DNA from: Actinocorallia populi | GTDB taxonomy: Bacteria; Actinomycetota; Actinomycetes; Streptosporangiales; Streptosporangiaceae | DNA length: 64,000 nt | Direction of reading: 5' to 3' | Assembly (NCBI RefSeq): GCF_002995495.1 | Contig: NZ_PVZV01000001.1 | Coordinates: 868,001-932,000 of the forward strand | In this document: positions 1 to 64,000 of the stretch, piece after piece | Numbering within the stretch: the stretch's first letter is position 1 | How the letters are laid out: the number at the start of each line of letters is the position of its first letter | The notes under the pieces: model-generated | The model's input: the letters and a program-made list of their open reading frames with translations, nothing else | What the model was told of the DNA's origin: nothing | The model's database searches: none | Made by a program: the position numbers and the translations under genes

Positions 1-650
1 ATGGGCAGCAGCCTCCCGCGAACCCGTACGGCGGCCCGCAGACCCCGCCGCCGCAGCCTCCGGCCTACCAGGCCTCGCCGCCTCCGGCCTACCCCGCGCA
101 GCCTCCGGCCTTCCCCGCGGCCGCGCAGCCGCAGTACGGCGTACCGCAGCAGCAGCCCTACGGCTACGCGGGCGGCGCGTACGGCGCGTACGCCAGCTGG
201 GGCCCGCGCTTCGCCGCGACCCTGGTCGACGGCATCATCGCCGGCATCCCGGCGGGCATCCTGTACTTCATCGCGACCGCCCTGTTCGTCAGCGACGCGG
301 CCGACATGACGTACGACCCCGCCACCGGCTCCTTCAGCGGCGGCGGCTCGGGCGCCGGCGGCATGCTGGTGATGCTGCTGGGCTACGCGGTCAGCTTCGC
401 GATCATGCTCTTCTTCCTGTACCAGCAGGGCACGACGGGCCAGACGCCGGGCAAGAAGCTCACCAACATCCGGGTGATCAGCGAGCAGACCGGCCAGCCG
501 ATCGGCTTCGGCATGACGTTCGTGCGCTACCTGGCGCACATCCTGGACGCGCTGCCCTGCTACGTCGGCTACCTGTGGCCGCTGTTCGACGCCAAGAAGC
601 AGACCTTCGCCGACAAGGTCATGAACACCGTCGTCGTCCGCTCCGTCTGA
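1..650 (+). CDS. RDD family membrane protein, N-terminus outside window
   Basis: The reading frame is open from base 3 and ends at the TGA at 648-650, so the true start lies before the window. The visible protein has a low-complexity Pro/Gln/Tyr/Ala-rich cytoplasmic leader of about 60 residues, then an RDD-type membrane domain. This begins near YASWGPRFAATLVDG (the Arg-Asp-type first helix) and has two hydrophobic helices, the second near GMLVMLLGYAVSF. It ends with the conserved tail KQTFADKV. RDD proteins are small integral membrane proteins of mostly unknown function, some linked to ion or osmolyte transport. The tail is almost the same as the C-terminus of the next gene, a kinase-RDD fusion, so the two are probably related duplicates. 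An in-frame ATG at 306 could be mistaken for a start but lies inside the membrane domain. Confidence 0.8.
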   Translation, partial: GQQPPANPYGGPQTPPPQPPAYQASPPPAYPAQPPAFPAAAQPQYGVPQQQPYGYAGGAYGAYASWGPRFAATLVDGIIAGIPAGILYFIATALFVSDAADMTYDPATGSFSGGGSGAGGMLVMLLGYAVSFAIMLFFLYQQGTTGQTPGKKLTNIRVISEQTGQPIGFGMTFVRYLAHILDALPCYVGYLWPLFDAKKQTFADKVMNTVVVRSV

Positions 651-662
651 CGCCGGCGTCTC

Positions 663-690
663 GCGGGGCGCCCCTCCAGGGGCGCCCCGC
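663..690 (+). terminator. Perfect GC hairpin after the RDD gene
   Basis: A 13-bp perfect inverted repeat (663-675 pairs with 678-690) with only two unpaired bases lies 12 bases after the RDD stop codon. There is a short T-containing stretch after it but no real T-run. It is likely a factor-independent or stem-only terminator of the kind common in actinomycetes, and separates the RDD gene from the kinase. Confidence 0.65.
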
Positions 691-713
691 ATCTTCGTTT
701 CCGGGAGGTTGCC

Positions 714-2234
714 TTGCACGAGGGCCTGGTACTCGCCGACCGCTTCGAGCTGGTGAGGAAGATCGGCCAGGGCGGCATGGGCGCCGTCTGGGAGGGCCGC
801 GACACCGCGCTCGGCCGCAGGGTGGCGATCAAGACCCTGGTGGTCAGCCCCACCGCGGAGGCGGTGCGCCGCTTCCGCGGCGAGGCGCAGATCGGCGCGG
901 GCCTCTCCCACCCGGGGATCATGGTCGTGCACGACATCGGCCAGTACGAGCAGGCGCTCTACCTGGTCATGGAGTACCTCGAGGGCAGCGACCTGAAGAC
1001 CCTCATGGAGCAGGGCCGCCTCCCGCTGGAGCGGACGCTGGAGATCGCCGCCGAGCTGCTCGGCGCGCTGGGCGCCGCGCACGCCCAGGGCGTGGTGCAC
1101 CGGGACGTCAAACCCGGCAACGTGATGATCCTGGACAAGGGCGGGCTGAAGATCCTGGACTTCGGGATCGCGCGGTTCACCGACGCCACCCTCACCGGCT
1201 CGGTGGTGGGGACGCCCGCCTACATGGCGCCCGAGCAGTTCACCGGTGACACCGAGGTGGACGGCCGGTGCGACCTGTACTCCTTCGGCGTCATGCTCTA
1301 CGAGATGGTCGTCGGGCGGCCCCCGTTCGAGGGCGGCACGCTGCCGGAGTTCGTCTACGCCCACCTGCAGAAGGTCCCGGACCCGCCGCGCGCGGCCCGT
1401 CCGGAGCTGCCGGAGTCGCTGAACAGGCTGATCGTCGACCTGCTGGCCAAGGACCCCGCGAGCCGCCCCCGGACGGCCGAGGCGGCCCTCCAGCGGCTCG
1501 ACTTCGTGCGCGACGAGCTCAGGCAGGGGCCCGCCCGTACGTTCGGGCCGCCCTCTCCGCGCACGCCGTACGCCCGGACACCGCCGCCGTTCGCGAACGA
1601 CCTCTCCCAGGGGCCCGTCACGCCCCCGCCCGTGGAGCTCCCGTTCTCCCAGCCCACGTCGCCCGCGCAGAATCCCGCCTACGGGGCGGCGGCCTACGGC
1701 CCGGCGGCGGGCTGGGCCCCGACGCAGCCCCCGTCCTACCAGCGGCAGCCCGTTCCGGCGCAGTTCGGCCACGGCTACGCCCAGCAGCAGTACCAGCAGC
1801 CCTTCCAGCAGATCCCCGGGGCACGGCGTCCCGCCTCGTACGGGCGCAGGGCCGGCGCGTTCGTGGTCGACTGGTTCCTCGGATTCGTCATCGTGATCAT
1901 GTTCGTGGTCGCGATGACCTGGAACGACGATCCGGACGCGCCGCTCAGCGATCCCCAGGGCGTGGCGATGCTCCTCGTCTGGGCGATCGTGTACTTCGTC
2001 TACGGGATGATGGAGGGCCTGCTCGGGTTCAGCCCCGGCAAGGGGATGTTCATGCTGCGGGTGGAGGACGCCCGGACAGGGGAGCGGATCGGGGTGGCCC
2101 GCGGCGTGGCCCGGGTCTTCGCCCAGATCATCAACTGGTGGTCGCTGCTGATCGGCTACCTGAACCCGCTGTGGGACGCGCAGAAGCAGACCTTCGCCGA
2201 CAAGGTGTGCGGCACCAGGGTGACCCGGGCCTGA
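714..2234 (+). CDS. Serine/threonine protein kinase with C-terminal RDD membrane domain
   Basis: A 506-residue fusion. The N-terminal eukaryotic-like kinase domain (about residues 10-265) shows the glycine loop GQGGMG, the VAIK lysine, the catalytic loop HRDVKPGN, the metal-binding DFGIA and an APE motif, so it should be active. A Pro/Gln/Tyr-rich linker (about 270-375) is followed by an RDD membrane domain starting near YGRRAGAFVVDW and ending QTFADKVCGTRV. The kinase would be tethered to the membrane by this domain, in place of the usual single helix plus PASTA repeats. The TTG start is chosen because GGGAGG at 703-708 lies five bases upstream and the glycine loop follows at a normal distance. 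The substrate cannot be read from sequence; the preceding RDD protein is an obvious candidate partner. Confidence 0.88.
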   Translation: MHEGLVLADRFELVRKIGQGGMGAVWEGRDTALGRRVAIKTLVVSPTAEAVRRFRGEAQIGAGLSHPGIMVVHDIGQYEQALYLVMEYLEGSDLKTLMEQGRLPLERTLEIAAELLGALGAAHAQGVVHRDVKPGNVMILDKGGLKILDFGIARFTDATLTGSVVGTPAYMAPEQFTGDTEVDGRCDLYSFGVMLYEMVVGRPPFEGGTLPEFVYAHLQKVPDPPRAARPELPESLNRLIVDLLAKDPASRPRTAEAALQRLDFVRDELRQGPARTFGPPSPRTPYARTPPPFANDLSQGPVTPPPVELPFSQPTSPAQNPAYGAAAYGPAAGWAPTQPPSYQRQPVPAQFGHGYAQQQYQQPFQQIPGARRPASYGRRAGAFVVDWFLGFVIVIMFVVAMTWNDDPDAPLSDPQGVAMLLVWAIVYFVYGMMEGLLGFSPGKGMFMLRVEDARTGERIGVARGVARVFAQIINWWSLLIGYLNPLWDAQKQTFADKVCGTRVTRA

Positions 2235-2240
2235 ACGATG

Positions 2241-2999
2241 TCATCTCGCCGGTTCGAAGACCGCGCCGTGCGCGGCGACGCGGGCGCGGCGGACCGCCTG
2301 GTCCAGCAGGGTCAGGGCGTCGGAGCGGCGGGCCATCTGGCCCGCGGTGAGGTTGTGTCCGGCGATCCCGCCGGCGAGCTCCAGGACCATGGTCAGCCGG
2401 GTGGCCAGCGCGTCGACCCGGTGGGCGCGGGCCGGGTAGCCGGGGGCGAGCCCGCTGTCGGCGTCGTCGCGCAGCGCCTTGAGCACCCCGGAGCGGTCGC
2501 CGTTGATGTCGTCCAGACCGCTCATGATCTCGGTGACCTCGCGCATCGCCAGCGAGAGCCCGCGCTCGGCGTCGGCCAGCGACGGCACGTCCGGCGGGAC
2601 GCTGCGCGCGGGCAGCAGCTCCCAGCGGGTGCCCTGGTAGGACGAGCCGCGCCGGTCCTCGACCGGGACCATGCCGATCGCGGTGCCCTCCAGCAGGACG
2701 ACGACGCCCTCTCCCGCCTCGACCGCCGCCTGGTTGAACTCGGCGGGGCCGGACAGGCCCAGCGGATCGCCGGGGGCCGGCAGCGCCAGCCGCAGCCCGG
2801 TGAGGCCGCGCGGGCGCAGCTCGGCCAGCCAGGAGCGCAGCGGGACCTGGCCCGCCAGATGCGGCCCGGGGCGTTCGACCGCGTCCACCGCCTCGTCGAG
2901 GCCGACATGGCCGGTGAGCCAGGCGTTCGCCCAGGCGACCAGCGTGGGAGAGGGACGGAAGCCGTGCATGACAAACACGATAACCGGCTTTCGGAGCAT
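2241..2999 (-). CDS. Hypothetical protein, 252 aa
   Basis: I do not recognise the family. The protein starts with a hydrophobic strand (MLRKPVIVFVMHGFRP) and has no clear signal peptide or membrane helix beyond it. The rest is mixed alpha/beta-looking with many charged residues, and the C-terminal third (from about residue 150) looks helical. Codon use (high GC at third positions) supports this strand. It is convergent with the kinase gene (stop codons only six bases apart) and divergent from the ABC ATPase gene. The ATG at 2999 is preceded by GGGAG but with almost no spacing; an ATG at 2969 is an alternative without a ribosome site. Function unknown. Confidence 0.6.
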   Translation of the reverse strand: MLRKPVIVFVMHGFRPSPTLVAWANAWLTGHVGLDEAVDAVERPGPHLAGQVPLRSWLAELRPRGLTGLRLALPAPGDPLGLSGPAEFNQAAVEAGEGVVVLLEGTAIGMVPVEDRRGSSYQGTRWELLPARSVPPDVPSLADAERGLSLAMREVTEIMSGLDDINGDRSGVLKALRDDADSGLAPGYPARAHRVDALATRLTMVLELAGGIAGHNLTAGQMARRSDALTLLDQAVRRARVAAHGAVFEPAR

Positions 3000-3092
3000 C
3001 TCCCGGGGAGTGCGCCGGGGGCGGCGCCGCAATTCCCATAGAACAGGGGCACCGCGCCCTGCCTGCAATAAGGTTGACGCTGGAGGATCTGA

Positions 3093-3884
3093 ATGAGCGG
3101 TGAGGTACTGAGGCTCGAGGGCGTCGTGATCCGGCGCGAGGGAGCCGTTTTGCTCGGCGGCGTGGACTGGACGGTCGACGAGGGCGAGCGCTGGGTGGTC
3201 ATCGGGCCGAACGGGGCGGGCAAGACCACGCTGCTCCAGGTGGCGGCGACCACGCTCTACCCGACCGAGGGCCGGGTGGAGGTGCTGGGGGAGAGGCTCG
3301 GCCAGACCGACGTCTTCGAGCTGCGGCCCCGGATCGGGTTCGCCAGCGCGTCGGTGGCCGAGAAGGTGCCGTCGGGCGAGACGGTCATGGACCTGGTGCT
3401 GACGGCGTCGTACGCGATCCTGGGGCGCTGGCAGGAGGAGTACGACTCCACGGACGTCGGCCGCGCGGTCGCCCTGCTGGAGGCCCTGGGCTGCACCGAG
3501 CTGGTGCGCAGGCGCTTCGCCACCCTCTCGGAGGGGGAGCGCAAGCGCGTGCAGATCGCCCGCGCGCTGATGCCGGACCCGGAGCTGCTCCTGCTGGACG
3601 AGCCCGCCGCGGGCCTCGACCTGGGCGCCCGCGAGGAGCTGGTGGGCCGGTTGGCGCGGCTGGCGGAGGATCCGGCGGCGCCGGCGATGGTGCTGGTCAC
3701 CCACCACCTGGAGGAGGTGCCGCCCGGCTTCACCCACGCACTGCTGCTGCGCAGGGGCGGGGTGGTGGCCGCCGGCAAGGTGGACGAGGTGCTGACCGGT
3801 GGGAATCTCAGCGACTGCTTCGGCATCCCGCTGCAGGTGGAGCAGCACAACGGCAGGTGGTACGCCCGGTCCGCCCTGGCATGA
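3093..3884 (+). CDS. ABC transporter ATP-binding protein
   Basis: A 263-residue ATPase subunit with Walker A (GPNGAGKTT, near residue 38), Q-loop region, a signature variant LSEGERKRVQIARAL and Walker B LLLLDEPAAGLD, followed by the switch histidine in LVTHH. Both nucleotide-binding and hydrolysis motifs are complete. No permease or binding protein gene is next to it, so it probably works with a membrane partner encoded elsewhere. The sequence resembles stand-alone ATPases of the ModF/YlmA type more than dedicated importer subunits. The start has a good GGAGG eight bases upstream. The substrate is unknown. Confidence 0.88.
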   Translation: MSGEVLRLEGVVIRREGAVLLGGVDWTVDEGERWVVIGPNGAGKTTLLQVAATTLYPTEGRVEVLGERLGQTDVFELRPRIGFASASVAEKVPSGETVMDLVLTASYAILGRWQEEYDSTDVGRAVALLEALGCTELVRRRFATLSEGERKRVQIARALMPDPELLLLDEPAAGLDLGAREELVGRLARLAEDPAAPAMVLVTHHLEEVPPGFTHALLLRRGGVVAAGKVDEVLTGGNLSDCFGIPLQVEQHNGRWYARSALA

Positions 3885-3929
3885 CCCTGATGTCGAGGTG
3901 ATCCGGGCCGCTCCCTACGATCGGTCACC

Positions 3930-4685
3930 ATGACACCGTGGGAAGCGGTCGCGATCTTCGCGGCGGGGACGGCCGCCGGCGGGATCAACGCCGTCGTCGG
4001 GTCGGGTTCACTGATCACGTTCCCGACCCTGGTGGCGCTGGGCTACCCGCCGGTCCTGGCGAACGTCTCCAACAACATCGGGCTGGTGCCGGGCGCCGTC
4101 GCCTCCTGCTGGGGGTACCGGCGGGAGCTGGCGGGGCAGTCCGGGCGGCTGGTCCGGCTGGGCGCCGGTTCGCTGCTCGGCGCGATCGCCGGCGGGCTGC
4201 TGCTGCTGAGCCTGCCCGAGTCGGCGTTCAAGATGATCGTCCCGGTGCTGATCGTGGTCGCGCTGGTGCTGGTGGTGGTGCAGCCGCGGCTCAACGCCTG
4301 GGTGCGCAAGCGGCGTACGAGCGAGGCCGGGCACGGCGGGCCGCTGTTGTGGGTCCTGGTCTGCCTGGCCGGGGTCTACGGCGGTTATTTCGGTGCTGCC
4401 CAGGGCATCCTGCTCATCTCACTGCTCGGCATCTTCCTGCCCGACGACATGCAGACCCTCAACGGGATCAAGAACGCGCTGAGCGGGATCGTCAACGCCA
4501 CCGCGGCGGTGCTGTTCATCCTGATCGCCGAGGTCGACTGGGCGGTGGTGGGGCTGATCGCCCTCGGCGCGGTCCTCGGCGGCTACACCGGCGCCTCGGT
4601 GGGGCGCAGGCTCCCGCCCTGGGCGTTGCGCGGTGTCATTGTTTGTGTGGGTCTGGTGGCGATTGTGAAGCTCGTCACCGGGTAG
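3930..4685 (+). CDS. TauE/SafE family sulfite/organosulfur exporter-like membrane protein
   Basis: A 251-residue polytopic protein with about eight hydrophobic helices. The N-terminal repeat motif AAGGINAVVGSGSLITFPTLVALGYPP is typical of the family (glycine-rich, inside the first and second helices), and the second half repeats it as YGGYFGAAQGILLISLLG. Family members move sulfite, sulfoacetate or related anions; several are of unknown substrate. The ATG at 3930 lies 45 bases after the ABC ATPase gene on the same strand, so the two may be cotranscribed. Confidence 0.85.
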   Translation: MTPWEAVAIFAAGTAAGGINAVVGSGSLITFPTLVALGYPPVLANVSNNIGLVPGAVASCWGYRRELAGQSGRLVRLGAGSLLGAIAGGLLLLSLPESAFKMIVPVLIVVALVLVVVQPRLNAWVRKRRTSEAGHGGPLLWVLVCLAGVYGGYFGAAQGILLISLLGIFLPDDMQTLNGIKNALSGIVNATAAVLFILIAEVDWAVVGLIALGAVLGGYTGASVGRRLPPWALRGVIVCVGLVAIVKLVTG

Positions 4686-4720
4686 AACTCGAACATGGGT
4701 TCTCATGGTGGGGGAATGCG

Positions 4721-4945
4721 GTGAAGGGCGACCGGGTCGAGATCGTGGTGGAGTCCGGCGAGGCCCTGCGGACGTACGACGTCGTGGCGACCAAGGCCGG
4801 CCGGCGGGTGGAGATCAGCAACCGGCGCGGGGTGATCGAGGTCAGCGAGGTCACCCGCACCGGCACCCCGGTGCGCACGGCGCGGTTCATGGCCAGCAGG
4901 GTCGTGGCCCTGGTCGAGCACCCGATGGACGAGGGCGCGGACTAG
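4721..4945 (+). CDS. Small conserved-looking protein of unknown function, 74 aa
   Basis: A short frame starting GTG with a purine-rich GGTGGGGGA a few bases upstream and strong third-position GC bias, which supports it as real. The product begins MKGDRVEIVVESGEAL and is mostly beta-strand-like (alternating Val/Ile and charged residues: RRVEIS, VIEVSEVTR), ending in an acidic tail. It has no cysteine, signal or membrane helix. It lies 35 bases after the TauE-type gene and ends seven bases before the convergent Rieske gene. Family not recognised. Confidence 0.6.
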   Translation: MKGDRVEIVVESGEALRTYDVVATKAGRRVEISNRRGVIEVSEVTRTGTPVRTARFMASRVVALVEHPMDEGAD

Positions 4946-4952
4946 CGGCCGC

Positions 4953-5927
4953 TCAGACCGGGCGGACCTGCACCATCCCCGTCTCGCTGGTCCGGGTGTC
5001 GAAGGCCGGCTGGCGGCTGGTGGCGGGGCCGTCGACGACCGCGCCGTCGTCGACCCGGAAGGTGCTGCCGTGCCAGGGGCAGACCACGCAGACCTCGTCG
5101 TGCACCCGCACCACCCGGCCCTGGTGCAGCGGTCCCGCCAGATGGGCGCAGGCGTCGGCCAGCACCCGCACCTCGTCGCCCAGCCGCAGCACGAACAGGT
5201 CGATGTAGCCCAGGGAGCGGTGCACGGGCCAGCCGTCGGGCAGCTCGTCCAGCGCGCACAGGTCGTGCCAGCCCAGCGGGACGAGGTGGGAGATCGAGGG
5301 GGCGTGGTTGGCGCCCGCGGCCTGCCGGAAGGCCAGGTGGCCGCCCAGGTAGCTGCCGGCCATCATGCTGCCGAGCCCCAGGAGGCTCAGCGCCTTGCCG
5401 GTGCCGTGGTCGCCGCGCGTCCGCGCCAGCAGCGAGGCCCCGTACAGCAGGTTGGTCAGGCCCATCCCCATCGCGTGGACCAGGCCGACCCGCTGCTGCT
5501 CCCGGTGCAGGCTGGACCAGTCGGCCAGGCCGGTGAGCACCGTGGGCACCGAGGTGGCCAGGCCGAAGGCGATCAGGACGCGCGAGGACCGCCGGGTGCC
5601 CGGGAAGAGGTCCAGCAGCGCGGCCGAGCAGTAGGCGCCGATGGGCAGGTCGGTCAGCGGCGCGTGCACGGGATGCCCGAACGGCACCCCGTGCAGGACG
5701 TTGCGCAGCGGCCCCGGCGGCAGGGCCTTGCGCACGGCCTTGGAGATCGTCCGGATCGCCCCGTCCAGGGCCGAGTCCAGCTCCAGGCGCTCGGCGAGCG
5801 CCACCGGGTGGGCCCGGGTGCCGCCCCGCGCCCCGTTCTTGGTGATCCTGCCTGCTCGTTCACGATTCACTGGCTGACATCCCATCTGCCCGGTGCAGGC
5901 GTTCCGACGGTCATCCACCTTCCCCAA
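4953..5927 (-). CDS. Rieske [2Fe-2S] protein with DUF2231-type membrane domain
   Basis: The C-terminal part (about residues 220-324) is a Rieske domain with both ligand boxes: CAHLAG and, about 20 residues later, CPWHGS (Cys-x-His and Cys-x2-His). The N-terminal part has the DUF2231 membrane domain, with the HPVHAPLTDLPIGAYCSAALLD motif region and four hydrophobic helices, including a His in LVHAMGMG that may bind a cofactor. Such fusions are common in actinomycetes and are thought to pass electrons at the membrane; the partner is unknown. The TTG at 5927 is used because GGAGGGGG lies just upstream on this strand. An ATG at 5885 is the main alternative. Confidence 0.82.
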   Translation of the reverse strand: MGKVDDRRNACTGQMGCQPVNRERAGRITKNGARGGTRAHPVALAERLELDSALDGAIRTISKAVRKALPPGPLRNVLHGVPFGHPVHAPLTDLPIGAYCSAALLDLFPGTRRSSRVLIAFGLATSVPTVLTGLADWSSLHREQQRVGLVHAMGMGLTNLLYGASLLARTRGDHGTGKALSLLGLGSMMAGSYLGGHLAFRQAAGANHAPSISHLVPLGWHDLCALDELPDGWPVHRSLGYIDLFVLRLGDEVRVLADACAHLAGPLHQGRVVRVHDEVCVVCPWHGSTFRVDDGAVVDGPATSRQPAFDTRTSETGMVQVRPV

Positions 5928-5977
5928 GACGTTCCCCCTCCGGCCGGGGGGATAACGGTGACGGGCGGCGCCTTCGG

Positions 5978-6003
5978 GGCCCGGGGGGCGGGCCCCCCGG
6001 GCC
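5978..6003 (-). terminator. GC hairpin at the 3' end of the molybdopterin oxidoreductase gene
   Basis: An 11-bp perfect stem (5978-5988 with 5993-6003) and four-base loop lies eight bases beyond the stop codon of the oxidoreductase on the minus strand, and before the Rieske gene on the same strand. There is no T-run. It probably separates transcription of the two. Confidence 0.6.
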
Positions 6004-6011
6004 GACCGGGG

Positions 6012-8111
6012 TCAGCCGACCCGCTCCAGGCGGACGGGAACCCCGTTGAACACGGCGTTGCCGGACAGGACGTCGATCTCCTGCTCGTCGGTCAGCGTGT
6101 TGACGCTCACCCCGGCGTGCTCGGCGGCCACCCGCGTCCGGGTGCCCGGCCGGGAGTGGCCCCAGCCGTGCGGCAGGCTCACCACGCCCGGCATGATCTC
6201 GTCGTTCGGCTCGGCCTGCGCCTCGACCTCGCCCGCCCGCGAGGTGACCCGGACGGTGTCGCCCGCCCCGACGCCCAGCCGCTCGGCGTCCGCGGGGTTC
6301 AGCCGCAGCGTGCAGGTGTTGGAACCGCCCACCAGTTCGGGGATGTTGTGCATCCAGCTGTTGTTGGACCGCAGGTGGCGTCGGCCGATCAGCACGAAGC
6401 CGTCGGCGGGGCGGGCGGCGCGCAGCCGCTCCACGTCCTTGGCGAACGGCTCGGGGCACAGGTCGATGCGCTCCAGGACCAGGACCTCCGCCAGCCGGGG
6501 CTGGAGCGGGCCCAGGTCGATCCCGCCGACCGTCTCGGCCAGGGTCAGCCCGTAGGGGCCGAGGCGGAGCATCATGTCCAGCCGGGTCTCGGCGGACGGG
6601 GGGCCGAGCTCGGCCCGCAGGTCCTCCCGGCCAGCCTTCTTCAAGGTGGTCTGGATGACGAACTCGTCGACGTCCCGCGGGTCCGCCCCGGTCAGCTCGC
6701 CGACCAGCCGTGCCATGATCTCCGACTCGGACGGCCGGTCGCCGCGGTCGGCGGCGGGCGGGGAGTAGCGCGCGTAGTTGCGGACGGTGAACGCCAGCAG
6801 CGCCACGTCGTAGTGCGGGGTGCGGGTGTGCGGGGGAGGCGGCAGGACCACGTCGGCGTGGCGCGTCGTCTCGTTGACGTACGGGTCGACGCTGACCATG
6901 AACTCCAGGTTCTCCAGCGCGCGGCCGATCCGGTCGCCGTTCGGCGCGGACAGGACGGGGTTGCCGCCCACGGTGATCAGCGCCTTGATCTGGCCTTCGC
7001 CCTCGGTCTCGATCTCCTCGGCGAGGGTGGCGACGGGCAGCTCGCCGTTGACCTCCGGCAGGCCGCGGACCCGGCTGTGCCAGCGTCCCGTCCGGTAGGG
7101 GCGGGAGCGTCTGCCGACGGAGTGCGCGGCCTTGGGGAACATCGCGCCGCCGGGCCGGTCCAGGTTGCCGGTGAGCACGTTCAGCGCGTCGATCAGCCAG
7201 GTCGCCAGGGTGCCGAACTCCTGGGTGCAGGTGCCGATCCGGCCGTAGACCACGGCGGGCTCGGCCGCGGCCAGCTCGCGGGCGATCTCCCTGACGGCCT
7301 GCGCCGGGACGCCGGTGATCTGCTCGGTGGCCTCGGGGGAGAACTCCCCGGCGAGCTCGCGCAGCTGCTCCAGGCCGTCCACCTCGTGGCGGAGCCGGGT
7401 CAGGCCCTCGGCGAACAGGGTGTGCACGATCGAGAACAGGAACCAGGCGTCGGCTCCGGGGCGGAGCGGGACGTGCCGGTCGGCGAGCTCGGCGGTGCGG
7501 GTGCGGCGCGGGTCCACCACGACGAGGCGCCCGCCGCGGCGGCGCAGCTCCTTCAGCCTGCCGGGGAAGTCGGGGGCCGAGCAGAGGCTGCCGTTGGACT
7601 CCAGCGGGTTGGCGCCCAGCATCAGCAGGTAGGAGGCGCGGTCCAGGTCGGGCACCGCGATGGCCAGCGGGTCGCCGAGCATGTAGCCCGCGCTGACGTG
7701 CTTGGGCATCTGGTCGGCGGTGCTGGCGCTGTAGAAGTTCTTCGTGCCGATGCCCTTGATGAGCAGCGACCCGTAGAGGGAGCCGGCGACGCTGTGCGCG
7801 CTGGGATTGCCCAGGTAGATCGCGACCGCGTCCTTGCCGTAGGTGTCGATGATGCGGCGCAGCCCGTGGCCGGCGGCCTCGAAGGCCTCCTCCCAGCCCG
7901 CCTCCCCGCCCCGGACGAGCGGGGCGGCCAGTTTGTCGGGGTCGTTGTCCAGGCGCCCGAAACTCGCGCCCTTGGGGCAGATGAAGCCCTTGCTGAACGG
8001 ATCGTTCTTGTCACCGCGGACCTTGATGACCTTGTCGTCATCATCCAGGGTGAGCTCCAGGCCGCACACGGCCTCACACAGCGGACATGTCCTGAACGCG
8101 GTTCGGGTCAT
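6012..8111 (-). CDS. Molybdopterin-dependent oxidoreductase (DMSO reductase superfamily)
   Basis: A 699-residue enzyme. The N-terminus carries a [4Fe-4S] site: Cys9, Cys12, Cys16 and Cys45 (CPLCEAVC, then CPKG). The long central domains bind bis-MGD (motifs such as GNPSAHS and GANPLESNGS) and the C-terminal molydopterin dinucleotide-binding domain shows LNPADAERLGVGAGD and LPHGWGH. It lacks a twin-arginine signal, so it should be cytoplasmic. Overall layout resembles the assimilatory nitrate reductase / formate dehydrogenase-like branch. No beta or gamma subunit gene adjoins, so it may work alone or accept electrons from a ferredoxin-like partner; the Rieske protein downstream is a conceivable but unproven partner. 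The substrate cannot be assigned. Confidence 0.88.
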   Translation of the reverse strand: MTRTAFRTCPLCEAVCGLELTLDDDDKVIKVRGDKNDPFSKGFICPKGASFGRLDNDPDKLAAPLVRGGEAGWEEAFEAAGHGLRRIIDTYGKDAVAIYLGNPSAHSVAGSLYGSLLIKGIGTKNFYSASTADQMPKHVSAGYMLGDPLAIAVPDLDRASYLLMLGANPLESNGSLCSAPDFPGRLKELRRRGGRLVVVDPRRTRTAELADRHVPLRPGADAWFLFSIVHTLFAEGLTRLRHEVDGLEQLRELAGEFSPEATEQITGVPAQAVREIARELAAAEPAVVYGRIGTCTQEFGTLATWLIDALNVLTGNLDRPGGAMFPKAAHSVGRRSRPYRTGRWHSRVRGLPEVNGELPVATLAEEIETEGEGQIKALITVGGNPVLSAPNGDRIGRALENLEFMVSVDPYVNETTRHADVVLPPPPHTRTPHYDVALLAFTVRNYARYSPPAADRGDRPSESEIMARLVGELTGADPRDVDEFVIQTTLKKAGREDLRAELGPPSAETRLDMMLRLGPYGLTLAETVGGIDLGPLQPRLAEVLVLERIDLCPEPFAKDVERLRAARPADGFVLIGRRHLRSNNSWMHNIPELVGGSNTCTLRLNPADAERLGVGAGDTVRVTSRAGEVEAQAEPNDEIMPGVVSLPHGWGHSRPGTRTRVAAEHAGVSVNTLTDEQEIDVLSGNAVFNGVPVRLERVG

Positions 8112-8236
8112 GGGTGTATGTAACCACTTACCCCGGATCGGGGACAGGGCCGCCCGTGCCCGACGGGGGCATGAACCCTTTTCCCGGCGAGTGGCGAGAT
8201 AACGGTGACCTGCTCCCTACGGAAGGCCGCAATGGC

Positions 8237-8812
8237 ATGGTGACGTCCGTGCGGTCGGACGACTCGGCCCTCATCGCGGAATCACTGCGACGGCCCGAGG
8301 CGTTCGCGGAACTCTTCGACCGGTACTCGGGGCTGCTGTACCGCTACACCTCCCGCCGCCTCGGCCCGCAAAGCGCCGAGGACCTGGTAGGCGACACCTT
8401 CGCGATCGCCTTCGCCAAACGCGCCAGGTACGACACGTCCTACACCGACGCCCGCCCCTGGCTGTTCGGCATCCTCACCAAGCTCATCTCCCGCCACCAC
8501 CGGCGCGAAGCCGCCCGCTACCGCGCGTGGGAGCGCAGCGCCCCGCCCGCCGCGCACGTGGAATCCCCCGCCGACCGGGTGGAAGCGGGCGTGATGGCGC
8601 AGGCGTCACGCGGCGAACTCGCCCTCGCGCTGGCCGCCCTCTCGGCGGGGGACCGGGACGTGCTGCTGCTCGTGGCCTGGGGCGACTGCTCCTACGAGGA
8701 GGTCGCACGCGCCCTGAACATCCCGATCGGGACCGTGCGCTCCCGCCTCAACCGCGCCAGACGCAAGGTCCGCGCCGCGCTGGGCGACGTCAACCCGCTG
8801 GAAGGAGAATGA
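8237..8812 (+). CDS. ECF RNA polymerase sigma factor
   Basis: A 191-residue sigma-70 family factor with region 2 (FAELFDRYSGLLYRYTSRRLG to AEDLVGDTFAIAF) and region 4 helix-turn-helix (YEEVARALNIPIGTVRSRLNRARRKVR). ATG 8237 is chosen because region 2 begins 20 residues later and GGAAGG lies about ten bases upstream; an in-frame ATG at 8114 would add an unusual 41-residue tail. The gene overlaps or touches the next gene (LCP), so the two are cotranscribed. No classical zinc-finger anti-sigma gene is present; the membrane protein encoded next could fill that role. Divergent from the molybdopterin enzyme. Confidence 0.87.
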   Translation: MVTSVRSDDSALIAESLRRPEAFAELFDRYSGLLYRYTSRRLGPQSAEDLVGDTFAIAFAKRARYDTSYTDARPWLFGILTKLISRHHRREAARYRAWERSAPPAAHVESPADRVEAGVMAQASRGELALALAALSAGDRDVLLLVAWGDCSYEEVARALNIPIGTVRSRLNRARRKVRAALGDVNPLEGE

Positions 8813-8814
8813 CG

Positions 8815-9846
8815 ATGGACGACCTGCAGATGCTCCGCGACCTGGGCCGCGACCTGGAACACGAACCCCCGGCCTCCCTCGTCCGGCAGCGGGAGCGCAT
8901 GTACGGCCGCCGAACCGGCAGGCCGTCCCGCCCGAAGAGCTGGCTCGTCCTGGGCGTGGCCGCCGCCGTCACGGCCTCGGCCCTCCTGGTCCCCCGCCTG
9001 CTCTTCCACAACGAGACGGGACACCTGAACGTCCTGGACGACCCGGGCACCGTCGAAGGGACGAAGCCGGACCAGGACGTGAACATCCTGCTCCTCGGCT
9101 CCGACCGCAGAGCGGGCCGGAACACGGAGAAGGAGGCGGCCCGATCCGACACGATCATCGTGGCGCACGTTCCGGCCGACGGCCGCGGCGTGAAGGTGGT
9201 CAGCATTCCCCGCGACACCCTCGTGGACGTTCCGGACTGCCGGGACCGGGACGGGCGGACGGTTCCGGGAGGCCGGTCGGTGATCAGCCGGGCTTTCACC
9301 ACCGGCGGCGCGGAGTGCGCCCGCAGGACCGTCGAGAATTTGGCCGGGATCACGCTCGACCACACCGTCGTCTTTGGTTTCGACGCCTTCAAGAGGGCGG
9401 TGGACGCTGTGGGCGGGGTGGAGGTCGACGTCAAGGTCGATATGGAGGATCCGAAAGCGAAACTGTCGCTTTCCAGGGGGCTCCAAACCCTGCGAGGGGA
9501 ACAGGCGCTCGCCTATGCCCGCGCTCGATACAACCTCGGTGACGGCTCTGACCTGGGTCGGATCGCGCGGCAACAGGAACTCATGACAGCCATCCTCAAG
9601 AAGGTGAAACCTCAGCTGGGTGACCTGGCGAAGATCTCGAAGCTGGTCGACGCGGTCGCTCCTCTCCTGTCGGCGGACGAGAAACTGACTTCAGACGTGG
9701 TCCTGCGGATCATCAGTACCTTCGCCCGGTCCGACAACCGGACGGTCGCCTTCGCCACCGCACCCTGGGAGCCCGCCCCTGACGATCCGAACCGCCTCGT
9801 CCTGAAGCAGCCCGACGCCGAGCGGCTCTGGCAGAGTCTCCGCTGA
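8815..9846 (+). CDS. LytR-CpsA-Psr (LCP) family cell-wall glycopolymer ligase
   Basis: A 343-residue type II membrane protein: short cytoplasmic tail (about 1-40, basic), one transmembrane helix (SWLVLGVAAAVTASALLVP), then an extracellular LCP domain. Typical LCP features are LLLGSDRR near the domain start, RSDTIIVAHV, VVSIPRDTLVDVP and LRGEQALAYARAR. LCP enzymes attach teichoic acids, arabinogalactan or other glycopolymers to peptidoglycan. ATG 8815 is preferred to the overlapping ATG at 8809 because AAGGAG lies seven bases before it. The gene follows an ECF sigma factor without a gap. Its N-terminal tail looks like that of the protein encoded after the second sigma factor, so it may also control the sigma factor. 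The middle (about 9290-9700) uses more A/T-ending codons than its neighbours. Confidence 0.88.
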   Translation: MDDLQMLRDLGRDLEHEPPASLVRQRERMYGRRTGRPSRPKSWLVLGVAAAVTASALLVPRLLFHNETGHLNVLDDPGTVEGTKPDQDVNILLLGSDRRAGRNTEKEAARSDTIIVAHVPADGRGVKVVSIPRDTLVDVPDCRDRDGRTVPGGRSVISRAFTTGGAECARRTVENLAGITLDHTVVFGFDAFKRAVDAVGGVEVDVKVDMEDPKAKLSLSRGLQTLRGEQALAYARARYNLGDGSDLGRIARQQELMTAILKKVKPQLGDLAKISKLVDAVAPLLSADEKLTSDVVLRIISTFARSDNRTVAFATAPWEPAPDDPNRLVLKQPDAERLWQSLR

Positions 9847-9886
9847 AAGGCCGGAACCCCCGGGCGGGTACGGACACAAGAGGAAT

Positions 9887-10486
9887 GTGACCCTTCACAG
9901 CAGGACCGACCTCGAGTTGTGGGGCGCGGCCGTGGCAGGGGACGAACAGGCCTTCGGGGAGTTGTTCGCCCGCCACGGCCGCGTCGTCTACAACTTCTGC
10001 TTCCGCCGGACGGCGGACTGGTCGGCGGCCGAGGACCTCGCCTCGGTCGTCTTCCTGGAGACCTGGCGCCGACGTGAGCACGTCCGATTGGAGGGCGGCT
10101 CGCTCCTTCCCTGGTTGTACGGGGTGGCCACCAACGTGCTGCGCAACCACCAGCGTTCGCTCCGGCGGTACGGCGCGGTGCTCGCGCGCGTTCCCGAGCC
10201 CGTCGCGCCGGAGGAGGACGCCGACCTGGTCGCCGCGCGGCTGGACGACCAGCGCCGCATGCGCGAGGTCCTCGACCGGATCGCCCACCTTCCCCGCAGG
10301 GACCGGGAGCTGCTGGCCCTCTGCGTCTGGGAGGGGCTCACCTACACCGAGGCGGCCGCCGCCCTGGGCATCCCCGTCGGCACCGTCCGCTCCCGCCTCA
10401 GCCGCATCCGCGCCGGACTGAAGGAACCGCCCCCACTACCCGGACACAGAAGGAGAAACAACGCACTCAGGGAGGAACTGTCATGA
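9887..10486 (+). CDS. ECF RNA polymerase sigma factor
   Basis: A 199-residue sigma factor with region 2 (FGELFARHGRVVYNFCFRRTA, AEDLASVVFLETW) and region 4 (YTEAAAALGIPVGTVRSRLSRIRAGL). It starts with GTG 9887 after AAGAGGA and ends by an ATGA overlap with the next gene. It is similar in layout to the sigma factor at 8237 but not a close copy. Sigma factors of this kind in actinomycetes are often followed by a membrane protein with a short cytosolic N-terminus, as here. Confidence 0.87.
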   Translation: MTLHSRTDLELWGAAVAGDEQAFGELFARHGRVVYNFCFRRTADWSAAEDLASVVFLETWRRREHVRLEGGSLLPWLYGVATNVLRNHQRSLRRYGAVLARVPEPVAPEEDADLVAARLDDQRRMREVLDRIAHLPRRDRELLALCVWEGLTYTEAAAALGIPVGTVRSRLSRIRAGLKEPPPLPGHRRRNNALREELS

Positions 10487-11604
10487 ACTCTCTCCCCCCT
10501 CGACGGGACCTGCCTGACCTGCAGACCCGGAGGAACCACCTGATGTCCGAGATACGCACCCCGCAACCGAGGCGCTCCCGGCGCCTCCTCCTCGGCGGCC
10601 TCCTCACCGGCGGCCTGGCCGCGGCCCTGGCCGGAGGCGTCGCCGCCACCGTCCTGCTGGGCTCCTCCACCGGCCCCGCCCGGCCCGGGGGCCAGGAGGC
10701 TCCGCGCTTCGCCACGCTGGAGAGCCCCTCGATCCGGCTGGCGTCCGCCACCGACATCCTGAAGCGCGCGTCCAAGGCAGCGGCGGCCGAGCCCGAGCTC
10801 TCCCCGAAGCCCGGCCAGTACCTCTACTTCGAGTCCAAGAGCTACCAGGACACCGTCCAGTGGGGCATGCAGGACGAGAAGGGCGACGAGGTCCCGCCGG
10901 AGAGGTTCACCGACAACGTCCACCGCAAGACCTGGTTCTCGGTGAGCGGTGAGAGGGCGAGTCTTCTGCGCACGACCGACGACGCCTTCTCCGACAACCC
11001 GGTCGACGGGCAGCCCGGATGGGGCCAGATCTGGTTGTGCAACGACTGGCCGCATGTGAAGGTCGACGTGGACAACCCGCCCGACGACGACCCCCGCTGC
11101 CGGCTGGAGGGCGGCGGATCCGACAAGTACCTGCCGGACCTGCCGACCACCGCCGAGGCCATGTACAAGTGGCTCTACGACAACAGCCAAGGCGGCAACC
11201 CCGCGGACGTGCAGGCCTTCGTCACGGTCGGTGACACCATCCGGGAGGCCTACATCCCGTCCAAGGCCCGCGCCGCGCTGTTCGCCGCGGCGTCCCGGAT
11301 CCCGGGGGTCACCGTCACGCCGAACGCCACCGACCTGGTCGACCGGCAGGGCATCGCCGTGGGCCAGACCTACCAGGGCCTGCGCCGTGAGTTGATCTTC
11401 GACGCGAAGTCCTACCGCTACCTGGGGGAGCGCGAGGTCGTCGACTACGACACCTCCTTCGCCCCCGCAGGGCCCAAGAGCGAGGGGCAGAAGCCCTGGA
11501 CCCCGCCCGCCGAGATGCGCGAGCACCTGAAGGCCGGGCACATCACCTACGAGAGCGCGGAGCTCCGCGTCGGGCTGGTCGACAGGCTGACCCAGGAGCC
11601 CTGA
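10483..11604 (+). CDS. CU044_5270-like membrane-anchored protein cotranscribed with ECF sigma factor
   Basis: A 373-residue protein with a short basic cytosolic tail, one transmembrane helix near residues 38-60 (LLLGGLLTGGLAAALAGGVAATVLLG) and a large outside domain. The layout and its place directly after an ECF gene match the CU044_5270 family known from Streptosporangiales; I assign it by these and by general sequence look, not by a search. The function of the family is unknown; it may be an anti-sigma or sensor. ATG 10483 overlaps the sigma stop (ATGA) and has GGGAGGA upstream. A second ATG at 10543 also has its own GGAGGAA seven bases upstream, so two forms could be made. Confidence 0.7.
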   Translation: MNSLPPRRDLPDLQTRRNHLMSEIRTPQPRRSRRLLLGGLLTGGLAAALAGGVAATVLLGSSTGPARPGGQEAPRFATLESPSIRLASATDILKRASKAAAAEPELSPKPGQYLYFESKSYQDTVQWGMQDEKGDEVPPERFTDNVHRKTWFSVSGERASLLRTTDDAFSDNPVDGQPGWGQIWLCNDWPHVKVDVDNPPDDDPRCRLEGGGSDKYLPDLPTTAEAMYKWLYDNSQGGNPADVQAFVTVGDTIREAYIPSKARAALFAAASRIPGVTVTPNATDLVDRQGIAVGQTYQGLRRELIFDAKSYRYLGEREVVDYDTSFAPAGPKSEGQKPWTPPAEMREHLKAGHITYESAELRVGLVDRLTQEP

Positions 11605-11612
11605 CCCGTTCC

Positions 11613-11647
11613 GAAAGCCCCCGCCGGCTCCTCCGGCGGGGGCTTTC
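11613..11647 (+). terminator. Terminator of the sigma/LCP operon
   Basis: A 15-bp perfect stem (11613-11627 with 11633-11647) and five-base loop, nine bases after the stop codon of the last gene in the run. No T-run follows. Confidence 0.75.
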
Positions 11648-11901
11648 GCGTGTCCGGGGGCCAGGTGTGTCACCGGGGGGCTCGGAGGCGCTGTTGATTG
11701 TGAGGTCTCTGTTACAGAACATCCGGAAGATTGGGGAGTCGTACAGGAGGGACTGATCGTTGGGGAGTGAGGAAAACGAGGTAGGAAGGGTACCGATTTG
11801 CAACTTGGTGTGCTTCCAACCGTCATGGGTGTCCGATATGTTGCGCTCTACTTCCTGGTAACCACGGGAAAACGGCTGGTGAGAACGGTGCGTGCAGCAA
11901 G

Positions 11902-12966
11902 GTGAAGCTTCGGAAGTTCGGGCAGCTGGTGACCGGCGTGATGGCCGCGGCGGCGCTGGCTCTGTCCGCGGCGCCCGCGGTCGCCGAGCCCGGTCCGGCG
12001 GCGGCCGGACCCGCGGCGGCGGACAGCGGCGCGAAGATCACGGATGAGCGGTGGCTGGACGAGCGCACCGTGGACATCACCATCGACACGCCCGGGGTCG
12101 CCGCGATGGACCCGCAGGCGCGGATCCTGGTGCCCGAGGGGTGGAGCAAGGACGCCGCGCGCACCTGGCCGGTGCTGTACGTGCTCTCCGGCGGCCCGGA
12201 CGCCTACACGATCTGGGCCGAGAAGACCGACATCGAGGAGACCGCCAAGGGCGACGACGTCATCGTGGTCATGCCCGACTCGGGCAAGGGCGGCGGCTTC
12301 GTCGACTGGTACAACGGCGGCCGGGGCGGCGATCCCAAGTGGGAGACCTTCCACACCAGGGAGCTGTCCCAGCTGGTCGAGCGCAACTTCCGGGGCAGCA
12401 CCACCCGCGCGGTCATGGGCCTGTCCTCCGGCGGCTCCGGCGCGCTGATGTACGCCACCCGCAACCCCGGCTTCTACAAGTACGTGGCCTCCTACAGCGG
12501 CATGGCGCACATCACCAAGCCGGGCATCCCCACGATCATGCTGCTGTCGGACGTGGTCGACGGCTCCACCGAGAACCCCGACCCCTACGGCAAGCTGGGC
12601 GACCCGCTGTGGGACCGCTGGAACTGGCTGGAGCACGATCCGTACGTCAACGCCAGCAACCTGCGCGGCACCGGCGTCTACCTCTCCGCCGGCACCACCG
12701 GCCGGGTCGGCGAGCTGGACCTGACCCTGGAGGAGGTGATCGACGAGAAGGAGGGCGATCTCGTCGAGGTCACCAAGGCGTACGTGGCGGGCACGGTCAG
12801 CGAGAAGGTCATCGGCCTGACCAACGAGGACCTCGCCGCCCGCCTGAAGGCGATGAACATCCCGGCCACCGTGCACCTGTACGGGGACGGCCTGCACAGC
12901 TGGCCCTGGTGGAACCGCGAGTACAAGCTCGCCTGGCCGATGATCATGAAGGCGCTCGGCGCCTAG
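11902..12966 (+). CDS. Secreted antigen-85-like esterase / acyltransferase
   Basis: A 354-residue alpha/beta-hydrolase of the PF00756 esterase family. It has a Sec signal peptide (hydrophobic AAAALALSAAPAVA, cleavage near VAEP). The nucleophile elbow is GLSSGGSG with Ser175, close to the GLSMAG elbow of mycobacterial antigen 85. The C-terminal HSWPWW region matches the antigen 85 HSWEYW, which carries the catalytic His. It could be an acyltransferase on cell-wall lipids or a secreted esterase. Two paralogs lie at 30470 and 31503 in the FAAL/MMPL operon; this copy is alone, ends at its own terminator and has a long (about 250 bp) upstream region. GTG 11902 is the earliest possible start but has a weak ribosome site. 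Confidence 0.82.
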   Translation: MKLRKFGQLVTGVMAAAALALSAAPAVAEPGPAAAGPAAADSGAKITDERWLDERTVDITIDTPGVAAMDPQARILVPEGWSKDAARTWPVLYVLSGGPDAYTIWAEKTDIEETAKGDDVIVVMPDSGKGGGFVDWYNGGRGGDPKWETFHTRELSQLVERNFRGSTTRAVMGLSSGGSGALMYATRNPGFYKYVASYSGMAHITKPGIPTIMLLSDVVDGSTENPDPYGKLGDPLWDRWNWLEHDPYVNASNLRGTGVYLSAGTTGRVGELDLTLEEVIDEKEGDLVEVTKAYVAGTVSEKVIGLTNEDLAARLKAMNIPATVHLYGDGLHSWPWWNREYKLAWPMIMKALGA

Positions 12967-12983
12967 CCGCGCCGCGGACGGCG

Positions 12984-13017
12984 AAAGGGCGGGCACCCCG
13001 AGGGGTGCCCGCCCTTT
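12984..13017. terminator. Bidirectional terminator between esterase and catalase genes
   Basis: A 16-bp perfect stem (12984-12999 with 13002-13017) whose arms begin AAA and end TTT, so it can work in both directions between these convergent genes. Confidence 0.8.
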
Positions 13018-13049
13018 GCGCGTCTTGGAGGACGGCCGGAACCTCAGGC

Positions 13050-14501
13050 TCAGGCGGTGACGCCCAGGCCCTTGGCGACGGACGCGCCGAGGTCCTTGTG
13101 GACGTTGGTCCAGTACTCGACGATCCGCTGCTTCATGTCCGAGGTGACCTCGGGCTTGGAGGCGTGGCCCACGACGTTGGAGACCATGTGGGCGCGGTCG
13201 GTCTCGGACAGGACGTTCTCCCACAGGGCACGCGCCTGGCCGAAGTCGTCGTCCTCGGCGTGCAGGCGGTAGGCGCTGCGGACGATCTCACCGGTGAGGG
13301 CGTAGTGCTCGCCCTCGTACAGCGACGGGTCGGCGGCCGGTCCGCCGAACGAGTTCGGCGCGTAGTGCGGGCCGGACGGCTGGCGGAAGGTCATCGGACC
13401 GTCGAAGTTGTAGGAGTGGACCGGAGACTGCGGCTGGTTGACCGGCAGCTGCAGGTAGTTCGCGCCGATCCGGTAGCGGTGGGCGTCGGGGTAGGAGAAC
13501 AGCCGGCCCTGGAGCATCTTGTCCGGGGACGGGCCGATGCCGGGCACGAACGCCGACGGCTCGAACGCGGCCTGCTCGATCTCGGCGAAGTAGTTCGCCG
13601 GGTTGCGGTTCAGGGTGAACCGGCCGATCGTGATCTCGGGGTAGTCGGCGTGCGGCCACACCTTGGTCAGGTCGAACGGGTTGAACCGGTAGTCCGCGGC
13701 GTCCTCGAACGGCATGATCTGCACGTTCACCGTCCACGACGGGTGGTCGCCCCGGTTGATCGCGTCGTGGAGGTCGCGGATGTGCAGGTCGGGGTCGGCG
13801 ACCTGGGCCGCGGCGGCCTCGGCGTCGGTGAAGTTCTTGATGCCCTGCTCGGTCTTGAAGTGGTACTTCACCCAGAACTTCTCTCCGGCGGCGTTGTACC
13901 ACAGGAAGGTGTGGGAGCCGAAGCCGTGCATGTTCCGCCAGGTGGCGGGCGTGCCGCGGTCGGTCATCAGGAAGCTGACCTGGTGGGCGGACTCGGGCGA
14001 CTGCGTCCAGAAGTCCCACTGCGCGTTGTGGTCGTGCAGGTGGTTGTCCGGGCGGCGCTTCTGGGTGTGGATGAAGTCGGAGAACTTCTGCGGGTCGCGG
14101 ATGAAGAAGATCGGGGTGTTGTTACCGACGATGTCGTAGTTGCCCTGATCGGTGTAGAACTTCAGCGCGAAGCCGCGCGGGTCGCGCGCGCTGTCGGCGC
14201 TGCCGAGCTCGCCGGCGACCGTGGAGAAGCGCAGGAGCAGCGGCGTCTCCTGGCCCTTCTGGAAGAGGCCGGCCTTGGTGAACTGGCTCACGTCCTCGGT
14301 GATCTGCAGCACGCCGTAGGCGCCACCGCCCTTGGCATGGACGACGCGTTCGGGAACCCGTTCCCGGTTGAAGTGCGCCATCTTCTGGATCAGGTAGTGG
14401 TCCTGGAGCAGCAGCGGGCCGTTGGCTCCGACGGACTGCGAGAACTCGTCGCTGGGCGCGGGGGCGCCGTTGTCGTCGGTGGTGATCGGCCTGGTGGTCA
14501 T
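13050..14501 (-). CDS. katA: Monofunctional haem catalase
   Basis: A 483-residue clade-3 type (small-subunit) catalase that breaks down hydrogen peroxide in the cytoplasm. Seen in sequence: the distal His region RVVHAKGGGAYG, the catalytic Asn region YDIVGNNTPIFFIRDP, and the proximal haem-ligand region RLFSYPDAHRYRIG with its Tyr near residue 335. Length is normal for the family. The ATG at 14501 has AAGGAGG upstream and overlaps the stop of the upstream Fur-family gene (ATGA), so the two are translationally coupled. The symbol follows the usual name for this type in Streptomyces. Confidence 0.93.
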   Translation of the reverse strand: MTTRPITTDDNGAPAPSDEFSQSVGANGPLLLQDHYLIQKMAHFNRERVPERVVHAKGGGAYGVLQITEDVSQFTKAGLFQKGQETPLLLRFSTVAGELGSADSARDPRGFALKFYTDQGNYDIVGNNTPIFFIRDPQKFSDFIHTQKRRPDNHLHDHNAQWDFWTQSPESAHQVSFLMTDRGTPATWRNMHGFGSHTFLWYNAAGEKFWVKYHFKTEQGIKNFTDAEAAAAQVADPDLHIRDLHDAINRGDHPSWTVNVQIMPFEDAADYRFNPFDLTKVWPHADYPEITIGRFTLNRNPANYFAEIEQAAFEPSAFVPGIGPSPDKMLQGRLFSYPDAHRYRIGANYLQLPVNQPQSPVHSYNFDGPMTFRQPSGPHYAPNSFGGPAADPSLYEGEHYALTGEIVRSAYRLHAEDDDFGQARALWENVLSETDRAHMVSNVVGHASKPEVTSDMKQRIVEYWTNVHKDLGASVAKGLGVTA

Positions 14502-14932
14502 GGATGTCCTCCTTGACAGTCGGGGCAGAGGCCCCAGTAGATGACGTCTGCCTCGTCGACCTGGAAACCGGCGTCGGCCGCCGGCTCCAGACAGGGGGCG
14601 TGGCCCACCGCACAGTCGACATCGGCCACCGCGCCGCACTGCCGGCACACGAGGTGGTGGTGGTTGTCCCCGACCCGGGACTCGTAGCGGGCGGGGCTCC
14701 CCGCGGGCTCGATCCGACGCAGGATGCCCGTGCCGGTGAGCGCGTTGAGGGCCTCGTAGACCGCCTGGGTGGAGACGTGGCCGACGCGTTCGCGGACCCT
14801 GCCCGCCACTTCCTCGGCGGTCAGGTGCCGTGCGAGACGCAGGCACTCCAGGATCGCCACCCGGGCGGACGTCACTCTCAGTCCGGCACCGCGCAGCTGT
14901 TCGGCGGAGGTCGCCTTCTCGGTCACGCTCAT
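14498..14932 (-). CDS. Fur-family peroxide-responsive regulator (CatR/FurA-like)
   Basis: A 144-residue regulator with an N-terminal winged helix (GLRVTSARVAILECLR, VSTQAVYEALNALTGTGILRRIE), the metal-binding GDNHHHLVCRQCG and a second Cys pair in LCPDC. This is the structural zinc site and regulatory His cluster of the PerR/FurA type. Position directly before, and overlapping, a catalase gene is the classic arrangement of catR-catA and furA-katG, so it very likely represses the pair until peroxide oxidises it. ATG 14932 has GAGG six bases upstream; an ATG at 14944 is possible. The AT-rich stretch at about 14933-14975 contains TTGACTTAGTCG on this strand and is the likely promoter and operator. 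Confidence 0.88.
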   Translation of the reverse strand: MSVTEKATSAEQLRGAGLRVTSARVAILECLRLARHLTAEEVAGRVRERVGHVSTQAVYEALNALTGTGILRRIEPAGSPARYESRVGDNHHHLVCRQCGAVADVDCAVGHAPCLEPAADAGFQVDEADVIYWGLCPDCQGGHP

Positions 14933-15086
14933 ACTCAACCTCATAAACACGACTAAGTCAAGAAAACGAGGAGGCCATGTTTGGCTGCCTCCCCGGGCGC
15001 CGGTCCCTCCGGCGCCTTTCGTCAAAGGTACGGACCGGTGCCGAACGGATTGCGCGCAAGGCGGGTGACCAGGGGATGATGGGCGG

Positions 15087-15713
15087 GTGACCGAGACAGG
15101 GACGCCACTACGCAGAAGGCCGGCCCAGCGACGCTCCGCCGAACGGGTGCAGCGGATGCTGGACGCCTGCGCCGAGATCCTCGACGAGTCGGGCTACGAA
15201 GGGCTGTCCACCACCCGGATCGCCCAGCGCGCGGGTGTCGCCATCGGCTCGGTCTACCAGTTCTTCCCCGACAAGCGGGCCGTCGCCCAGGCCCTGGCCC
15301 TGCGCAACCTCGAGCAGTTCGGCGAGCGGATCGGCGACCTGCTGGCGGGCGGGCCGCTGGAGCGCTGGTCGGAGACGGTCGGCCAGGCCGTCGACATCTT
15401 CGTCGAGATGCACCGGACGGTGCCGGGCTTTCGGGTGCTGCGCTTCGGCGACGCGGCCGACCTCCACCTGCTGGACGAGTCGGCCGACAACAACGCCGTG
15501 GTGGCCGGCCGGCTGCGGGAGCTGATCGTCCGGTCCACCGGGGTGGCCGACACCCCCGCCCTCGAGCGGGCCTTCGCCATCGCGGTGGAGACGGCGGACG
15601 CGCTGATCAAGATGGCCTTCCGCCGGGAGCCCGACGGCGACGACCTGGTGATCGACGAGGCCAAGGGCCTCGTCCAGAGCTATCTCTCTACTTACCTGGA
15701 CAGACAGCCATAG
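15087..15713 (+). CDS. TetR family transcriptional regulator
   Basis: A 208-residue protein. The N-terminal HTH is clear (RVQRMLDACAEILDESGYEG, STTRIAQRAGVAIGSVYQFFPDK), followed by a helical ligand-binding domain. The GTG start gives a basic leader (RRRPAQRRSAERV) as in many family members. Next gene on the same strand is the LURP-one-like gene 20 bases later, so it may control that operon. Ligand and targets are unknown. Confidence 0.9.
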   Translation: MTETGTPLRRRPAQRRSAERVQRMLDACAEILDESGYEGLSTTRIAQRAGVAIGSVYQFFPDKRAVAQALALRNLEQFGERIGDLLAGGPLERWSETVGQAVDIFVEMHRTVPGFRVLRFGDAADLHLLDESADNNAVVAGRLRELIVRSTGVADTPALERAFAIAVETADALIKMAFRREPDGDDLVIDEAKGLVQSYLSTYLDRQP

Positions 15714-15733
15714 GGAGCTTGTAAGTTCCTGAA

Positions 15734-16336
15734 ATGGACTTCAACTGGTTCCAGGCCCAGACCCGGTTCCTCGTACGCCAGCGCTTCACCCTCATGGTCA
15801 ACAAGTACGAGGTGCACACGCCGGGCCCGGACGGGCGCGAGCAGCATCTCGTCGCGTTCGCCCAGCAGAAGCGGATGGCGTTCAAGGAGCAGGTGACCCT
15901 CTACACCGACGAGACCAAGCAGCACGTGCTGGCCGGGTTCCGGGCGCGCCAGCGCATCGACCTCGGCGCCACGTACGACATCGTCGACCACGCGGGGCAG
16001 CCGATCGGCAACTTCCGCAAGGACTTCAAGCGCTCCCTGACCAGTTCGACCTGGCACCTGGAGCAGCCGGGCCTGGGGGTGGCCACGGGCACCGAGCGCA
16101 ACCAGACGGTGGCCATCCTGCGCCGGATCTGGGGCCTCATCCCCTTCCTGGGCGACCTGCCGTTCGCCTGGCCGTACCACTTCGACTTCACCGCGGGCGG
16201 GACGCAGCCGGTGTTCTCGGTGGTCAAGAAGATCGGCCTGCGGGACAAGTACGTGGTGGAGATCCACGATCCGCGGATCGACCGCAGGCTGGTCGTCGCC
16301 CAGGCGGTCGCGCTCGACGCGCTGCAGAGCCGTTAG
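15734..16336 (+). CDS. LURP-one-related / scramblase-like (tubby C-terminal fold) protein
   Basis: A 200-residue soluble protein with the features of the LURP-one-related family: FLVRQRFTLMVNKYEV at the start of the barrel, LYTDETKQHVLAGFRAR, ATYDIVDHAGQPIGNFRKDF and a C-terminal hydrophobic helix-like stretch (IWGLIPFLGDLPFAWPY, then IGLRDKYVVEI). Members share the fold of phospholipid scramblases and tubby; the bacterial role is unknown. Downstream of and probably cotranscribed with the TetR gene. Confidence 0.78.
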   Translation: MDFNWFQAQTRFLVRQRFTLMVNKYEVHTPGPDGREQHLVAFAQQKRMAFKEQVTLYTDETKQHVLAGFRARQRIDLGATYDIVDHAGQPIGNFRKDFKRSLTSSTWHLEQPGLGVATGTERNQTVAILRRIWGLIPFLGDLPFAWPYHFDFTAGGTQPVFSVVKKIGLRDKYVVEIHDPRIDRRLVVAQAVALDALQSR

Positions 16337-16413
16337 GGCCTCGAAAGGGCCACATTCACGGACATTACGTCTTTGGCGCGGCGTCCCGGCGTGCCGAATG
16401 TCACCATGGGGTC

Positions 16414-17271
16414 ATGACCGGTGACGAACAGGCACGGCGGCCGGTGGAGGAGCCGGTGTGGCCGCGGAGCGGTTCTCTCGGGGGAGTGCCCTTCGTGGCG
16501 CTGCCGCCCACCGCGGTGGACGCGCCCGCGCAGGACGGCCTCATCGTCTGCTGGCACGCCTTCGAGCCGCCCCGTACCGAGGCGGCGATGGCCGCGGCGC
16601 TGCCCATGACGGGCATGCCCGTCTGGCGGGTCTACCTGGGGCTGCGGCTGCCCGGCCGCACCGAGAACGACTACCTGGAGCTGCTGGGAGCCACGGTGGA
16701 GCGCGCGGCGGCCGGGCTGGCCGACGCCGTCGCCGGGCTGCGCGAACTGCTCGGCCTGCCGGACGGGGAGGTCGGGCTGGTCGGGCACGGCGAGGGCGCG
16801 ATGGCCGCGCTGCTGGCCATGGCCGAGCGGCGGGTGCCGGTGTCGGCCGCGGCGCTCATCGCCCCGATGGCCAGGCCCGCCCGGGTGGTCGAGGCCAGGG
16901 AGCGCAGGCTGGGCCCCTATCCCTGGACGCCGCAGACCAGGGCGGTCGCCGAACGGCTCGACCTCGCCGCCCGGGTCGCCGAGATCGCCGAGGCCGACCC
17001 CCGGATGCTGCTGGTCGGCGGCGCGAGCGACCTGCTCGTCCCCGCCGAGGAGGTGCAGGAGCTGCACGGGCTGCTCACCGGCGCCGGGATCTCCCGCGCC
17101 GAGGCGGTGACCTTCCGGATGGGGCACGCGCTCGCCGCCGAGCCGGGCCTGGAGCCCAAGCCGCCCCTGGCCGCCGCGGTCAGCGTCGACGCCGCGCTGA
17201 CCGACTGGTTCCGCCGGCACCTGACCGCCGGGTCCGGCGCGAGCAGGATGATGGCGGGTCAGGCCGGTTGA
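16414..17271 (+). CDS. Alpha/beta-hydrolase-fold protein lacking the nucleophile serine
   Basis: A 285-residue protein with an alpha/beta-hydrolase look: an early strand LIVCWHAFEPP, a central elbow strand EVGLVGHGEGAMAALLA, and a late MLLVGGASDLLVP where the acidic residue (Asp) sits, followed by a His in MGHALA. The elbow reads G-H-G-E-G, so the position of the usual catalytic Ser is Gly. Either it is not a hydrolase or it uses another residue. The reading frame is intact and third-position GC is normal, so this is not obvious decay. It has no signal peptide. Closest fold relatives are dienelactone-hydrolase or phospholipase/carboxylesterase types. Confidence 0.68.
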   Translation: MTGDEQARRPVEEPVWPRSGSLGGVPFVALPPTAVDAPAQDGLIVCWHAFEPPRTEAAMAAALPMTGMPVWRVYLGLRLPGRTENDYLELLGATVERAAAGLADAVAGLRELLGLPDGEVGLVGHGEGAMAALLAMAERRVPVSAAALIAPMARPARVVEARERRLGPYPWTPQTRAVAERLDLAARVAEIAEADPRMLLVGGASDLLVPAEEVQELHGLLTGAGISRAEAVTFRMGHALAAEPGLEPKPPLAAAVSVDAALTDWFRRHLTAGSGASRMMAGQAG

Positions 17272-17308
17272 GCCCCGCCCCCGTCCCGCCGCGGCCGGCC
17301 GCTCCCGG

Positions 17309-18475
17309 TCACACCAGCGAGGCCAGGACGCGCACGGCCCGGTCCAGCTCCTCCTCGGTGTTGTAGTAGTGCACCGAGGCGCGGACGCGGGAGCGCGGGG
17401 CCAGGCCCTCGTCGTAGCGGTAGGTCTGCTCGGAGACCCGGGTGACGACGCCCGCCGCGGCCAGCTTCGGCACCAGGGTCTCGGCGCTCTGCCCGGCGTG
17501 GGTGAAGGTGACGATGCCGCTCTTGCGCAGCCCCCGGTCGTGGACGGTGATCCCGGGCACCTCGGCCAGCGCTGCCCGCAGCCGGGAGGCCAGCGCGCCC
17601 ACCCGCTCGGCGATCGCGTCGAGGCCGAGGTCCAGCGCGTACCCGGCGGCCTCGATCAGGCCCAGCTGGTTCGCGACGGAACGTTCCCAGGTCTCGAAGC
17701 GGCGGGCGTCCGGCCGGAAGGCGAAGCCGTCGGGCCCGGTGAGGTCGGCCGAGAGCAGGTCGACGACCGGCGGGTCGAGCCGCTCCAGCACCGAGCGGCG
17801 CACGTACAGGAAGCCGGTCCCGCGCGGCCCGCGCAGGAACTTGCGGCCGGTGGCCGACAGCAGGTCCACGTTCAGCCCGTCCACGTCGAGCGGGAGCTGG
17901 CCGGCCGACTGGCAGGCGTCCAGCAGGAACAGCGCGTCGTGGGCGCGGGCCAGCGCGCCGACCTCGGCGGCCGGGTTGACCAGCCCGTCGTGGGTGGGCA
18001 CGTGGTTGAGCGCCACCAGCCGCACCCCGCCCCGGCCGAGGGAGTCGGCCAGCGCCTTCAGGTCGATGGTGCCGTGCTCGTCGTCGGGGACGACCTCGAC
18101 CGAGACCCGGTGCCTGCGGGCGGCCTGCACGTAGGCGAGCGCGTTGCTGGAGTACTCGCTGGTCGTGGTGAGGATCCGGTCGCCGGGGGCGAAGGGGATC
18201 GCGTAGAACGCCTGGTCCCAGGCGCGCGTGGCGCTGTCGGTGACGGCGATCTCGTCGGGGGCGGCTCCGACGAGCCGGGCCAGCACCGCGTACCCTTCCT
18301 CCAGCCGCCCGTGCGCCCGGTCGGCGGCCTCGTACCCGCCGATCTCCGCCTCCAGCTCCAGATGGGAGACCACCGTGTCGAGCACGGGCCGCGCGGGCAG
18401 CGCCGAGCCCGCGGCGTTCAGGTGGACGGCGTTCCTGGTCCCGGGTGTCTCTTCCCTGATCCGTTCGATGTCCAC
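17309..18475 (-). CDS. Aminotransferase class V (cysteine desulfurase / isopenicillin N epimerase-like)
   Basis: A 388-residue PLP enzyme, fold type I. The PLP Asp-x-x-Gln is in LLDACQSAGQLPLD, and the Schiff-base lysine is in SATGRKFLRGPRGTGFLYV (Lys after GR). The TTSEYSSNALAY stretch and the HYYNTEEELDR C-terminus are typical of class V enzymes. Which reaction it does (Cys desulfuration, lyase, or epimerase) cannot be told. No Fe-S or ergothioneine genes adjoin. The GTG at 18475 follows from the usual start MDIERIREETPG; it is divergent from the first CapA gene. Confidence 0.85.
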   Translation of the reverse strand: MDIERIREETPGTRNAVHLNAAGSALPARPVLDTVVSHLELEAEIGGYEAADRAHGRLEEGYAVLARLVGAAPDEIAVTDSATRAWDQAFYAIPFAPGDRILTTTSEYSSNALAYVQAARRHRVSVEVVPDDEHGTIDLKALADSLGRGGVRLVALNHVPTHDGLVNPAAEVGALARAHDALFLLDACQSAGQLPLDVDGLNVDLLSATGRKFLRGPRGTGFLYVRRSVLERLDPPVVDLLSADLTGPDGFAFRPDARRFETWERSVANQLGLIEAAGYALDLGLDAIAERVGALASRLRAALAEVPGITVHDRGLRKSGIVTFTHAGQSAETLVPKLAAAGVVTRVSEQTYRYDEGLAPRSRVRASVHYYNTEEELDRAVRVLASLV

Positions 18476-18534
18476 GCTGGTCCCTTCGCTGGGTCGGTAC
18501 GAACCAGCATAAAGAGCCCTGCATCCTAGGGAGC

Positions 18535-19569
18535 ATGATGCGCAGACTGATCGCCGCCGGAACCGTGTTCGCCCTCGTGGGAGGCGCCCTCGCCGGATGC
18601 GGCGGGGAGGGGGACGCCGAGGCGAAGGACCTGCCCGCCATCACGGTGGCGTTCGGCGGCGACGTGAACTTCGAGGGCGGGCTGCGCGACCGGCTGGCCG
18701 ACCCGGCGAACGCGCTGGGCCCCATCTCCAAGTGGCTCGGCGCCGCCGACCTGGCGGTGGTCAACCTGGAGACCGCGGTCACCGAGGGCGGCACCCCGGC
18801 CGCCAAGCAGTTCACCTTCCGGTCTCCGGCCACCGCGTTCGACGCGCTGAAGGGCGCGGGCGTCGACGTGGCGTCGATGGCCAACAACCACGGCATGGAC
18901 TACGGGCCCGAGGGGCTCCGGGACTCCCTGGCCGCGGCGAAGGAGAAGGGCTTCCCCGTCGTCGGCATCGGCGCGGACGCGGCCGAGGCGTTCCGCCCCC
19001 ATGTCGCGGAGGTCAAGGGCACCAAGGTCGCGGTCTTCGGCGCCACCCAGGTGCTGGACGACGAGCTGGCCTCCGCCTGGACGGCCACCGACTCCCAGCC
19101 GGGGCTCGCCTCGGCCAAGGACCCGGCGCGGCTCGTCGAGGCCGTCCGCAAGGCCAAGGACGACTACGACACCGTCATCGTCAAGCTGCACTGGGGCGTG
19201 GAGAAGCAGAGCTGCCCGACCGACGACCAGAAGACGCTCGCCGACCGGCTCGTCGAGGCCGGCGCGGACGCCGTGGTCGGCAGCCACGCGCACGTCCTGC
19301 AGGCGGGCGGCTTCCACCCGGAGAAGAAGGACAAGTACATCCACTACGGTCTGGGCAACTTCGTCTTCTACAGCTTCACGCCCGGCACCCCCACCAGCCA
19401 GAGCGGTGTCCTCGTGCTGACCATCAAGGGCCACGAGGTGCAGAACGCCGACTGGGCCCCGGCCGTGCTGGAGCAGCCCGGCCTGCCGCGGCCGCTGACC
19501 GGCGCCGAGGCGCAGAGCGCCTACACCGGCTGGACGGCGCTGAACGGCTGCGCGGGTCTCACCCAGTGA
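18535..19569 (+). CDS. CapA-family lipoprotein (metallophosphatase fold), copy 1
   Basis: A 344-residue predicted lipoprotein: signal with lipobox LAGC (Cys22) then a CapA/PgsA-type metallophosphatase domain. Motifs include the early metal-site segment AFGGDVNFEG, VNLETAVT, MANNHGMDYG, and late SHAHVLQ and IHYGLGNFVFY. In Bacillus, CapA takes part in poly-gamma-glutamate synthesis or anchoring, but many actinomycete members sit outside such operons, as here. Tandem with a paralog 52 bases downstream. Confidence 0.87.
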   Translation: MMRRLIAAGTVFALVGGALAGCGGEGDAEAKDLPAITVAFGGDVNFEGGLRDRLADPANALGPISKWLGAADLAVVNLETAVTEGGTPAAKQFTFRSPATAFDALKGAGVDVASMANNHGMDYGPEGLRDSLAAAKEKGFPVVGIGADAAEAFRPHVAEVKGTKVAVFGATQVLDDELASAWTATDSQPGLASAKDPARLVEAVRKAKDDYDTVIVKLHWGVEKQSCPTDDQKTLADRLVEAGADAVVGSHAHVLQAGGFHPEKKDKYIHYGLGNFVFYSFTPGTPTSQSGVLVLTIKGHEVQNADWAPAVLEQPGLPRPLTGAEAQSAYTGWTALNGCAGLTQ

Positions 19570-19621
19570 CGGGAGCGGGTCTGCCATTCTGTTCCGGACA
19601 CCCAGGGGTGAGGAGGACGGA

Positions 19622-20716
19622 ATGCGCGCAAAGGTGATCCTGGCGGCGTCTTTGGCCGGGGTGCTGGCGGCGTCCGCGTGCAGCAGCGGCGAGGACAAGG
19701 CCGAGGCCGAGGCCGGGGACGCCAGGCCGTCGCGGCCCGCGTCGCAGGCCCCGCCGCCCGTCGCGGAGCCGCCGGCCAAGGAGCCCGTCGTCCTGGCGTT
19801 CGGCGGCGACGTGCACTTCGAGGGCCAGCTGCGCGCCCGGCTGGGCAGCCCCAGGACGGCGCTCGGCCCGATCGCCTCGACGCTGCGCAAGGCGGACCTG
19901 GCCATGGTCAACCTGGAGACGGCCATCACGACCGGCGGCACCCCGGCGCCCGGCAAGGAGTTCACCTTCCGGGCCCCGGCGACGGCGTTCACCGCGCTGA
20001 AGGCGGCGGGCGTCGACGTGGTCAGCATGGCCAACAACCACGGCATGGACTACATGGAGACGGGGCTGGCCGACTCCCTGAAGGCGATCAGGAGGACGAA
20101 GTTCCCGACCGTGGGCATCGGCCGTGACGCCAAGGCCGCCTACGCCCCCTACAGGACGACCGTCAAGGGCAACAGGATCGCGATCCTGGGCGCCACCCAG
20201 GTGCTGGACGACCACCTCATCCCGGCCTGGACCGCCACCGACACCCAGGGCGGGCTGGCCTCGGCCAAGGAGGTCCCGCGCATGGTCCAGGCGGTGAAGC
20301 AGGCCCGCAAGGGCTCCGACCTGGTGATCGTCCACCTGCACTGGGGCGAGGAGCTCAACCCCTGCCCGCTGCCCCGCCAGCAGGAGCTGGCCCGGCAGCT
20401 CGTCGACGCGGGAGCGGACGCGGTGGTCGGCGGGCACGCCCACATCCCGCTCGGCGGCGGCTACCTGGACGACGCCTACATCCACTACGGCCTGGGCAAC
20501 TTCGTCTTCTACTCGGCGAGCGGCCAGACGGCGAACTCGGGGGTCCTGCTGCTCAAGGCCGCGGAAGGCAAGATCACCAAGGCGGTGTGGAAGCCCGCCC
20601 GCATCTCCGGCGGGCTGCCGGCCGCGCTCAGGGGCGCGCCGGCCAAGGCCGAGCTGAAGCGCTGGCAGGGCCTGCGCGGGTGCACCGGTCTGAAGGCGCG
20701 GAAGGGCTCCTCCTGA
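19622..20716 (+). CDS. CapA-family lipoprotein, copy 2
   Basis: A 364-residue paralog of the preceding gene, with its own lipobox (SAC, Cys20) and the same motif order: AFGGDVHFEG, VNLETAIT, MANNHGMDYM, GGHAHIPLGG and IHYGLGNFVFY. The linker after the lipid-anchored Cys is longer and Pro/Ala/Glu-rich. Cotranscription with copy 1 is likely. No capB, capC or other capsule gene is nearby, so a polyglutamate role is not supported by context. Confidence 0.87.
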   Translation: MRAKVILAASLAGVLAASACSSGEDKAEAEAGDARPSRPASQAPPPVAEPPAKEPVVLAFGGDVHFEGQLRARLGSPRTALGPIASTLRKADLAMVNLETAITTGGTPAPGKEFTFRAPATAFTALKAAGVDVVSMANNHGMDYMETGLADSLKAIRRTKFPTVGIGRDAKAAYAPYRTTVKGNRIAILGATQVLDDHLIPAWTATDTQGGLASAKEVPRMVQAVKQARKGSDLVIVHLHWGEELNPCPLPRQQELARQLVDAGADAVVGGHAHIPLGGGYLDDAYIHYGLGNFVFYSASGQTANSGVLLLKAAEGKITKAVWKPARISGGLPAALRGAPAKAELKRWQGLRGCTGLKARKGSS

Positions 20717-20734
20717 CCGCCTCCGGTCAGGAGG
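20709..20734. terminator. Hairpin covering both convergent gene ends
   Basis: A 10-bp perfect stem (20709-20718 with 20725-20734) and six-base loop overlaps the stop codon of CapA copy 2 and the last codons of the convergent oxidoreductase gene. It is probably a shared terminator embedded in coding sequence. Confidence 0.55.
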
Positions 20735-21647
20735 CCTTCAGCAGGCGTTCGGCCAGCCGGTGGGTCGGCAGGACGCGGGACGCCGACACCTCGCAGGACT
20801 CGGGCGAGGCGAGGTTGTCCAGGACGTGCTCCAGCAGGGCGGCGAACCCCTTGCGGTGGGCGACCGACTCCCAGGAGGCGGCGGGCGGGAGCTGGACCCG
20901 CCCGTCGCGGCGCAGCTCCAGCCGCTCCAGGTCCGTGACGGTCGCCGAACGCCCGTCGCCGTGCACCTCCAGCCGTTCGGTGTCGGCGCCCGAGCCGCGG
21001 TGCATGGCCAGCGTGCCGCTGACGCCGTCCGCGCCGAGCAGCGCGGCGCACAGCAGCATGCGGCCGTGGGCGTCGGTGCGCAGCAGGAGGTCCTCCCGCT
21101 CCGGCTCCGCGGTCTGCGCGCCGAGGAGCCAGAGGGCGAGGTCCAGCAGGTGGATGGCGTCGTCGTAGACGGTGTGCCGGGCGGGCGCGTCCTGGAAGGC
21201 GGGGCGGTGCTTGTCCAGGGAGAACCAGCGGGGCCGTCCGGAGATCCAGTAGCGGGCGGTCCGGTAGGCGGGGGCGAACCTGCGGTTGAAGCCGACCGCG
21301 AGCAGGACGCCGCGCTCCTCGGCGAGCCCGGCCAGGCGCTCGGCCTCACCGGGGTCGGCGGACAGCGGCTTGTCCACATAGGTGGGGATTCCGCGGCGCA
21401 GGCACTCGCCGACGATCTCGAAGTGCGCCTCGGTCGCCGCGTGGACCAGGACCAGGTCGAGGTCGCGGTCCAGCAGTTCGCGGTGGTCGGTGGTGCCGAA
21501 GGGGACGCGGTACCGCGAGAGGACGGAGTCGACGGCGGTGGCCGAACGGCTGGCCACGCCGGCGAGCTCCGTCCTGGCGTGCCCGGCGACCAGCGGGAGG
21601 TAGGCCTTCTCCGCTATGTCGCCGAGCCCGATGAGTCCGATGCGCAT
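20727..21647 (-). CDS. Gfo/Idh/MocA family oxidoreductase
   Basis: A 306-residue NAD(P)-dependent dehydrogenase-like protein. The N-terminal Rossmann motif is IGLIGLGDIAEKAYLP. The usual EKP of the family reads DKP (VDKPLS, near residue 95), which still keeps the catalytic-region Lys. The C-terminal alpha/beta domain is somewhat short. The substrate, normally a sugar or cyclitol, is unknown. It starts 20 bases after the end of the His-rich membrane protein gene on the same strand, so the two may form an operon. Confidence 0.83.
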   Translation of the reverse strand: MRIGLIGLGDIAEKAYLPLVAGHARTELAGVASRSATAVDSVLSRYRVPFGTTDHRELLDRDLDLVLVHAATEAHFEIVGECLRRGIPTYVDKPLSADPGEAERLAGLAEERGVLLAVGFNRRFAPAYRTARYWISGRPRWFSLDKHRPAFQDAPARHTVYDDAIHLLDLALWLLGAQTAEPEREDLLLRTDAHGRMLLCAALLGADGVSGTLAMHRGSGADTERLEVHGDGRSATVTDLERLELRRDGRVQLPPAASWESVAHRKGFAALLEHVLDNLASPESCEVSASRVLPTHRLAERLLKAS

Positions 21648-21667
21648 ACCCGCACGCTATCGCGGGG

Positions 21668-22381
21668 TCACTCGCCGTCCGCGAAGGCGAAGCTCTCGGG
21701 CACCTTCACCTTGGCGTTCTCCTCGGCGGTGCCGTAGACGATCCCGATCTCGCGGTGGTGGCTGAGCTCGATCTCGCTCGGGTCGTCCTGCACCTCCTTG
21801 CCGTCGATGTAGAACTTCAGGGTGCGCTCGGCGTCGGCCTTGAACTGGCCGATCTGCGTCTTGCTCAGCGGGATCTCCCAGATCTTGAAGACCTGGTCGA
21901 GGGTGAAGACCTTGTCGGCGCTGTAGGACTCCACGTGCAGCACGCCGCGGGCGTCGTGGGTGTGCAGCTCGGCGATGTTGTTGGTGGGGTCGATGCCGAG
22001 GTTCGCCGGGACCGGCTGCTGCTGCCCGTTGATGAAGAGGCTGAGGTGGGCGTGCTCGTGCTTGGCGTCGCCCTCCATGCCGGCCTTCACCTCGAGCCCG
22101 AGGTCCTTGGCGACCCTGACCGGGTCGGCGGGCAGCGCCCAGGGCGGACCGGCCTCGATCCGCGCCTTGTTGGCCTTGGCGAGCTTCTCCACCTGCTCGC
22201 GCTCGTTCTTCTCGATCGCCCAGTAGGCGCCGCCGCCCAGGGCGCCCACCACCACGATCACCACGGCGAAGGTGATCAGCCAGCGGACGCGCTCCCGCCG
22301 CTTCTCCACCGCACGCATGGCGGCCACGCGTTCCTTCGCGCTCGCCTTAGAGACGTCGCCGCCCTTGTTCTTGGTCGCCAC
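21668..22381 (-). CDS. Membrane-anchored protein with His-rich C-terminal domain, unknown function
   Basis: A 237-residue protein: basic cytosolic N-terminus, one transmembrane helix (WLITFAVVIVVVGALGGGAYW, about residues 35-55) and an outside domain. The outside domain has a striking His pattern, HEHAHLSLFING followed about 30 residues later by ELHTHDARGVLHVES, which looks like a metal-binding beta domain seen at the ends of some thiol-redox or VKOR-type proteins. That link is from memory and unproven. GTG 22381 is chosen for the GGAGGA upstream; a longer start would add a Pro/Gly-rich leader without coding bias. Confidence 0.68.
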   Translation of the reverse strand: MATKNKGGDVSKASAKERVAAMRAVEKRRERVRWLITFAVVIVVVGALGGGAYWAIEKNEREQVEKLAKANKARIEAGPPWALPADPVRVAKDLGLEVKAGMEGDAKHEHAHLSLFINGQQQPVPANLGIDPTNNIAELHTHDARGVLHVESYSADKVFTLDQVFKIWEIPLSKTQIGQFKADAERTLKFYIDGKEVQDDPSEIELSHHREIGIVYGTAEENAKVKVPESFAFADGE

Positions 22382-22688
22382 TGCTCTTGGTCCTCCGGCT
22401 CGTTCGGGGGCACAGCCAAACAGGCCCCCGGTAAAGGGTAGGTAAGAGCTTGGACTGCGCGGACCGCTCCGCGCCACCCCGGAACCCAGGGGGTCCTGTG
22501 TGGATTTCCGGGGAAAAGGCTGTGGGTAAATGCCGGAAAAATTGGTAACCGCAAGTTTTTCTTGATCGTTTCAGGCGTTCATAATGAATTCGCGAGTCTC
22601 CTCAACGGCCGCGGTGAGCTGTACTAACGTCCCCCAGCGACGGTGCCGCCGAAGGGGCGGGGAAACGAGCCGTCCGGGGGGATGAGAA
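22382..22688. other. Divergent intergenic region of about 300 bp
   Basis: No gene is seen. The right half (about 22530-22600) is markedly A/T-rich for this genome, with a run AAGTTTTTCTTGATCG and CATAATGAATTC, and probably holds the promoter of the secreted-protein gene at 22689. I could not fix -35 and -10 boxes with good spacing. Confidence 0.4.
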
Positions 22689-23834
22689 ATGAAGAGCACC
22701 ACCAGGAACCTGATCTGCGCCATCACGTTCGCTCCGGTGGTCGCCCTGCTCGCCGGGGCGCCCGCACAGGCCGCCGACGACGGCCCGCTGGCGAAGCTGC
22801 TGGACCGGGACGGCGCCAAGGGGTCGGCCGCGGATCTGGCGAGCCCGGTCCTCGGCCCGTTCCCCTACCTGGCCAACGACACGGTGCGCAGCGCCGGCAC
22901 CTCGCGGGTGGAGGCGCACCGGGGCGGGGCGCACGAGGCCACCGCGCTGCTCGGCCCCACCAGCAGCGAGAAGTACGGCCTGCAGGCCGAGGGCATCGCC
23001 AGCAAGTGCGTGACGCCGGCCAAGGGCCGGAGCAAGGGCGGGACCCTCATCGAGGAGGGCAGGCTGCAGGGCCGCAAGCTGCCCGAGTACCCCGCGGTCA
23101 ACCAGCAGGTCCCGCTGCGGGACGGCGCGTACGCGATCCTCAACAAGCAGGTGCGCAACGCCGAGGGCTACACCGTCATCGGCACCCAGTTCGTCGACCG
23201 GGACGGCAAGACCACCGACGTGGCGAAGACCCGCTGCGTCACCCCCAAGAAGATGATGTCCGCGCAGCGCCGGGTGCCGGGCGGCACCGCCGCGCAGGAG
23301 GCCGCGCCCGCCAAGCCCGCCGCGCCGGACCCCGGCACCGAGGCGGTCGGAAACCTGCTGGAGGGCCTGGTCGGCGGCCTGATGGACATGCAGGGCCGGC
23401 TCGACACCTACATGCAGCGCAAGAGCCCGGTCACCCTCGAGGTCGCCGACGAGCTCGGCGAGAAGGTCGGCGAGGCCGCCGTCCCGTACATGCCGGAGAA
23501 CGCCAAGAAGGCCAAGGCCGCGCCCGGGGCCGGCCCCAAGACCGCGCCCGCCCCGCAGACGAAGAAGGCAGCGCCCAAGGGGCAGCGGCGCGCCATGGCG
23601 GCGGCCGAGCCCGACCCCAAGCTGCTGGGCAACGAGGTCCTCAACACCAAGGGCGACGACATCTTCGACGTGCTCAAGGGCAGCGGCACCAACAGCGGCC
23701 TGAAGACCTCGCTCCTGGACGAGAAGAAGAACAAGAACAAGAAGGCCACCGAGGGCGGCCTGTTCGGCGGGCTGCCCGGCCTGTCGCAGCTCCCGGCGAA
23801 CGTGACGGACCTGCTCGAGGGCAACTCGGCCTGA
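22689..23834 (+). CDS. Secreted protein of unknown function, possibly choice-of-anchor P-like
   Basis: A 381-residue protein with a Sec signal peptide (LICAITFAPVVALLAGAPAQA, cleavage after AQA). The mature part has a beta-rich domain with two widely spaced Cys (SKCVTP and TRCVTP) framing the segment GAYAILNKQVRNAEGYTVIG, which recalls the NEQ...VNAL pattern of choice-of-anchor P proteins. After this comes a long Ala/Lys/Pro-rich tail with no membrane helix. The product is probably released or held by the wall through its basic tail. It ends at a strong terminator with a T-run. Family assignment is tentative. Confidence 0.68.
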   Translation: MKSTTRNLICAITFAPVVALLAGAPAQAADDGPLAKLLDRDGAKGSAADLASPVLGPFPYLANDTVRSAGTSRVEAHRGGAHEATALLGPTSSEKYGLQAEGIASKCVTPAKGRSKGGTLIEEGRLQGRKLPEYPAVNQQVPLRDGAYAILNKQVRNAEGYTVIGTQFVDRDGKTTDVAKTRCVTPKKMMSAQRRVPGGTAAQEAAPAKPAAPDPGTEAVGNLLEGLVGGLMDMQGRLDTYMQRKSPVTLEVADELGEKVGEAAVPYMPENAKKAKAAPGAGPKTAPAPQTKKAAPKGQRRAMAAAEPDPKLLGNEVLNTKGDDIFDVLKGSGTNSGLKTSLLDEKKNKNKKATEGGLFGGLPGLSQLPANVTDLLEGNSA

Positions 23835-23850
23835 TCCCTCCCGTCAGAGG

Positions 23851-23887
23851 ATTCCGCACGGCTTCCGGGCCGTGCGGAATTTTTTTC
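23851..23887 (+). terminator. Intrinsic terminator with T-run
   Basis: A 12-bp perfect stem (23851-23862 with 23869-23880) and six-base loop, followed at once by seven T bases. This is the clearest classical terminator in the window and closes the secreted-protein gene. Confidence 0.92.
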
Positions 23888-23900
23888 TCTTCTCCCGCCC

Positions 23901-24638
23901 TCAGGTTCGGGCGAGCGCGGCGGCGAAGGCCTCCGCGGCGTTCCGCATGACGGGGACGACGGTCTCGATGGCCTCGGGCGTCATCCGGCCGCTGGGGCCC
24001 GAGACGGAGAAGGCCGCCAGGGCCGGGGCGTCCGGCAGGGGGACCGCCACGCAGCGCACGCCCAGCTCCTGCTCCTCGTCGTCCATGGCGTAGCCGCGCT
24101 CCCGGATGACGGCCAGCTCGGCCAGCAGCGCGCCGGGGTCGGTGCGGGTGTGCGGGGTGCGGGCGGGCATGCCGGTGCGGGCCAGCAGGGCGCGCACGCC
24201 GTCCTCCGGCAGCTGGGCCAGCAGCGCCTTGCCCACCCCGGTGCAGTGCGGCAGCACCCGGCGGCCCACCTCGGTGAACATGCGCATGGAGTGCCGGGAG
24301 GGCACCTGCGCGACGTAGAGCGCCTCGTCGCCTTCGAGCACCGCCATGTTCGCGGTCTCGCCGAGCCGGTCCACCAGGCCGGCCAGCACGGGCCGGGCCC
24401 AGGCGCCCAGCAGCCGGGACGCGCCCTCGCCCAGCCGGATCAGCCGGGGGCCGAGCGAATAGCGCCGGGAGGGCTCCTGGCGCACGTAGCCCCGGGCGAC
24501 CATCGTCTGCATCAGCCGGTAGACGGTCGGCATCGGCAGACCGGCCTTCTCGGCGAGCTCGGAGATCGCCATCTCGCCGCCCGCGTCGGTGAGATGCTCC
24601 AGCAACTCGAAGGCCCGTTCCAGGGACCGCACACTCAT
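23901..24638 (-). CDS. IclR family transcriptional regulator
   Basis: A 245-residue regulator: N-terminal winged HTH (SLERAFELLEHL, ISELAEKAGLPMPTVYRLMQTMVARGYV) and C-terminal effector domain (CTGVGKALLAQLP, GYAMDDEEQELGVRCVAVPL, LAAFSVSGP). ATG 24638 gives the usual family start SVRSLERAF; an upstream ATG at 24662 would add eight residues. It is divergent from the gene at 24761, so it may control that gene or itself. No catabolic operon adjoins that would reveal the effector. Confidence 0.9.
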   Translation of the reverse strand: MSVRSLERAFELLEHLTDAGGEMAISELAEKAGLPMPTVYRLMQTMVARGYVRQEPSRRYSLGPRLIRLGEGASRLLGAWARPVLAGLVDRLGETANMAVLEGDEALYVAQVPSRHSMRMFTEVGRRVLPHCTGVGKALLAQLPEDGVRALLARTGMPARTPHTRTDPGALLAELAVIRERGYAMDDEEQELGVRCVAVPLPDAPALAAFSVSGPSGRMTPEAIETVVPVMRNAAEAFAAALART

Positions 24639-24760
24639 GGCCTCAGTGTACGGAAACTGCATTTCGCTCTATGAAAGTGGTCTGGGAGGTTATCGCCGAG
24701 CATCGTGGGGGATGACCTTGCTGCCCCCCTTGACCCCCGCTGAAGCAACGGGAGGTGGCG

Positions 24761-26014
24761 GTGGCACGGGCGAGACGACGGGCGTGGGGTGCGGCGCTCA
24801 CGACGGGAGTGGTCCTGTGGGCGCTGCCGGGCGCGGCCTGGTCCGCCTGCCCCCCGCCCTCTCCGCCGGACCGGGAAGAGGGATCTGAGCCCCCCGGGCG
24901 GTACGAACCCCACGAACCCGGATTTCACGCGCCCCGGCCGTTCCCGCACTCACCCGATCCGCGGCCTCGCCGCCCGCCGGAGCGTCCGGCGGAGGCGGAG
25001 GTGTCCGTCGACCTCGCCGAGGAGGACGGTCCCGGTAGGAGGGACGGGCGGTTCGGCGCCACGGTCCGGATCGACGTGGGGCGCGGGACGGCCCGGCAGG
25101 CGCGGCTGACCGTGACCGGGCCCGTCCGGTGGGTGCGGTTCCCGCCGTCCTGCACGGCGAGGGGGACGCGGCTGGGCTGCGACCTGGGCGAGCTCGCCGG
25201 GACGACGGGACTCCGGCTCGCGTTCCAGGAGCAGGGCCAGGGGCGGGGGACGGCCGGGGCGGACCGGGCGCTGCGGGCCGTCGTCGGGTCACCGGACCTG
25301 CCGGAGTCGGTGCGGACCGTCAGGCTGCCGGAGCGGGAGTCCCGGCAGGAGGCGGGGGAGCGGCCCGAGGCCGAGGCTCCCGCGTCTCCCGCGTCTCCCG
25401 CGTCTTCGAAGACCACCGGACCGGTGAGGACGGGGACGGGCGAGCCGGCGAGAACGAGGACGAAGGCGAAGACGGGGGAGGCGGTGCCCGCGAGGGCCGG
25501 GGCGGATGAGCCGGTGCGGACCGGGACGCGCGGGTCGTCGCGGGCGAAGAAGGTGAAGGAGGCGAAGGACGGGACGCGCAGATCGTCGCGGGCGAAGGAC
25601 GAGACGGGCGGGCCCGCCGGGGCGAAGAAGAGGCGCGAGGCGGCGGTGCGGACGGGGAGCGTTCCCCGGAGGGCCGCCGGGCCGGTGAAGAGCCGGAGGC
25701 CGTCCCGGGACACGGTCGTTCCCGCGGCACCGGCAGCTCCTGTGGTCCCCGCGGTGCCGAGCGTGCGCCCGGCGCCGTCCGTGCGGCCTTCCGCGGTGCT
25801 CCCCGCCCCGCCGAAGGAGCCGGCGGTGGCACTGCCGCCGGTCAGGCCCGCGGCTCCCGCGACGCAGGAGCCGCGGTTGAGCGTCACCGGCAGCGAGGGG
25901 CCGCTGGCGGACGACGGCCGGGGCTGGCTGGTGGTGCTGGCGGTGGCGCTGGCGGGCGAGATGATCCTGCTGTGGTTCGTCACCGCGCTGGCGTTGTGGC
26001 GGCGCCGTACCTGA
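24761..26014 (+). CDS. Cell-surface protein with basic repeat-rich stalk and C-terminal membrane helix
   Basis: A 417-residue protein not matching a family I know. It has a signal peptide (ending AAWSACPPP), then a Pro-rich segment and a small beta domain (about 70-185) with two Cys (PSCTARGTRLGCDLG). A long low-complexity stalk of Lys/Arg/Ala/Pro follows (about 190-365). It ends with a single membrane helix (WLVVLAVALAGEMILLWFVTALALW) and RRR tail, so the body faces outward. The stalk contains three exact 9-bp repeats (25377-25403) and a GTRxSSRAK element repeated 48 bp apart. GTG 24761 is preferred because GGGAGG is five bases upstream. It lies just before the FAAL operon but is separated by 182 bp with an operator-like palindrome. 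Confidence 0.68.
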   Translation: MARARRRAWGAALTTGVVLWALPGAAWSACPPPSPPDREEGSEPPGRYEPHEPGFHAPRPFPHSPDPRPRRPPERPAEAEVSVDLAEEDGPGRRDGRFGATVRIDVGRGTARQARLTVTGPVRWVRFPPSCTARGTRLGCDLGELAGTTGLRLAFQEQGQGRGTAGADRALRAVVGSPDLPESVRTVRLPERESRQEAGERPEAEAPASPASPASSKTTGPVRTGTGEPARTRTKAKTGEAVPARAGADEPVRTGTRGSSRAKKVKEAKDGTRRSSRAKDETGGPAGAKKRREAAVRTGSVPRRAAGPVKSRRPSRDTVVPAAPAAPVVPAVPSVRPAPSVRPSAVLPAPPKEPAVALPPVRPAAPATQEPRLSVTGSEGPLADDGRGWLVVLAVALAGEMILLWFVTALALWRRRT

Positions 26015-26078
26015 TCCGCGCAGACCTGAAGGAGAGCGCGCCGGACGGGGAGTGAACCGGTAGTAAGACATACCCGGC

Positions 26079-26096
26079 TTATCACCTCGCTGATAA
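26079..26096. promoter_or_regulatory. Palindromic operator upstream of the FAAL operon
   Basis: A 6-6-6 perfect inverted repeat, TTATCA-N6-TGATAA, centred about 109 bp before the FAAL start. Read on the minus strand (TTATCAGCGAGGTGATAA) it matches 16 of 18 bases of the site at 36061-36078 before the PKS. The region between this site and the start is more A/T-rich than coding DNA. It is probably a binding site for a regulator shared by both units; the PucR gene at 43847-45121 is a candidate for encoding it. Confidence 0.65.
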
Positions 26097-26196
26097 AAGG
26101 TCCGGATGGGTATCGTCTTGGCGGTTAGTGACCGGGTGTACCCCGATTCCGGTAGCCTCGCGAAGTCATACCCACGGCCCTCTCCTGGAGTCCTTC

Positions 26197-27981
26197 ATGG
26201 CATTGGGTTCACTGCTCCCCGATCTCAGCCTCCGCCCGCTGGTCGAGTCGTTGGCCGAGCACGCCGTGACCAAGCCCGATGCCAAGGCGTTCACGTTCGT
26301 CGACTACTCCAGTGACCGCGACGGCGCCAAACACACCCTCACCTGGGGCGAGGTCTGGCGCAGGACGCAGGCGACGGCCGTCGCGCTGCGCCGGATCGCC
26401 GAGCCGGGCGAGCGCGCCGCGCTGCTGCTGCCGCAGAGCCTGGACTACCTGACCGCGATGTGCGGCGCGTTCGCGTCCGAGATCGTGGCGGTGCCGCTGT
26501 TCTCGCCCGACCTGCCCGGCAACGCCGACCGGTTGATCCGCGCCTACTCCGACGCCGAGCCCGCCGTGATCGTGACGGTGCGCTCCGCGCTCCCCTACGT
26601 CGAGAAGTTCCTGGACGAGCACGAGGTGCCCCGGCCGCGCGGCATCGTGCTGTCCGACGAGCTCGACCCCGCGTCCGGTGCCGGCTGGGAGCTGCCCGAG
26701 CTGACCCCCGGCGACCTGGCGTACCTGCAGTACACCTCCGGGTCGACCAGCAGCCCCGCCGGAGTCGAGATCACCCACGGCGGGTTCGCCGCCAACGCCC
26801 GCCAGCTGTGGCGCTCCTGGAACCCGCCGGAGATCGAGACCTGCGAGGCGGTCACCTGGCTGCCGCTCTTCCACGACATGGGGCTGATCACCGCGCTGGC
26901 GCTGCCGCTGGTGAACGGCAACCACGTGATCCTCGCCGACCCGATGTCGTTCCTCATGCGCCCGATCCGCTGGATGCGGCTGCTGTCGGAGTGCCCGAAC
27001 GTCTACACCGCGGGCCCGAACTTCGCCTACGACTACGTGGCGGGCCAGGCCAACGACAAGAGCCTCGCCGGGATCGACCTCAGCGGCGTCAACGTGTGCC
27101 TGAACGGGGCCGAACCGGTCCGCCCGTCCACGCTCAAGGCGTTCAACGACGCGTTCGCCCCGGCCGGGCTGCGGCCCGGCGTGCTGCGCCCGGCCTACGG
27201 GCTGGCCGAGGCGACGGTCTTCGTCTCCGGCAGCTTCGTCACCAACCCCGATCCGGACGAGCCCGCCCGGCAGCTCGGCGTGGACCGCGAGGAGCTCACC
27301 CAGGGGCGGATCGTCCCGTCCGAGGCGGAGAACGCCCAGCACCTGGTCTCCTGCGGCGCGCCGCAGGGCCAGCTCGTCGCGATCGTCGACCCGGAGACCC
27401 GGCGCGAGCAGCCCGACGGCACCGTCGGCGAGATCTGGGTGCACGGGCCGAACGTCGGCCGCGGCTACTGGGGCAACGGCGAGCGCAGCGCCGAGACGTT
27501 CGGCGCCGTGATCGAGGACGCCGCCGAGGGGATCCCGGCCGGCGGCTGGATGCGCACCGGGGACTTCGGCGCGGTGCACGCCGGCGAGCTGTACGTGACG
27601 GGCCGGATCAAGGACCTCATCATCGTCGACGGGCGCAACCACTACCCGCAGGACATCGAGGTCACCACCGAGGAGTCCAGCCCGGCGATCCGGCCCGACT
27701 ACGTCGCGGCCTTCGCCATCCCCGGCGAGGAGACCGAGCGGCTGGTCGTGGTGGCCGAGCGCAACCGCCGGGTGCCGATCGCCAAGCTGGACCTGGCCGA
27801 GGTGGAGCGCGCCGTGCGCGCCGGGGTCAACCAGGTGCACGAGATGAGCATCCACGAGTTCGTGCTGATCGAACCGGGCTCCCTGTCCCGCACGTCCAGC
27901 GGGAAGGTCGCCAGGGCGGCGACCCGCACCCGTTACCTGGAAGGCGATCTGGTGCGCACCGCAGACCGTCTCACTCGCTGA
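26197..27981 (+). CDS. Fatty-acyl-AMP ligase (FAAL; FadD32-like)
   Basis: A 594-residue adenylating enzyme. Seen: the P-loop YTSGSTSSPAGV (from about residue 179), LPLFHDMGL, an adenine-site segment LNGAEPV, RTGDFGAV, GRIKDLIIVDGRNHYPQDIE and the C-terminal catalytic lysine in TSSGKVARAA (Lys570). The FHDMGL, NGAEPV and DLIIVDGRNHYPQDIE wording is that of FAALs, which activate long acids as acyl-AMP and pass them to a carrier protein and not to CoA. It starts an operon with the MMPL exporter (15 bases later) and two esterases. The likely acceptor is the N-terminal carrier of the PKS at 36185, as FadD32 loads Pks13. ATG 26197 has GGAG six bases upstream. Confidence 0.9.
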   Translation: MALGSLLPDLSLRPLVESLAEHAVTKPDAKAFTFVDYSSDRDGAKHTLTWGEVWRRTQATAVALRRIAEPGERAALLLPQSLDYLTAMCGAFASEIVAVPLFSPDLPGNADRLIRAYSDAEPAVIVTVRSALPYVEKFLDEHEVPRPRGIVLSDELDPASGAGWELPELTPGDLAYLQYTSGSTSSPAGVEITHGGFAANARQLWRSWNPPEIETCEAVTWLPLFHDMGLITALALPLVNGNHVILADPMSFLMRPIRWMRLLSECPNVYTAGPNFAYDYVAGQANDKSLAGIDLSGVNVCLNGAEPVRPSTLKAFNDAFAPAGLRPGVLRPAYGLAEATVFVSGSFVTNPDPDEPARQLGVDREELTQGRIVPSEAENAQHLVSCGAPQGQLVAIVDPETRREQPDGTVGEIWVHGPNVGRGYWGNGERSAETFGAVIEDAAEGIPAGGWMRTGDFGAVHAGELYVTGRIKDLIIVDGRNHYPQDIEVTTEESSPAIRPDYVAAFAIPGEETERLVVVAERNRRVPIAKLDLAEVERAVRAGVNQVHEMSIHEFVLIEPGSLSRTSSGKVARAATRTRYLEGDLVRTADRLTR

Positions 27982-27996
27982 TCCAGGGGGATCTCC

Positions 27997-30480
27997 ATGT
28001 ACGGCTGGGGTCGCTTCGTCCACCGGTTCCGCTGGCTCGTGCTGCTGGTCGCCACGCTCCTGACGGTCGGTGCGGGCTACGCCGGCCTCGGGGTGTTCCA
28101 GCCCGGCGTGCTCAAGCAGGGCGGTTTCGAGGACCCGTACGCCGACTCGACGTACGCCTACCAGCAGGCGGCCCTGGCGTTCGGCTCCGGCAGCCCGGAC
28201 GTGATGCTCGTCTACCGCAGCGACGAGCACAAGGTGACCGATCCGGAGTTCATGCAGTCGGTGCTGTTCACCACCGCGCGGCTGCCGAAGAAGCACGTCG
28301 AGAAGGTCTTCACCTACTGGCACATCGCGGGGAAGACGAAAGAGGCCAGGGACGGCCGCAAGAACATGATCTCGCACGACGGCCACAGCACGTTCGTGGC
28401 GCTGTTCGTGCAGAGCGACCCCGATCCCACCAAGGCCGACCAGGCCAAGGCCCAGAACTTCGAGGCCATCAAGGGCCTGGTCGAGGCGCCCGGGATGACG
28501 GTGAAGATCACCGGCGGCATCCCGATCGGCACGGACTTCGTCACCCAGATGAGCTCGGACATCCTGAACGCCGAGATCATCTCGGCGCCGCTGGTCCTGC
28601 TCATCGGGCTGGTCGTCTTCGGCAGCGTCGCCGCGGCGGTGCAGCCGATCCTCGTCGGGGTCTTCTCGGCCGTGGGCGCGCTGGGCGTGCTGCGCCTGAT
28701 CACCCTGATGACGGACGTCTCCAACCTGGCGATCTCGCTGGTCAGCCTGCTGTCGGTCGGCCTGGCGATCGACTACTCGCTCTTCGTCATCAGCCGGTTC
28801 CGGGAGGAACTGGCCAAGGGGCGAGATCCGCGGACGGCCATGGGCGTCACCATGGCCACGGCGGGCCGCACCATCACGTTCTCCGCCGTCACCGTCGCGG
28901 TCTCGATGGCGGGCCTGCTGCTGTTCCCGCAGGTGTTCCTGAAGTCGATCGGCCTGGTCGGCATCGCGGTCATCTTCGTCGCGATGCTCTCCACCATCGT
29001 GGTCCTGCCGGCGATGTTGTCGATCCTCGGGCCGCGCATCGAGTTCGGCCAGATGCCCTGGCGCAAGCGGGCGAAGAAGAAGGCCAAGCCCGAGGAAGAG
29101 GGCATGTGGTACCGCCTCGCGCACAGCGTGATGAAGCGGCCGATCATCTACTTCCTGGCCACCAGCGCGGTGCTCATCCTGCTCGTCCTGCCGTTCGGGC
29201 GGGTGAACTTCGGCGTCTCCGACCTCCGGTCGCTGCCGGCGGGGATGGAGAGCCGCCAGACGGCGGAGCTCATCCAGACCGAGTTCTCCTCCGGGGTCAT
29301 GGACCCGGTCAACGTGCTGCTCGAAGGCGCGCTGATACCGAAGAACTACAAGCCCGGCAAGGACGAGCTGCCCCAGAACCTGAAGAAGTTCCGGGACGAG
29401 GTGGCGGACCTGCCGGGCGTGGTCGCGGCCAGTTACAACAACACGAACCCCGACATGGGCATCGTGCAGCTGCAGGTGTCCTACGAGGGCGAGACGCACA
29501 GCGAGGAGACCCAGGAGCTCGTCCGGAAGCTGCGGGCCATGGACGAGCCGGGGGAACGGCCGGAAGCGATCAACCACATCAGCGTCGGCGGCAGCACCGC
29601 CGGCCAGATGGACCTGATGAAGAGCCTGGGCGAGGCGCTGCCCAAGACGGGCCTCTTCGTGGTGACCGCCATCTTCCTGCTGCTGTTCGCCGCGTTCGGC
29701 TCGATCGCGCTGCCGATCAAGGCGATCATCATGAACCTGCTGTCGATCGGCTCGTCGTTCGGCGCGATGGTGTGGGCGTTCCAGGACGGTCACCTGTCCG
29801 GGCTGCTCGGCTTCACCGTCACCGGCAACATCGACGCGACCGCGATGATCCTGGTGCTGTCGATCATCTTCGGCCTCTCGATGGACTACGAGGTCTTCCT
29901 GCTCAGCCGAATCCGGGAGGAGTGGGACAACACCCATGACAACCGGGCGGCGGTGGCGCGCGGCCTGCAGCAGACCGGCGGCATCATCACCAGCGCGGCC
30001 GTGCTGCTCATCGTGGTGGTCGCCGCCTTCTCGACCGCGAAGATCACCACGGTGCAGGTGCTGGGCGTCGGCCTGCTGGTCGCGGTCGTCGTCGACGCCA
30101 CGCTGGTGCGGTCGCTGCTGGTGCCCGCGACGATGCGCTTCCTCGGCGACGCCAACTGGTGGCTGCCGGGGCCGCTGAAGGCGCTGCACGCCGCGATCGA
30201 CCTGCGCGAGGTGCACGACATCGACCTGAGCGGGACGGGGGACAAGCAGCCCGCGGCGTCCGGGGGCCGCGGAGTGACGCGGGACACGTCGCGGACGCTG
30301 AAGGGGGAGGGGTACGGCGGCTACCGCCGGACCGTGGTCCAGGTGAACGGGGGTTACGCATGGGCCGGAGAAACCCGTCCAGGGACATCTGGACATCCAG
30401 CAAAGAAGCGTGAAATCGTGGCCAACCCTGACGGGACGGGCTGGCGATGGCGCGAGGTGGAGGATGAGTATGCGCACTGA
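27997..30480 (+). CDS. MMPL/RND family lipid transporter (MmpL3-like)
   Basis: An 827-residue inner-membrane RND protein: one N-terminal helix, a first periplasmic loop (about 35-185), a six-helix block, a second loop and another block. Both proton-relay pairs are present, Asp259-Tyr260 in GLAIDYSLF and Asp630-Tyr631 in GLSMDYEVF, at nearly the spacing known for MmpL3. A cytoplasmic tail of about 100 residues follows the last helix, ending in a charged region. In mycobacteria such proteins flip trehalose monomycolate; here the cargo is inferred to be the product of the FAAL/PKS pair. The last codons overlap the start of the next gene by about 11 bases. Confidence 0.9.
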   Translation: MYGWGRFVHRFRWLVLLVATLLTVGAGYAGLGVFQPGVLKQGGFEDPYADSTYAYQQAALAFGSGSPDVMLVYRSDEHKVTDPEFMQSVLFTTARLPKKHVEKVFTYWHIAGKTKEARDGRKNMISHDGHSTFVALFVQSDPDPTKADQAKAQNFEAIKGLVEAPGMTVKITGGIPIGTDFVTQMSSDILNAEIISAPLVLLIGLVVFGSVAAAVQPILVGVFSAVGALGVLRLITLMTDVSNLAISLVSLLSVGLAIDYSLFVISRFREELAKGRDPRTAMGVTMATAGRTITFSAVTVAVSMAGLLLFPQVFLKSIGLVGIAVIFVAMLSTIVVLPAMLSILGPRIEFGQMPWRKRAKKKAKPEEEGMWYRLAHSVMKRPIIYFLATSAVLILLVLPFGRVNFGVSDLRSLPAGMESRQTAELIQTEFSSGVMDPVNVLLEGALIPKNYKPGKDELPQNLKKFRDEVADLPGVVAASYNNTNPDMGIVQLQVSYEGETHSEETQELVRKLRAMDEPGERPEAINHISVGGSTAGQMDLMKSLGEALPKTGLFVVTAIFLLLFAAFGSIALPIKAIIMNLLSIGSSFGAMVWAFQDGHLSGLLGFTVTGNIDATAMILVLSIIFGLSMDYEVFLLSRIREEWDNTHDNRAAVARGLQQTGGIITSAAVLLIVVVAAFSTAKITTVQVLGVGLLVAVVVDATLVRSLLVPATMRFLGDANWWLPGPLKALHAAIDLREVHDIDLSGTGDKQPAASGGRGVTRDTSRTLKGEGYGGYRRTVVQVNGGYAWAGETRPGTSGHPAKKREIVANPDGTGWRWREVEDEYAH

Positions 30481-31483
30481 ACCGCTGCGGCGTCTCGGAG
30501 TGGTGGTCACGTCGGCGGCGCTGCTGGCCGCGGTCGTACCCGGCACGGCGAACGCCGCGCCCCGGCTCAAGTTCAAGGCCGCTTCCACCGGTGCGAAGAT
30601 CATCGACTACAAGTGGGTCAGCAAGAACAAGCGGCAGATGGACATCACCATCAAGACGCCGTCGCTGCCGGACGGCAACCCCAAGGTCCGGCTGCTGCTG
30701 CCCAAGAAGTGGTCGATGAAGTCCAAGAAGACCTGGCCGATCGTGTACCTGCTGCACGGCGGCCACGACAGCTACATCTCCTGGACGAAGAACTCCTCGA
30801 TCGAGACGATGGCCGCCAAGTACGACGTCATCGTCGCGATGCCCGAGGGCGCCAACGGCTCGTACACCGACTGGTACAACTACGGGAAGTTCGGCACGCC
30901 CAAGTGGGAGACCTTCCACATGACGGAGGTCTACCAGCTCATGGAGCGCAACTTCCGGGTGAGCAAGTCCCGCGCCGTGATGGGCAACTCCTCCGGCGGC
31001 ATGGGCGCGATGGGCTACGCCGCCCGCTACAAGGGCCGCTTCAAGTACGCCGCGTCCCTCAGCGGCCTGCTGCACCTGCGCGCCCCGTTCATCCCGCAGT
31101 TCCTCGACCAGATCAACAGCGGCAACGGCCAGGACCCGGACGCGATCTGGGGCCGCTACCCGGCCGACGCGGAGAACTGGAAGCTGCACAACCCCTACGA
31201 CCTGGCCGCCGGTCTGAAGGGCACGAAGGTGTTCTTCTCGTCCGGCCTCGACGGCCAGCCCGGCGAGGGCGACCCGAACGTCGACCCGTGGGACCTCGGC
31301 CTGGTCTCGGAGAAGTGGACCGGTTACACCAACCAGTACTTCAAGCGCAGGCTCAACAGCCTGAAGATCCCCCACGTCTCCCACCTGTACGGCAAGGGCC
31401 GCCACAACTGGCCCGCGTGGCGCCGGGAGACCGCGTTCGTCTGGCCCCGGATCATGAAGACGATCGGTGCCAAGCGGTACTGA
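30470..31483 (+). CDS. Secreted antigen-85-like esterase / acyltransferase, operon copy 1
   Basis: A 337-residue PF00756-type protein with a Sec signal peptide (VVVTSAALLAAVVPGTANA). The nucleophile is Ser174 in GNSSGGMG, and a His lies in the C-terminal GRHNWPAW, which aligns with the HSWEYW of antigen 85. Other shared blocks are VYLLHGGHDSYISWT, DWYNYGKFG and KWETFHMTEVYQLMERNF. The start at 30470 is chosen because GGAGG sits six bases upstream; ATG 30464 is close by. It overlaps the MMPL gene and is 19 bases from its paralog, so it belongs to the operon. It could transfer exported acyl groups to a wall sugar or another lipid. Confidence 0.83.
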   Translation: MRTEPLRRLGVVVTSAALLAAVVPGTANAAPRLKFKAASTGAKIIDYKWVSKNKRQMDITIKTPSLPDGNPKVRLLLPKKWSMKSKKTWPIVYLLHGGHDSYISWTKNSSIETMAAKYDVIVAMPEGANGSYTDWYNYGKFGTPKWETFHMTEVYQLMERNFRVSKSRAVMGNSSGGMGAMGYAARYKGRFKYAASLSGLLHLRAPFIPQFLDQINSGNGQDPDAIWGRYPADAENWKLHNPYDLAAGLKGTKVFFSSGLDGQPGEGDPNVDPWDLGLVSEKWTGYTNQYFKRRLNSLKIPHVSHLYGKGRHNWPAWRRETAFVWPRIMKTIGAKRY

Positions 31484-31502
31484 GACCCCCTGAGCAGGAT
31501 CG

Positions 31503-32507
31503 ATGACCCCCCGCCACCGCTCCACCCCCCGCCGCCTCGGCGCGCTCGCCCTCGCCGGCGTTCTGTCGCTGTCCGTGATACCCGCCTCGGGCGCTCCCGC
31601 CGCGGCCGCTCCCGCCTTCCGCAAGGCCGACAACGGCAGCGCGATCGTCGCCTACAAGTGGCTGACGAAGAACAAGCGGCAACTCGACATCTCGGTGAGG
31701 TCCAAGGGCCTCGGCAAGACCGAGAAGGTGAGGATGCTGCTGCCCAAGGGCTGGAAGCGGAACACGAAGAAGACCTGGCCCGTCGTGTACCTCCTGCACG
31801 GCGGCCGGGCCGGTTACCAGTCCTGGTACAAGAGCTCCACCATCAGGACGCTCGCCGCCAGATGGGGCGTCATCGTCGTCATGCCCGAGGGCCGCAACGG
31901 CTCGTACACCAACTGGTACAACTACGGGAACTACGGCATCCCCGAGTGGGAGACCTTCCACATGACGGAGGTCTTCCAGCTCGTCCAGCGCAACTTCCAC
32001 GCGGGTTCCCGCCGCGCCGTGCTGGGCAACTCCTCCGGCGGCATGGGCGCGATGGGCTATGCCGCCCGCCACAAGGGCCGGTTCAAGTACGCGGCTTCGT
32101 TCAGCGGCGTCCTCTCCCTGCTCTCCCCGGGCGTCCCCGCAGCCCTGAAGGAAGTCAACGCAGGGAGCGGAAACGGCGACTTCAACGCCATCTACGGCGA
32201 CCCCGAGGAGAACCGCGACAACTGGGTGGCCCATGACCCGTTCTCCCTGGCCGAGAACCTCAGGGGCACCAAGCTCTACTTCACCTCGGGCAGCGGCGCC
32301 CCCATCCCCACCGACATCGCCTTCTTCTCCGAGTACATCGTCGGCATGACCAACGGCGACTTCAAGAAGCGCCTCAACGCCCTCAAGATCCCCCACAAGT
32401 CGTACATCTATTCCGGCGGCACCCACGCCTGGCCGTACTGGAAACGCGAACTCAAGAAGGCCTGGCCCACCGTCATGAAGACCCTCAAGGCCAAGAAGAC
32501 CACCTGA
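31503..32507 (+). CDS. Secreted antigen-85-like esterase / acyltransferase, operon copy 2
   Basis: A 334-residue paralog of the preceding gene. It has a signal peptide (LGALALAGVLSLSVIPASGAPAAAA), nucleophile Ser177 in GNSSGGMG, the blocks VYLLHGGRAGYQSWY and EWETFHMTEVFQLVQRNF, and a C-terminal His in GGTHAWPYW. The last motif is the closest of the three window copies to the antigen 85 HSWEYW. Having two in one operon suggests different acceptors, as with the multiple Ag85 proteins of mycobacteria. The last gene of the FAAL operon. Confidence 0.83.
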   Translation: MTPRHRSTPRRLGALALAGVLSLSVIPASGAPAAAAPAFRKADNGSAIVAYKWLTKNKRQLDISVRSKGLGKTEKVRMLLPKGWKRNTKKTWPVVYLLHGGRAGYQSWYKSSTIRTLAARWGVIVVMPEGRNGSYTNWYNYGNYGIPEWETFHMTEVFQLVQRNFHAGSRRAVLGNSSGGMGAMGYAARHKGRFKYAASFSGVLSLLSPGVPAALKEVNAGSGNGDFNAIYGDPEENRDNWVAHDPFSLAENLRGTKLYFTSGSGAPIPTDIAFFSEYIVGMTNGDFKKRLNALKIPHKSYIYSGGTHAWPYWKRELKKAWPTVMKTLKAKKTT

Positions 32508-32603
32508 GCCGGCACATCGGCTTCCGGCCAACGGCCCGCGGCCAGGAATTACTCTGAGCCTCGGCAGGGTCGAGCCCGCCGAGCAGGTTCGGGGAGGTGC
32601 GTC

Positions 32604-33170
32604 ATGACGGCTGAGATGGTCACTCCGGCGTGGATGCATGAGCAGGTCACGGCGGAGCAGTACGACTCCTGGACCGAGGAGCAGTGCGAGGGCATCGAAA
32701 TCGTGGACGGGATGGTGGTCGTGAGTCCCAGCGCATCCCAACGGCATGACCGTCTCGCCAGGCTCCTGGCGAACGCTTTGGAGGACGCCGCGGGGCAGGA
32801 CTGGAACGCCGACACGGACTTCGACGTCCGGTTGCAGGACGTGCCGCTCTCCAATCGCCGTCCAGACGTCGTCGTGTACCGGGCGGACACGCTCGACGTC
32901 GTACCCACCCGCCCGGAGCATGTACTGCTGGTGGCCGAGGTCGTTTCACCGGGTTCGGAGACGACCGACCGGATCGTGAAGACGGAGCAGTACGCGAAGG
33001 CCGGTATCGCCTTCTACTGGCGGGTCGAGCAGGCTGCCACCGGTGTTCCGCTGGTGTACACCTATGTCCTCGATCCGGCGGCGGGCGTGTACCGGGAGGG
33101 CGACGTGTTCGCCGGCGTGGTCAAGGTGTCGGCGCCTTTCCCGGTGGAGGTCGATCTCGGCTCGCTCTGA
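32604..33170 (+). CDS. Uma2 family (DUF820) putative restriction-endonuclease-fold protein
   Basis: A 188-residue protein of the Uma2 family, common in many copies in actinomycetes and cyanobacteria. Family marks are the early VDGMVVVSPSASQRHDRLARLL, and the PD-(D/E)xK-type core RRPDVVVYR...LLVAEVVSPGSETTDRIVK followed by EQYAKAGIAFYWRVE. Catalytic Asp, Glu and Lys are all present. The role is unknown. It lies 96 bases after the second esterase with no clear terminator between, but is probably an unrelated passenger of the locus. Confidence 0.85.
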   Translation: MTAEMVTPAWMHEQVTAEQYDSWTEEQCEGIEIVDGMVVVSPSASQRHDRLARLLANALEDAAGQDWNADTDFDVRLQDVPLSNRRPDVVVYRADTLDVVPTRPEHVLLVAEVVSPGSETTDRIVKTEQYAKAGIAFYWRVEQAATGVPLVYTYVLDPAAGVYREGDVFAGVVKVSAPFPVEVDLGSL

Positions 33171-33179
33171 GGTCGTTCT

Positions 33180-34427
33180 TCAGGGCTGGAGGAGGTCGAG
33201 GGCCTCGCAGGCGCGGGCCACACCGTCCTCGGCGTTGAGGGACTCCGAGAGGGAACGGGCCCGGGTGCGGTAGGGGGGTTTGACGAGGTCCTGGAGGCGG
33301 GAGGCCAGGGCGTCGGTGGTCAGGGCGGACGCGGGCAGGGGGGAGGGGCCGGCGCCCAGGGCGTGGACGCGGTCGGCCCAGTAGGGCTGGTCGCCGAAGA
33401 AGGGGCAGACCAGGGACGGGGCGGCGGCCTTCAGCGCCTCGGCGGTGGTGCCGGCGCCGCCGTGGTGGACGACGCCCGCCATCCGGGGGAAGAGCCAGTT
33501 GAAAGGGATGTTCTGGACGACGAACATGTCGTCCTCCGGCTCCGCGGTGGTGCCGGGCTGGGGGGAGAGGACGCCGCGCAGGCCCGCCCGGCGGAGGGCC
33601 GCGCGGATCTGGCGGTCGGTGGCGGCGGGGTCCTTGGTGGCCATGCTGCCGAAGCCCACGTAGACGGGCGGGGGGCCGTCGTCCAGGAAGCGCAGCAGAT
33701 CGGCGGGAGGTTCCCAATGGGGTTGCTCCAGGAACCAGAAGCCGGTCAGGTGGACGTTCTCGGGCCAGTCCGCGGGGCGCGGGACCAGGGTGGGGCTGAA
33801 CGCGCACAGGACGGGGGCGCGGCGGGCGGCGGGCAGCGGGCCGCGCCAGGAGAGCTTCGTCAGGCCCAGACGGCGGACGCGCCAGGGGTCGAGGAAGGGG
33901 CGGCACAGCTGCCAGGTCACCCAGTCCAGGAGCTCGAAGCTCAGGCGGTTGGCGTTCGGGCCGAGCAGGCGGGCCCGGGGGAGGAACGGGTGGGGGAAGG
34001 CCCGGGTCGGGTGGGACGGCTGGAAGTGCACGATGGCGTGCGGGACGCCCAGGTGCTCGCTCAGGTGGTGGCCGAGGAAGCCGAGCGTCGGGGCGAGGAA
34101 CAGGTCGGCGCCGTCGGCTCCCGCGACCACCTCCCGCAGCAGCCGGTCGGCCAGGGGCCGCGCGATGCGCTGGAGGTTGCGCAGGAACCTGACGGGGTTG
34201 CGGCCGCCGCCGAGGAGCTCCTGGCCCTCGGGTGAGTTCACGATCCGCGTGGGGTCCAGGGAGAGCGGGGCGAAGCCCAGCCCCGCGCCGGTGATCAGCT
34301 CCCGGTACTGCTCGCTGGAGATGAGGCGCACCTCGTCGCCGCGGTCGGCCAGGCCGCGGCCGAGGGCGACGCACGGCTGCAGGTCGCCGCGGGAACCGGC
34401 CGCGAAGATCACTACTGTCCGGCCCAT
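33180..34427 (-). CDS. GT1/MGT-type glycosyltransferase
   Basis: A 415-residue GT-B enzyme. The N-terminal domain starts TVVIFAAGSRGDLQPCVALGRGL, typical of sterol and lipid glucosyltransferases. The C-terminal sugar-nucleotide site shows VYVGFGSMATK, VVHHGGAGTTAEAL and CPFFGDQPYWADRV. The closest style is that of transferases that glycosylate lipids or macrolides, including the mycobacterial glycopeptidolipid enzymes. It follows an MFS exporter gene with an 18-base gap on the same strand, and the pair is divergent from the PKS, so the product may be glycosylated. The start has AGGCAGG upstream. Confidence 0.88.
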   Translation of the reverse strand: MGRTVVIFAAGSRGDLQPCVALGRGLADRGDEVRLISSEQYRELITGAGLGFAPLSLDPTRIVNSPEGQELLGGGRNPVRFLRNLQRIARPLADRLLREVVAGADGADLFLAPTLGFLGHHLSEHLGVPHAIVHFQPSHPTRAFPHPFLPRARLLGPNANRLSFELLDWVTWQLCRPFLDPWRVRRLGLTKLSWRGPLPAARRAPVLCAFSPTLVPRPADWPENVHLTGFWFLEQPHWEPPADLLRFLDDGPPPVYVGFGSMATKDPAATDRQIRAALRRAGLRGVLSPQPGTTAEPEDDMFVVQNIPFNWLFPRMAGVVHHGGAGTTAEALKAAAPSLVCPFFGDQPYWADRVHALGAGPSPLPASALTTDALASRLQDLVKPPYRTRARSLSESLNAEDGVARACEALDLLQP

Positions 34428-34445
34428 GTCCTGCCTTTCTCGGGG

Positions 34446-36023
34446 CTACGGGGCGCCCGAGTGCGTCGAGGAGCCGCTCTCGGACATCTCGTAGGGGCTG
34501 TAGGGCGGGGGCGGGGGCCACGCGGACGGGATCTGGCTGCGGCGGCTGGTGCCCCACCAGTCGGGGATGACGGGGAACGAGCCGGACGTGACGGACGCGG
34601 GTTCGGGGAGCTTGGGCGCGGTGCCGGACTCCTCCTCCGGCACGTCGGTGCGGCGCTGCAGGGTGAACAGGGTGACGAGCGCGCCGCAGAACACCAGCGC
34701 GCCGCCCACCAGCAGAGCCACGGACGAGCCCTGCTCGATCGCCTCGACCTTGGTGGAGCCGTCCGCCCGGGCCTCGCGCTGCAGCGCGTTCAGCACGGCG
34801 CCGAGCACCACGATGCCCAGGACGGCGGAGATCTCGCGTCCGACGTTGAGGATGCCGCCCGCGACGCCGGTGCGCTCCTCGGGGATGGCCTTGAGCACGT
34901 ACAGGCCGAGCGGCATGGTCAGAGCCGAGCCCATGCCGACGAGGACGATGCCGGGGAGCAGGGCGACGAAGGTGTCGCCCTGCTCCAGCCGGGAGAAGGC
35001 GACGAGGCCGCAGGCCATGGAGATCATGCCGAAGGTGATCGGGATCCGCGGTCCGAACTTGGCGGACAGCCAGAACCCGATGGGCGTGAGGACGCCGATC
35101 AGGATGGCGGGCGCGATGAAGACGGTGCCGGCCTGGGACGGCGACCAGCCGAGGACCTTCTGCATGAAGTTGCCGGCATAGGTGAGGACGCCGGAGAAGC
35201 CCATGCCCCACAGGATCTGGCCGAGGAGACCGCCGCTGAACGCCTTGTTGCGGAAGAACTCCGTGGTGATCATGGGGTTGGGCGCCCACTTCTCCACCAG
35301 CACGAACGAGCCGAGGGCCAGGGCGGCGAGCGCGAACACGGCGAGCACGCTGGGGTGCGTCCAGCCGAGGTGGTCGCCGGAGTGGATGGCGTAGGTGATG
35401 GAGAAGAGCAGGGTCGCGGAGGTGAACACCGCGGGCAGGTCGACGCTCTCCGCGCTGTCCTCGCTCTGCCCGTCCAGGACGAACAGGCCCAGGGCGATGA
35501 CGCACAGGCCGGGCACGACGTTGATCAGGAAGATCCAGTGCCAGCTGAAGGCCTCGGTGATCAGGCCGCCGAGGGTGGGGCCGAGGGCGGAGGCGACGGT
35601 CCCGGTGAGGATGAAGACCAGGTTGCCGATCGACTTCTGCTTGTCGGTCCGCTTGTTGAGCACCATGACCAGCGTCGCGGGGAGCGCCAGCGCGGCCCCG
35701 GCGCCCTGGAGCACCCGGAACAGGATCAGGTGGGACAGTTCCTGGGACAGTCCCGCGCCCAGTGAGGCGAGGGTGAAGGCGGCCATGCCGATCGTGTAGA
35801 TGCGCCGGCAGCCGTACACGTCGACGAGTCGCCCGCCCGCGATCATCAGGCACGAGAAGATCAGAATGTAGGACGTGACGACCCAGGTCACAGCCTGAAG
35901 ACTCGTGCCGAAATACTTCTCCAACGTCGGCAGCGCGATGTTGGTGACCGTGTTGTCGAGGGTGACCATGAACCCGCTGATGGCCACGACCACCAGCGTC
36001 CACCCGTACCTGTCCCTTACCAT
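34446..36023 (-). CDS. MFS transporter, DHA2 (EmrB/QacA) family
   Basis: A 525-residue 14-helix antiporter. It has the family start (MVRDRYGWTLVVVAISGFMVTLDNTVTNIALP), motif A region GRLVDVYGCRRIYTIG and motif C region TVASALGPTLGGLI. The C-terminal tail is a Ser/Pro/Tyr-rich cytosolic extension. Such proteins export drugs or secondary products using the proton gradient. It is divergent from the PKS with 161 bp between starts and forms an operon with the glycosyltransferase. Confidence 0.88.
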   Translation of the reverse strand: MVRDRYGWTLVVVAISGFMVTLDNTVTNIALPTLEKYFGTSLQAVTWVVTSYILIFSCLMIAGGRLVDVYGCRRIYTIGMAAFTLASLGAGLSQELSHLILFRVLQGAGAALALPATLVMVLNKRTDKQKSIGNLVFILTGTVASALGPTLGGLITEAFSWHWIFLINVVPGLCVIALGLFVLDGQSEDSAESVDLPAVFTSATLLFSITYAIHSGDHLGWTHPSVLAVFALAALALGSFVLVEKWAPNPMITTEFFRNKAFSGGLLGQILWGMGFSGVLTYAGNFMQKVLGWSPSQAGTVFIAPAILIGVLTPIGFWLSAKFGPRIPITFGMISMACGLVAFSRLEQGDTFVALLPGIVLVGMGSALTMPLGLYVLKAIPEERTGVAGGILNVGREISAVLGIVVLGAVLNALQREARADGSTKVEAIEQGSSVALLVGGALVFCGALVTLFTLQRRTDVPEEESGTAPKLPEPASVTSGSFPVIPDWWGTSRRSQIPSAWPPPPPYSPYEMSESGSSTHSGAP

Positions 36024-36060
36024 TTAGCCCCCATCAAGTCATATTTCGGGGCCGGAGCTC

Positions 36061-36078
36061 TTGTCATCGAGGTGATAA
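36061..36078. promoter_or_regulatory. Palindromic operator between MFS and PKS genes
   Basis: An imperfect 6-6-6 inverted repeat, TTGTCA-TCGAGG-TGATAA, centred about 115 bp upstream of the PKS start and about 47 bp from the MFS start. It matches 16 of 18 bases of the minus-strand reading of the site at 26079-26096 before the FAAL. Similar distance to the start in both cases argues that the site is functional. It could control both divergent units. Confidence 0.65.
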
Positions 36079-36184
36079 GGAACACCCGGGATTCGTGGTC
36101 CGCGTGCGAAGAGAGATGCGGCCAAACCAGGACAAGGTGGTCCCTCCGCACCGACCCATGCCACCACCTTGGGGGAGCCTCACC

Positions 36185-39100
36185 ATGCCGGAAACCGTAG
36201 GTTCCCGATCCGCGGAGTCGGGCAATCCGCAGCTCCAGGTTGAGATCCGAAATTTCCTCATCAATGAGATAGCACATCGTGCCGCACTGGTGCCCGGTGA
36301 AGTGGATGTGGATCAGCCCCTCGAGGAGTTCGGCCTGGCCTCCCGCGACGCCGTCGCGATCGCCGGCGAGCTCGAGGAGCTGCTCGGCCGCTCGCTGCCC
36401 GCCACGCTGGTCTGGGAGCACCCGACCATCAGCCGGATCGCCGCCGCGCTCAGCGGCGGAGCCGTCCCCGAGGAGACCGCCGCGCCCCGGAGCGCCTCGG
36501 CGGCCTCGAGCGACGAGCCGATCGCCGTGGTGGGCATGGGCTGCCGCTTCCCCGGCGGGATCAACGGACCCGAGGACTTCTGGCGCTTCCTCCTGGAGGA
36601 GGGCGACGCGATCGGCGAGGTGCCCGAAGGCCGCTGGGACGCCTTCGACGACGGCTCGCCGGAGATCGCGGACCTGCTCGGGAAGGTGACCCGCCGGGGC
36701 GGCTTCCTGGACGACATCGCCGGCTTCGACGCGCGGTTCTTCGGCATCACCCCGCGCGAGGCGGCCGTCATGGACCCGCAGCAGCGCCTGCTGCTGGAGG
36801 TGGCCTGGGAGTCGCTGGAGCACGCCGGCATCGCCCCCGCCGGGCTGCGCGGCACCCGCACCGGCGTCTTCGTCGGCGTCTCGGCCCCCGAGTACGCGGG
36901 CCTGACCGCCTCCGACCTGACCCGCCTGGAGGCGTTCACGGCCACCGGCGCGGCGCTCAGCATCGTCGCCAACCGCCTGTCGTACCTGCTCGACCTGCGC
37001 GGCCCGTCCATGATCGTGGACACCGCCTGCTCCTCCTCCCTCGTCTCGACCCACCTGGCGGTCCAGTCGCTGCGCAGCGGCGACAGCGACGTGGCCCTGG
37101 CGGGCGGCGTGAACGTGCTGCTCTCGCCGACCATCACGATGACGTTCGACGCGGCGGGCGGCACCGCCGCGGACGGACACTGCAAGGCGTTCGACGCTTC
37201 GGCGGACGGGATGGTTCGCGCCGAGGGCTGCGGCGTCGTCGTCCTGAAGCGGCTCTCGGACGCCCGCCGCGACGGCGACCGCGTCCTGGCCGTCATCACC
37301 CGGTCCGGCGTCAACTCCGACGGCCGCTCCAACGGGATGGTCGCGCCGAACGCCGAGGCGCAGAAGACCCTGCTGCGCGAGGTGTACGCCGCCGACCGCG
37401 ACCTGGACTACATCGAGGCGCACGGCACCGGCACCTTCCTGGGCGACCCGATCGAGGCCAGGGCGATCGGCGAGGTGCTCGGCGGCGGCCGCACCGAGCC
37501 GCTGCTGCTCGGCTCGGTCAAGTCCAACCTCGGCCACATGGAGGCCGCCGCGGGCGTCGCGGGCCTGATCAAGACGGTGCTGTCCCTGCGGAACCGGACG
37601 ATCCCCGCCTCCCTGCACTTCACCGAGCCCAACCCGCACATCCCGTTCGACGAGCTGAACCTCGCGGTCGCCGCCGAGCGCACGCCCTGGCCGTCCCGCG
37701 AGGGGCGCCCGCCGCGCGCCGGCGTGTCGGCGTTCGGGTTCGGCGGGACCAACGCCCACCTCACGCTGGAGGCGGTCGAGGAGCCCGCGCGGACCGTCGA
37801 GCCGGTCCCGGTGCGCACGTTCCCGCTGTCCGACGCCGCGGCCGACCGCATCGCCGACTACGCGAAGGTCCTGCTCGAGGAGCTGGACGCCGCCGAACCG
37901 GCGGACCCGGCGGACATGGCCGCGACGCTCCGCCGCCGCGACCCGCGCGGACGCGCGCGGGCCGCGGTCGTCGCCCGCGACCTGGACGGGCTGCGCGCGG
38001 GCCTGACCGCGCTGGCCGAGGGCGCCCCCCACCCGGGCGTGGTCACCGGCACGGCGGTCGGCACGCCGGGCCGCCCGGTGTTCGTCTTCTCCGGGTACGG
38101 CGCGCAGCGCCCCGGCATGGCGCAGTCCCTGCTGGCGGAGGAGTCGGCGTTCGCCGAGGCGATCGACGACCTGGACGCCCTCTTCGTCGAGGAGGCCGGT
38201 CTCGCGCTGTGGGACCTGCTGGAGAGCGGCCGCATGCCCGAGGGCCCGGCCGAGATCATGCCGGTGCTCTTCGCGGTGCAGGTCGGCCTGGCCCGGATGT
38301 GGAGCTCCTACGGGATCGAGCCCGCCGCGGTCATCGGCCACTCGATGGGCGAGGTCGCCGCGGCCGTCGTCTCCGGGGCGCTCACCCCCGCCGACGGCGT
38401 CAAGGTGATCGTGCGCCGGTCGCGGCTGATGACGGCGCTGGTAGGCGGCGGCGGCATGGCCGTGCTCGGCTGCGGCCTGCCGGAGCTGGCCGGATACGAC
38501 GGCCCCGAGGTGCACCCGGCGGTGTTGTCCTCACCGCGCCAGACCGTGGTGACCGGCGAGAACGAGGCGATCGAGGCGGTGCTGGCCTGGGCGTCGGGTC
38601 TCGGCCACCTGGCCCGCCAGGTCAAGGCCGAGGGTGCGGGCCACTCCCCGCAGGTCGAGCCGCTGCTGCCGGAGCTGCGGGAGCTGCTCGCCGAGCTGAA
38701 GCCGAGGACCGGCACGGTCCCGATGTACACGACCGCGCTGGAGGACCCGCGCAAGCTGCTCGACGGCTCGGCCCCCCTGGACGCCGAGTACTGGGCCGCG
38801 AACCTGCGCAACCCCGTCCGGCTCGCGGACGCGGTCACCGCCGCCGCGCAGGACGGGCACCGCACGTTCGTCGAGGTCAACGCCCACCCGATCCTGTCGA
38901 TGGCGGTCGGGGAGACCCTGGAGGGCTCCGGAGCGCTGGTCACGCACTCGCTCAGGCGCGCCCCCAAGGGGCAGGAGACCGACGACACGCTGACGTTCCA
39001 CGCCCGGCTCGCCGAACTGGCCGTGCACGGGCACCGGACGGCGGCGCCCGCCGACGGCGCGCTCGTCGACCTGCCGCGCGCCCCGTGGCGGCACGAGCGG

Positions 39101-42100
39101 CACTGGGCGGACGGCGCCCGCCGCGTCGCCGGGAGCGACGTGCACCCGCTGCTCGGCTCGCACGTCGAGCTGCCCGGCGAGGAACGCCACGCCTGGCAGG
39201 GCGGGATCACCTGGGACGGCCCGCTGCTGCCCGCGGCCGCCGTGGCCGAGATGGCGCTGGCCGCCGGCGCGGAGACCGGCGCGGACACCGTCCAGGGCCT
39301 GGCGCTCCACCGGCTCGTGGCGCTGTCGGACGGGACGACGCTGAGCACCACGCTCTCCGAGGACGGCCAGGTCGAGATCCACACCCGCACCCCGGCCGGA
39401 ACGTGGGCGCGCGTCGCGTCCGCCGAGACCGTCCTGGCCGCGGGGGAGCCGGCGGACCTCGAGGGGGGCGCGGTCTCCACCGTGGAGGCGGCCGTGCGCG
39501 GCAGCCGCCACTACCGGCTGCACCCCGAGGTCTTCGACCGCTGCCTGAGGCTGCTCTCCGCCGAGGTCGGCGAGCCCGGGTGGCTGCCGGAGTCGATCGC
39601 CGAGCTGCGCGTCCTCGGCCCCACCCACCGGGGCGGGCGCTGCCGGGTGCGCGTCGAGCACACCGACCGCGGCGTGATCGGCGAGGTCCGCCTCCACGGC
39701 GAGGACGGCGCCCTGCTGCTCGCCGCGAGCGGGATCGCCCTGTCCCGGCCGGAGGACGTGCCGGTGCCGCTGGCGGACAAGCTCGTCGAGAGCGTCTGGG
39801 CGCCTTCGGAGCTGCCCGCCGAAGACGGCGGCGAGCCGGAGGGCGTGCTGGTCGCCGACGACCTGGACTGGTCGGACGCCGAGGCGGCCGTGAAGGCGCT
39901 GCTCACCCCGCAGACCCGGCACGTGGTGCTGGTCCCGCCGGTGCGGGACGAGGCGCTGGTGCTGGCCGTGGCGGGGGCGACGCGGGCCCTGACGTCGCAG
40001 CGGTTGTGGCTGGTCACCCGGGGCGCGCAGCCGGTGCTGCCCGCCGAGGCGGGCCGGCCCGAGCAGAGCTTCCTCACCGCGCTGGTCCGGGTGCTCGGCT
40101 TCGAGCAGCCCGGCCTGCGCGCCACCCTGATCGACCTGCCCGGCGGGCCGGACGGGCGGCTGGCCGAGGCCGAGCTCGCCCTCGTGCGGCGCGAGGTCGC
40201 CGCCGCGACCGCCGACACCGAGATCGCCTGGCGCGACGGGAGGCGCCACACCAGCCGGCTGGCCGCCGCGAGCCTGCCCGAGGGCAGGCCGCGCAGGGTC
40301 GTCCGGCGCGGCGGCTCCTACATCATCACCGGCGGTTACGGCGGCATCGGGCTGGTCACCGCCCGGCTCCTGGCCGAGCGCGGCGCGGGCCGGATCGTCC
40401 TGTCGGGCCGTTCGGGCCCGTCGCCGGAGGGCGAGAAGGCCATCGCGAGGCTGCGCGAGTCCGGGGTGGACGTCGGGGTGGTGCTCGGCGACATCGCCGC
40501 CGAGGGCATGGCGGAGCGGCTGGTCGCGGTCGCCCGCGAGGGCGGCCGCAAGCTGTGCGGCATCGTCCACGGCGCCGCCGGGATGGCCGACCGGCTGGTC
40601 GCCGAGATCGGTCCCGAGGACCTCCACAGGGTGTGGACGCCGAAGGTCGCCGGCGCCTGGCGCCTGCACGAGGCGGCTCCCGACGACCTCGACTTCTTCG
40701 CCGTGCACTCCTCGGCCGCGGCCCTGCTCGGCTCGCCGGGCCAGGGCTCCTACGCCGCGGCCAACGCCGCGCTCGACGCGCTCGTCGCCCACCGGCGCGC
40801 GCGGGGCCTGTCCGGCACCACGATCAACTGGGGCACCTGGTCCCAGGTCGGCGGCGCCACCGACGCGGGCGTCACGGTCATCGAGCCGATCTCCCCGCAG
40901 GAGGGCACCGAGGCGCTGGAGGCCCTGCTGGCCTTCGACCGCCCCTCGACCGGCGTGCTGCGCTTCGACGCGGCCAAGGCGGTCGAGCTGTTCCCCGAGA
41001 TCAAGCGCATGCCGTTCTACGAGGCGCTCGTCGCCGCCGCGGGCACGGCCGCCGCCCAGGACGACTGGGCGGGCCCGGACGCGCTGCGCGGCCTGCCCCC
41101 CGAGGAGGCGCGCAAGGCCATCCGCGGCCGGGTGCTGCAGCGGGTGTCGTCCATCCTCGGCTTCGACGCCGCCCGGCTCGACCCGTCCGTGCCGCTCACC
41201 GAGCTGGGCCTGGACTCCCTGGTCGCGGTACGGATCAAGAGCGCGATCGAGCACGACCTCGGCCTGACGGTCCCGCCCTCGGTGCTGCTGCAGGGCGCGA
41301 GCGTCGACGTCTTCGAGGAGTGGGCGGCCGGCGAGCTCGGCATCGGCGGGACCGCCGGGCGCGAGCAGGACGACAGCGGCTACGTGATGCCGCGCGACGC
41401 CGCCGAGCGCACCGCCGTCCGGTTGTTCGAGGAGCAGCTGGGCCTCGAGCGGGTGAGCGTCGTGGAGAACTTCTTCGAGCTGGGCGGCCAGGAGCACCAG
41501 GCCGACCAGATCCACGCGGCCCTCGCCGCCGAGTTCCGCACGAAGTTCGACCGGATGGAGCTGTTCGCCAACCCGACGGCCGAAGGCGTCGCCGACGTCA
41601 TCCGGGCGGTGGAGGAGGAGGCCGCGCGGCAGACCGTCCGGCCCCTGCAGCCGCTCGGCGCAGGGCGCCCCTTCTTCGCGGCGCACCCGGCGGGCGGCAC
41701 CACCGGCTGCTACCGGCAGCTCGCCGAGCTGACCGGCACCGCGCAGCCGTTCTACGGGCTGGAGCGCTGGGAGGACGCGCCCAGTGTCGAGGAGCGCGCC
41801 GCCCGGTACGTCGAGCACATCCTGGCCACCCAGCCGGAGGGCCCCTACCGGCTCGGCGGCTGGTCCTTCGGCGCCACCCTCGCCTACGAGACCGCGCAGC
41901 AGCTCCGCGCGGCCGGGCACGACGTCGAGTTCGTGGCGCTGTTCGACGGCGGGGTGCCGCTGCCGACCGACGACGACGAGGACAACCTCGCCAAGCGGTT
42001 CGCGGGGTTCGCCGCCTATCTCACCGAGACGTACGGGATGGAGGTGGAGCTGGAGTACGAGGAACTGGCCGGAAAGAGCGAGGACGAGATGTTCGCGCTC

Positions 42101-42427
42101 GTCGCCGAACGGGCCGCACCCGTGATGGCGTCGCTCCCCCCGGCCGTCCTGCACCACCAGCTGACCTCGCACCAGGACACCCGAACGCTGGAGAGGTACA
42201 CCTACCGCCCGTACGACGGCCGGGTGATCCTCTACAAGGCGCCTCTGCCCACTCCCTGGGCGGTGCAGGACGCGCGTTACATCGACCTCGACGACACCAA
42301 CGGCCTCGGCCCGCTGTGCCCCCGCCTGGAGATCGTCGAAGTCACGGACACGCATCACCTCAACCTGCTGGACCCGCCCGGAGTGCACCTCATCGCCGCG
42401 CATCTGGCGGGGGAGCTGGCCCGTTGA
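36185..42427 (+). CDS. Pks13-like type I polyketide synthase
   Basis: A 2080-residue multidomain enzyme. Domains: N-terminal carrier (about 17-95; Ser53 in FGLASRDAV, like the Pks13 FadD32-loaded carrier), KS (about 109-535; Cys282 in TACSSS, His in EAHGTGT), AT (about 632-953; Ser720 in GHSMGE; later motif GAGH), a DH-fold region (about 987-1190) in which the HxxxGxxxxP segment is missing, KR (about 1200-1555; TGGYGGIG and a Ser/Tyr/Asn site), carrier (about 1634-1715; Ser1678 in GLDSL), a second carrier-like domain (about 1739-1802) with Glu1770 at the Ser position, and TE (about 1828-2080; Ser1894 in GWSFG). It should condense a FAAL-loaded fatty acyl with an alkylmalonyl unit, reduce the beta-keto group and keep the hydroxyl. 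ATG 36185 has GGGGGAG upstream. Confidence 0.9.
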   Translation: MPETVGSRSAESGNPQLQVEIRNFLINEIAHRAALVPGEVDVDQPLEEFGLASRDAVAIAGELEELLGRSLPATLVWEHPTISRIAAALSGGAVPEETAAPRSASAASSDEPIAVVGMGCRFPGGINGPEDFWRFLLEEGDAIGEVPEGRWDAFDDGSPEIADLLGKVTRRGGFLDDIAGFDARFFGITPREAAVMDPQQRLLLEVAWESLEHAGIAPAGLRGTRTGVFVGVSAPEYAGLTASDLTRLEAFTATGAALSIVANRLSYLLDLRGPSMIVDTACSSSLVSTHLAVQSLRSGDSDVALAGGVNVLLSPTITMTFDAAGGTAADGHCKAFDASADGMVRAEGCGVVVLKRLSDARRDGDRVLAVITRSGVNSDGRSNGMVAPNAEAQKTLLREVYAADRDLDYIEAHGTGTFLGDPIEARAIGEVLGGGRTEPLLLGSVKSNLGHMEAAAGVAGLIKTVLSLRNRTIPASLHFTEPNPHIPFDELNLAVAAERTPWPSREGRPPRAGVSAFGFGGTNAHLTLEAVEEPARTVEPVPVRTFPLSDAAADRIADYAKVLLEELDAAEPADPADMAATLRRRDPRGRARAAVVARDLDGLRAGLTALAEGAPHPGVVTGTAVGTPGRPVFVFSGYGAQRPGMAQSLLAEESAFAEAIDDLDALFVEEAGLALWDLLESGRMPEGPAEIMPVLFAVQVGLARMWSSYGIEPAAVIGHSMGEVAAAVVSGALTPADGVKVIVRRSRLMTALVGGGGMAVLGCGLPELAGYDGPEVHPAVLSSPRQTVVTGENEAIEAVLAWASGLGHLARQVKAEGAGHSPQVEPLLPELRELLAELKPRTGTVPMYTTALEDPRKLLDGSAPLDAEYWAANLRNPVRLADAVTAAAQDGHRTFVEVNAHPILSMAVGETLEGSGALVTHSLRRAPKGQETDDTLTFHARLAELAVHGHRTAAPADGALVDLPRAPWRHERHWADGARRVAGSDVHPLLGSHVELPGEERHAWQGGITWDGPLLPAAAVAEMALAAGAETGADTVQGLALHRLVALSDGTTLSTTLSEDGQVEIHTRTPAGTWARVASAETVLAAGEPADLEGGAVSTVEAAVRGSRHYRLHPEVFDRCLRLLSAEVGEPGWLPESIAELRVLGPTHRGGRCRVRVEHTDRGVIGEVRLHGEDGALLLAASGIALSRPEDVPVPLADKLVESVWAPSELPAEDGGEPEGVLVADDLDWSDAEAAVKALLTPQTRHVVLVPPVRDEALVLAVAGATRALTSQRLWLVTRGAQPVLPAEAGRPEQSFLTALVRVLGFEQPGLRATLIDLPGGPDGRLAEAELALVRREVAAATADTEIAWRDGRRHTSRLAAASLPEGRPRRVVRRGGSYIITGGYGGIGLVTARLLAERGAGRIVLSGRSGPSPEGEKAIARLRESGVDVGVVLGDIAAEGMAERLVAVAREGGRKLCGIVHGAAGMADRLVAEIGPEDLHRVWTPKVAGAWRLHEAAPDDLDFFAVHSSAAALLGSPGQGSYAAANAALDALVAHRRARGLSGTTINWGTWSQVGGATDAGVTVIEPISPQEGTEALEALLAFDRPSTGVLRFDAAKAVELFPEIKRMPFYEALVAAAGTAAAQDDWAGPDALRGLPPEEARKAIRGRVLQRVSSILGFDAARLDPSVPLTELGLDSLVAVRIKSAIEHDLGLTVPPSVLLQGASVDVFEEWAAGELGIGGTAGREQDDSGYVMPRDAAERTAVRLFEEQLGLERVSVVENFFELGGQEHQADQIHAALAAEFRTKFDRMELFANPTAEGVADVIRAVEEEAARQTVRPLQPLGAGRPFFAAHPAGGTTGCYRQLAELTGTAQPFYGLERWEDAPSVEERAARYVEHILATQPEGPYRLGGWSFGATLAYETAQQLRAAGHDVEFVALFDGGVPLPTDDDEDNLAKRFAGFAAYLTETYGMEVELEYEELAGKSEDEMFALVAERAAPVMASLPPAVLHHQLTSHQDTRTLERYTYRPYDGRVILYKAPLPTPWAVQDARYIDLDDTNGLGPLCPRLEIVEVTDTHHLNLLDPPGVHLIAAHLAGELAR

Positions 42428-42460
42428 TCGATGACGCCGCGACCAAGCCGAGGAAGAGAC

Positions 42461-43777
42461 ATGTCTGACCTGCTCCAGGCCGTGGTCAACGGCGCCTCCC
42501 CCGAGGAGCTGCTCGCCACCGAGCTTCCCGCATCGTTCCGCGCCGCCTACACGCTGCGCGACGAAGTGGGCATCTTCGAGGGCGAGACCGACAAGGACGT
42601 GCGCCGGTCCATTCACGTCGGCGAGGTCGCCATGCCGGAGATCGCGCCGGACGAGTGCATCGTCGCGGTGATGTCCGCGGCGATCAACTTCAACACCGTC
42701 TGGTCGGCGATCTTCGAGCCGGTCCCGACCTTCGCCTTCCTCGAGAAGTTCGGCAGGCAGGGCTGGTACGGCGCCCGGCACGACCTGCCGTACCACATCC
42801 TGGGCTCGGACGCCTCCGGCGTGGTGGTCCGCACCGGCGTGGGCGTCAAGAACTGGAAGGTCGGCGACAAGGTCGTCGTCTCGCCCGCGTACGTGGACGA
42901 GGAGGACCACGCCTCCTACGACGACGGCATGATGACCGAGACCCAGCTCGCCTGGGGCTTCGAGACCAACTTCGGCTCGCTCGGCGAGTTCTGCGTCGTC
43001 AAGGCCAACCAGCTGATCAGGAAGCCGGCGCACCTCACGTGGGAGGAGTCGGCGTCCAACACCCTGTGCGCCGCCACCGCCTACCGCATGCTGGTCGGCA
43101 GGCACGGCGCGCGGATGAAGCAGGGCGACGTCGTCCTGGTCTGGGGCGGCACCGGGGGCCTGGGCTCCTACGCCACCCAGCTGGTCAAGAACGGCGGCGG
43201 CATCCCGGTCGCGGTCGTCGGCTCCGAGGCCAAGGCCGACCTGGTGCGCAGGCAGGGCGTCGAGCACGTCATCAACCGCAGCGAGCTGGGCCTGGGCGCC
43301 GAGGGCTTCCGCCACCGCAAGGCCGGGCGCGTCCTCGGCGAGGCGATCCGCGCGCAGGTCGGCGAGGACCCGCAGATCGTCTTCGAGTACCTCGGGGCGG
43401 AGACCTTCGGCGCCTCGGTGTACGTGGCCAAGCGCGGCGGAAAGATCGTCACCTGCGGCTCGTCCACCGGCTACCAGCACCAGTACGACAACCGGTTCCT
43501 GTGGATGCGGCTGAAGAGCATCGTCGGCTCGCACGGCTTCAATTACCACGAGGCCGTCGAGACCAACCGCCTCATCGGCCTGGGCATGATCCACCCGACG
43601 CTGTCGAAGGTCTTCGACCTCGACGGCGCGGGCGAGGCCACCCGCGCCGTCCAGACCAACCAGCACGTCGGCAAGGTCGCCGTGCTGTGCGCCGCCCCCG
43701 AGGAGGGCCTGGGCGTCGACGACCCGGCGCTGCGCGAGAAGGTCGGCGAGGACAAGATCAACCTCTACCGCGGCTGA
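42461..43777 (+). CDS. Crotonyl-CoA carboxylase/reductase family enzyme (CCR)
   Basis: A 438-residue NADPH-dependent reductive carboxylase that turns 2-enoyl-CoA into alkylmalonyl-CoA. Family marks: NFNTVWSAIFEP, HILGSDASGVVVRTG, WGFETNFGSLGEF, nucleotide site WGGTGGLGSYATQL, and SHGFNYHEAVETNRLIGLG. Residues that bind CO2 in known CCRs (Asn in NFN, Phe-Glu in GFE, His in GSH) are kept, so carboxylation is expected. Where crotonyl-specific enzymes read SHFANY, this one reads SHGFNY, which may widen the acyl pocket. It starts 33 bases after the PKS on the same strand and surely supplies its AT. Start ATG 42461 has AGGAAG upstream. Confidence 0.9.
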   Translation: MSDLLQAVVNGASPEELLATELPASFRAAYTLRDEVGIFEGETDKDVRRSIHVGEVAMPEIAPDECIVAVMSAAINFNTVWSAIFEPVPTFAFLEKFGRQGWYGARHDLPYHILGSDASGVVVRTGVGVKNWKVGDKVVVSPAYVDEEDHASYDDGMMTETQLAWGFETNFGSLGEFCVVKANQLIRKPAHLTWEESASNTLCAATAYRMLVGRHGARMKQGDVVLVWGGTGGLGSYATQLVKNGGGIPVAVVGSEAKADLVRRQGVEHVINRSELGLGAEGFRHRKAGRVLGEAIRAQVGEDPQIVFEYLGAETFGASVYVAKRGGKIVTCGSSTGYQHQYDNRFLWMRLKSIVGSHGFNYHEAVETNRLIGLGMIHPTLSKVFDLDGAGEATRAVQTNQHVGKVAVLCAAPEEGLGVDDPALREKVGEDKINLYRG

Positions 43778-43786
43778 TCCACGCGA

Positions 43787-43823
43787 GAAGGCCTCCTCCG
43801 GACGTCCGGAGGAGGCCTTCTTT
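43787..43823. terminator. Bidirectional terminator after the PKS-CCR operon
   Basis: A 15-bp perfect stem (43787-43801 with 43806-43820) with an ACGT loop, followed by TTT. It separates the CCR gene from the convergent PucR gene. Confidence 0.85.
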
Positions 43824-43846
43824 GTCGTTCGCGTGCTCGCGCGGGG

Positions 43847-45121
43847 TCAGTACCGGCGGAAGGTGATGACCTCGCCGCTGACGGCGCGGTGCTGCTCGCC
43901 GGAGCCGACCGGGGCGGGGGCGGTGCTGCTCTGCTGGAGGCGGCGGGCCCGCAGGACGATCTCCAGTTCGAAGCGGAGGTCGGGGTCCAGGAGCTGGTCG
44001 CCGAAGAGCTCCTCCAGCTGCCGCAACCGGTAGCGGACGGTCTGCGGGTGGACGTGCAGCCGCATCGCGACCTCGTTGGCGTTGCGGCCGGACTGCAGCC
44101 AGGCCAGCAGGGTCTCGGCGAGCCGGTCCTGCTGGCTGTTGCGCAGGTGCGCCAGCGGCGCCAGGCGCAGCTCGGCCAGCGAGCCCAGCAGCGTCTCGTC
44201 CTGGAACAGGATCAGCGTGGACATGTGGTCGACGCACCGGATCACGCCGTGCGCCTCGATCACCCCGCGCTGGGCGAGCAGGAGCATCTGGCGGGCCAGC
44301 TGCATGGACCGCGCAGTCTCGGTGACAGGGACGGTCGGGCCGATCACCCCGCTGCAGTCGGCCAGCGCCCGGTCGACGAGCTGGGCGCGGCCCGGCCCGT
44401 CGGGATCGGGGATGATCAGCGACGGCTGGGCGCGGCCGAGGTCCACCAGCACGTCCGGCGGGAAGGCCGGGGGCCGGGTGTCCTGGTGGCGGATGCCGAG
44501 GGCGACCGCGGCGACCGTCCTGGGCATCTGCCAGTGGGCGGCGGCGGCCAGGTCGGCGATGGCCTCGGAGCCGGCCGGGGGGTCGCTGAGCATCAGGTCC
44601 AGCAGCCGCCTGCGGCGGCGCTGCATCTCGCCCGCCGCGGCGGCCTGCGCCTGCCGGTAGCCCTCGGCGGCGAACTTGGCGATCTCGTTCTGGTGCAGGA
44701 AGACGGCCTCGCCCAGGGCGGCGATGACCCGGGGGTCGAGGTCGTAGGCGTTCTGCGAGAGCCGCCTCCAGGCGACCAGGCCGCCGATGCGCATGGCGGC
44801 CTGCAGCGGGTCGAGGCTGCGGCCCTCGCTGGCCTCGCCCCGGCCGATGGTCTGGAAGAACTCCGCGTCGGGCGGGCCGCCGGAGGCGGCGATGCGGTCG
44901 AGGAAGTGGTGCAGCGCGCGTTCGACGATCGTGCGCAGCATGACCGCGTAGGGACCGTCGCCTCGGGAGTACTCGCGCACCTGGGACTGGATCTCCGTGA
45001 TCATCTCTTCCGCGAGGGAGTCGAGATGCGGCTGGATGTGTTCGGCCAGTTCACTGGGGATGTCCACCCAGGGCTTGTGATCGGGACGGCTGCGAGCGGG
45101 GGAGCTCGCCTCTGCTGTCAC
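43847..45121 (-). CDS. PucR family transcriptional regulator
   Basis: A 424-residue regulator with the PucR C-terminal HTH (LLAWLQSGRNANEVAMRLHVHPQTVRYRLRQLEELFG, residues about 355-400), an RsbT-co-antagonist-like N-terminal half and a GGDEF-like central part. GTG 45121 has GGAGG eight bases upstream. It is convergent with the PKS-CCR operon across a terminator and is the only pathway-type regulator in the locus, so it is a good candidate for binding the palindromes at 26079 and 36061. PucR members respond to small metabolites; the signal here is unknown. Confidence 0.85.
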   Translation of the reverse strand: MTAEASSPARSRPDHKPWVDIPSELAEHIQPHLDSLAEEMITEIQSQVREYSRGDGPYAVMLRTIVERALHHFLDRIAASGGPPDAEFFQTIGRGEASEGRSLDPLQAAMRIGGLVAWRRLSQNAYDLDPRVIAALGEAVFLHQNEIAKFAAEGYRQAQAAAAGEMQRRRRRLLDLMLSDPPAGSEAIADLAAAAHWQMPRTVAAVALGIRHQDTRPPAFPPDVLVDLGRAQPSLIIPDPDGPGRAQLVDRALADCSGVIGPTVPVTETARSMQLARQMLLLAQRGVIEAHGVIRCVDHMSTLILFQDETLLGSLAELRLAPLAHLRNSQQDRLAETLLAWLQSGRNANEVAMRLHVHPQTVRYRLRQLEELFGDQLLDPDLRFELEIVLRARRLQQSSTAPAPVGSGEQHRAVSGEVITFRRY

Positions 45122-45628
45122 GCGGTGACCTCCATCCGGCACTTGGCCCCGCGCGCCTTGGGGCTGTCGGTCAATATCGCTGCTTATCGCAAACGAAAGG
45201 GACTTATTACAGGACTGTGGGGCAAATCATGTCCTGGGGTGTCCCAGACCGCCAGTGTAGGTCCGGCGGCGGCCAGGATCGGACGACTTACGGGGGTGAC
45301 CCATGGGTAATCACTCGCCTCGCGAGAATCCGCGCACCCCTCCCGCGGGCAAGATCAAGTGGGGGTTCGGATGCGGAACCGCTGGCGGAACACTCTTTAT
45401 CAGATCCTGATCACCGGACGGAGTGCTCGGCGGATGTGATATGGAGCGTGCCGTTTTCGTGCCTCAATCGTTACAGGCGGGGTGGGGCGTGCATGCCGGC
45501 GGGGGCGGAGCGCGGGTCGGGTTCGGTGTGGAATCTCGTGACATGACCCCACCATGGGCGACCTGGTGCTCTCCCCGTGACGGGCGGTGATTATCGTCGG
45601 AGGTGTCACGTCGCATCCGGGGGGGTCC
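45122..45628. other. 507-bp divergent intergenic region
   Basis: No gene is supported here: frames present lack a ribosome site and the third-position GC bias of real genes. Next to the PucR start is an A/T-rich stretch (about 45170-45230, with TTATCGCAAACG and ACTTATTACAGG) that probably holds its promoter. Further right is a palindrome-like TTATCA-N5-TGATCA at 45397-45413. Confidence 0.45.
45397..45413. promoter_or_regulatory. Weaker palindrome resembling the FAAL/PKS operator
   Basis: TTATCA-GATCC-TGATCA, half-sites of the same kind as at 26079 and 36061 but with a five-base spacer and one mismatch. It lies between the PucR and histidine kinase genes, some 280 bp from the former. It may be an autoregulatory site or chance. 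Confidence 0.35.
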
Positions 45629-46972
45629 ATGGGGCTGCGGCCGAGGTCCATCCGGGCCAGAGGCACATTGATGGCCACCATCGTGGCCGCCGTGCTGCTG
45701 TGCGCGCTGGGCGTGACGGCCGCATGGCTCTTCCGGAAGGTGACATACGAACAGGCGGAGGAACGCGCGGCGACGGCGGCGGCGCGGGTGGCCGATGCCG
45801 TGCGGGCGGGGGACCGGGGGCCGGAGATCAGAGCCGATCCGGAGGCTCCGATCATCCAGGTCGTCGATGCGGACAAACGGGTGTTCATGTACACCTCGTC
45901 GGTCAAGGGCCTGCCTCCCCTCACCACGCGGCGTCCTCCTCCCGACCGCCGCATGACCGCGTTCCAGGAGTGCTTCCCCACCGGGAACTGCTACACGGTC
46001 CAGCTGATCCGGGTCGACGGCACGGCCGACTCCCCGGTCGTGGTGGCGGCGTCCCCGCTGCCCCGGCTCGTGGCCAGCGGGATGGGCGACCTGTTCAACG
46101 TGCTGGTGGTCGGCACGGCCATCGGGCTGGTCGCGGTGATGAGCTGGGTGGCGATCGGGCGGGCGCTGCGACCGGTGGCCGAGCTGCGCTCACGATACGA
46201 GGAGATCACGGCCGGCGACCTGAGCCGGCGGCTCCCCGAACCCCAGGGCGAGGACGAGATCTCCGGGCTGGTGCGGACCGTCAACCGGGCGCTGGACCAG
46301 ATGGAGCAGGCACTGGAACGGCAGCGGCAGTTCGCCTCCGACGCCTCCCACGAACTGCGCACCCCGATCGCGGGGCTGCGCGCCAACCTGGAGGACGCGC
46401 TGCTGCATCCCGACGACACCGACTTCCGCGAGGTCGCCGAGGCGTCGCTGCGGGCGACCGACCGGCTGGAACTGGTCGTCAACGACCTGCTGCTGCTGGC
46501 CCGGGTCGGCTCGGGAAGGGAGTCCTCGGAGGACATCGACCTGGGCGCGCTGCTGCGCGACGAGGCCAAGCCGGACGTGAAGACCGAGATCGAGCCGGGC
46601 CTGCGCGTCCACGGCGCCAGGGCCCAGCTGAGCAGGCTCTTCGCCAACCTGCTGGACAACGCCCACCGCTACGGCGGGGGCGAGATCCGGCTGATGGCGC
46701 GGCAGGACGGCGGCAGGGCCCTGGTGGTGATCACCGACGAGGGGCCGGGCATCCCCGACGCGGACAGGGAGCGCATCTTCGGCAGGTTCACCCGGCTCGA
46801 CACCGCCCGCAGCCGGGGGGCGGGGGGCACCGGGCTGGGGCTGGCGATCGCCCGCGAGGTGGCGCTGGCGCACGGGGGGAGCCTGCACGCGGAGGACAGC
46901 CCCAAGGGCGCCAGGTTCGTGGTCCGGCTGCCGCTGCAGACCGCGGATCAGGAGCCCACGGCGAACCGCTGA
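45629..46972 (+). CDS. Sensor histidine kinase (orphan)
   Basis: A 447-residue HisKA-type kinase. Two membrane helices (about 16-36 and 145-165) frame a 110-residue sensor loop. Then come HAMP, the phospho-acceptor motif FASDASHELRTPIAGLR, the N box LLDNAHRYGGGEI, G1 DEGPGIP and G2 GGTGLGLAIAREV. All catalytic motifs are intact. No response regulator gene lies on either side, which is unusual for this OmpR-linked type. The ATG at 45629 is chosen because the first helix follows; an upstream start would give a non-membrane leader. The last 25 bases overlap the convergent hydrolase gene. Confidence 0.85.
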   Translation: MGLRPRSIRARGTLMATIVAAVLLCALGVTAAWLFRKVTYEQAEERAATAAARVADAVRAGDRGPEIRADPEAPIIQVVDADKRVFMYTSSVKGLPPLTTRRPPPDRRMTAFQECFPTGNCYTVQLIRVDGTADSPVVVAASPLPRLVASGMGDLFNVLVVGTAIGLVAVMSWVAIGRALRPVAELRSRYEEITAGDLSRRLPEPQGEDEISGLVRTVNRALDQMEQALERQRQFASDASHELRTPIAGLRANLEDALLHPDDTDFREVAEASLRATDRLELVVNDLLLLARVGSGRESSEDIDLGALLRDEAKPDVKTEIEPGLRVHGARAQLSRLFANLLDNAHRYGGGEIRLMARQDGGRALVVITDEGPGIPDADRERIFGRFTRLDTARSRGAGGTGLGLAIAREVALAHGGSLHAEDSPKGARFVVRLPLQTADQEPTANR

Positions 46973-47724
46973 CCCTCGGCGGCGGCCACGGTGTTCCGGA
47001 TGATCCCGGCGACGGCCTCGGGGTCGCAACCGCGGGGCAGGGCCCCGCCGCCGGGCAGCCACATGTGGCGCACGTGCGGGAGGCGTTCGCGGGCGCGCAG
47101 CGCCTCGTCCGGCGGCGACGGGCGGTCCCTGCCGCCCCAGGCCAGCGTGACGGGCACGTCCGCCAGCTCTCCGGTGAACCGGACGGACTCGCGGGGGCGG
47201 GCCGGAGCCGGGTCCCACACCGCCCCGGGGTCGACGACGAGGGCTTCGGCGTCGACGGGGTGGGGGCGGCCGTAGAGGGTGCGAAACCGCAACGACTCCT
47301 GGAGCGGAGAGACGAGGAGCCGTTCCAGCACGGCTCCGGGGAGAGAGGCGCCGAGCCGCACCGTCTGCAGGAGGAGGTCGACGCGGCGCGAGCCCGTCCG
47401 GGGGGCGAACCCGGCGGGGGAGAGCGCCGTGGCGGAGGCGACGAGGGCGCGTTCCGCGGCCTCCAGGGCGAGCAGGCCGCCCAGGGAGTCGCCCGCGATG
47501 TGGGGAGTGCGCAGCCCGAGGCCGGTGAAGGCGAGCTCCAGGTGGACGGCGAGGGACTCGGGGTCGGCGGTGGCGGAGAGCCCGTCGGGGGTGTCGCCCA
47601 GGACCAGGACCTCGTGGTCGCGGGCGAGGAGGCCGGTCACCGGCTCCCAGTCGTCCCGGCGGCCGGGACCGGGGAGCAGGACCAGCTGAGGCCCCTTGCC
47701 CCGACGCTCCAAGACGATGTCCAT
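46948..47724 (-). CDS. Alpha/beta hydrolase
   Basis: A 258-residue hydrolase of the common soluble type. The strand before the oxyanion hole reads LVLLPGPGRRDDWEPV and the nucleophile elbow is GDSLGG (Ser about residue 94). The C-terminal acid and His follow in TLAWGGRDRPSPPDEA and HMWLPGGG. No signal peptide. The substrate is unknown. Its end overlaps the end of the histidine kinase gene. Confidence 0.8.
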   Translation of the reverse strand: MDIVLERRGKGPQLVLLPGPGRRDDWEPVTGLLARDHEVLVLGDTPDGLSATADPESLAVHLELAFTGLGLRTPHIAGDSLGGLLALEAAERALVASATALSPAGFAPRTGSRRVDLLLQTVRLGASLPGAVLERLLVSPLQESLRFRTLYGRPHPVDAEALVVDPGAVWDPAPARPRESVRFTGELADVPVTLAWGGRDRPSPPDEALRARERLPHVRHMWLPGGGALPRGCDPEAVAGIIRNTVAAAEGQRFAVGS

Positions 47725-47816
47725 GGCCGGAGGTTAACCGCTGGTAACCCCCCGGTCATATGTCTTAAATCACAATAAATTCTAGAAAAACAGTATGAGG
47801 TTGATATATGGGGCGG

Positions 47817-48386
47817 TTACGGAACGGGAAGCCCGTCGGTGCGGTCGCGGGCCGGACGGGTCGCCGGATCCCGGTGCTCCAGGGCCATGCGGAGCCGGCC
47901 GCGGCCCCGGTGGATGCGGCTGCGCACCGTGCCGATCTTGACTCCGAGCGTCGCGGCGACCTCCTCGTAGGACAGGCCCTCGATGTCGCACAACACGACC
48001 GCGGCCCGGTACTCGGGGGCCAGCGAGTCCAGCGCGCGCTGCACGTCGGCGTCGAGCGCCGCGTCGTCGAGGATCTGCTCGGGGGCCCGCTCGCCGCTGT
48101 GCAGCCGTTCGGCCGCCTCGTCGGTGAGGGCGTCGAAACGGATGCGCTGGCGGCGCCGGGCGCCGTCCAGGAAGAGGTTGGTGGTGATCCGGTGGAGCCA
48201 GCCCTCGAAGGTGCCGGGAGAGTAGGAGGACAGGGAGCGGAAGACGCGCACGAAGACGTCCTGGGTCAGGTCCTCGGCGTCGTGCTTGTTGCCGGTGAGC
48301 CGGTAGGCCAGCCGGAAGACCCGTCCGGAGTGCTGGGAGACGATCTCCTCCCAGGTCGGCGGGGTCCAGGCAACCGGTGTGCCCAC
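47817..48386 (-). CDS. ECF RNA polymerase sigma factor, SigE-like
   Basis: A 189-residue factor with region 2 ([33 protein letters not shown]) and region 4 ([27 protein letters not shown]). The sequence looks like actinobacterial SigE, a cell-envelope stress factor. SigE is normally followed by a zinc-finger anti-sigma gene; here only a 92-base A/T-rich gap and then the hydrolase follow. Its partner must be elsewhere or absent. The first codons lie about 290 bp from the divergent acyl-CoA synthetase. Confidence 0.87.
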
Positions 48387-48672
48387 TTCACATCGCCCCC
48401 TCGCGTGGTTGCCGAATCGTTATGGTCAGCATGTCGCCTCTTCCATAAGAACGCTGTTAGCTCCGTCGCTTTCCCGAGGTGTTCACGGTCACTCTGCGCC
48501 GGGTCTCCGCACGAAGGTTGCGCGGGGTGCTGTCAAGGGAGCCGTGCCGAACCGGACTCCGCGCCCGGTGACAGATGTTGCTTGGACTTTTTGTCAGCAA
48601 GGTATTGCCGCGTCACACGCGCGAAACGGAAGATGGCCGGAACCCGCGTCCACCTTTCCCGGGAGGCCCCAC

Positions 48673-50241
48673 GTGTCCACGTACAACCTGGCCGATCTGC
48701 TGGAGATCATCGCAGGCGCCGCGCCGGACCGGGAGGCGCTGGTGGCCGGCGACGTCCGGCTCACCTACGGCGAGCTCAACGCGCGCGCCAGCCGGGTGGG
48801 GCACCACCTGGCCGCCCAGGGCGTACGCCCGGGCCAGCACGTGGCGATCCTGTCCTGGAACCGCGCCGAGTGGCTGGAGGCCTTCTTCGGCATCTTCAAG
48901 ATCCGCGCGGTGCCGGTCCCGGTGAACTACCGGTACGTCGCGGGCGAGCTGCACCACGTGCTCGGCGACTCCGAGTCCGTCGCGCTGATCGGCGAACGCT
49001 CCCTGCTGGCGAACGTCGACCGGGACGCGCTGCCCGGGCTGGGCCACGTGGTGGTGCTGGAGGACGGCGGCACGAACGACGTGCCCGGCGCGGTCGAGTA
49101 CGAGGCGGCGCTGGCCGCCCAGCCCGCCGACGACGACTTCCCCGAGCGCTCGAACGACGACCGCTACATCATGTACACCGGCGGCACCACCGGCTACCCC
49201 AAGGGCGTCGAGTGGCGCAGCGAGGACATCTTCTTCGGCGCGCTGGGCGGCGGCAACGTGCTGGGCGACCCGATCAGCAGCCCCGAGGAGATCGCCAAGA
49301 GCGGCTCCGCCGACCCGACCACCACGCTCGACTGCGCGCCCGTCATGCACGGCGCCGGCCAGTGGGTGGCGATGATGGCGCTGCTCAGCGGTTCCCGGGT
49401 GGTGCTCTACACCGAGCACGCCTTCGACCCGGCCCGTGCCCTGGAGCTGGTCGAGACCGAGAAGGCCAACGTCGTCATGCTCGTCGGCGACGTCATGGCC
49501 CGGCCGTTCGCCGCCGAGATCGGCCGGGGCGGACACGACGTCTCCTCGGTCTTCGCGATCGCCTCCGGCGGCGCGCCGCTCACCGAGGCGGCCAAGGAGG
49601 CCCTCAAGGAGCACCTGCCGTTCGCGGTCTTCCTCGACAACTACGGCGCCTCCGAGACCGGCGCGTGCGGCCCGGCCGTCGGCGGCAAGGAGGGCACCGC
49701 GCGGTTCCAGATGAAGCCGGGCATCACCGTCCTGGACGACGACCTCAGGCCCGCGAAGGTCGGCGAGGTCGGGCGGCTGGCGCGCAGCGGCCACATCCCG
49801 CTCGGCTACTACAACGACCCGGCCAAGACCGCGAGCACCTTCTTCACCGACCCCGACGGGGTGCGCTGGTCGGTGCCGGGGGACTTCGCCGTCCGGGAGG
49901 AGGACGGCACCATCGTGCTGCTCGGCCGCGGCTCCCTGGTGATCAACACCGGCGGGGAGAAGGTCTACCCCGAAGAGGTCGAGGTGGCGGTCAAGGACCA
50001 CCCCGGGGTGTACGACGTGGTCGTGGTGGGCCTGCCGGACGAGCGGTTCGGCCAGCGGGTCGCCGCCGTCGTGGCGCCCGAGCCCGGCGTCGAGCTCACC
50101 CTGGAGGACATCGTCGAGCACTGCCGGGACAGGATCGCCGGCTACAAGCTGCCCCGCGAGCTCCAGATCGTCGGCGAGGTGCAGCGCACGGCCGTCGGCA
50201 AGTCCGACTACAAGTGGGCGAGGTCGGTGTTCAGCGGCTGA
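48673..50241 (+). CDS. Acyl-CoA synthetase (FadD-type ligase)
   Basis: A 522-residue adenylate-forming enzyme. P-loop YTGGTTGYPKGVEW, then YGASETG, GDFAVREEDG, GRGSLVINTGGEKVYPEEVE and a C-terminal lysine in GKSDYKWA. The motifs are of the CoA ligase type and not FAAL (no NGAEPV or DLIIVDGRNHYPQDIE type). The look is close to FadD19-like ligases linked with steroid or branched acids. The GTG at 48673 has GGGAGG six bases upstream. It ends 11 bases inside the convergent glycosyltransferase gene. It is not obviously part of the PKS locus. Confidence 0.87.
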   Translation: MSTYNLADLLEIIAGAAPDREALVAGDVRLTYGELNARASRVGHHLAAQGVRPGQHVAILSWNRAEWLEAFFGIFKIRAVPVPVNYRYVAGELHHVLGDSESVALIGERSLLANVDRDALPGLGHVVVLEDGGTNDVPGAVEYEAALAAQPADDDFPERSNDDRYIMYTGGTTGYPKGVEWRSEDIFFGALGGGNVLGDPISSPEEIAKSGSADPTTTLDCAPVMHGAGQWVAMMALLSGSRVVLYTEHAFDPARALELVETEKANVVMLVGDVMARPFAAEIGRGGHDVSSVFAIASGGAPLTEAAKEALKEHLPFAVFLDNYGASETGACGPAVGGKEGTARFQMKPGITVLDDDLRPAKVGEVGRLARSGHIPLGYYNDPAKTASTFFTDPDGVRWSVPGDFAVREEDGTIVLLGRGSLVINTGGEKVYPEEVEVAVKDHPGVYDVVVVGLPDERFGQRVAAVVAPEPGVELTLEDIVEHCRDRIAGYKLPRELQIVGEVQRTAVGKSDYKWARSVFSG

Positions 50242-51265
50242 TCTCGTACAGCTCCTCGAACGCCGTGAGCACCGAAGGCCAGGTGCACTGCGCGGGCTCG
50301 GTGGCCCCGTTGTGCGCGGCGATCGCGTGCCGGAGCTCCGCGTCGCCGACCAGGCGGACCAGCGCGTCCGCCAGGTCGGCGGCGCACGAGCCGAGCAGCC
50401 CCTCCTTCTCCGGCCGCACGAAGTCCGCGACGCCCGAGCCCTCGTGCGCGACGACCGGCAGCCCGGCCAGCCTCGCCTCCAGCGCCGCCAGGCCGAACGA
50501 CTCCCGCCGGGCGGGCGCGACGAACACGTCCGCCGAGGCCAGCACCTCGCGCACCTCGGCGCGCTCCAGGCGACCCGTCATCCGCACCCAGCCCTCCATC
50601 CGGTGGCGCCGCAGGTAGCGGCGCATGGCCGGGGCGGCCGGGCCGTCCCCGACGACGACCGCGCGGATCGGCACCCGCCGCCCGGCGTCGCGCAGGATCC
50701 GCAGCAGGGTGAACGGCTCCTTGCGGGGGGCGAGCCTGCCGACGGCCGCGACCAGCACCGCGCCGGTCGGCAGCCACGGCCTGATCTCCTTCCACGGCGC
50801 GGTGTCGATGCCGTTGGGCACCACGTGCACCGGCACGTCCAGGGCCCGGCGGATCGGCCGCGCCGCCGCCTCGCTCACCGTGCTCACCGTCGTCCCGCCG
50901 CCGATCAGCCGCCGGTAGAGCGCGCCGACCGGGCCGCCCCACAGGCTGTGGACGGTCACCACGGACGGCACGCCCCGGCAGGTCGCCAGCGCCCGCCACG
51001 CGAACGGCGACACGACCCCGGCGTGGACGTGCAGCACGTCGGGCGCGAAGTCGCGCAGGACCGCGTGGAGCGGGCCGCCGACCGGCAGCGCCCACGGCAC
51101 CCGCGGCCCCACGCGCACCAGCCCGTCCCGCGGCGGCCCCGGCGTGGCCGTCACCACCCGCACGTCGTGGCCCGCGGACCGCTGGACCGCCGCCAGCTCG
51201 TCCACCTGGACCTCGATCCCGCCGAGCCGGGGCAGGTAGCAGTCGCTCACATGGAGGATCCTCAC
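50231..51265 (-). CDS. Glycosyltransferase family 4
   Basis: A 344-residue GT-B enzyme. The N-terminal domain has the usual start RILHVSDCYLPRLGGIEVQVDEL. The C-terminal domain shows HVVPNGIDTAPW and the E-x7-E motif in RRESFGLAALEARLAGLPVV. Acceptor and sugar are unknown. GTG 51265 is chosen because it gives the typical start; upstream in-frame codons look non-coding. It is divergent (113 bp) from a PIG-L deacetylase and a flippase-like gene, a set that fits glycolipid or envelope glycan building. Confidence 0.88.
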   Translation of the reverse strand: MRILHVSDCYLPRLGGIEVQVDELAAVQRSAGHDVRVVTATPGPPRDGLVRVGPRVPWALPVGGPLHAVLRDFAPDVLHVHAGVVSPFAWRALATCRGVPSVVTVHSLWGGPVGALYRRLIGGGTTVSTVSEAAARPIRRALDVPVHVVPNGIDTAPWKEIRPWLPTGAVLVAAVGRLAPRKEPFTLLRILRDAGRRVPIRAVVVGDGPAAPAMRRYLRRHRMEGWVRMTGRLERAEVREVLASADVFVAPARRESFGLAALEARLAGLPVVAHEGSGVADFVRPEKEGLLGSCAADLADALVRLVGDAELRHAIAAHNGATEPAQCTWPSVLTAFEELYEISR

Positions 51266-51377
51266 CCTGGGGAGTCTCAGCAGCGCGCGGGCCGCGGGCC
51301 GGTAACGGCGTCCGTGCTGGACCAGTCTTGACCCGGGACAGGAAAGATCTTCAGACGGCAGCGGGAATGCAGCCGGA

Positions 51378-52103
51378 GTGCGGACCTGCCTGTTCTTCCA
51401 CGCCCACCCCGATGACGAGGCGCTGCTGACCGCCGGCCTGATGGCCCGGCTGGCCGCCGAAGGCCATCGGGTGGTCCTCGTGGCCGCCACCGCGGGGGAG
51501 GCGGGCCCGTCCGCGCTCGCGGTGTCCGGAGCCCGGCCGCTCGGCCTGGTCCGGATGGACGAGCTGCGCGAGTCGGCCCGCCGGATCGGCTGCCACCGCG
51601 TGGTCTGCCTCGGCTACCGCGACTCCGGCCTCGACGGCCGGGCCGAGGGGGGCTTCGTGTCCGTGCCGGTGGCACAGGCGGCGGAACGGCTCGCGCGGCT
51701 GCTGAAGGAGGAGGACGCGGATCTGCTGACCGTCTACGACGAGAACGGCGGCTACGGCCACCCCGACCACGTCCAGGTGCACCGCGTGGGGGTGGCCGCG
51801 GCCGAGCTGGCGGGCACGCCGGTCGTGCTGGAGGCGACCGCCGACCGGGACCGGCTGCTGCGCTGGACGCGCCCGCTGCGGTGGGTGCTCCCGCTGGACG
51901 ATTGGAGGAGGGCATACACACCGGGAGCCCGGATCACCCATCGCGTCGACGTCCGCCGGTACGCCCGCGTGAAACGCGCCGCGATGGCCGCCCACGCCAG
52001 CCAGGCCTCCGGCGGTCTGCGCACGCTGGCCGTGCTGCGGCGGCTGCCCCTGCCCCTGTTCCGGCTGGCCTTCGGAGTCGAGTGCTATGTGCGGCGGAAT
52101 TGA
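51378..52103 (+). CDS. PIG-L family deacetylase
   Basis: A 241-residue zinc enzyme of the LmbE/PIG-L family, which removes acetyl from GlcNAc-containing substrates such as in mycothiol or phosphatidylinositol glycans. Seen are the zinc motif HAHPDDEALLTAG (His10, Asp13) and the second site GYGHPDHVQVHR. The GTG start at 51378 is needed for the zinc motif to be near the N-terminus. It overlaps the start of the next gene. The neighbouring GT4 suggests a sugar-lipid substrate. Confidence 0.87.
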   Translation: MRTCLFFHAHPDDEALLTAGLMARLAAEGHRVVLVAATAGEAGPSALAVSGARPLGLVRMDELRESARRIGCHRVVCLGYRDSGLDGRAEGGFVSVPVAQAAERLARLLKEEDADLLTVYDENGGYGHPDHVQVHRVGVAAAELAGTPVVLEATADRDRLLRWTRPLRWVLPLDDWRRAYTPGARITHRVDVRRYARVKRAAMAAHASQASGGLRTLAVLRRLPLPLFRLAFGVECYVRRN

Positions 52104-53116
52104 GCCGTACCCGCGTGGCGGGATGGCGCAGGGTGCTGCTCTCTGCCGCCTCCCTCGCCCTCGGGGTGGCGCTCGTCGCGCTGATGCCCCGGCTGGTCGG
52201 CGCCGACTGGAAGGGGGTCTGGCGCATCCTGTCCGGGCTGGACCCGGGTACGGCGGTCCTGCTGTGCGCGTTGTGGGCGCTGGGCCTGTGGGCCTACACC
52301 TACGTGCTGACCGGCTCGCTGCCGGGCCTGGGCAACGGCCGCGCGTTCCAGCTGAACGCGGCGGGCAGCGCGGTCAGCGACCTGCTGCCGCTGGGCGGCG
52401 CCGCCGGCGTCGCCGTCACCTTCGCCATGGCCAGGAGCTGGGGCTTCTCCACCGCCGCCGTCACCGTCTCGACCCTCGTCAGCGGCGTGTGGAACGTCTT
52501 CGGAAGGCTGCTGCTGCCCGCGGTGGGCATCGGCGCCCTGCTGCTCATCGGCCGGGCGCCCAGCAGGGAGCTGGCCTTCGCGGCAGGGACCGCCGCGCTG
52601 GTCCTGCTGGCCGTCGCGCTCGTGCTCGCCGGAGCGCTGCGCTGGGAGCGTGCGGCGCACGCGCTCGACGCCTGGCTGGGGCGGCTCGCCGGACGGCTGC
52701 CCGCACGCCCCGCCCGCCTGCTGCGCGCGCTGGGCGGCTCCCTCCTGCGGATCCGCGAGCAGACGCTGGACGTGCTGCGCACCTCCTGGCTCACCCTGAC
52801 CCTCGGGATGGCCGCCTACCTGCTCCTGCAGGGGGTGCTGCTGCACGCCTGCCTGTGGGCGGTCGGCGACACGCTCCACCTGGCCGAGACTATCGCGGTG
52901 TTCGCGCTCAACCGGGCGCTCACCAGCGCCGTCGTCACCCCGGGCGGCTCGGGCATCACCGAGACGGGCACGGCCGCGCTGCTGGTCCACTTCGGCCTCG
53001 ACGCCTCCGCCGCCGCGGCCGCCGTCCTGCTCTACAGCTTCTTCACCTTCCTCGTCGAGATCCCCGTGGGGGCCGCGGCCGGGGCGTATTGGCTGGTCAG
53101 GAGGTCGGGAAACTGA
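52082..53116 (+). CDS. Lysylphosphatidylglycerol synthase TM-like / UPF0104 membrane protein
   Basis: A 344-residue polytopic protein with about eight helices and the family motifs GSAVSDLLPLGGAAG and LTSAVVTPGGSGITETG. Related proteins act as flippases or as the membrane half of lipid aminoacylases; the catalytic half is absent here. The start is uncertain: GTG 52082 has GGAG four bases upstream and overlaps the PIG-L end; TTG 52100 and GTG 52115 are alternatives. Likely translates together with the PIG-L gene and may move its product across the membrane. Confidence 0.8.
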   Translation: MLCAAELSRTRVAGWRRVLLSAASLALGVALVALMPRLVGADWKGVWRILSGLDPGTAVLLCALWALGLWAYTYVLTGSLPGLGNGRAFQLNAAGSAVSDLLPLGGAAGVAVTFAMARSWGFSTAAVTVSTLVSGVWNVFGRLLLPAVGIGALLLIGRAPSRELAFAAGTAALVLLAVALVLAGALRWERAAHALDAWLGRLAGRLPARPARLLRALGGSLLRIREQTLDVLRTSWLTLTLGMAAYLLLQGVLLHACLWAVGDTLHLAETIAVFALNRALTSAVVTPGGSGITETGTAALLVHFGLDASAAAAAVLLYSFFTFLVEIPVGAAAGAYWLVRRSGN

Positions 53117-53198
53117 CCGACTCTTGAACGGACGACACCGTTGAGACCTATGCAAAACGGGCAGATGTCGAACAAAGAAGGCCGGAAAGGCCGGACAC

Positions 53199-54065
53199 GT
53201 GCGAGACGGGGGTCGGGACATTCTTGTCGCGGGAAGGTACCGGCTGCTGGAAGAGGTGGGCAGGGGCGGCATGGGCGTGGTCTGGCGCGCGCATGACGAA
53301 CTGCTCGACCGCCCGGTGGCCGTGAAGGAGATCCTGTTTCCGTCCGATGCGGACATCGAGCGCCGGCGCAGGCTGTGCCGGCTGCTGACCAAAGAGGCGC
53401 GTTCCATGGCGCGGGTGAGCCACGCGGGCGTCGCCGCCGTTCACGACATCCTCGTCGCCGGGGGGCGGCCGTGGATGGTGATGGAGCTCGTCGAGGCGCC
53501 CAACCTGCAGCAGATCATCGACCAGCACGGGCCCCTCATGCCGCGCCAGGCGGCCGAGGTGGGAAGGCAGCTGCTGTCGGTGCTGCGCGCCGCGCACGCC
53601 GAGGGCCTGCTGCACCGGGACGTGAAGCCGAGCAACGTCCTCATCTGCGCGGGCGGCCGGGTGGTGCTCACCGACTTCGGCCTGGCCGCCGACGTGCAGG
53701 ACACCGAGGCCAGGCTCATGGAGTGCTCGCCGGCCTACGTGTCGCCCGAACAGGCGTTCAACCAGCCGATGACCGCCGCGTCCGACCTGTGGTCCCTGGG
53801 CGTGACGCTCTACACGGCCGTGGACGGGCGGGCGCCCTACCGGCGCGAGGGCGCGCTTGCGTCCATGCTCGCCGTCCTCATGGACGAGTACACGCCGCCG
53901 CGCAACGCCGGGCCGCTGCGCCCCGTCATCGACGGGCTGCTGCGCAAGGACCCGGAACGCAGGCTGACCGCGGCCGAGGCCGCCCGCCTGCTGGAACGCC
54001 TGGGCCACACCGGCCCGCGCATGCTCAAGCTCTTCCGTCCCGTGCGCGTCGCCGCACGTGTCTGA
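53199..54065 (+). CDS. Serine/threonine protein kinase, soluble
   Basis: A 288-residue kinase with only the catalytic domain: RGGMG glycine loop, VAVKE lysine, HRDVKPSN, TDFGLA and the SPEQ activation end. No membrane helix or sensor domain follows the kinase, which stops soon after the last helix. The GTG start at 53199 places the glycine loop near residue 22. It lies 70 bases before a nucleotidyl-cyclase-like gene, possibly one operon. Confidence 0.87.
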   Translation: MRDGGRDILVAGRYRLLEEVGRGGMGVVWRAHDELLDRPVAVKEILFPSDADIERRRRLCRLLTKEARSMARVSHAGVAAVHDILVAGGRPWMVMELVEAPNLQQIIDQHGPLMPRQAAEVGRQLLSVLRAAHAEGLLHRDVKPSNVLICAGGRVVLTDFGLAADVQDTEARLMECSPAYVSPEQAFNQPMTAASDLWSLGVTLYTAVDGRAPYRREGALASMLAVLMDEYTPPRNAGPLRPVIDGLLRKDPERRLTAAEAARLLERLGHTGPRMLKLFRPVRVAARV

Positions 54066-54134
54066 ATCGGAAGGGATCCGATATACCGGGTGATGCGTCT
54101 CATCGGCAGGGCACACCTCAGGGAGAACATACGA

Positions 54135-54833
54135 ATGCCGGTGATGAGTCGGTCTCACCTTCCTAGACGGACGCATGGCACTCAGGGTTGTGGCAGGACC
54201 GGGCAGATACGCCCGCACGGGGGACTTCACGCACTACTCGCCTTCGACATCTGCGCCTTCGGAGCCGCCGGGCGCACCCAGGAGGACCGGATCTACCTTC
54301 GCTCCGCCATGTACCAGCTGGTCGAGGCGGCCTTCGTCCGCTCCGGCCTGCCCTGGGAACACGCCTACCGGGAGGACAGGGGCGACGGCATCCTGCTGGC
54401 CCTGCCCGGCGGCCTGTCCACCGCCCTGCTCGTCGACCCCCTCGTCGGCGAGCTGAGGGCACTGCTGCACGAGCACAACCGCCGCGCCGGAGAGGGGTCC
54501 CGGCTGCGGCTGCGGATGTCGCTGGACGCCGGGCACGTCACCCACGACGGGTACGGGCTCGTCGGGCGGGCGGCCAACAAGCTGCACCGGGCGCTGGACG
54601 CGCCCGCGTTCAAGAACGAGCTCACCGCCTCCTCCGCCGACCTCGGGGTGATCGTCTCGGACTTCGTGTTCGACGAGGTGGTCAGCGGCCGGCTCGAGGC
54701 CGAGTCCTACCGGCCCATCGAGGTCGAGGTGAAGGAGACCAGCGCGCGGGCGTGGGCCTGCTTCCCGCACGGGACGTGGACCCCGGCGCTGCCGCCCGTC
54801 CGGCTGGTGCCGCGGCCCGTCACCACCGGGTGA
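54135..54833 (+). CDS. Nucleotidyl-cyclase-like protein
   Basis: A 232-residue protein whose core resembles a class III adenylyl/guanylyl cyclase domain: LLAFDICAFGAAGRTQEDR with the first metal Asp, REDRGDGILLALPG with the second (RGDG), and a later SLDAGHVTHDGYGLVGRAANKLHRALD, where cyclases have the transition-state Asn/Arg. Both metal aspartates are present, but the domain is short and the rest is divergent, so activity is uncertain. In actinomycetes such domains also occur as non-catalytic modules. The start is uncertain (GTG 54090 is an alternative). Neighbour of a kinase gene. Confidence 0.65.
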   Translation: MPVMSRSHLPRRTHGTQGCGRTGQIRPHGGLHALLAFDICAFGAAGRTQEDRIYLRSAMYQLVEAAFVRSGLPWEHAYREDRGDGILLALPGGLSTALLVDPLVGELRALLHEHNRRAGEGSRLRLRMSLDAGHVTHDGYGLVGRAANKLHRALDAPAFKNELTASSADLGVIVSDFVFDEVVSGRLEAESYRPIEVEVKETSARAWACFPHGTWTPALPPVRLVPRPVTTG

Positions 54834-54883
54834 GGCGCGGGGCGCTTTGACCTCGCAGAGGGCCGGGCGTAAGACTGTGCGGT

Positions 54884-55705
54884 ATGAGCAGAGCGCTGGT
54901 TCTCGGGGGTGGCGGGATCGCGGGCATCGGCTGGGAGGCCGGGCTGGTGACCGGACTGCGGGAGGCAGGCGTCGATCTCGGCGCGGCCGACCTCGTGGTG
55001 GGCACCTCGGCCGGGTCGGTGGTCGGCGCGATGATCCGCCAGGGCGCCGACCTGCGGGCGCTGGTCTCCCAGGTGGCCGAGGCGGAGGCCGACGCCGCGC
55101 CGGTGAAGGTGGACATGGAGAAGGTCATGCAGGCCTTCATGTTCATGTACGACGCGAGCATGGAGCGCGCCGAGGCCCGCCGCCGGGTCGGCGCGCTGGC
55201 CATGGAGACGGCCGGGGACGGCTCCCGGCTGGCGCAGATCGCCGACCGGCTGCCCAGCCGCGAGTGGCCCGAGGCGCCCCTGATGATCACCGCGGTGGAC
55301 GCCGAGGACGGCTCCCTCCGCGTCTGGGAGGCCGGTTCCGGGGCGCCCCTGCCGCTGGCCGTGGCGTCCAGCTGCTGCGTCCCGTGCGTCTTCGCGCCGG
55401 TGGAGATCGGCGGCCGCCGCTACATCGACGGCGGCGTGCACTCGATCAGCAACGCCGACCTCGCCGCGGGCCACGACCGCGTCGTGATCGTCGAACCGCT
55501 GGCCCACCTGACGCCCCGCGCGGTGCTGCGCGCCGAACTGGCCCGGCTGGAGGGGGCGCGGACCCTCGCCCTCGGCCCCGACCAGCCCGCCATCGAGGCC
55601 TTCGGCGCCGACGTGCTCGACCCGGGACTGTGGATCCCCGCCTTCGACGCCGGGCTCGCCCAGGCGCCTTCCGTCGTGGAACAGGTCGCCGAGGTCTGGG
55701 GATGA
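54884..55705 (+). CDS. Patatin-like phospholipase
   Basis: A 273-residue enzyme with the patatin blocks: oxyanion GGGGIAGIGWEAG, nucleophile GTSAGSVVGAM (Ser about residue 46) and catalytic Asp in IDGGVHS. No signal peptide, so cytoplasmic. Such enzymes hydrolyse membrane lipids. The start is ATG 54884; the ribosome site is weak. It ends 14 bases before the helicase gene. Confidence 0.87.
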   Translation: MSRALVLGGGGIAGIGWEAGLVTGLREAGVDLGAADLVVGTSAGSVVGAMIRQGADLRALVSQVAEAEADAAPVKVDMEKVMQAFMFMYDASMERAEARRRVGALAMETAGDGSRLAQIADRLPSREWPEAPLMITAVDAEDGSLRVWEAGSGAPLPLAVASSCCVPCVFAPVEIGGRRYIDGGVHSISNADLAAGHDRVVIVEPLAHLTPRAVLRAELARLEGARTLALGPDQPAIEAFGADVLDPGLWIPAFDAGLAQAPSVVEQVAEVWG

Positions 55706-55719
55706 CCCATTATTGAAGA

Positions 55720-58215
55720 GTGAACCTGCATCAGCTGCTTCCCGAAGACGGTGATCCCGACAAGGCGTTCGAGGCTTTCGCGGGGTGGACCGAGGACAGG
55801 GGGCTGACCCTCTATCCGGCGCAGGAAGAGGCGCTGATGGAGCTGGTCACCGGGGCGAACGTCATCCTGGCGACCCCGACGGGCTCGGGCAAGTCGCTGG
55901 TGGCGGCGGGCGCGCACTTCGCCGCCCTGGCCCGCGACGAGTGCAGCTTCTACACCGCGCCGATCAAGGCGCTGGTGTCGGAGAAGTTCTTCGACCTCGT
56001 CGAGCAGTTCGGCAGCGAGAACGTCGGGATGATGACCGGCGACGCCTCGGTCAACCCGAACGCGCCGATCATCTGCTGCACCGCCGAGGTCCTGTCGGCG
56101 ATCGCCCTGCAGGAGGGCGACCGCGCCGACATCGGGCTGGTCGTCATGGACGAGTTCCACTTCTACGCCGAGCCCGACCGGGGCGTGGCCTGGCAGATCC
56201 CGCTGCTGGAGCTGCCGCAGGCGCAGTTCCTGCTGATGTCGGCCACGCTCGGCGACGTCGCGATGTTCGAGAAGGACCTCACCCGGCGCACGGGGCGGCC
56301 CACCGCCGTGGTGCGGTCGGCCACCCGGCCGGTGCCGCTGGAGTACGACTACAAGCTGACGCCCCTGCACGAGACGATCGAGCACCTCCTCCTGGAGAAG
56401 AAGGCGCCGGTGTACATCGTGCACTTCACCCAGGCCGCGGCGATCGAGCGGGCGCAGGCGCTGATGAGCATCAACGTCTGCTCCAAGGAGGAGAAGGCGC
56501 GGATCAGCGCGCTGATCGGGCGGTTCCGGTTCACCACGAGGTTCGGCAAGACGCTGGAGCGGCTGGTGCGGCACGGGATCGGCGTGCACCACGCGGGCAT
56601 GCTGCCCAAGTACCGGCGGCTGGTGGAGCGGCTGGCGCAGGCGGGCCTGCTGAAGGTCATCTGCGGCACGGACACCCTGGGCGTCGGGGTGAACGTGCCG
56701 ATCCGCACGGTGCTGTTCACCGCCCTGTCCAAGTACGACGGGCGGCGGGTGCGGCGGCTGCGGGCGCGGGAGTTCCACCAGATCGCCGGACGCGCCGGAC
56801 GCGCCGGGTTCGACACCGTCGGATACGTCGTCTGCCAGGCGCCCGACCACATCGTGGAGAACCACAAGGCGGTCCTCAAGGCCGGGGACGACGCCAAGAA
56901 GCTGCGCAAGCTCGTGCGCAAGAAGCCGCCGGAGGGCTTCGTCTCCTGGGACGAGGAGACCTTCACCCGCCTGCAGACCGCCGAGCCCGAGCCGCTGAAG
57001 TCCCGCTTCGACGTCTCCCACACCATGCTCCTGTCGGTGATCAACCGGCCGGGCAACGCCTTCCAGGCGATGAAGAAGCTGCTCACCGACAACCACGAGG
57101 AACGGGCGGCGCAGCGGCGGCACATCTCCCGCGCCATCGCGATCTACCGTTCGCTCAAGGCCGGCGGCATCGTCGAGGAGCTGCCCGTCCCGGACGCGGA
57201 CGGCCGCTGGGTGCGGATCACCGTCGACCTGCAGGAGGACTTCGCGCTCAACCAGCCGCTGTCGACCTTCGCGCTGGCCGCCCTGGAACTGCTGGACCGC
57301 GAGGCGCCCACCTACGCCCTGGACGTCGTGTCCGTCATCGAGGCGACCCTGGACGACCCGCGCCAGATCCTCGCCGCCCAGCTCAACAAGGCCAAGGGCG
57401 AGGCCGTCCTCGAGATGAAGATGAACGGCATCGAGTACGAGGAGCGCATGGAGCTCCTCCAGGACATCGACTACCCCAAGCCGCTGGGGGAGCTGCTGGA
57501 CGGCGCCTTCGAGATCTACGCCCAGACCAACCCGTGGGTCGCCGACCACCCGCTGCGCCCCAAGTCGGTCGTCCGGGACATGTACGAGAAGCTGATGAAC
57601 TTCTCGCAGTACGTGCACCACTACGAGCTGGCCCGCAGCGAGGGCATCGTCCTGCGCTACCTCGCCGGCGCCTACAAGGCGCTGTCCCAGACGGTCCCCG
57701 ACGCCGCCAAGACCGAGGAGCTCCAGGACCTCATCGAGTGGCTCGGCGAGCTCGTCCGCCAGGTCGACTCCAGCCTCCTGGATGAGTGGGAGCAGCTGAC
57801 CAACCCCGCCGACGAGACGGACAAGCCCATCGAGGAGCGCACGACGGCCGTCACGGCCAACCCGCGGGCCTTCCGCGTCCTGGTCCGCAACGCCCTCTTC
57901 CGGCACGTCGAGCTGGCGTCCCTGCGCCGCTACCGGGAACTCGCGGCCCTGGACACGGGCTGGACCGCCGAGGACTGGGAGGACGCGATCCTCGACTACT
58001 TCGAAGAGCACGAGGAGCTCCCGTCGGGCCCCGAGGCCCGCGGCCCCCAGTTCCTGGAGATCAAGGAGGAGCCCGGCGTCTGGCACGCCCGCCAGGTCAT
58101 CGCCGACCCCGAGGGCCACCACGACTGGTCCATGTCCTTCGACGTCGACCTGGCGGCCTCCGACGAGACCGGCACCGCCGTCCTCCACATCAAGGACTTC
58201 GCCCGCCTGGACTGA
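55720..58215 (+). CDS. DEAD/DEAH-box helicase, Ski2-like, with DUF3516
   Basis: An 831-residue helicase. Motif I ATPTGSGKS (Lys58), motif II DEFH (about residue 144), motif III SATLGD and motif VI QIAGRAGRAG are complete. The long C-terminal part (about 480-831) is a helical domain of the DUF3516 type found fused to helicases in actinobacteria. The substrate (RNA or DNA) is not known. GTG 55720 gives the normal N-terminus, MNLHQLLP. Confidence 0.9.
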   Translation: MNLHQLLPEDGDPDKAFEAFAGWTEDRGLTLYPAQEEALMELVTGANVILATPTGSGKSLVAAGAHFAALARDECSFYTAPIKALVSEKFFDLVEQFGSENVGMMTGDASVNPNAPIICCTAEVLSAIALQEGDRADIGLVVMDEFHFYAEPDRGVAWQIPLLELPQAQFLLMSATLGDVAMFEKDLTRRTGRPTAVVRSATRPVPLEYDYKLTPLHETIEHLLLEKKAPVYIVHFTQAAAIERAQALMSINVCSKEEKARISALIGRFRFTTRFGKTLERLVRHGIGVHHAGMLPKYRRLVERLAQAGLLKVICGTDTLGVGVNVPIRTVLFTALSKYDGRRVRRLRAREFHQIAGRAGRAGFDTVGYVVCQAPDHIVENHKAVLKAGDDAKKLRKLVRKKPPEGFVSWDEETFTRLQTAEPEPLKSRFDVSHTMLLSVINRPGNAFQAMKKLLTDNHEERAAQRRHISRAIAIYRSLKAGGIVEELPVPDADGRWVRITVDLQEDFALNQPLSTFALAALELLDREAPTYALDVVSVIEATLDDPRQILAAQLNKAKGEAVLEMKMNGIEYEERMELLQDIDYPKPLGELLDGAFEIYAQTNPWVADHPLRPKSVVRDMYEKLMNFSQYVHHYELARSEGIVLRYLAGAYKALSQTVPDAAKTEELQDLIEWLGELVRQVDSSLLDEWEQLTNPADETDKPIEERTTAVTANPRAFRVLVRNALFRHVELASLRRYRELAALDTGWTAEDWEDAILDYFEEHEELPSGPEARGPQFLEIKEEPGVWHARQVIADPEGHHDWSMSFDVDLAASDETGTAVLHIKDFARLD

Positions 58216-58233
58216 CGGCCCCGTGCGGCCGGT

Positions 58234-58788
58234 TCAGGCGGCGGGTCCGGCCCAGGCGAACGGGCGGAGCGGCTCGTCCACGGGGGCGTCGGTCATGCGG
58301 TTGGCGAGGGTGGACAGGGTGTAGGCGCCGATGCCCAGGACGACCTCCAGCGCGTTCCGCCGGGTGTGGCCGTGGTCGAGGAAGTCGTCCATGGCCTCGG
58401 CGGAGACCGCCCCTGAGGTGGCGAGCACCTCCAGGACGAAGCGCCGCAGCGCCTCCAGCGGCGCGTCGTCCAGAGGCCTCATCTCCCGCAGGGCGGAGAT
58501 CAGTGCGGGGTCGGCGCCGAGTGCGGTCAGCTTGGCCGTGTGCATGGCGACGCAGATGTGGCAGGCGTTGCGGGTGGCCATGGTCATGATGACCACCTCC
58601 CGCGCCACCGGGTCCAGGGAGGTCGTCTCGAACAGCGCGCTCGTCCGCAGGAAGCCGTCCAGCAACTGCGGGGACTCGGCGAGCCGCGCGACGGCCGCGG
58701 GCAGGTAGCCGGTCTTCCCGGCGACCGCCTCCATGGTGCGGCGGGCGGCGGGAGGGGCGGTTTCGAGGGTGTGGTCGGTGAACGTCAT
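58234..58788 (-). CDS. AhpD-like carboxymuconolactone decarboxylase family protein
   Basis: A 184-residue helical protein with the AhpD-type redox site: Cys-x2-Cys-x3-His in ACHICVAMHTAK. Such proteins act as peroxidase-partner disulfide reductases or in antioxidant defence. It is divergent from a MarR gene over a short region with a palindrome, which suggests MarR controls it. The ORF is separated from the helicase by 18 bases (convergent). Confidence 0.85.
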   Translation of the reverse strand: MTFTDHTLETAPPAARRTMEAVAGKTGYLPAAVARLAESPQLLDGFLRTSALFETTSLDPVAREVVIMTMATRNACHICVAMHTAKLTALGADPALISALREMRPLDDAPLEALRRFVLEVLATSGAVSAEAMDDFLDHGHTRRNALEVVLGIGAYTLSTLANRMTDAPVDEPLRPFAWAGPAA

Positions 58789-58808
58789 ACGGACGGTCCC
58801 CTAAGATA

Positions 58809-58823
58809 GACAACGTGGTTGTC
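58809..58823. promoter_or_regulatory. Palindromic operator between AhpD-like and MarR genes
   Basis: A perfect 6-3-6 inverted repeat, GACAAC-GTG-GTTGTC, in the 57-bp gap between these divergent starts. It is 20 bp from the AhpD-like start and 22 bp from the MarR start. Such a site fits binding of the MarR dimer and control of both genes. Confidence 0.7.
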
Positions 58824-58845
58824 GAAACAGTAAACCAGGTTGACG

Positions 58846-59319
58846 ATGTCCGCAACGGCTGACGGGCGTCCGGGCTTCGAGCTGCCCCTGCTGCTGCTCG
58901 CCGGGTTCCGCACCCTCATCGAAGAGCTGCACGCCGAACTCGCCCGCCAGGGCCATCCCGACGTCCGCCCCGCCCACGGCTTCGCCATGCAGGCCATCGG
59001 CCTCCCCGGCAGTTCGGCCACCGAGGTCGCCCGCCGCCTGGGCGTCTCCAAGCAGGCAGCAGGCAAGACCATCGACCGCCTGGCCGACCTCGGCTACGCC
59101 GAACGCGTCGACGACCCCGCGGACGGCCGCCGCAAACTGGTCCGCCTCACCCCCCGCGGCCTCGACGCCCTGGCCCGCTCCGCGGCGATCTTCGACACCC
59201 TCCGCGCCCGCTGGGCGAAGTCCCTGGGCCCCGCCCGCCTGACCGACCTCGAAGACGCCCTGCGCACCGTGGCGCCCCCCACCGGCCTCGACACCGTCAG
59301 CTGGTTCTCGGACACCTGA
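58846..59319 (+). CDS. MarR family transcriptional regulator
   Basis: A 157-residue winged-helix regulator with HTH SSATEVARRLGVSKQAAGKTIDRL and wing YAERVDDPADGRRKLVRLTPRG. It likely controls the divergent AhpD-like gene and itself through the palindrome at 58809-58823. The nature of the signal (probably an oxidant or phenolic) is inference from the neighbour. ATG 58846 is chosen for AGG seven bases upstream; a TTG at 58840 is in frame. Confidence 0.87.
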   Translation: MSATADGRPGFELPLLLLAGFRTLIEELHAELARQGHPDVRPAHGFAMQAIGLPGSSATEVARRLGVSKQAAGKTIDRLADLGYAERVDDPADGRRKLVRLTPRGLDALARSAAIFDTLRARWAKSLGPARLTDLEDALRTVAPPTGLDTVSWFSDT

Positions 59320-59334
59320 CGAGGCGCGAAAGCA

Positions 59335-59363
59335 GAACGGACCGCCGGGGAGGCGGTCCGTTC
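59335..59363. terminator. Bidirectional terminator between MarR and prfC
   Basis: A 12-bp perfect stem (59335-59346 with 59352-59363) with a five-base loop between two convergent genes. Confidence 0.8.
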
Positions 59364-59374
59364 GGGCGGTGCGG

Positions 59375-60976
59375 TCAGTACTGGCCGGCGGCGAGCATCT
59401 GCTCGATCTTGAGGTCCGGGTACTCGCGTTCGATGGCGCGCAGGCGCCACTTGTCGGTGAAGAGGGCCAGGAGGTCGCCGGTGAGGGAGCGGGTGAAGAC
59501 CTCCACGCCGCGCATCTTGGCCAGCTGCTCGGCGGACTCCGCGTCCGTCAGGCGGCACTCGTTGAAGTCGAGGTTGGTCAGGACCACCGGGGAGTTGAAC
59601 TCGTGCTCCATGCGGTGGGCGACGACCTCGAACTGCAGGGGGCCGACGGCGGCGAGGACGGGGGACTGGTCGCCCCGGATGTCGCTGCGCAGGACCTGGA
59701 CGGCGCCCTCGCTGTCGAGCTGCTCGATGCCGCGGCGGAACTGCTTGTACTTGCCGACGTCCTTGGCCCGGCAGACCATGAAGTGCTCGGGGGCGAACGC
59801 GGGGATCGGCGGGTAGGTGACGGCGGGGCCGTCGTAGAGGGTCTCGCCGACGGTCAGGCCGTGGGTGTTCGGGAGGCCGACGACGTCGCCGGGGTAGGCG
59901 GTGTCGACGGTCGTGCGGTCGCGGCCGAAGACCGTCTGGGCGTGCTTGGTGACCAGGCCGCGGCCGGTGGAGCCCATGGTGAGGGTCATGCCGCGCTCGA
60001 ACCGGCCGGAGCAGACGCGGACGAACGCCAGCGAGTCGCGGTGCGCCTTGTCCATGCCGGCCTGGACCTTGAAGACCTGGCCGGAGAACGGCGCCTCCAC
60101 CGGGCGGGACTCGCCCTTGGCGTCCGGGCGGGCCGCGGGGGGCGGGGCGTAGGTCTCCAGGGCGTCCAGGAGGGCGCTCACCCCGAACTGGGGCAGCGCC
60201 GCGCCGAACAGCACCGGGGTGGAGATCCCGCCGGTGTAGGCCTCCATGTCGAGCTCGGCGCCGATCTCGGTGAGGAGGGTGAGCTCCTCCAGCGCGGTCT
60301 CCCACAGGTCGCCGAGCTCGGCGGCGGCGTCCTCGGCCGACATCCTGACGGCCTGGGCGCGGCCGCCGCCCGGCGCCGGGATGAACTTGGTGAACGAGCC
60401 GTCGGCCCGGCTGATCAGGCCGCGGAAGTCGCCCGCGACGCCCACCGGCCAGTTCAGCGGGGCGGCGTGCAGGCCGATGCGCTGCTCGATCTCGTCCAGC
60501 AGCTCCAGCGGCTCCCGGCCGGGCCGGTCCCACTTGTTGACGAACGTGATGATCGGGACGTTGCCGTGCTTGCAGACGTCGAACAGCTTGAGGGTCTGCG
60601 CCTCCAGGCCCTTGGCGGAGTCCAGCAGCATGACCGCGCCGTCGACCGCCGACAGCACCCGGTAGGTGTCCTCGGAGAAGTCGGCGTGGCCGGGCGTGTC
60701 CAGCAGGTTGAGCAGGGCGCCGTGGTAGTCGAACCGCAGCACCGACGAGGTGATCGAGATGCCTCGGCTGCGCTCCATCTCCATCCAGTCGGACGTGACG
60801 CCCGCCCGGTCGCCCTTGCCGTGCACCGCGCCCGCCGTGGAGATCGCCGCGGCCTGCACGGCCAGCGCCTCGGTGAGCGTGGACTTGCCGGCGTCCGGGT
60901 GGCTGATCACCGCGAAGGTGCGCCGCCGCGCGGCCTCGGCCGAGACCTCGTCGCTCTTCGCCTTGACGGTGGACAC
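59375..60976 (-). CDS. prfC: Peptide chain release factor 3
   Basis: A 533-residue translational GTPase. G1 VISHPDAGKSTLTEAL, G3 DTPGHADFSEDTYR and G4 NKWD are complete, followed by the RF3-specific domains (PVGVAGDFRGLISR and FVRVCSGRFERGMTL). RF3 recycles RF1 and RF2 from the ribosome after termination. Length is normal. The GTG start has GAGAGGGG upstream. The gene lies alone. Confidence 0.93.
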   Translation of the reverse strand: MSTVKAKSDEVSAEAARRRTFAVISHPDAGKSTLTEALAVQAAAISTAGAVHGKGDRAGVTSDWMEMERSRGISITSSVLRFDYHGALLNLLDTPGHADFSEDTYRVLSAVDGAVMLLDSAKGLEAQTLKLFDVCKHGNVPIITFVNKWDRPGREPLELLDEIEQRIGLHAAPLNWPVGVAGDFRGLISRADGSFTKFIPAPGGGRAQAVRMSAEDAAAELGDLWETALEELTLLTEIGAELDMEAYTGGISTPVLFGAALPQFGVSALLDALETYAPPPAARPDAKGESRPVEAPFSGQVFKVQAGMDKAHRDSLAFVRVCSGRFERGMTLTMGSTGRGLVTKHAQTVFGRDRTTVDTAYPGDVVGLPNTHGLTVGETLYDGPAVTYPPIPAFAPEHFMVCRAKDVGKYKQFRRGIEQLDSEGAVQVLRSDIRGDQSPVLAAVGPLQFEVVAHRMEHEFNSPVVLTNLDFNECRLTDAESAEQLAKMRGVEVFTRSLTGDLLALFTDKWRLRAIEREYPDLKIEQMLAAGQY

Positions 60977-61046
60977 CGCGTACCCCTCTCGAAACGCCGG
61001 TTCAGCCTTTCCACTTTACGGGGAGCGGCGCCCTGCCGGTGCCACG

Positions 61047-61865
61047 TCAATACTGGCCGCCCTGGTAGCGGACGGAGAGATCACCCGCGCTGTTCCTGGC
61101 GAAGATCCGGTGGGGTGCTCCGGCGGTCTCCTCCACGGAGACGTCGCGGGACCCGGCGACGCTCTCGGCGTTGACGAGGTAGGGGGCTCCTCTGGGCACC
61201 TGGATGTTGAGGTTTCCGGCCGTCGTGCGGGCTTCGACGTTCGCCGGGGGCGTGGCGAAGCCGAGGTAGACGTCGCCCGCGTCGGCCTTCACCCGTACGG
61301 ATTTCGCCTGCGCGTCCACGATCCACACGTCGCCCGCGACACTGGTGATGTCAACCTCTCCAGGGAGGCCCTCCAGCCGGACGCCGCCGCCGGAGAGGTT
61401 GATGTCGACCTTTCCGGTGAGGCCCCGAGCAGCCACGTATCCGCCGCCGGAGTTCACGGAGAGAGGGGTCTGCTCCGGGATGCTCAGCCGGTAGGAGGCG
61501 TGGCACGGCTGCACGATCTCGATCGGGCAGTCCATCTTGATCCGCAGGGTGTCGCCCTCCCAGGTCTCCCGCACCTTCGGCCTGAAGGTCGACCACTCCA
61601 GGTCCCGGATGACCCGTACCTGGCCGGCGGGCCCGGGCTCGATCTCCACGGAGACGTTCTCGAGTTCGAGGGACAGGCTGGTGAGGGAGCGCTTGTAGAC
61701 GTCGCTGGTCGTCGTGGTGCTCTCCAGCAGCAGGTCCATGACGGCCACGAAGGACGCGCACAGCACCGCCAGGGTGAGGAGGACTCCGCCAGCCCGCCAG
61801 CCCGTGTGCTTGTTCACGGCCGGTTCGGGGGCGGTCTCGTCGGCGGCCTTGTCGAGGGTCTTCAT
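61047..61865 (-). CDS. DUF4097-like beta-strand protein with N-terminal membrane helix
   Basis: A 272-residue protein: short cytosolic tail, one membrane helix (GGVLLTLAVLCASFVAVMDLLL, about residues 26-48) and a repetitive beta-helix-like outside domain with many GGG and GDV turns (SVNSGGGYVAARG, INLSGGGVRLEG, ITSVAGDVWIVD, VKADAGDVYLGF). This is the pattern of DUF4097 adhesin-like proteins. The ATG overlaps the stop of the response regulator gene (ATGA), so it belongs to the two-component operon and may be part of the sensing or output system. Confidence 0.78.
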   Translation of the reverse strand: MKTLDKAADETAPEPAVNKHTGWRAGGVLLTLAVLCASFVAVMDLLLESTTTTSDVYKRSLTSLSLELENVSVEIEPGPAGQVRVIRDLEWSTFRPKVRETWEGDTLRIKMDCPIEIVQPCHASYRLSIPEQTPLSVNSGGGYVAARGLTGKVDINLSGGGVRLEGLPGEVDITSVAGDVWIVDAQAKSVRVKADAGDVYLGFATPPANVEARTTAGNLNIQVPRGAPYLVNAESVAGSRDVSVEETAGAPHRIFARNSAGDLSVRYQGGQY

Positions 61866-62509
61866 GCCCGGCCTCCCAGGAAGCGCAGTACGGCCAGGAC
61901 CCGGCGGTGGTCACTGTCGGCGTGACGGAGGTCGAGCTTGGCGAAGATGTTGTTGATGTGCTTGGCCACCGCGCTCTCGCTGACGACCAGCGCGGCGGCG
62001 ATGCCCGCGTTGGAGCGGCCCTCGGCCATCGCCTTGAGGACGTCGAGCTCGCGGGGGGTGAGGCGGTCGAGGGGGTCGCTGCGCCGCCGGACGAGCAGCT
62101 GGGAGACGACCTCGGGGTCCAGGACGGTGCCGCCCGAGGCGACCCGGCGCAGCCCGTCCAGGAAGTCCGCCACGTCGGCGACCCGGTCCTTCAGCAGGTA
62201 GCCGACCCCGGCGGTCTCCCCGGACAGCAGGTCGGTGGCGTAGTGCTCCTCCACGTACTGGGACAGGACGAGCACCCCCATGCCCGGCCACTGCCGGCGG
62301 ATGACCAGCGCGGCGCGGAGCCCCTCGTCGGTGTGCGTCGGCGGCATGCGGACGTCGGTGACGACGACGTCCGGCTGCTCCCGTTCGAGCTCCGTGAGGA
62401 GCTCCTCGGCGGTTCCCACCGCCGACTGGATGGTGAATCCGGCACGTTCCAGCAGCCGGATGAGGCCTTCTCGCAGCAGTACCGAGTCTTCGGCGATCAC
62501 GACGCGCAC
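61862..62509 (-). CDS. Two-component response regulator, NarL/LuxR type
   Basis: A 215-residue regulator with a receiver domain (VVIAEDSVLLREGL, phospho-acceptor Asp in VVVTDVRMPP near residue 54, Lys in LLKDRV) and a C-terminal LuxR HTH (LTPRELDVLKAMAEGRSNAGIAAALVVSESAVAKHINNIFAKL). The GTG at 62509 has GGAG five bases upstream and lies within the end of the kinase gene, showing translational coupling. It is the partner of that kinase. Confidence 0.9.
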   Translation of the reverse strand: MRVVIAEDSVLLREGLIRLLERAGFTIQSAVGTAEELLTELEREQPDVVVTDVRMPPTHTDEGLRAALVIRRQWPGMGVLVLSQYVEEHYATDLLSGETAGVGYLLKDRVADVADFLDGLRRVASGGTVLDPEVVSQLLVRRRSDPLDRLTPRELDVLKAMAEGRSNAGIAAALVVSESAVAKHINNIFAKLDLRHADSDHRRVLAVLRFLGGRA

Positions 62510-63765
62510 GGGAGCTCCGCGGTGAGGGTGGTGGGGCCGCCCACAGGGCTGTGGACGGTGAGGGTCCCGTCGATGGACTCGACGCGCTGGACCAGGCCGC
62601 GCAGGCCGCTGCCCTTGCCGGGGTGGGCTCCGCCGATCCCGTCGTCGGTGACGACGACCCGGACGGTGCCGCGGACATGGGAGACGTTCACTTCCGCGCT
62701 CCCCGCCTGGGCGTGCTTGGCGGCGTTGGCCAGGGCCTCGGAGACCACGAAGTAGGCGACGGCCTCGGTGGTCGGGGACGGCCGCGAGGGGAGGTCCACC
62801 GCCAGCGTCACGGGAACGGGGGAGCGGGCCGCGATCCCCGAGAGGGCCGCGTCGAGCCCGCGGTCGTTCAGGACGGCCGGGTGCAGGCCGCGGACGAAGT
62901 CGCGCAGCTCGGCGAGGGCCAGCTTGGCCTCCTCGTGCGCTTCGGCGATCTCCGGCAGGTCCGGGTTCATCGCCCGCGCCATCCCGAGGTTCATGGCCAG
63001 CGAGACGAGCCGCTGCTGGGTGCCGTCGTGCAGGTCGCGCTCGATCCGCCGCCGTTCGGCGTCGGCGGCGTCCACCACCGCGCTGCGGCTCTCGGTGAGC
63101 ACCTCGACGCGGTGCGAGAGCCTCTTCGCCTGGTCGGGGCCGAGGAGCGCGCGGGCCATCGCCAGGTCCAGGGCGGCCAGCGCGCGCACCACCCAGGGCG
63201 TGGCGAACAGAAGGAACACCCCGACGAGGACCAGCGCGGTCTCCAACTGGGCGTTGGAGGGGTCGATGAACTCGGCGTCGCGCAGCATGCGCGGTGCCGC
63301 CAGGGAGAGGGCGGACAGGAACAGCAGGCCGAAGGCCGTGCTCCAGAGGCCGGCCGCCAGGAGGGCGGAGCCCGTCTCCGTCACCGCGGCGACGACGTGG
63401 AACCACGCCTGGCGCCAGGTGTTGCGGTCGAACGCCTGGGCCACGAGGCGTTCGCGGCGCCCTTCCGGGTGGTTCCGGGGGAGCGGGTCCACCCGCTCGC
63501 CGAGGAGGCCGGCGAAGCGGCTCCGGTGCAGGCTCGCCAGGCCCCACACGAGGGGGAACAGCAGGGGCAGGACGACGGGGAGCGTCACCAGGAACACGGT
63601 GGACAAGAGCAGCAGGGCCAGCAGGACCAGCCCCGCCCCGGAGACGAGCGCGCCCATGACCAGGTGGGCCGTGGCCCACCAGGTCCGGGGGCGCACCGGG
63701 CCGAGAAGGATCTCGCGCCAGATCACGTCGGGTTTGTTCCTTTTCACGGTGATCACAGTAGGCAT
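62497..63765 (-). CDS. Sensor histidine kinase, NarL-linked (HisKA_3)
   Basis: A 422-residue kinase with four or five membrane helices in the N-terminal half (about 30-210; the LLALLLLSTVFLVTLPVVLPLLFP block and LVLVGVFLLFATPWV) and the phospho-acceptor motif ERRRIERDLHDGTQQRL (His about 246). The ATPase end shows SEALANAAKHAQAG and DDGIGGAHPGKGSGLRG. Sensing is probably by the membrane domain since no large outside loop is present. The ATG at 63765 lacks a clear ribosome site. It is the first gene of the operon with the response regulator and the DUF4097-like gene. Confidence 0.88.
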   Translation of the reverse strand: MPTVITVKRNKPDVIWREILLGPVRPRTWWATAHLVMGALVSGAGLVLLALLLLSTVFLVTLPVVLPLLFPLVWGLASLHRSRFAGLLGERVDPLPRNHPEGRRERLVAQAFDRNTWRQAWFHVVAAVTETGSALLAAGLWSTAFGLLFLSALSLAAPRMLRDAEFIDPSNAQLETALVLVGVFLLFATPWVVRALAALDLAMARALLGPDQAKRLSHRVEVLTESRSAVVDAADAERRRIERDLHDGTQQRLVSLAMNLGMARAMNPDLPEIAEAHEEAKLALAELRDFVRGLHPAVLNDRGLDAALSGIAARSPVPVTLAVDLPSRPSPTTEAVAYFVVSEALANAAKHAQAGSAEVNVSHVRGTVRVVVTDDGIGGAHPGKGSGLRGLVQRVESIDGTLTVHSPVGGPTTLTAELPCAS

Positions 63766-63832
63766 GCCGGGGAGGCGGGACGACCCCCCTGATTACCGGT
63801 TCCATGGTGAAGCCAGTGCCACCTCCCGGCGG

Positions 63833-64000
63833 TCATGCCTTCCCCGCGGCGTAGGCGAGGACGTCCGCGCGACGGTAGAGGCGGCGGGTCCGGCCGCCGC
63901 CGAGCGGGACCTCCTCCACCGGCTCCGGCCAGCCCTTCGGGGGCCGGGAGGCGTAGACGGTGACCGTGCCCGGGGCCAGGCCGAGCAGGCGGCCGGCCTC
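63833..64000 (-). CDS. HTH DNA-binding protein, C-terminus only
   Basis: A partial gene entering from beyond base 64000. The last 55 residues are visible: AGRLLGLAPGTVTVYASR (recognition-helix-like), then GGGRTRRLYRRADVLAYAAGKA. The arrangement GTV-x-x-Y then RxxxYRRADVLAYA is that of AlpA/excisionase or MerR-like HTH_17 proteins, with a wing that reads the helix. The start lies outside the window, so size and role are unknown. Confidence 0.5.
   Translation of the reverse strand, partial: EAGRLLGLAPGTVTVYASRPPKGWPEPVEEVPLGGGRTRRLYRRADVLAYAAGKA

Follow-up and report, generated by a model that had tools for sequence, protein, structure and literature searches.

Does a bacterium outside the mycolate-forming order carry the makings of a mycolic-acid-like lipid pathway? 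The question is raised by a locus of the Actinocorallia genome, at positions 26128–43777 of a 64,000-nucleotide stretch of DNA (the window), in which genes for a fatty acyl-AMP ligase (FAAL), an MMPL exporter, two secreted Ag85-fold esterases, a type I polyketide synthase (PKS) and an enoyl-CoA carboxylase/reductase (CCR) lie together. The initial annotation had listed this set, and profile matches and the high GC3 of the named genes in their assigned frames confirm it.

The excerpted text of PMC6113628 treats mycolic acids as a derived trait shared within Corynebacteriales and describes them as absent in Streptosporangiaceae and Thermomonospora, a statement that is not about Actinocorallia itself. 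What this source says of neighbouring taxa, together with an arabinogalactan arabinosyltransferase that was looked for and is missing here, agrees with the earlier description of the genome as that of a non-mycolate actinomycete. NCBI taxonomy places Actinocorallia in Thermomonosporaceae.

Gene content and conservation of the locus

A close FAAL was found in 98 of the 297 genomes of the order Streptosporangiales, and an esterase accompanies it in 98 of 98, against 8 of the 199 other genomes. Five of these eight were examined: G212 has a full PKS match (67%), G022 and G152 have partial ones (64% and 68%), and G115 and G144 reach only 49–50%. Across 35 fetched neighbourhoods, the MMPL gene stands beside the FAAL in 27, a PKS of the cluster family lies within 20 kb in 21, an MFS pump is present in 20 (with one further weak match at 27% identity) and a glycosyltransferase in 18 (with a partial match in L070). 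Some of the 20-kb stretches lack the glycosyltransferase, pump, esterase or PKS; where the PKS is missing in genomes of the closer set, it is encoded elsewhere in seven of seven, on the same contig in six, at gaps of ~20–59 kb. The recurrence of this synteny in many genomes argues against a chance assembly, and the genes stay together in relatives, where scattering had been named as a possible outcome.

Some features had been overlooked in the initial annotation, namely a DH-like domain and a third carrier in the PKS, the glycosyltransferase, the MFS pump, a third esterase and an adjoining PucR regulator. The Uma2 gene at 32604–33170 was rejected as a locus member, having no relative among the 49 neighbourhoods compared, as were the upstream genes: in the neighbourhood comparison, that at 24755 has no match and that at 22689 matches L267 only. 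Mycolate condensation loci have AccD4 beside pks13 and fadD32; no carboxyl transferase was found among the 20 genes scanned here at 18.5–47.7 kb, the CCR being present instead.

A synthase resembling Pks13

The PKS (36095–42427, plus strand, as are all its domains) has the order ACP1-KS-AT-DH-like-KR-ACP2-ACP3-TE, which matches that of Pks13 save for the DH-like and KR domains inserted between AT and ACP2. ACP1 (36242–36469) carries GLASRDAV at residues 80–87, and among the loci compared its nearest relatives outside the cluster are the carriers of f19 FAAL-linked PKSs and of Pks13 loci. The KS (36515–37771) retains its Cys and both His motifs, and ACP2 (41129–41311; PF00550) its LGLDSL motif. 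In the alignment, ACP3 (41387–41626) reads GGQE, lacks the attachment serine and lies before the TE (41669–42424), the same arrangement as in Pks13. The consulted part of PMC9900942 describes an ACP3 carrier without attachment serine in Pks13 and gives its role as unknown. Among solved structures, the TE is nearest that of Pks13 (130 bits; next family 75).

In the KS tree, Pks13 and the FAAL-linked PKSs form one group with support of 96/92 against 27 other KS domains, in a set without L258 and L136 that keeps the L136 twin L189; support drops to 92/73, against 29 others, when two long own-genome rows (L258) are added, while a smaller set gives 94/77. For this tree and for the esterase and MMPL trees, near-copies and long branches from the own genome were thinned manually. 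A grouping that unites cluster and Pks2/MAS-type KS domains to the exclusion of Pks13 is rejected (p = 2.6e-5), while neither a nested nor a sister position of Pks13 is (p = 0.386). Among the 22 PKS-bearing stretches, one (L086) has a KS that falls outside the Pks13 group. The score of the PKS with NF040607 (Pks13), 1203 bits, is below 2100, and 11 mycolata Pks13 proteins score 2583–2845. On the KS tree, with its moderate support, the TE and the third carrier, the synthase looks like a relative of Pks13, in agreement with its earlier description as a Pks13-like PKS that opens with the Pks13-type GLASRDAV carrier and ends in a TE.

The GAGH motif of the AT (38078–39016) is found in 22 of 22 cluster synthases and also in three of six Pks13 ATs aligned. 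By itself, GAGH was rejected as a mark of a Pks13-like AT, since the whole domain scores higher with Pks2/MAS-type ATs (up to 223 bits) and with one other PKS (227 bits) than with Pks13 ATs (174 bits). The DH-like domain (39143–39751) lacks the catalytic histidine, which, by the motif that we take to mark it, is kept in none of the 22 cluster synthases; an active DH was rejected on this ground. The f19 relatives L180 and L181 keep this residue. The KR (40313–40843; PF08659, 2.2e-55), correctly placed inside the synthase by the initial annotation, retains its Ser and Tyr in 22 of 22 cluster synthases. With the DH histidine lost and the KR residues kept, a 2-alkyl-3-hydroxyacyl product is likely.

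FAAL and MMPL exporter

The FAAL (26128–27981, plus strand; PF00501, 8.5e-61) has fatty-acid-AMP ligases as its top NCBIfam matches (NF038339, PRK05850), and among solved structures it scores 438 bits with 5icr (‘Acyl-CoA synthase’), 437 with FadD32 and 415 with FadD23. In a quick tree it lies in a clade of its own (support 97), apart from the FadD32-containing clade (100) and adjoining both that clade and another mycolata FAAL clade. This separate clade and an NF038339 (FadD32) score of 552 bits, below the 975 cut-off, rule out that the protein is a FadD32.

The MMPL gene (27997–30480, plus strand; PF03176, 1.1e-84) starts 15 bases behind the FAAL. Both Asp-Tyr pairs that had been read as MmpL3-type are present, in IDYSLF (residue 258) and MDYEVF (residue 629), and they align with those of MmpL3; such pairs are common in the wider MMPL family and not specific to MmpL3. 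The nearest solved structure is MmpL3 (358 bits; MmpL4, 99). The NF052608 (MmpL3) score of 434–441 bits is under the 1400 cut-off and was rejected as proof of MmpL3 type, as lone MMPLs of other families score higher (up to 630); second MMPLs of mycolata, which we infer to be MmpL11-like, reach 426. The trees place the protein in a wider group that includes MmpL3 but outside the MmpL3 clade, together with MMPLs that occur with none of the other locus genes. Forcing the cluster MMPLs and MmpL3 into one clade is rejected (p-AU 2.0e-6), so that the clustering proposed as a check does not hold and the exporter is not an MmpL3. Since neither the MMPL nor the FAAL passes its clade test, the idea that the same four roles recur as in mycobacteria comes down to likeness for these two parts and probable kinship for the PKS and the esterases.

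Secreted Ag85-fold esterases

Esterase 1 (30464–31483, plus strand, in the frame of the ORF 30410–31483; PF00756, 2.5e-30) has a proposed start that falls within the last bases of the MMPL gene, and is followed by esterase 2 (31503–32507, plus strand; PF00756, 9.1e-33). Both have N-termini that by eye resemble signal peptides, and the Ser-Glu-His triad columns are kept in the alignment. Among solved structures, esterase 2 matches ‘Protein PS1’ at 1.7e-34, with the next at 9.4e-15, and the best match of its AF2 model is the mycoloyltransferase A of C. glutamicum (Z 30.9, rmsd 2.9 over 281). In nine of 11 mycolata genomes, the best match to esterase 2 is encoded in the neighbourhood of fadD32 and pks13. 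By sequence and modelled fold, the esterases are nearest the mycoloyltransferases, which upholds the earlier call of secreted antigen-85-like enzymes.

The LDGLRA-type motif is missing from the window esterases, which read LHGG or LSGG at a place that we take to be the sugar site of Ag85 and the mycoloyltransferases. In the unrooted tree, from which short or poorly covered rows were omitted, cluster esterases and mycoloyltransferases form the two sides of one branch, the outgroup rows being too long for rooting. A third Ag85-fold esterase (11902–12966, plus strand), a paralogue outside the block, is placed with the cluster esterases.

CCR, glycosyltransferase, MFS pump and regulator

The CCR (42431–43777, plus strand) starts 3 bases behind the PKS and scores 502 bits with TIGR01751 (cut-off 378.55). 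Its highest-scoring solved relative is CinF, an octenoyl-CoA reductase/carboxylase (4a0s, 564 bits; next 498), with which it shares small residues, Ala at position 163 and Gly at 362. Among cluster CCR rows with sequence at these positions, all 17 have the Ala and all 15 the Gly. The CinF-like residues suggest a branch of medium length, and KR and CCR together fit a 2-alkyl-3-hydroxy acid, as expected if the alkylmalonyl unit came from the CCR, the origin given in the initial annotation.

On the minus strand lie the glycosyltransferase (33180–34427; PF06722 and PF03033), nearest to the sterol glucosyltransferase 5xvm (186 bits; GtfB, 105), and the DHA2-type MFS pump (34446–36023; TIGR00711, 242.9 against a cut-off of 230.2), divergent from the PKS. 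With both in the block, a plain fatty-acid ester is a less likely product than a glycolipid. Thus, of the short 2-alkyl-3-hydroxy fatty acid ester that had been suggested as product, the acyl part fits KR and CCR and the plain ester has become less likely. The PucR-family regulator (43847–45142, minus strand; PF13556) probably belongs to the locus: its relatives adjoin the CCR in L058, L065, L077, L079 and L088, and the esterase in four of four f20 loci, and one is also present in the f48 locus L286.

Proposed pathway and alternatives

We consider it probable that the locus serves the synthesis and export of a glycolipid whose acyl part, a 2-alkyl-3-hydroxy fatty acid, resembles a short mycolic acid. 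The FAAL would activate a fatty acid and load it onto the N-terminal carrier of the PKS, and the CCR would convert a medium-chain, octenoyl-like 2-enoyl-CoA into an alkylmalonyl-CoA for the AT. A single Claisen condensation by the KS would be followed by reduction of the ketone by the KR, and the dead DH would leave the 3-hydroxyl in place. The TE would then transfer the product to a sugar or to water, the glycosyltransferase would add a sugar, the MMPL and perhaps also the MFS pump would export the lipid, and the secreted esterases would transfer the acyl group outside the cell. We infer both the product and its acceptor from the gene sequences.

This set resembles the mycolic acid system of Mycobacteriales (FadD32-Pks13-AccD4 with CmrA, MmpL3 and Ag85) in a FAAL that feeds an N-terminal carrier, the KS group, the serine-less third carrier, the Pks13-type TE, an MMPL exporter and secreted Ag85-fold esterases. 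It differs in the KR and dead DH inside the synthase, the CCR that replaces an acyl-CoA carboxylase, the glycosyltransferase and MFS pump in the block, the other clades of its MMPL and FAAL and the missing arabinosyltransferase. Mycobacterial acyltrehalose and sulfolipid loci have a FAAL-Pks-MmpL layout with Pap and Chp, and likewise combine FAAL, PKS and MMPL with acyl transfer outside the cell. Their synthases, however, are of the Pks2 type (2009 bits with NF041183 in L248), whose KS clade with the cluster was rejected, and no Pap gene was found among the genes scanned around the Actinocorallia locus. Chp2 represents the outside transfer step of this type, according to the portion of PMC4183827 consulted.

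It is unlikely that the product is a secreted specialised glycolipid and not an envelope lipid, such as a macrodiolide formed from a glycosylated 2-alkyl-3-hydroxy acid, the type of glucolipsin and fattiviracin, or a beta-lactone, the type of lipstatin, with the esterases joining or freeing the units. A glycosyltransferase nearest a lipid glucosyltransferase, a pump related to drug exporters, the patchy occurrence in the order and the CinF-like CCR, which the cited part of PMC5719088 assigns to specialised metabolism, all lean this way. Nevertheless, the MMPL so often beside the FAAL and the mycoloyltransferase-like esterases fit an envelope lipid, and a FAAL match that reaches 1e-150 in 51 of 56 g19 genomes, among the matches listed, would be unusual for a specialised product.

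Equally doubtful is a short extender, ethylmalonyl- or methylmalonyl-CoA, giving a 2-ethyl- or 2-methyl-3-hydroxy acid little like a mycolic acid. Pks2/MAS-type ATs, to which the whole AT is nearer, use methylmalonyl-CoA, and motif-based rules predict AT specificity poorly; against this stand the CCR immediately behind the PKS, its small residues of CinF type in every locus with sequence at these positions and the occurrence of GAGH in half of the aligned Pks13 ATs. That the likeness to mycolate genes reflects only broad families (FAAL, PKS, MMPL, PF00756), with no shared pathway, is very unlikely, for although the clade tests go against MMPL and FAAL, the scores of FAAL, MMPL and PKS fall below the NCBIfam cut-offs for their mycobacterial counterparts and KS support is moderate, the KS group, TE and third carrier shared with Pks13, the fadD32-pks13 neighbours of the best esterase 2 matches and the recurrence of the FAAL-PKS-esterase triad in three more families argue otherwise.

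Related loci and a possible origin of the mycolate pathway

These three families are f19, f48 and f20, the last (g79) probably Streptomyces. Their loci join a FAAL and an esterase to a PKS of the same KS group, with a PucR neighbour in f20 and f48; in the f19 locus L180, where an HTH_30 protein is encoded near the FAAL, no esterase match was found, nor in its genome at 1e-8. The f19, f20 and f48 stretches gave no MMPL match. The f20 loci differ further from that of Actinocorallia in a PKS with no DH or KR by Pfam (three loci tested) and in an upstream acyl-CoA carboxylase beta gene (two of two loci checked). The carboxylase of L285 (f20) was rejected as an AccD4, being nearer PccB and AccD5 types (701 and 606 bits, against 520 for chain 9t97_D4a, which we take to be AccD4-type). 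A plasmid search with the f20 PKS returned 180 records, all below 60% identity, with no FAAL-linked PKS among the best 12 of 180, and a phage search returned none.

We tentatively raise the possibility that mycolic acids are a late offshoot of a pathway that is older and more widespread among actinobacteria, whose core of FAAL, Pks13-family synthase and Ag85-fold esterase would be shared by Streptosporangiales, the probable Streptomyces and two further families. The Streptosporangiales branch might make, export and transfer to the surface a glycolipid with a short mycolate-like acyl group, in bacteria considered to have no mycolic acids, and Pks13 might have arisen from such a synthase by losing its reducing domains. 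No report of such a locus was found in titles and abstract openings of the open-licence literature, which is weak evidence of novelty.

Mycolic acid synthesis is one of the main targets of drugs against tuberculosis. The occurrence beyond the mycolate order of a Pks13-like synthase that is accompanied by its own FAAL and Ag85-fold esterases would point to a possible origin of the pathway, and open that origin to lipid chemistry in harmless soil bacteria. Naturally occurring relatives of Pks13 and Ag85 that act on other substrates could also help in understanding the serine-less third carrier of Pks13.

Gene content and conservation of the locus

Actinocorallia belongs to the order Streptosporangiales, family Thermomonosporaceae according to NCBI, and the genome holding the window is 8.25 Mb. 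The locus (26128-43777) comprises, in order, a FAAL, an MMPL, two PF00756 esterases, a Uma2 gene, a glycosyltransferase, an MFS pump, a PKS and a CCR, with the glycosyltransferase and MFS pump on the opposite strand within the block. On sequence grounds, the reading that we favour, and hold to be reasonably probable, is that this locus specifies a glycolipid: the Pks13-like synthase would build its 2-alkyl-3-hydroxyacyl part, and the MMPL and Ag85-fold esterases would carry the glycolipid out of the cell. The locus likely works like the mycolate system, although it fell outside that system in the MMPL, FAAL, carboxylase and domain-order tests, the FAAL being rejected as a FadD32-type member. 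The main rival, that the product is a secreted specialised glycolipid, is rather unlikely. The Uma2 gene of the locus (32604-33170), which encodes a Uma2-type endonuclease, had no relative across 49 compared neighbourhoods and is possibly an insertion.

Of the 297 genomes in the order, 160 have a FAAL match with E no higher than 1e-80, and 98 have one below 1e-150. An esterase below 1e-59 accompanies a close FAAL in 98 of 98 genomes, as against 8 of the 199 others. Thirty-five hand-picked FAAL neighbourhoods of 20 kb each, 20 from a closer set and 15 around other FAALs, were compared by tblastn. The MMPL adjoins the FAAL in 27 of them (20/20 in the closer set, 7/15 in the rest), a PKS occurs in 22 (21 of the locus's family), an MFS gene in 20 plus one weak match, an esterase in 20, a glycosyltransferase in 18 plus one partial match, and a CCR in 16, several stretches stopping short of the CCR position. 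The set is not scattered in relatives, which supports the initial annotation on this point.

The seven closer-set genomes with no PKS in the stretch all carry one elsewhere at 61-70% identity; in six it lies on the FAAL contig across a gap of ~20-59 kb, in the seventh on a different contig. In Nonomuraea gerenzanensis, the FAAL, MMPL, MFS and glycosyltransferase genes are clustered, and an esterase gene next to the PKS follows after ~10 kb, the stretch stopping within the PKS. The single PKS outside the locus's family lies in L086 (G278:C3), where PKS genes directly follow one of the other FAALs; its DH His is present, its KS falls outside the Pks13-containing group, and the whole looks like a separate lipopolyketide locus.

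Synthase architecture and probable kinship to Pks13

The 2110-residue PKS has the domain order ACP-KS-AT-DH-like-KR-ACP-(carrier without Ser)-TE. All 22 synthases compared, the one in the window and those of 21 relatives, retain the active-site motifs of the KS, the GAGH motif of the AT and the Ser and Tyr of the KR; none has the catalytic His of the DH. The NADPH motif is damaged in the synthase of one neighbourhood (L077), and two relatives from family f19 retain the DH His.

In a KS tree of 58 rows, the cluster synthases, Pks13 and the FAAL-linked synthases of families f19, f20 and f48 form one group (branch supports 96/92) against 27 other PKSs, and the group persisted at 92/73 when two long rows from the genome holding the window were added. 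The tests rejected a clade that unites cluster and Pks2/MAS-type KSs to the exclusion of Pks13 (p 2.6e-5), and did not reject a placement of Pks13 outside the remaining FAAL-PKSs (p 0.386). The TE is closest to that of Pks13 (130 bits versus 75 for the next family), and the Ser-less third-carrier region aligns with that of Pks13, in which, according to PMC9900942, a third carrier without Ser precedes the TE and has an unknown role. Against kinship, Pks2/MAS-type ATs and one other PKS score above Pks13 ATs over the whole AT domain. By KS descent, the synthase is probably kin to Pks13; the earlier description of it as Pks13-like is supported by the KS grouping, TE and Ser-less carrier, but not by the domain order or AT scores. 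That the likeness to mycolate genes reflects broad families only is improbable, very slightly less so in view of the lower KS support of 92/73.

Related loci in the wider class

Among 394 genomes sampled from the class, the families other than f1 with a FAAL match at E of 1e-125 or lower were f6 (the mycolata), f19, f20 and f48. In eight of nine further stretches the FAAL adjoins a PKS of the Pks13-containing group, with an esterase, and L287 holds the FAAL alone; of two other f19 stretches, L181 has an esterase and L180 none. The f20 host, genus g79, is probably Streptomyces, and its loci L282-L285 hold a contiguous FAAL, minimal Pks13-like PKS (carrier-KS-AT-carrier-TE) and Ag85-like esterase. 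KS, AT, carriers and TE were present in the synthases of three f20 loci, and neither DH nor KR was found in them. The L283 synthase has Pks13 as its top model at 1161 bits, below the cut-off of 2100. An acyl-CoA carboxylase beta gene lies upstream in both f20 loci checked (L283 and L285); with this gene and the minimal PKS, the f20 loci come close to the mycobacterial layout.

CCR and the predicted alkyl branch

The CCR is nearest to the octenoyl-CoA reductase/carboxylase CinF (4a0s, 564 bits), ahead of the Kitasatospora crotonyl-CoA reductase 6na4 (498 bits). At two positions that reportedly set chain length in CinF, it carries Ala and Gly in place of the Ile and Phe of 6na4, as do all cluster CCRs whose sequence covers them. 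CinF is named 2-octenoyl-CoA carboxylase in PMC5719088, and the review PMC6164871 reports that a Val-to-Gly change broadens the related enzyme AntE. For Corynebacterium bovis, PMC8733736 describes mycolic acids whose branches are short, at C6-C8.

Proposed export and acyl transfer, and the acceptor

Both esterases have signal-peptide-like N-termini, and the catalytic triad is retained. For esterase 2, the best solved relative is protein PS1, and its AF2 model (pLDDT 83.9) is nearest to mycoloyltransferase A (Z 30.9), followed by Ag85A (28.6) and S-formylglutathione hydrolases (from 26.6). Its best match sits in the fadD32-pks13 neighbourhood in 9 of 11 mycolata genomes. The LDGLRA motif is absent from the two esterases in the alignment, and an unrooted tree places the cluster esterases and the mycoloyltransferases on opposite sides of one branch. 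The Ag85-like assignment of the initial annotation is upheld by the nearest relatives and the triad, and weakened by the missing motif.

The glycosyltransferase is nearest to a sterol glucosyltransferase. The mycobacterial wall acceptor is missing here, because the arabinogalactan arabinosyltransferase family is absent from all 14 non-mycolata genomes tested, this one included; it is present in 3/3 mycolata tested.

The MMPL is closer to MmpL3 than to MmpL4/5; lone MMPLs from other families outscore it against the MmpL3 profile, and it clusters with such lone MMPLs in trees. Union of the cluster MMPLs with MmpL3 was rejected in a tree test, and the MMPL of the locus lies outside the MmpL3 clade. 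Two f21 MMPLs (neighbourhoods L150 and L151), distinct from those of the locus, are the nearest non-mycolata relatives of MmpL3 in the tree.

Flanking genes

A PucR-type regulator gene (43847-45142) follows the CCR; its relatives recur at such loci in several families, including where the CCR is absent, and also adjoin the f20 and f48 loci. Upstream of the locus lie two tandem PGA_cap genes of the capsule synthesis type (18535-20716).
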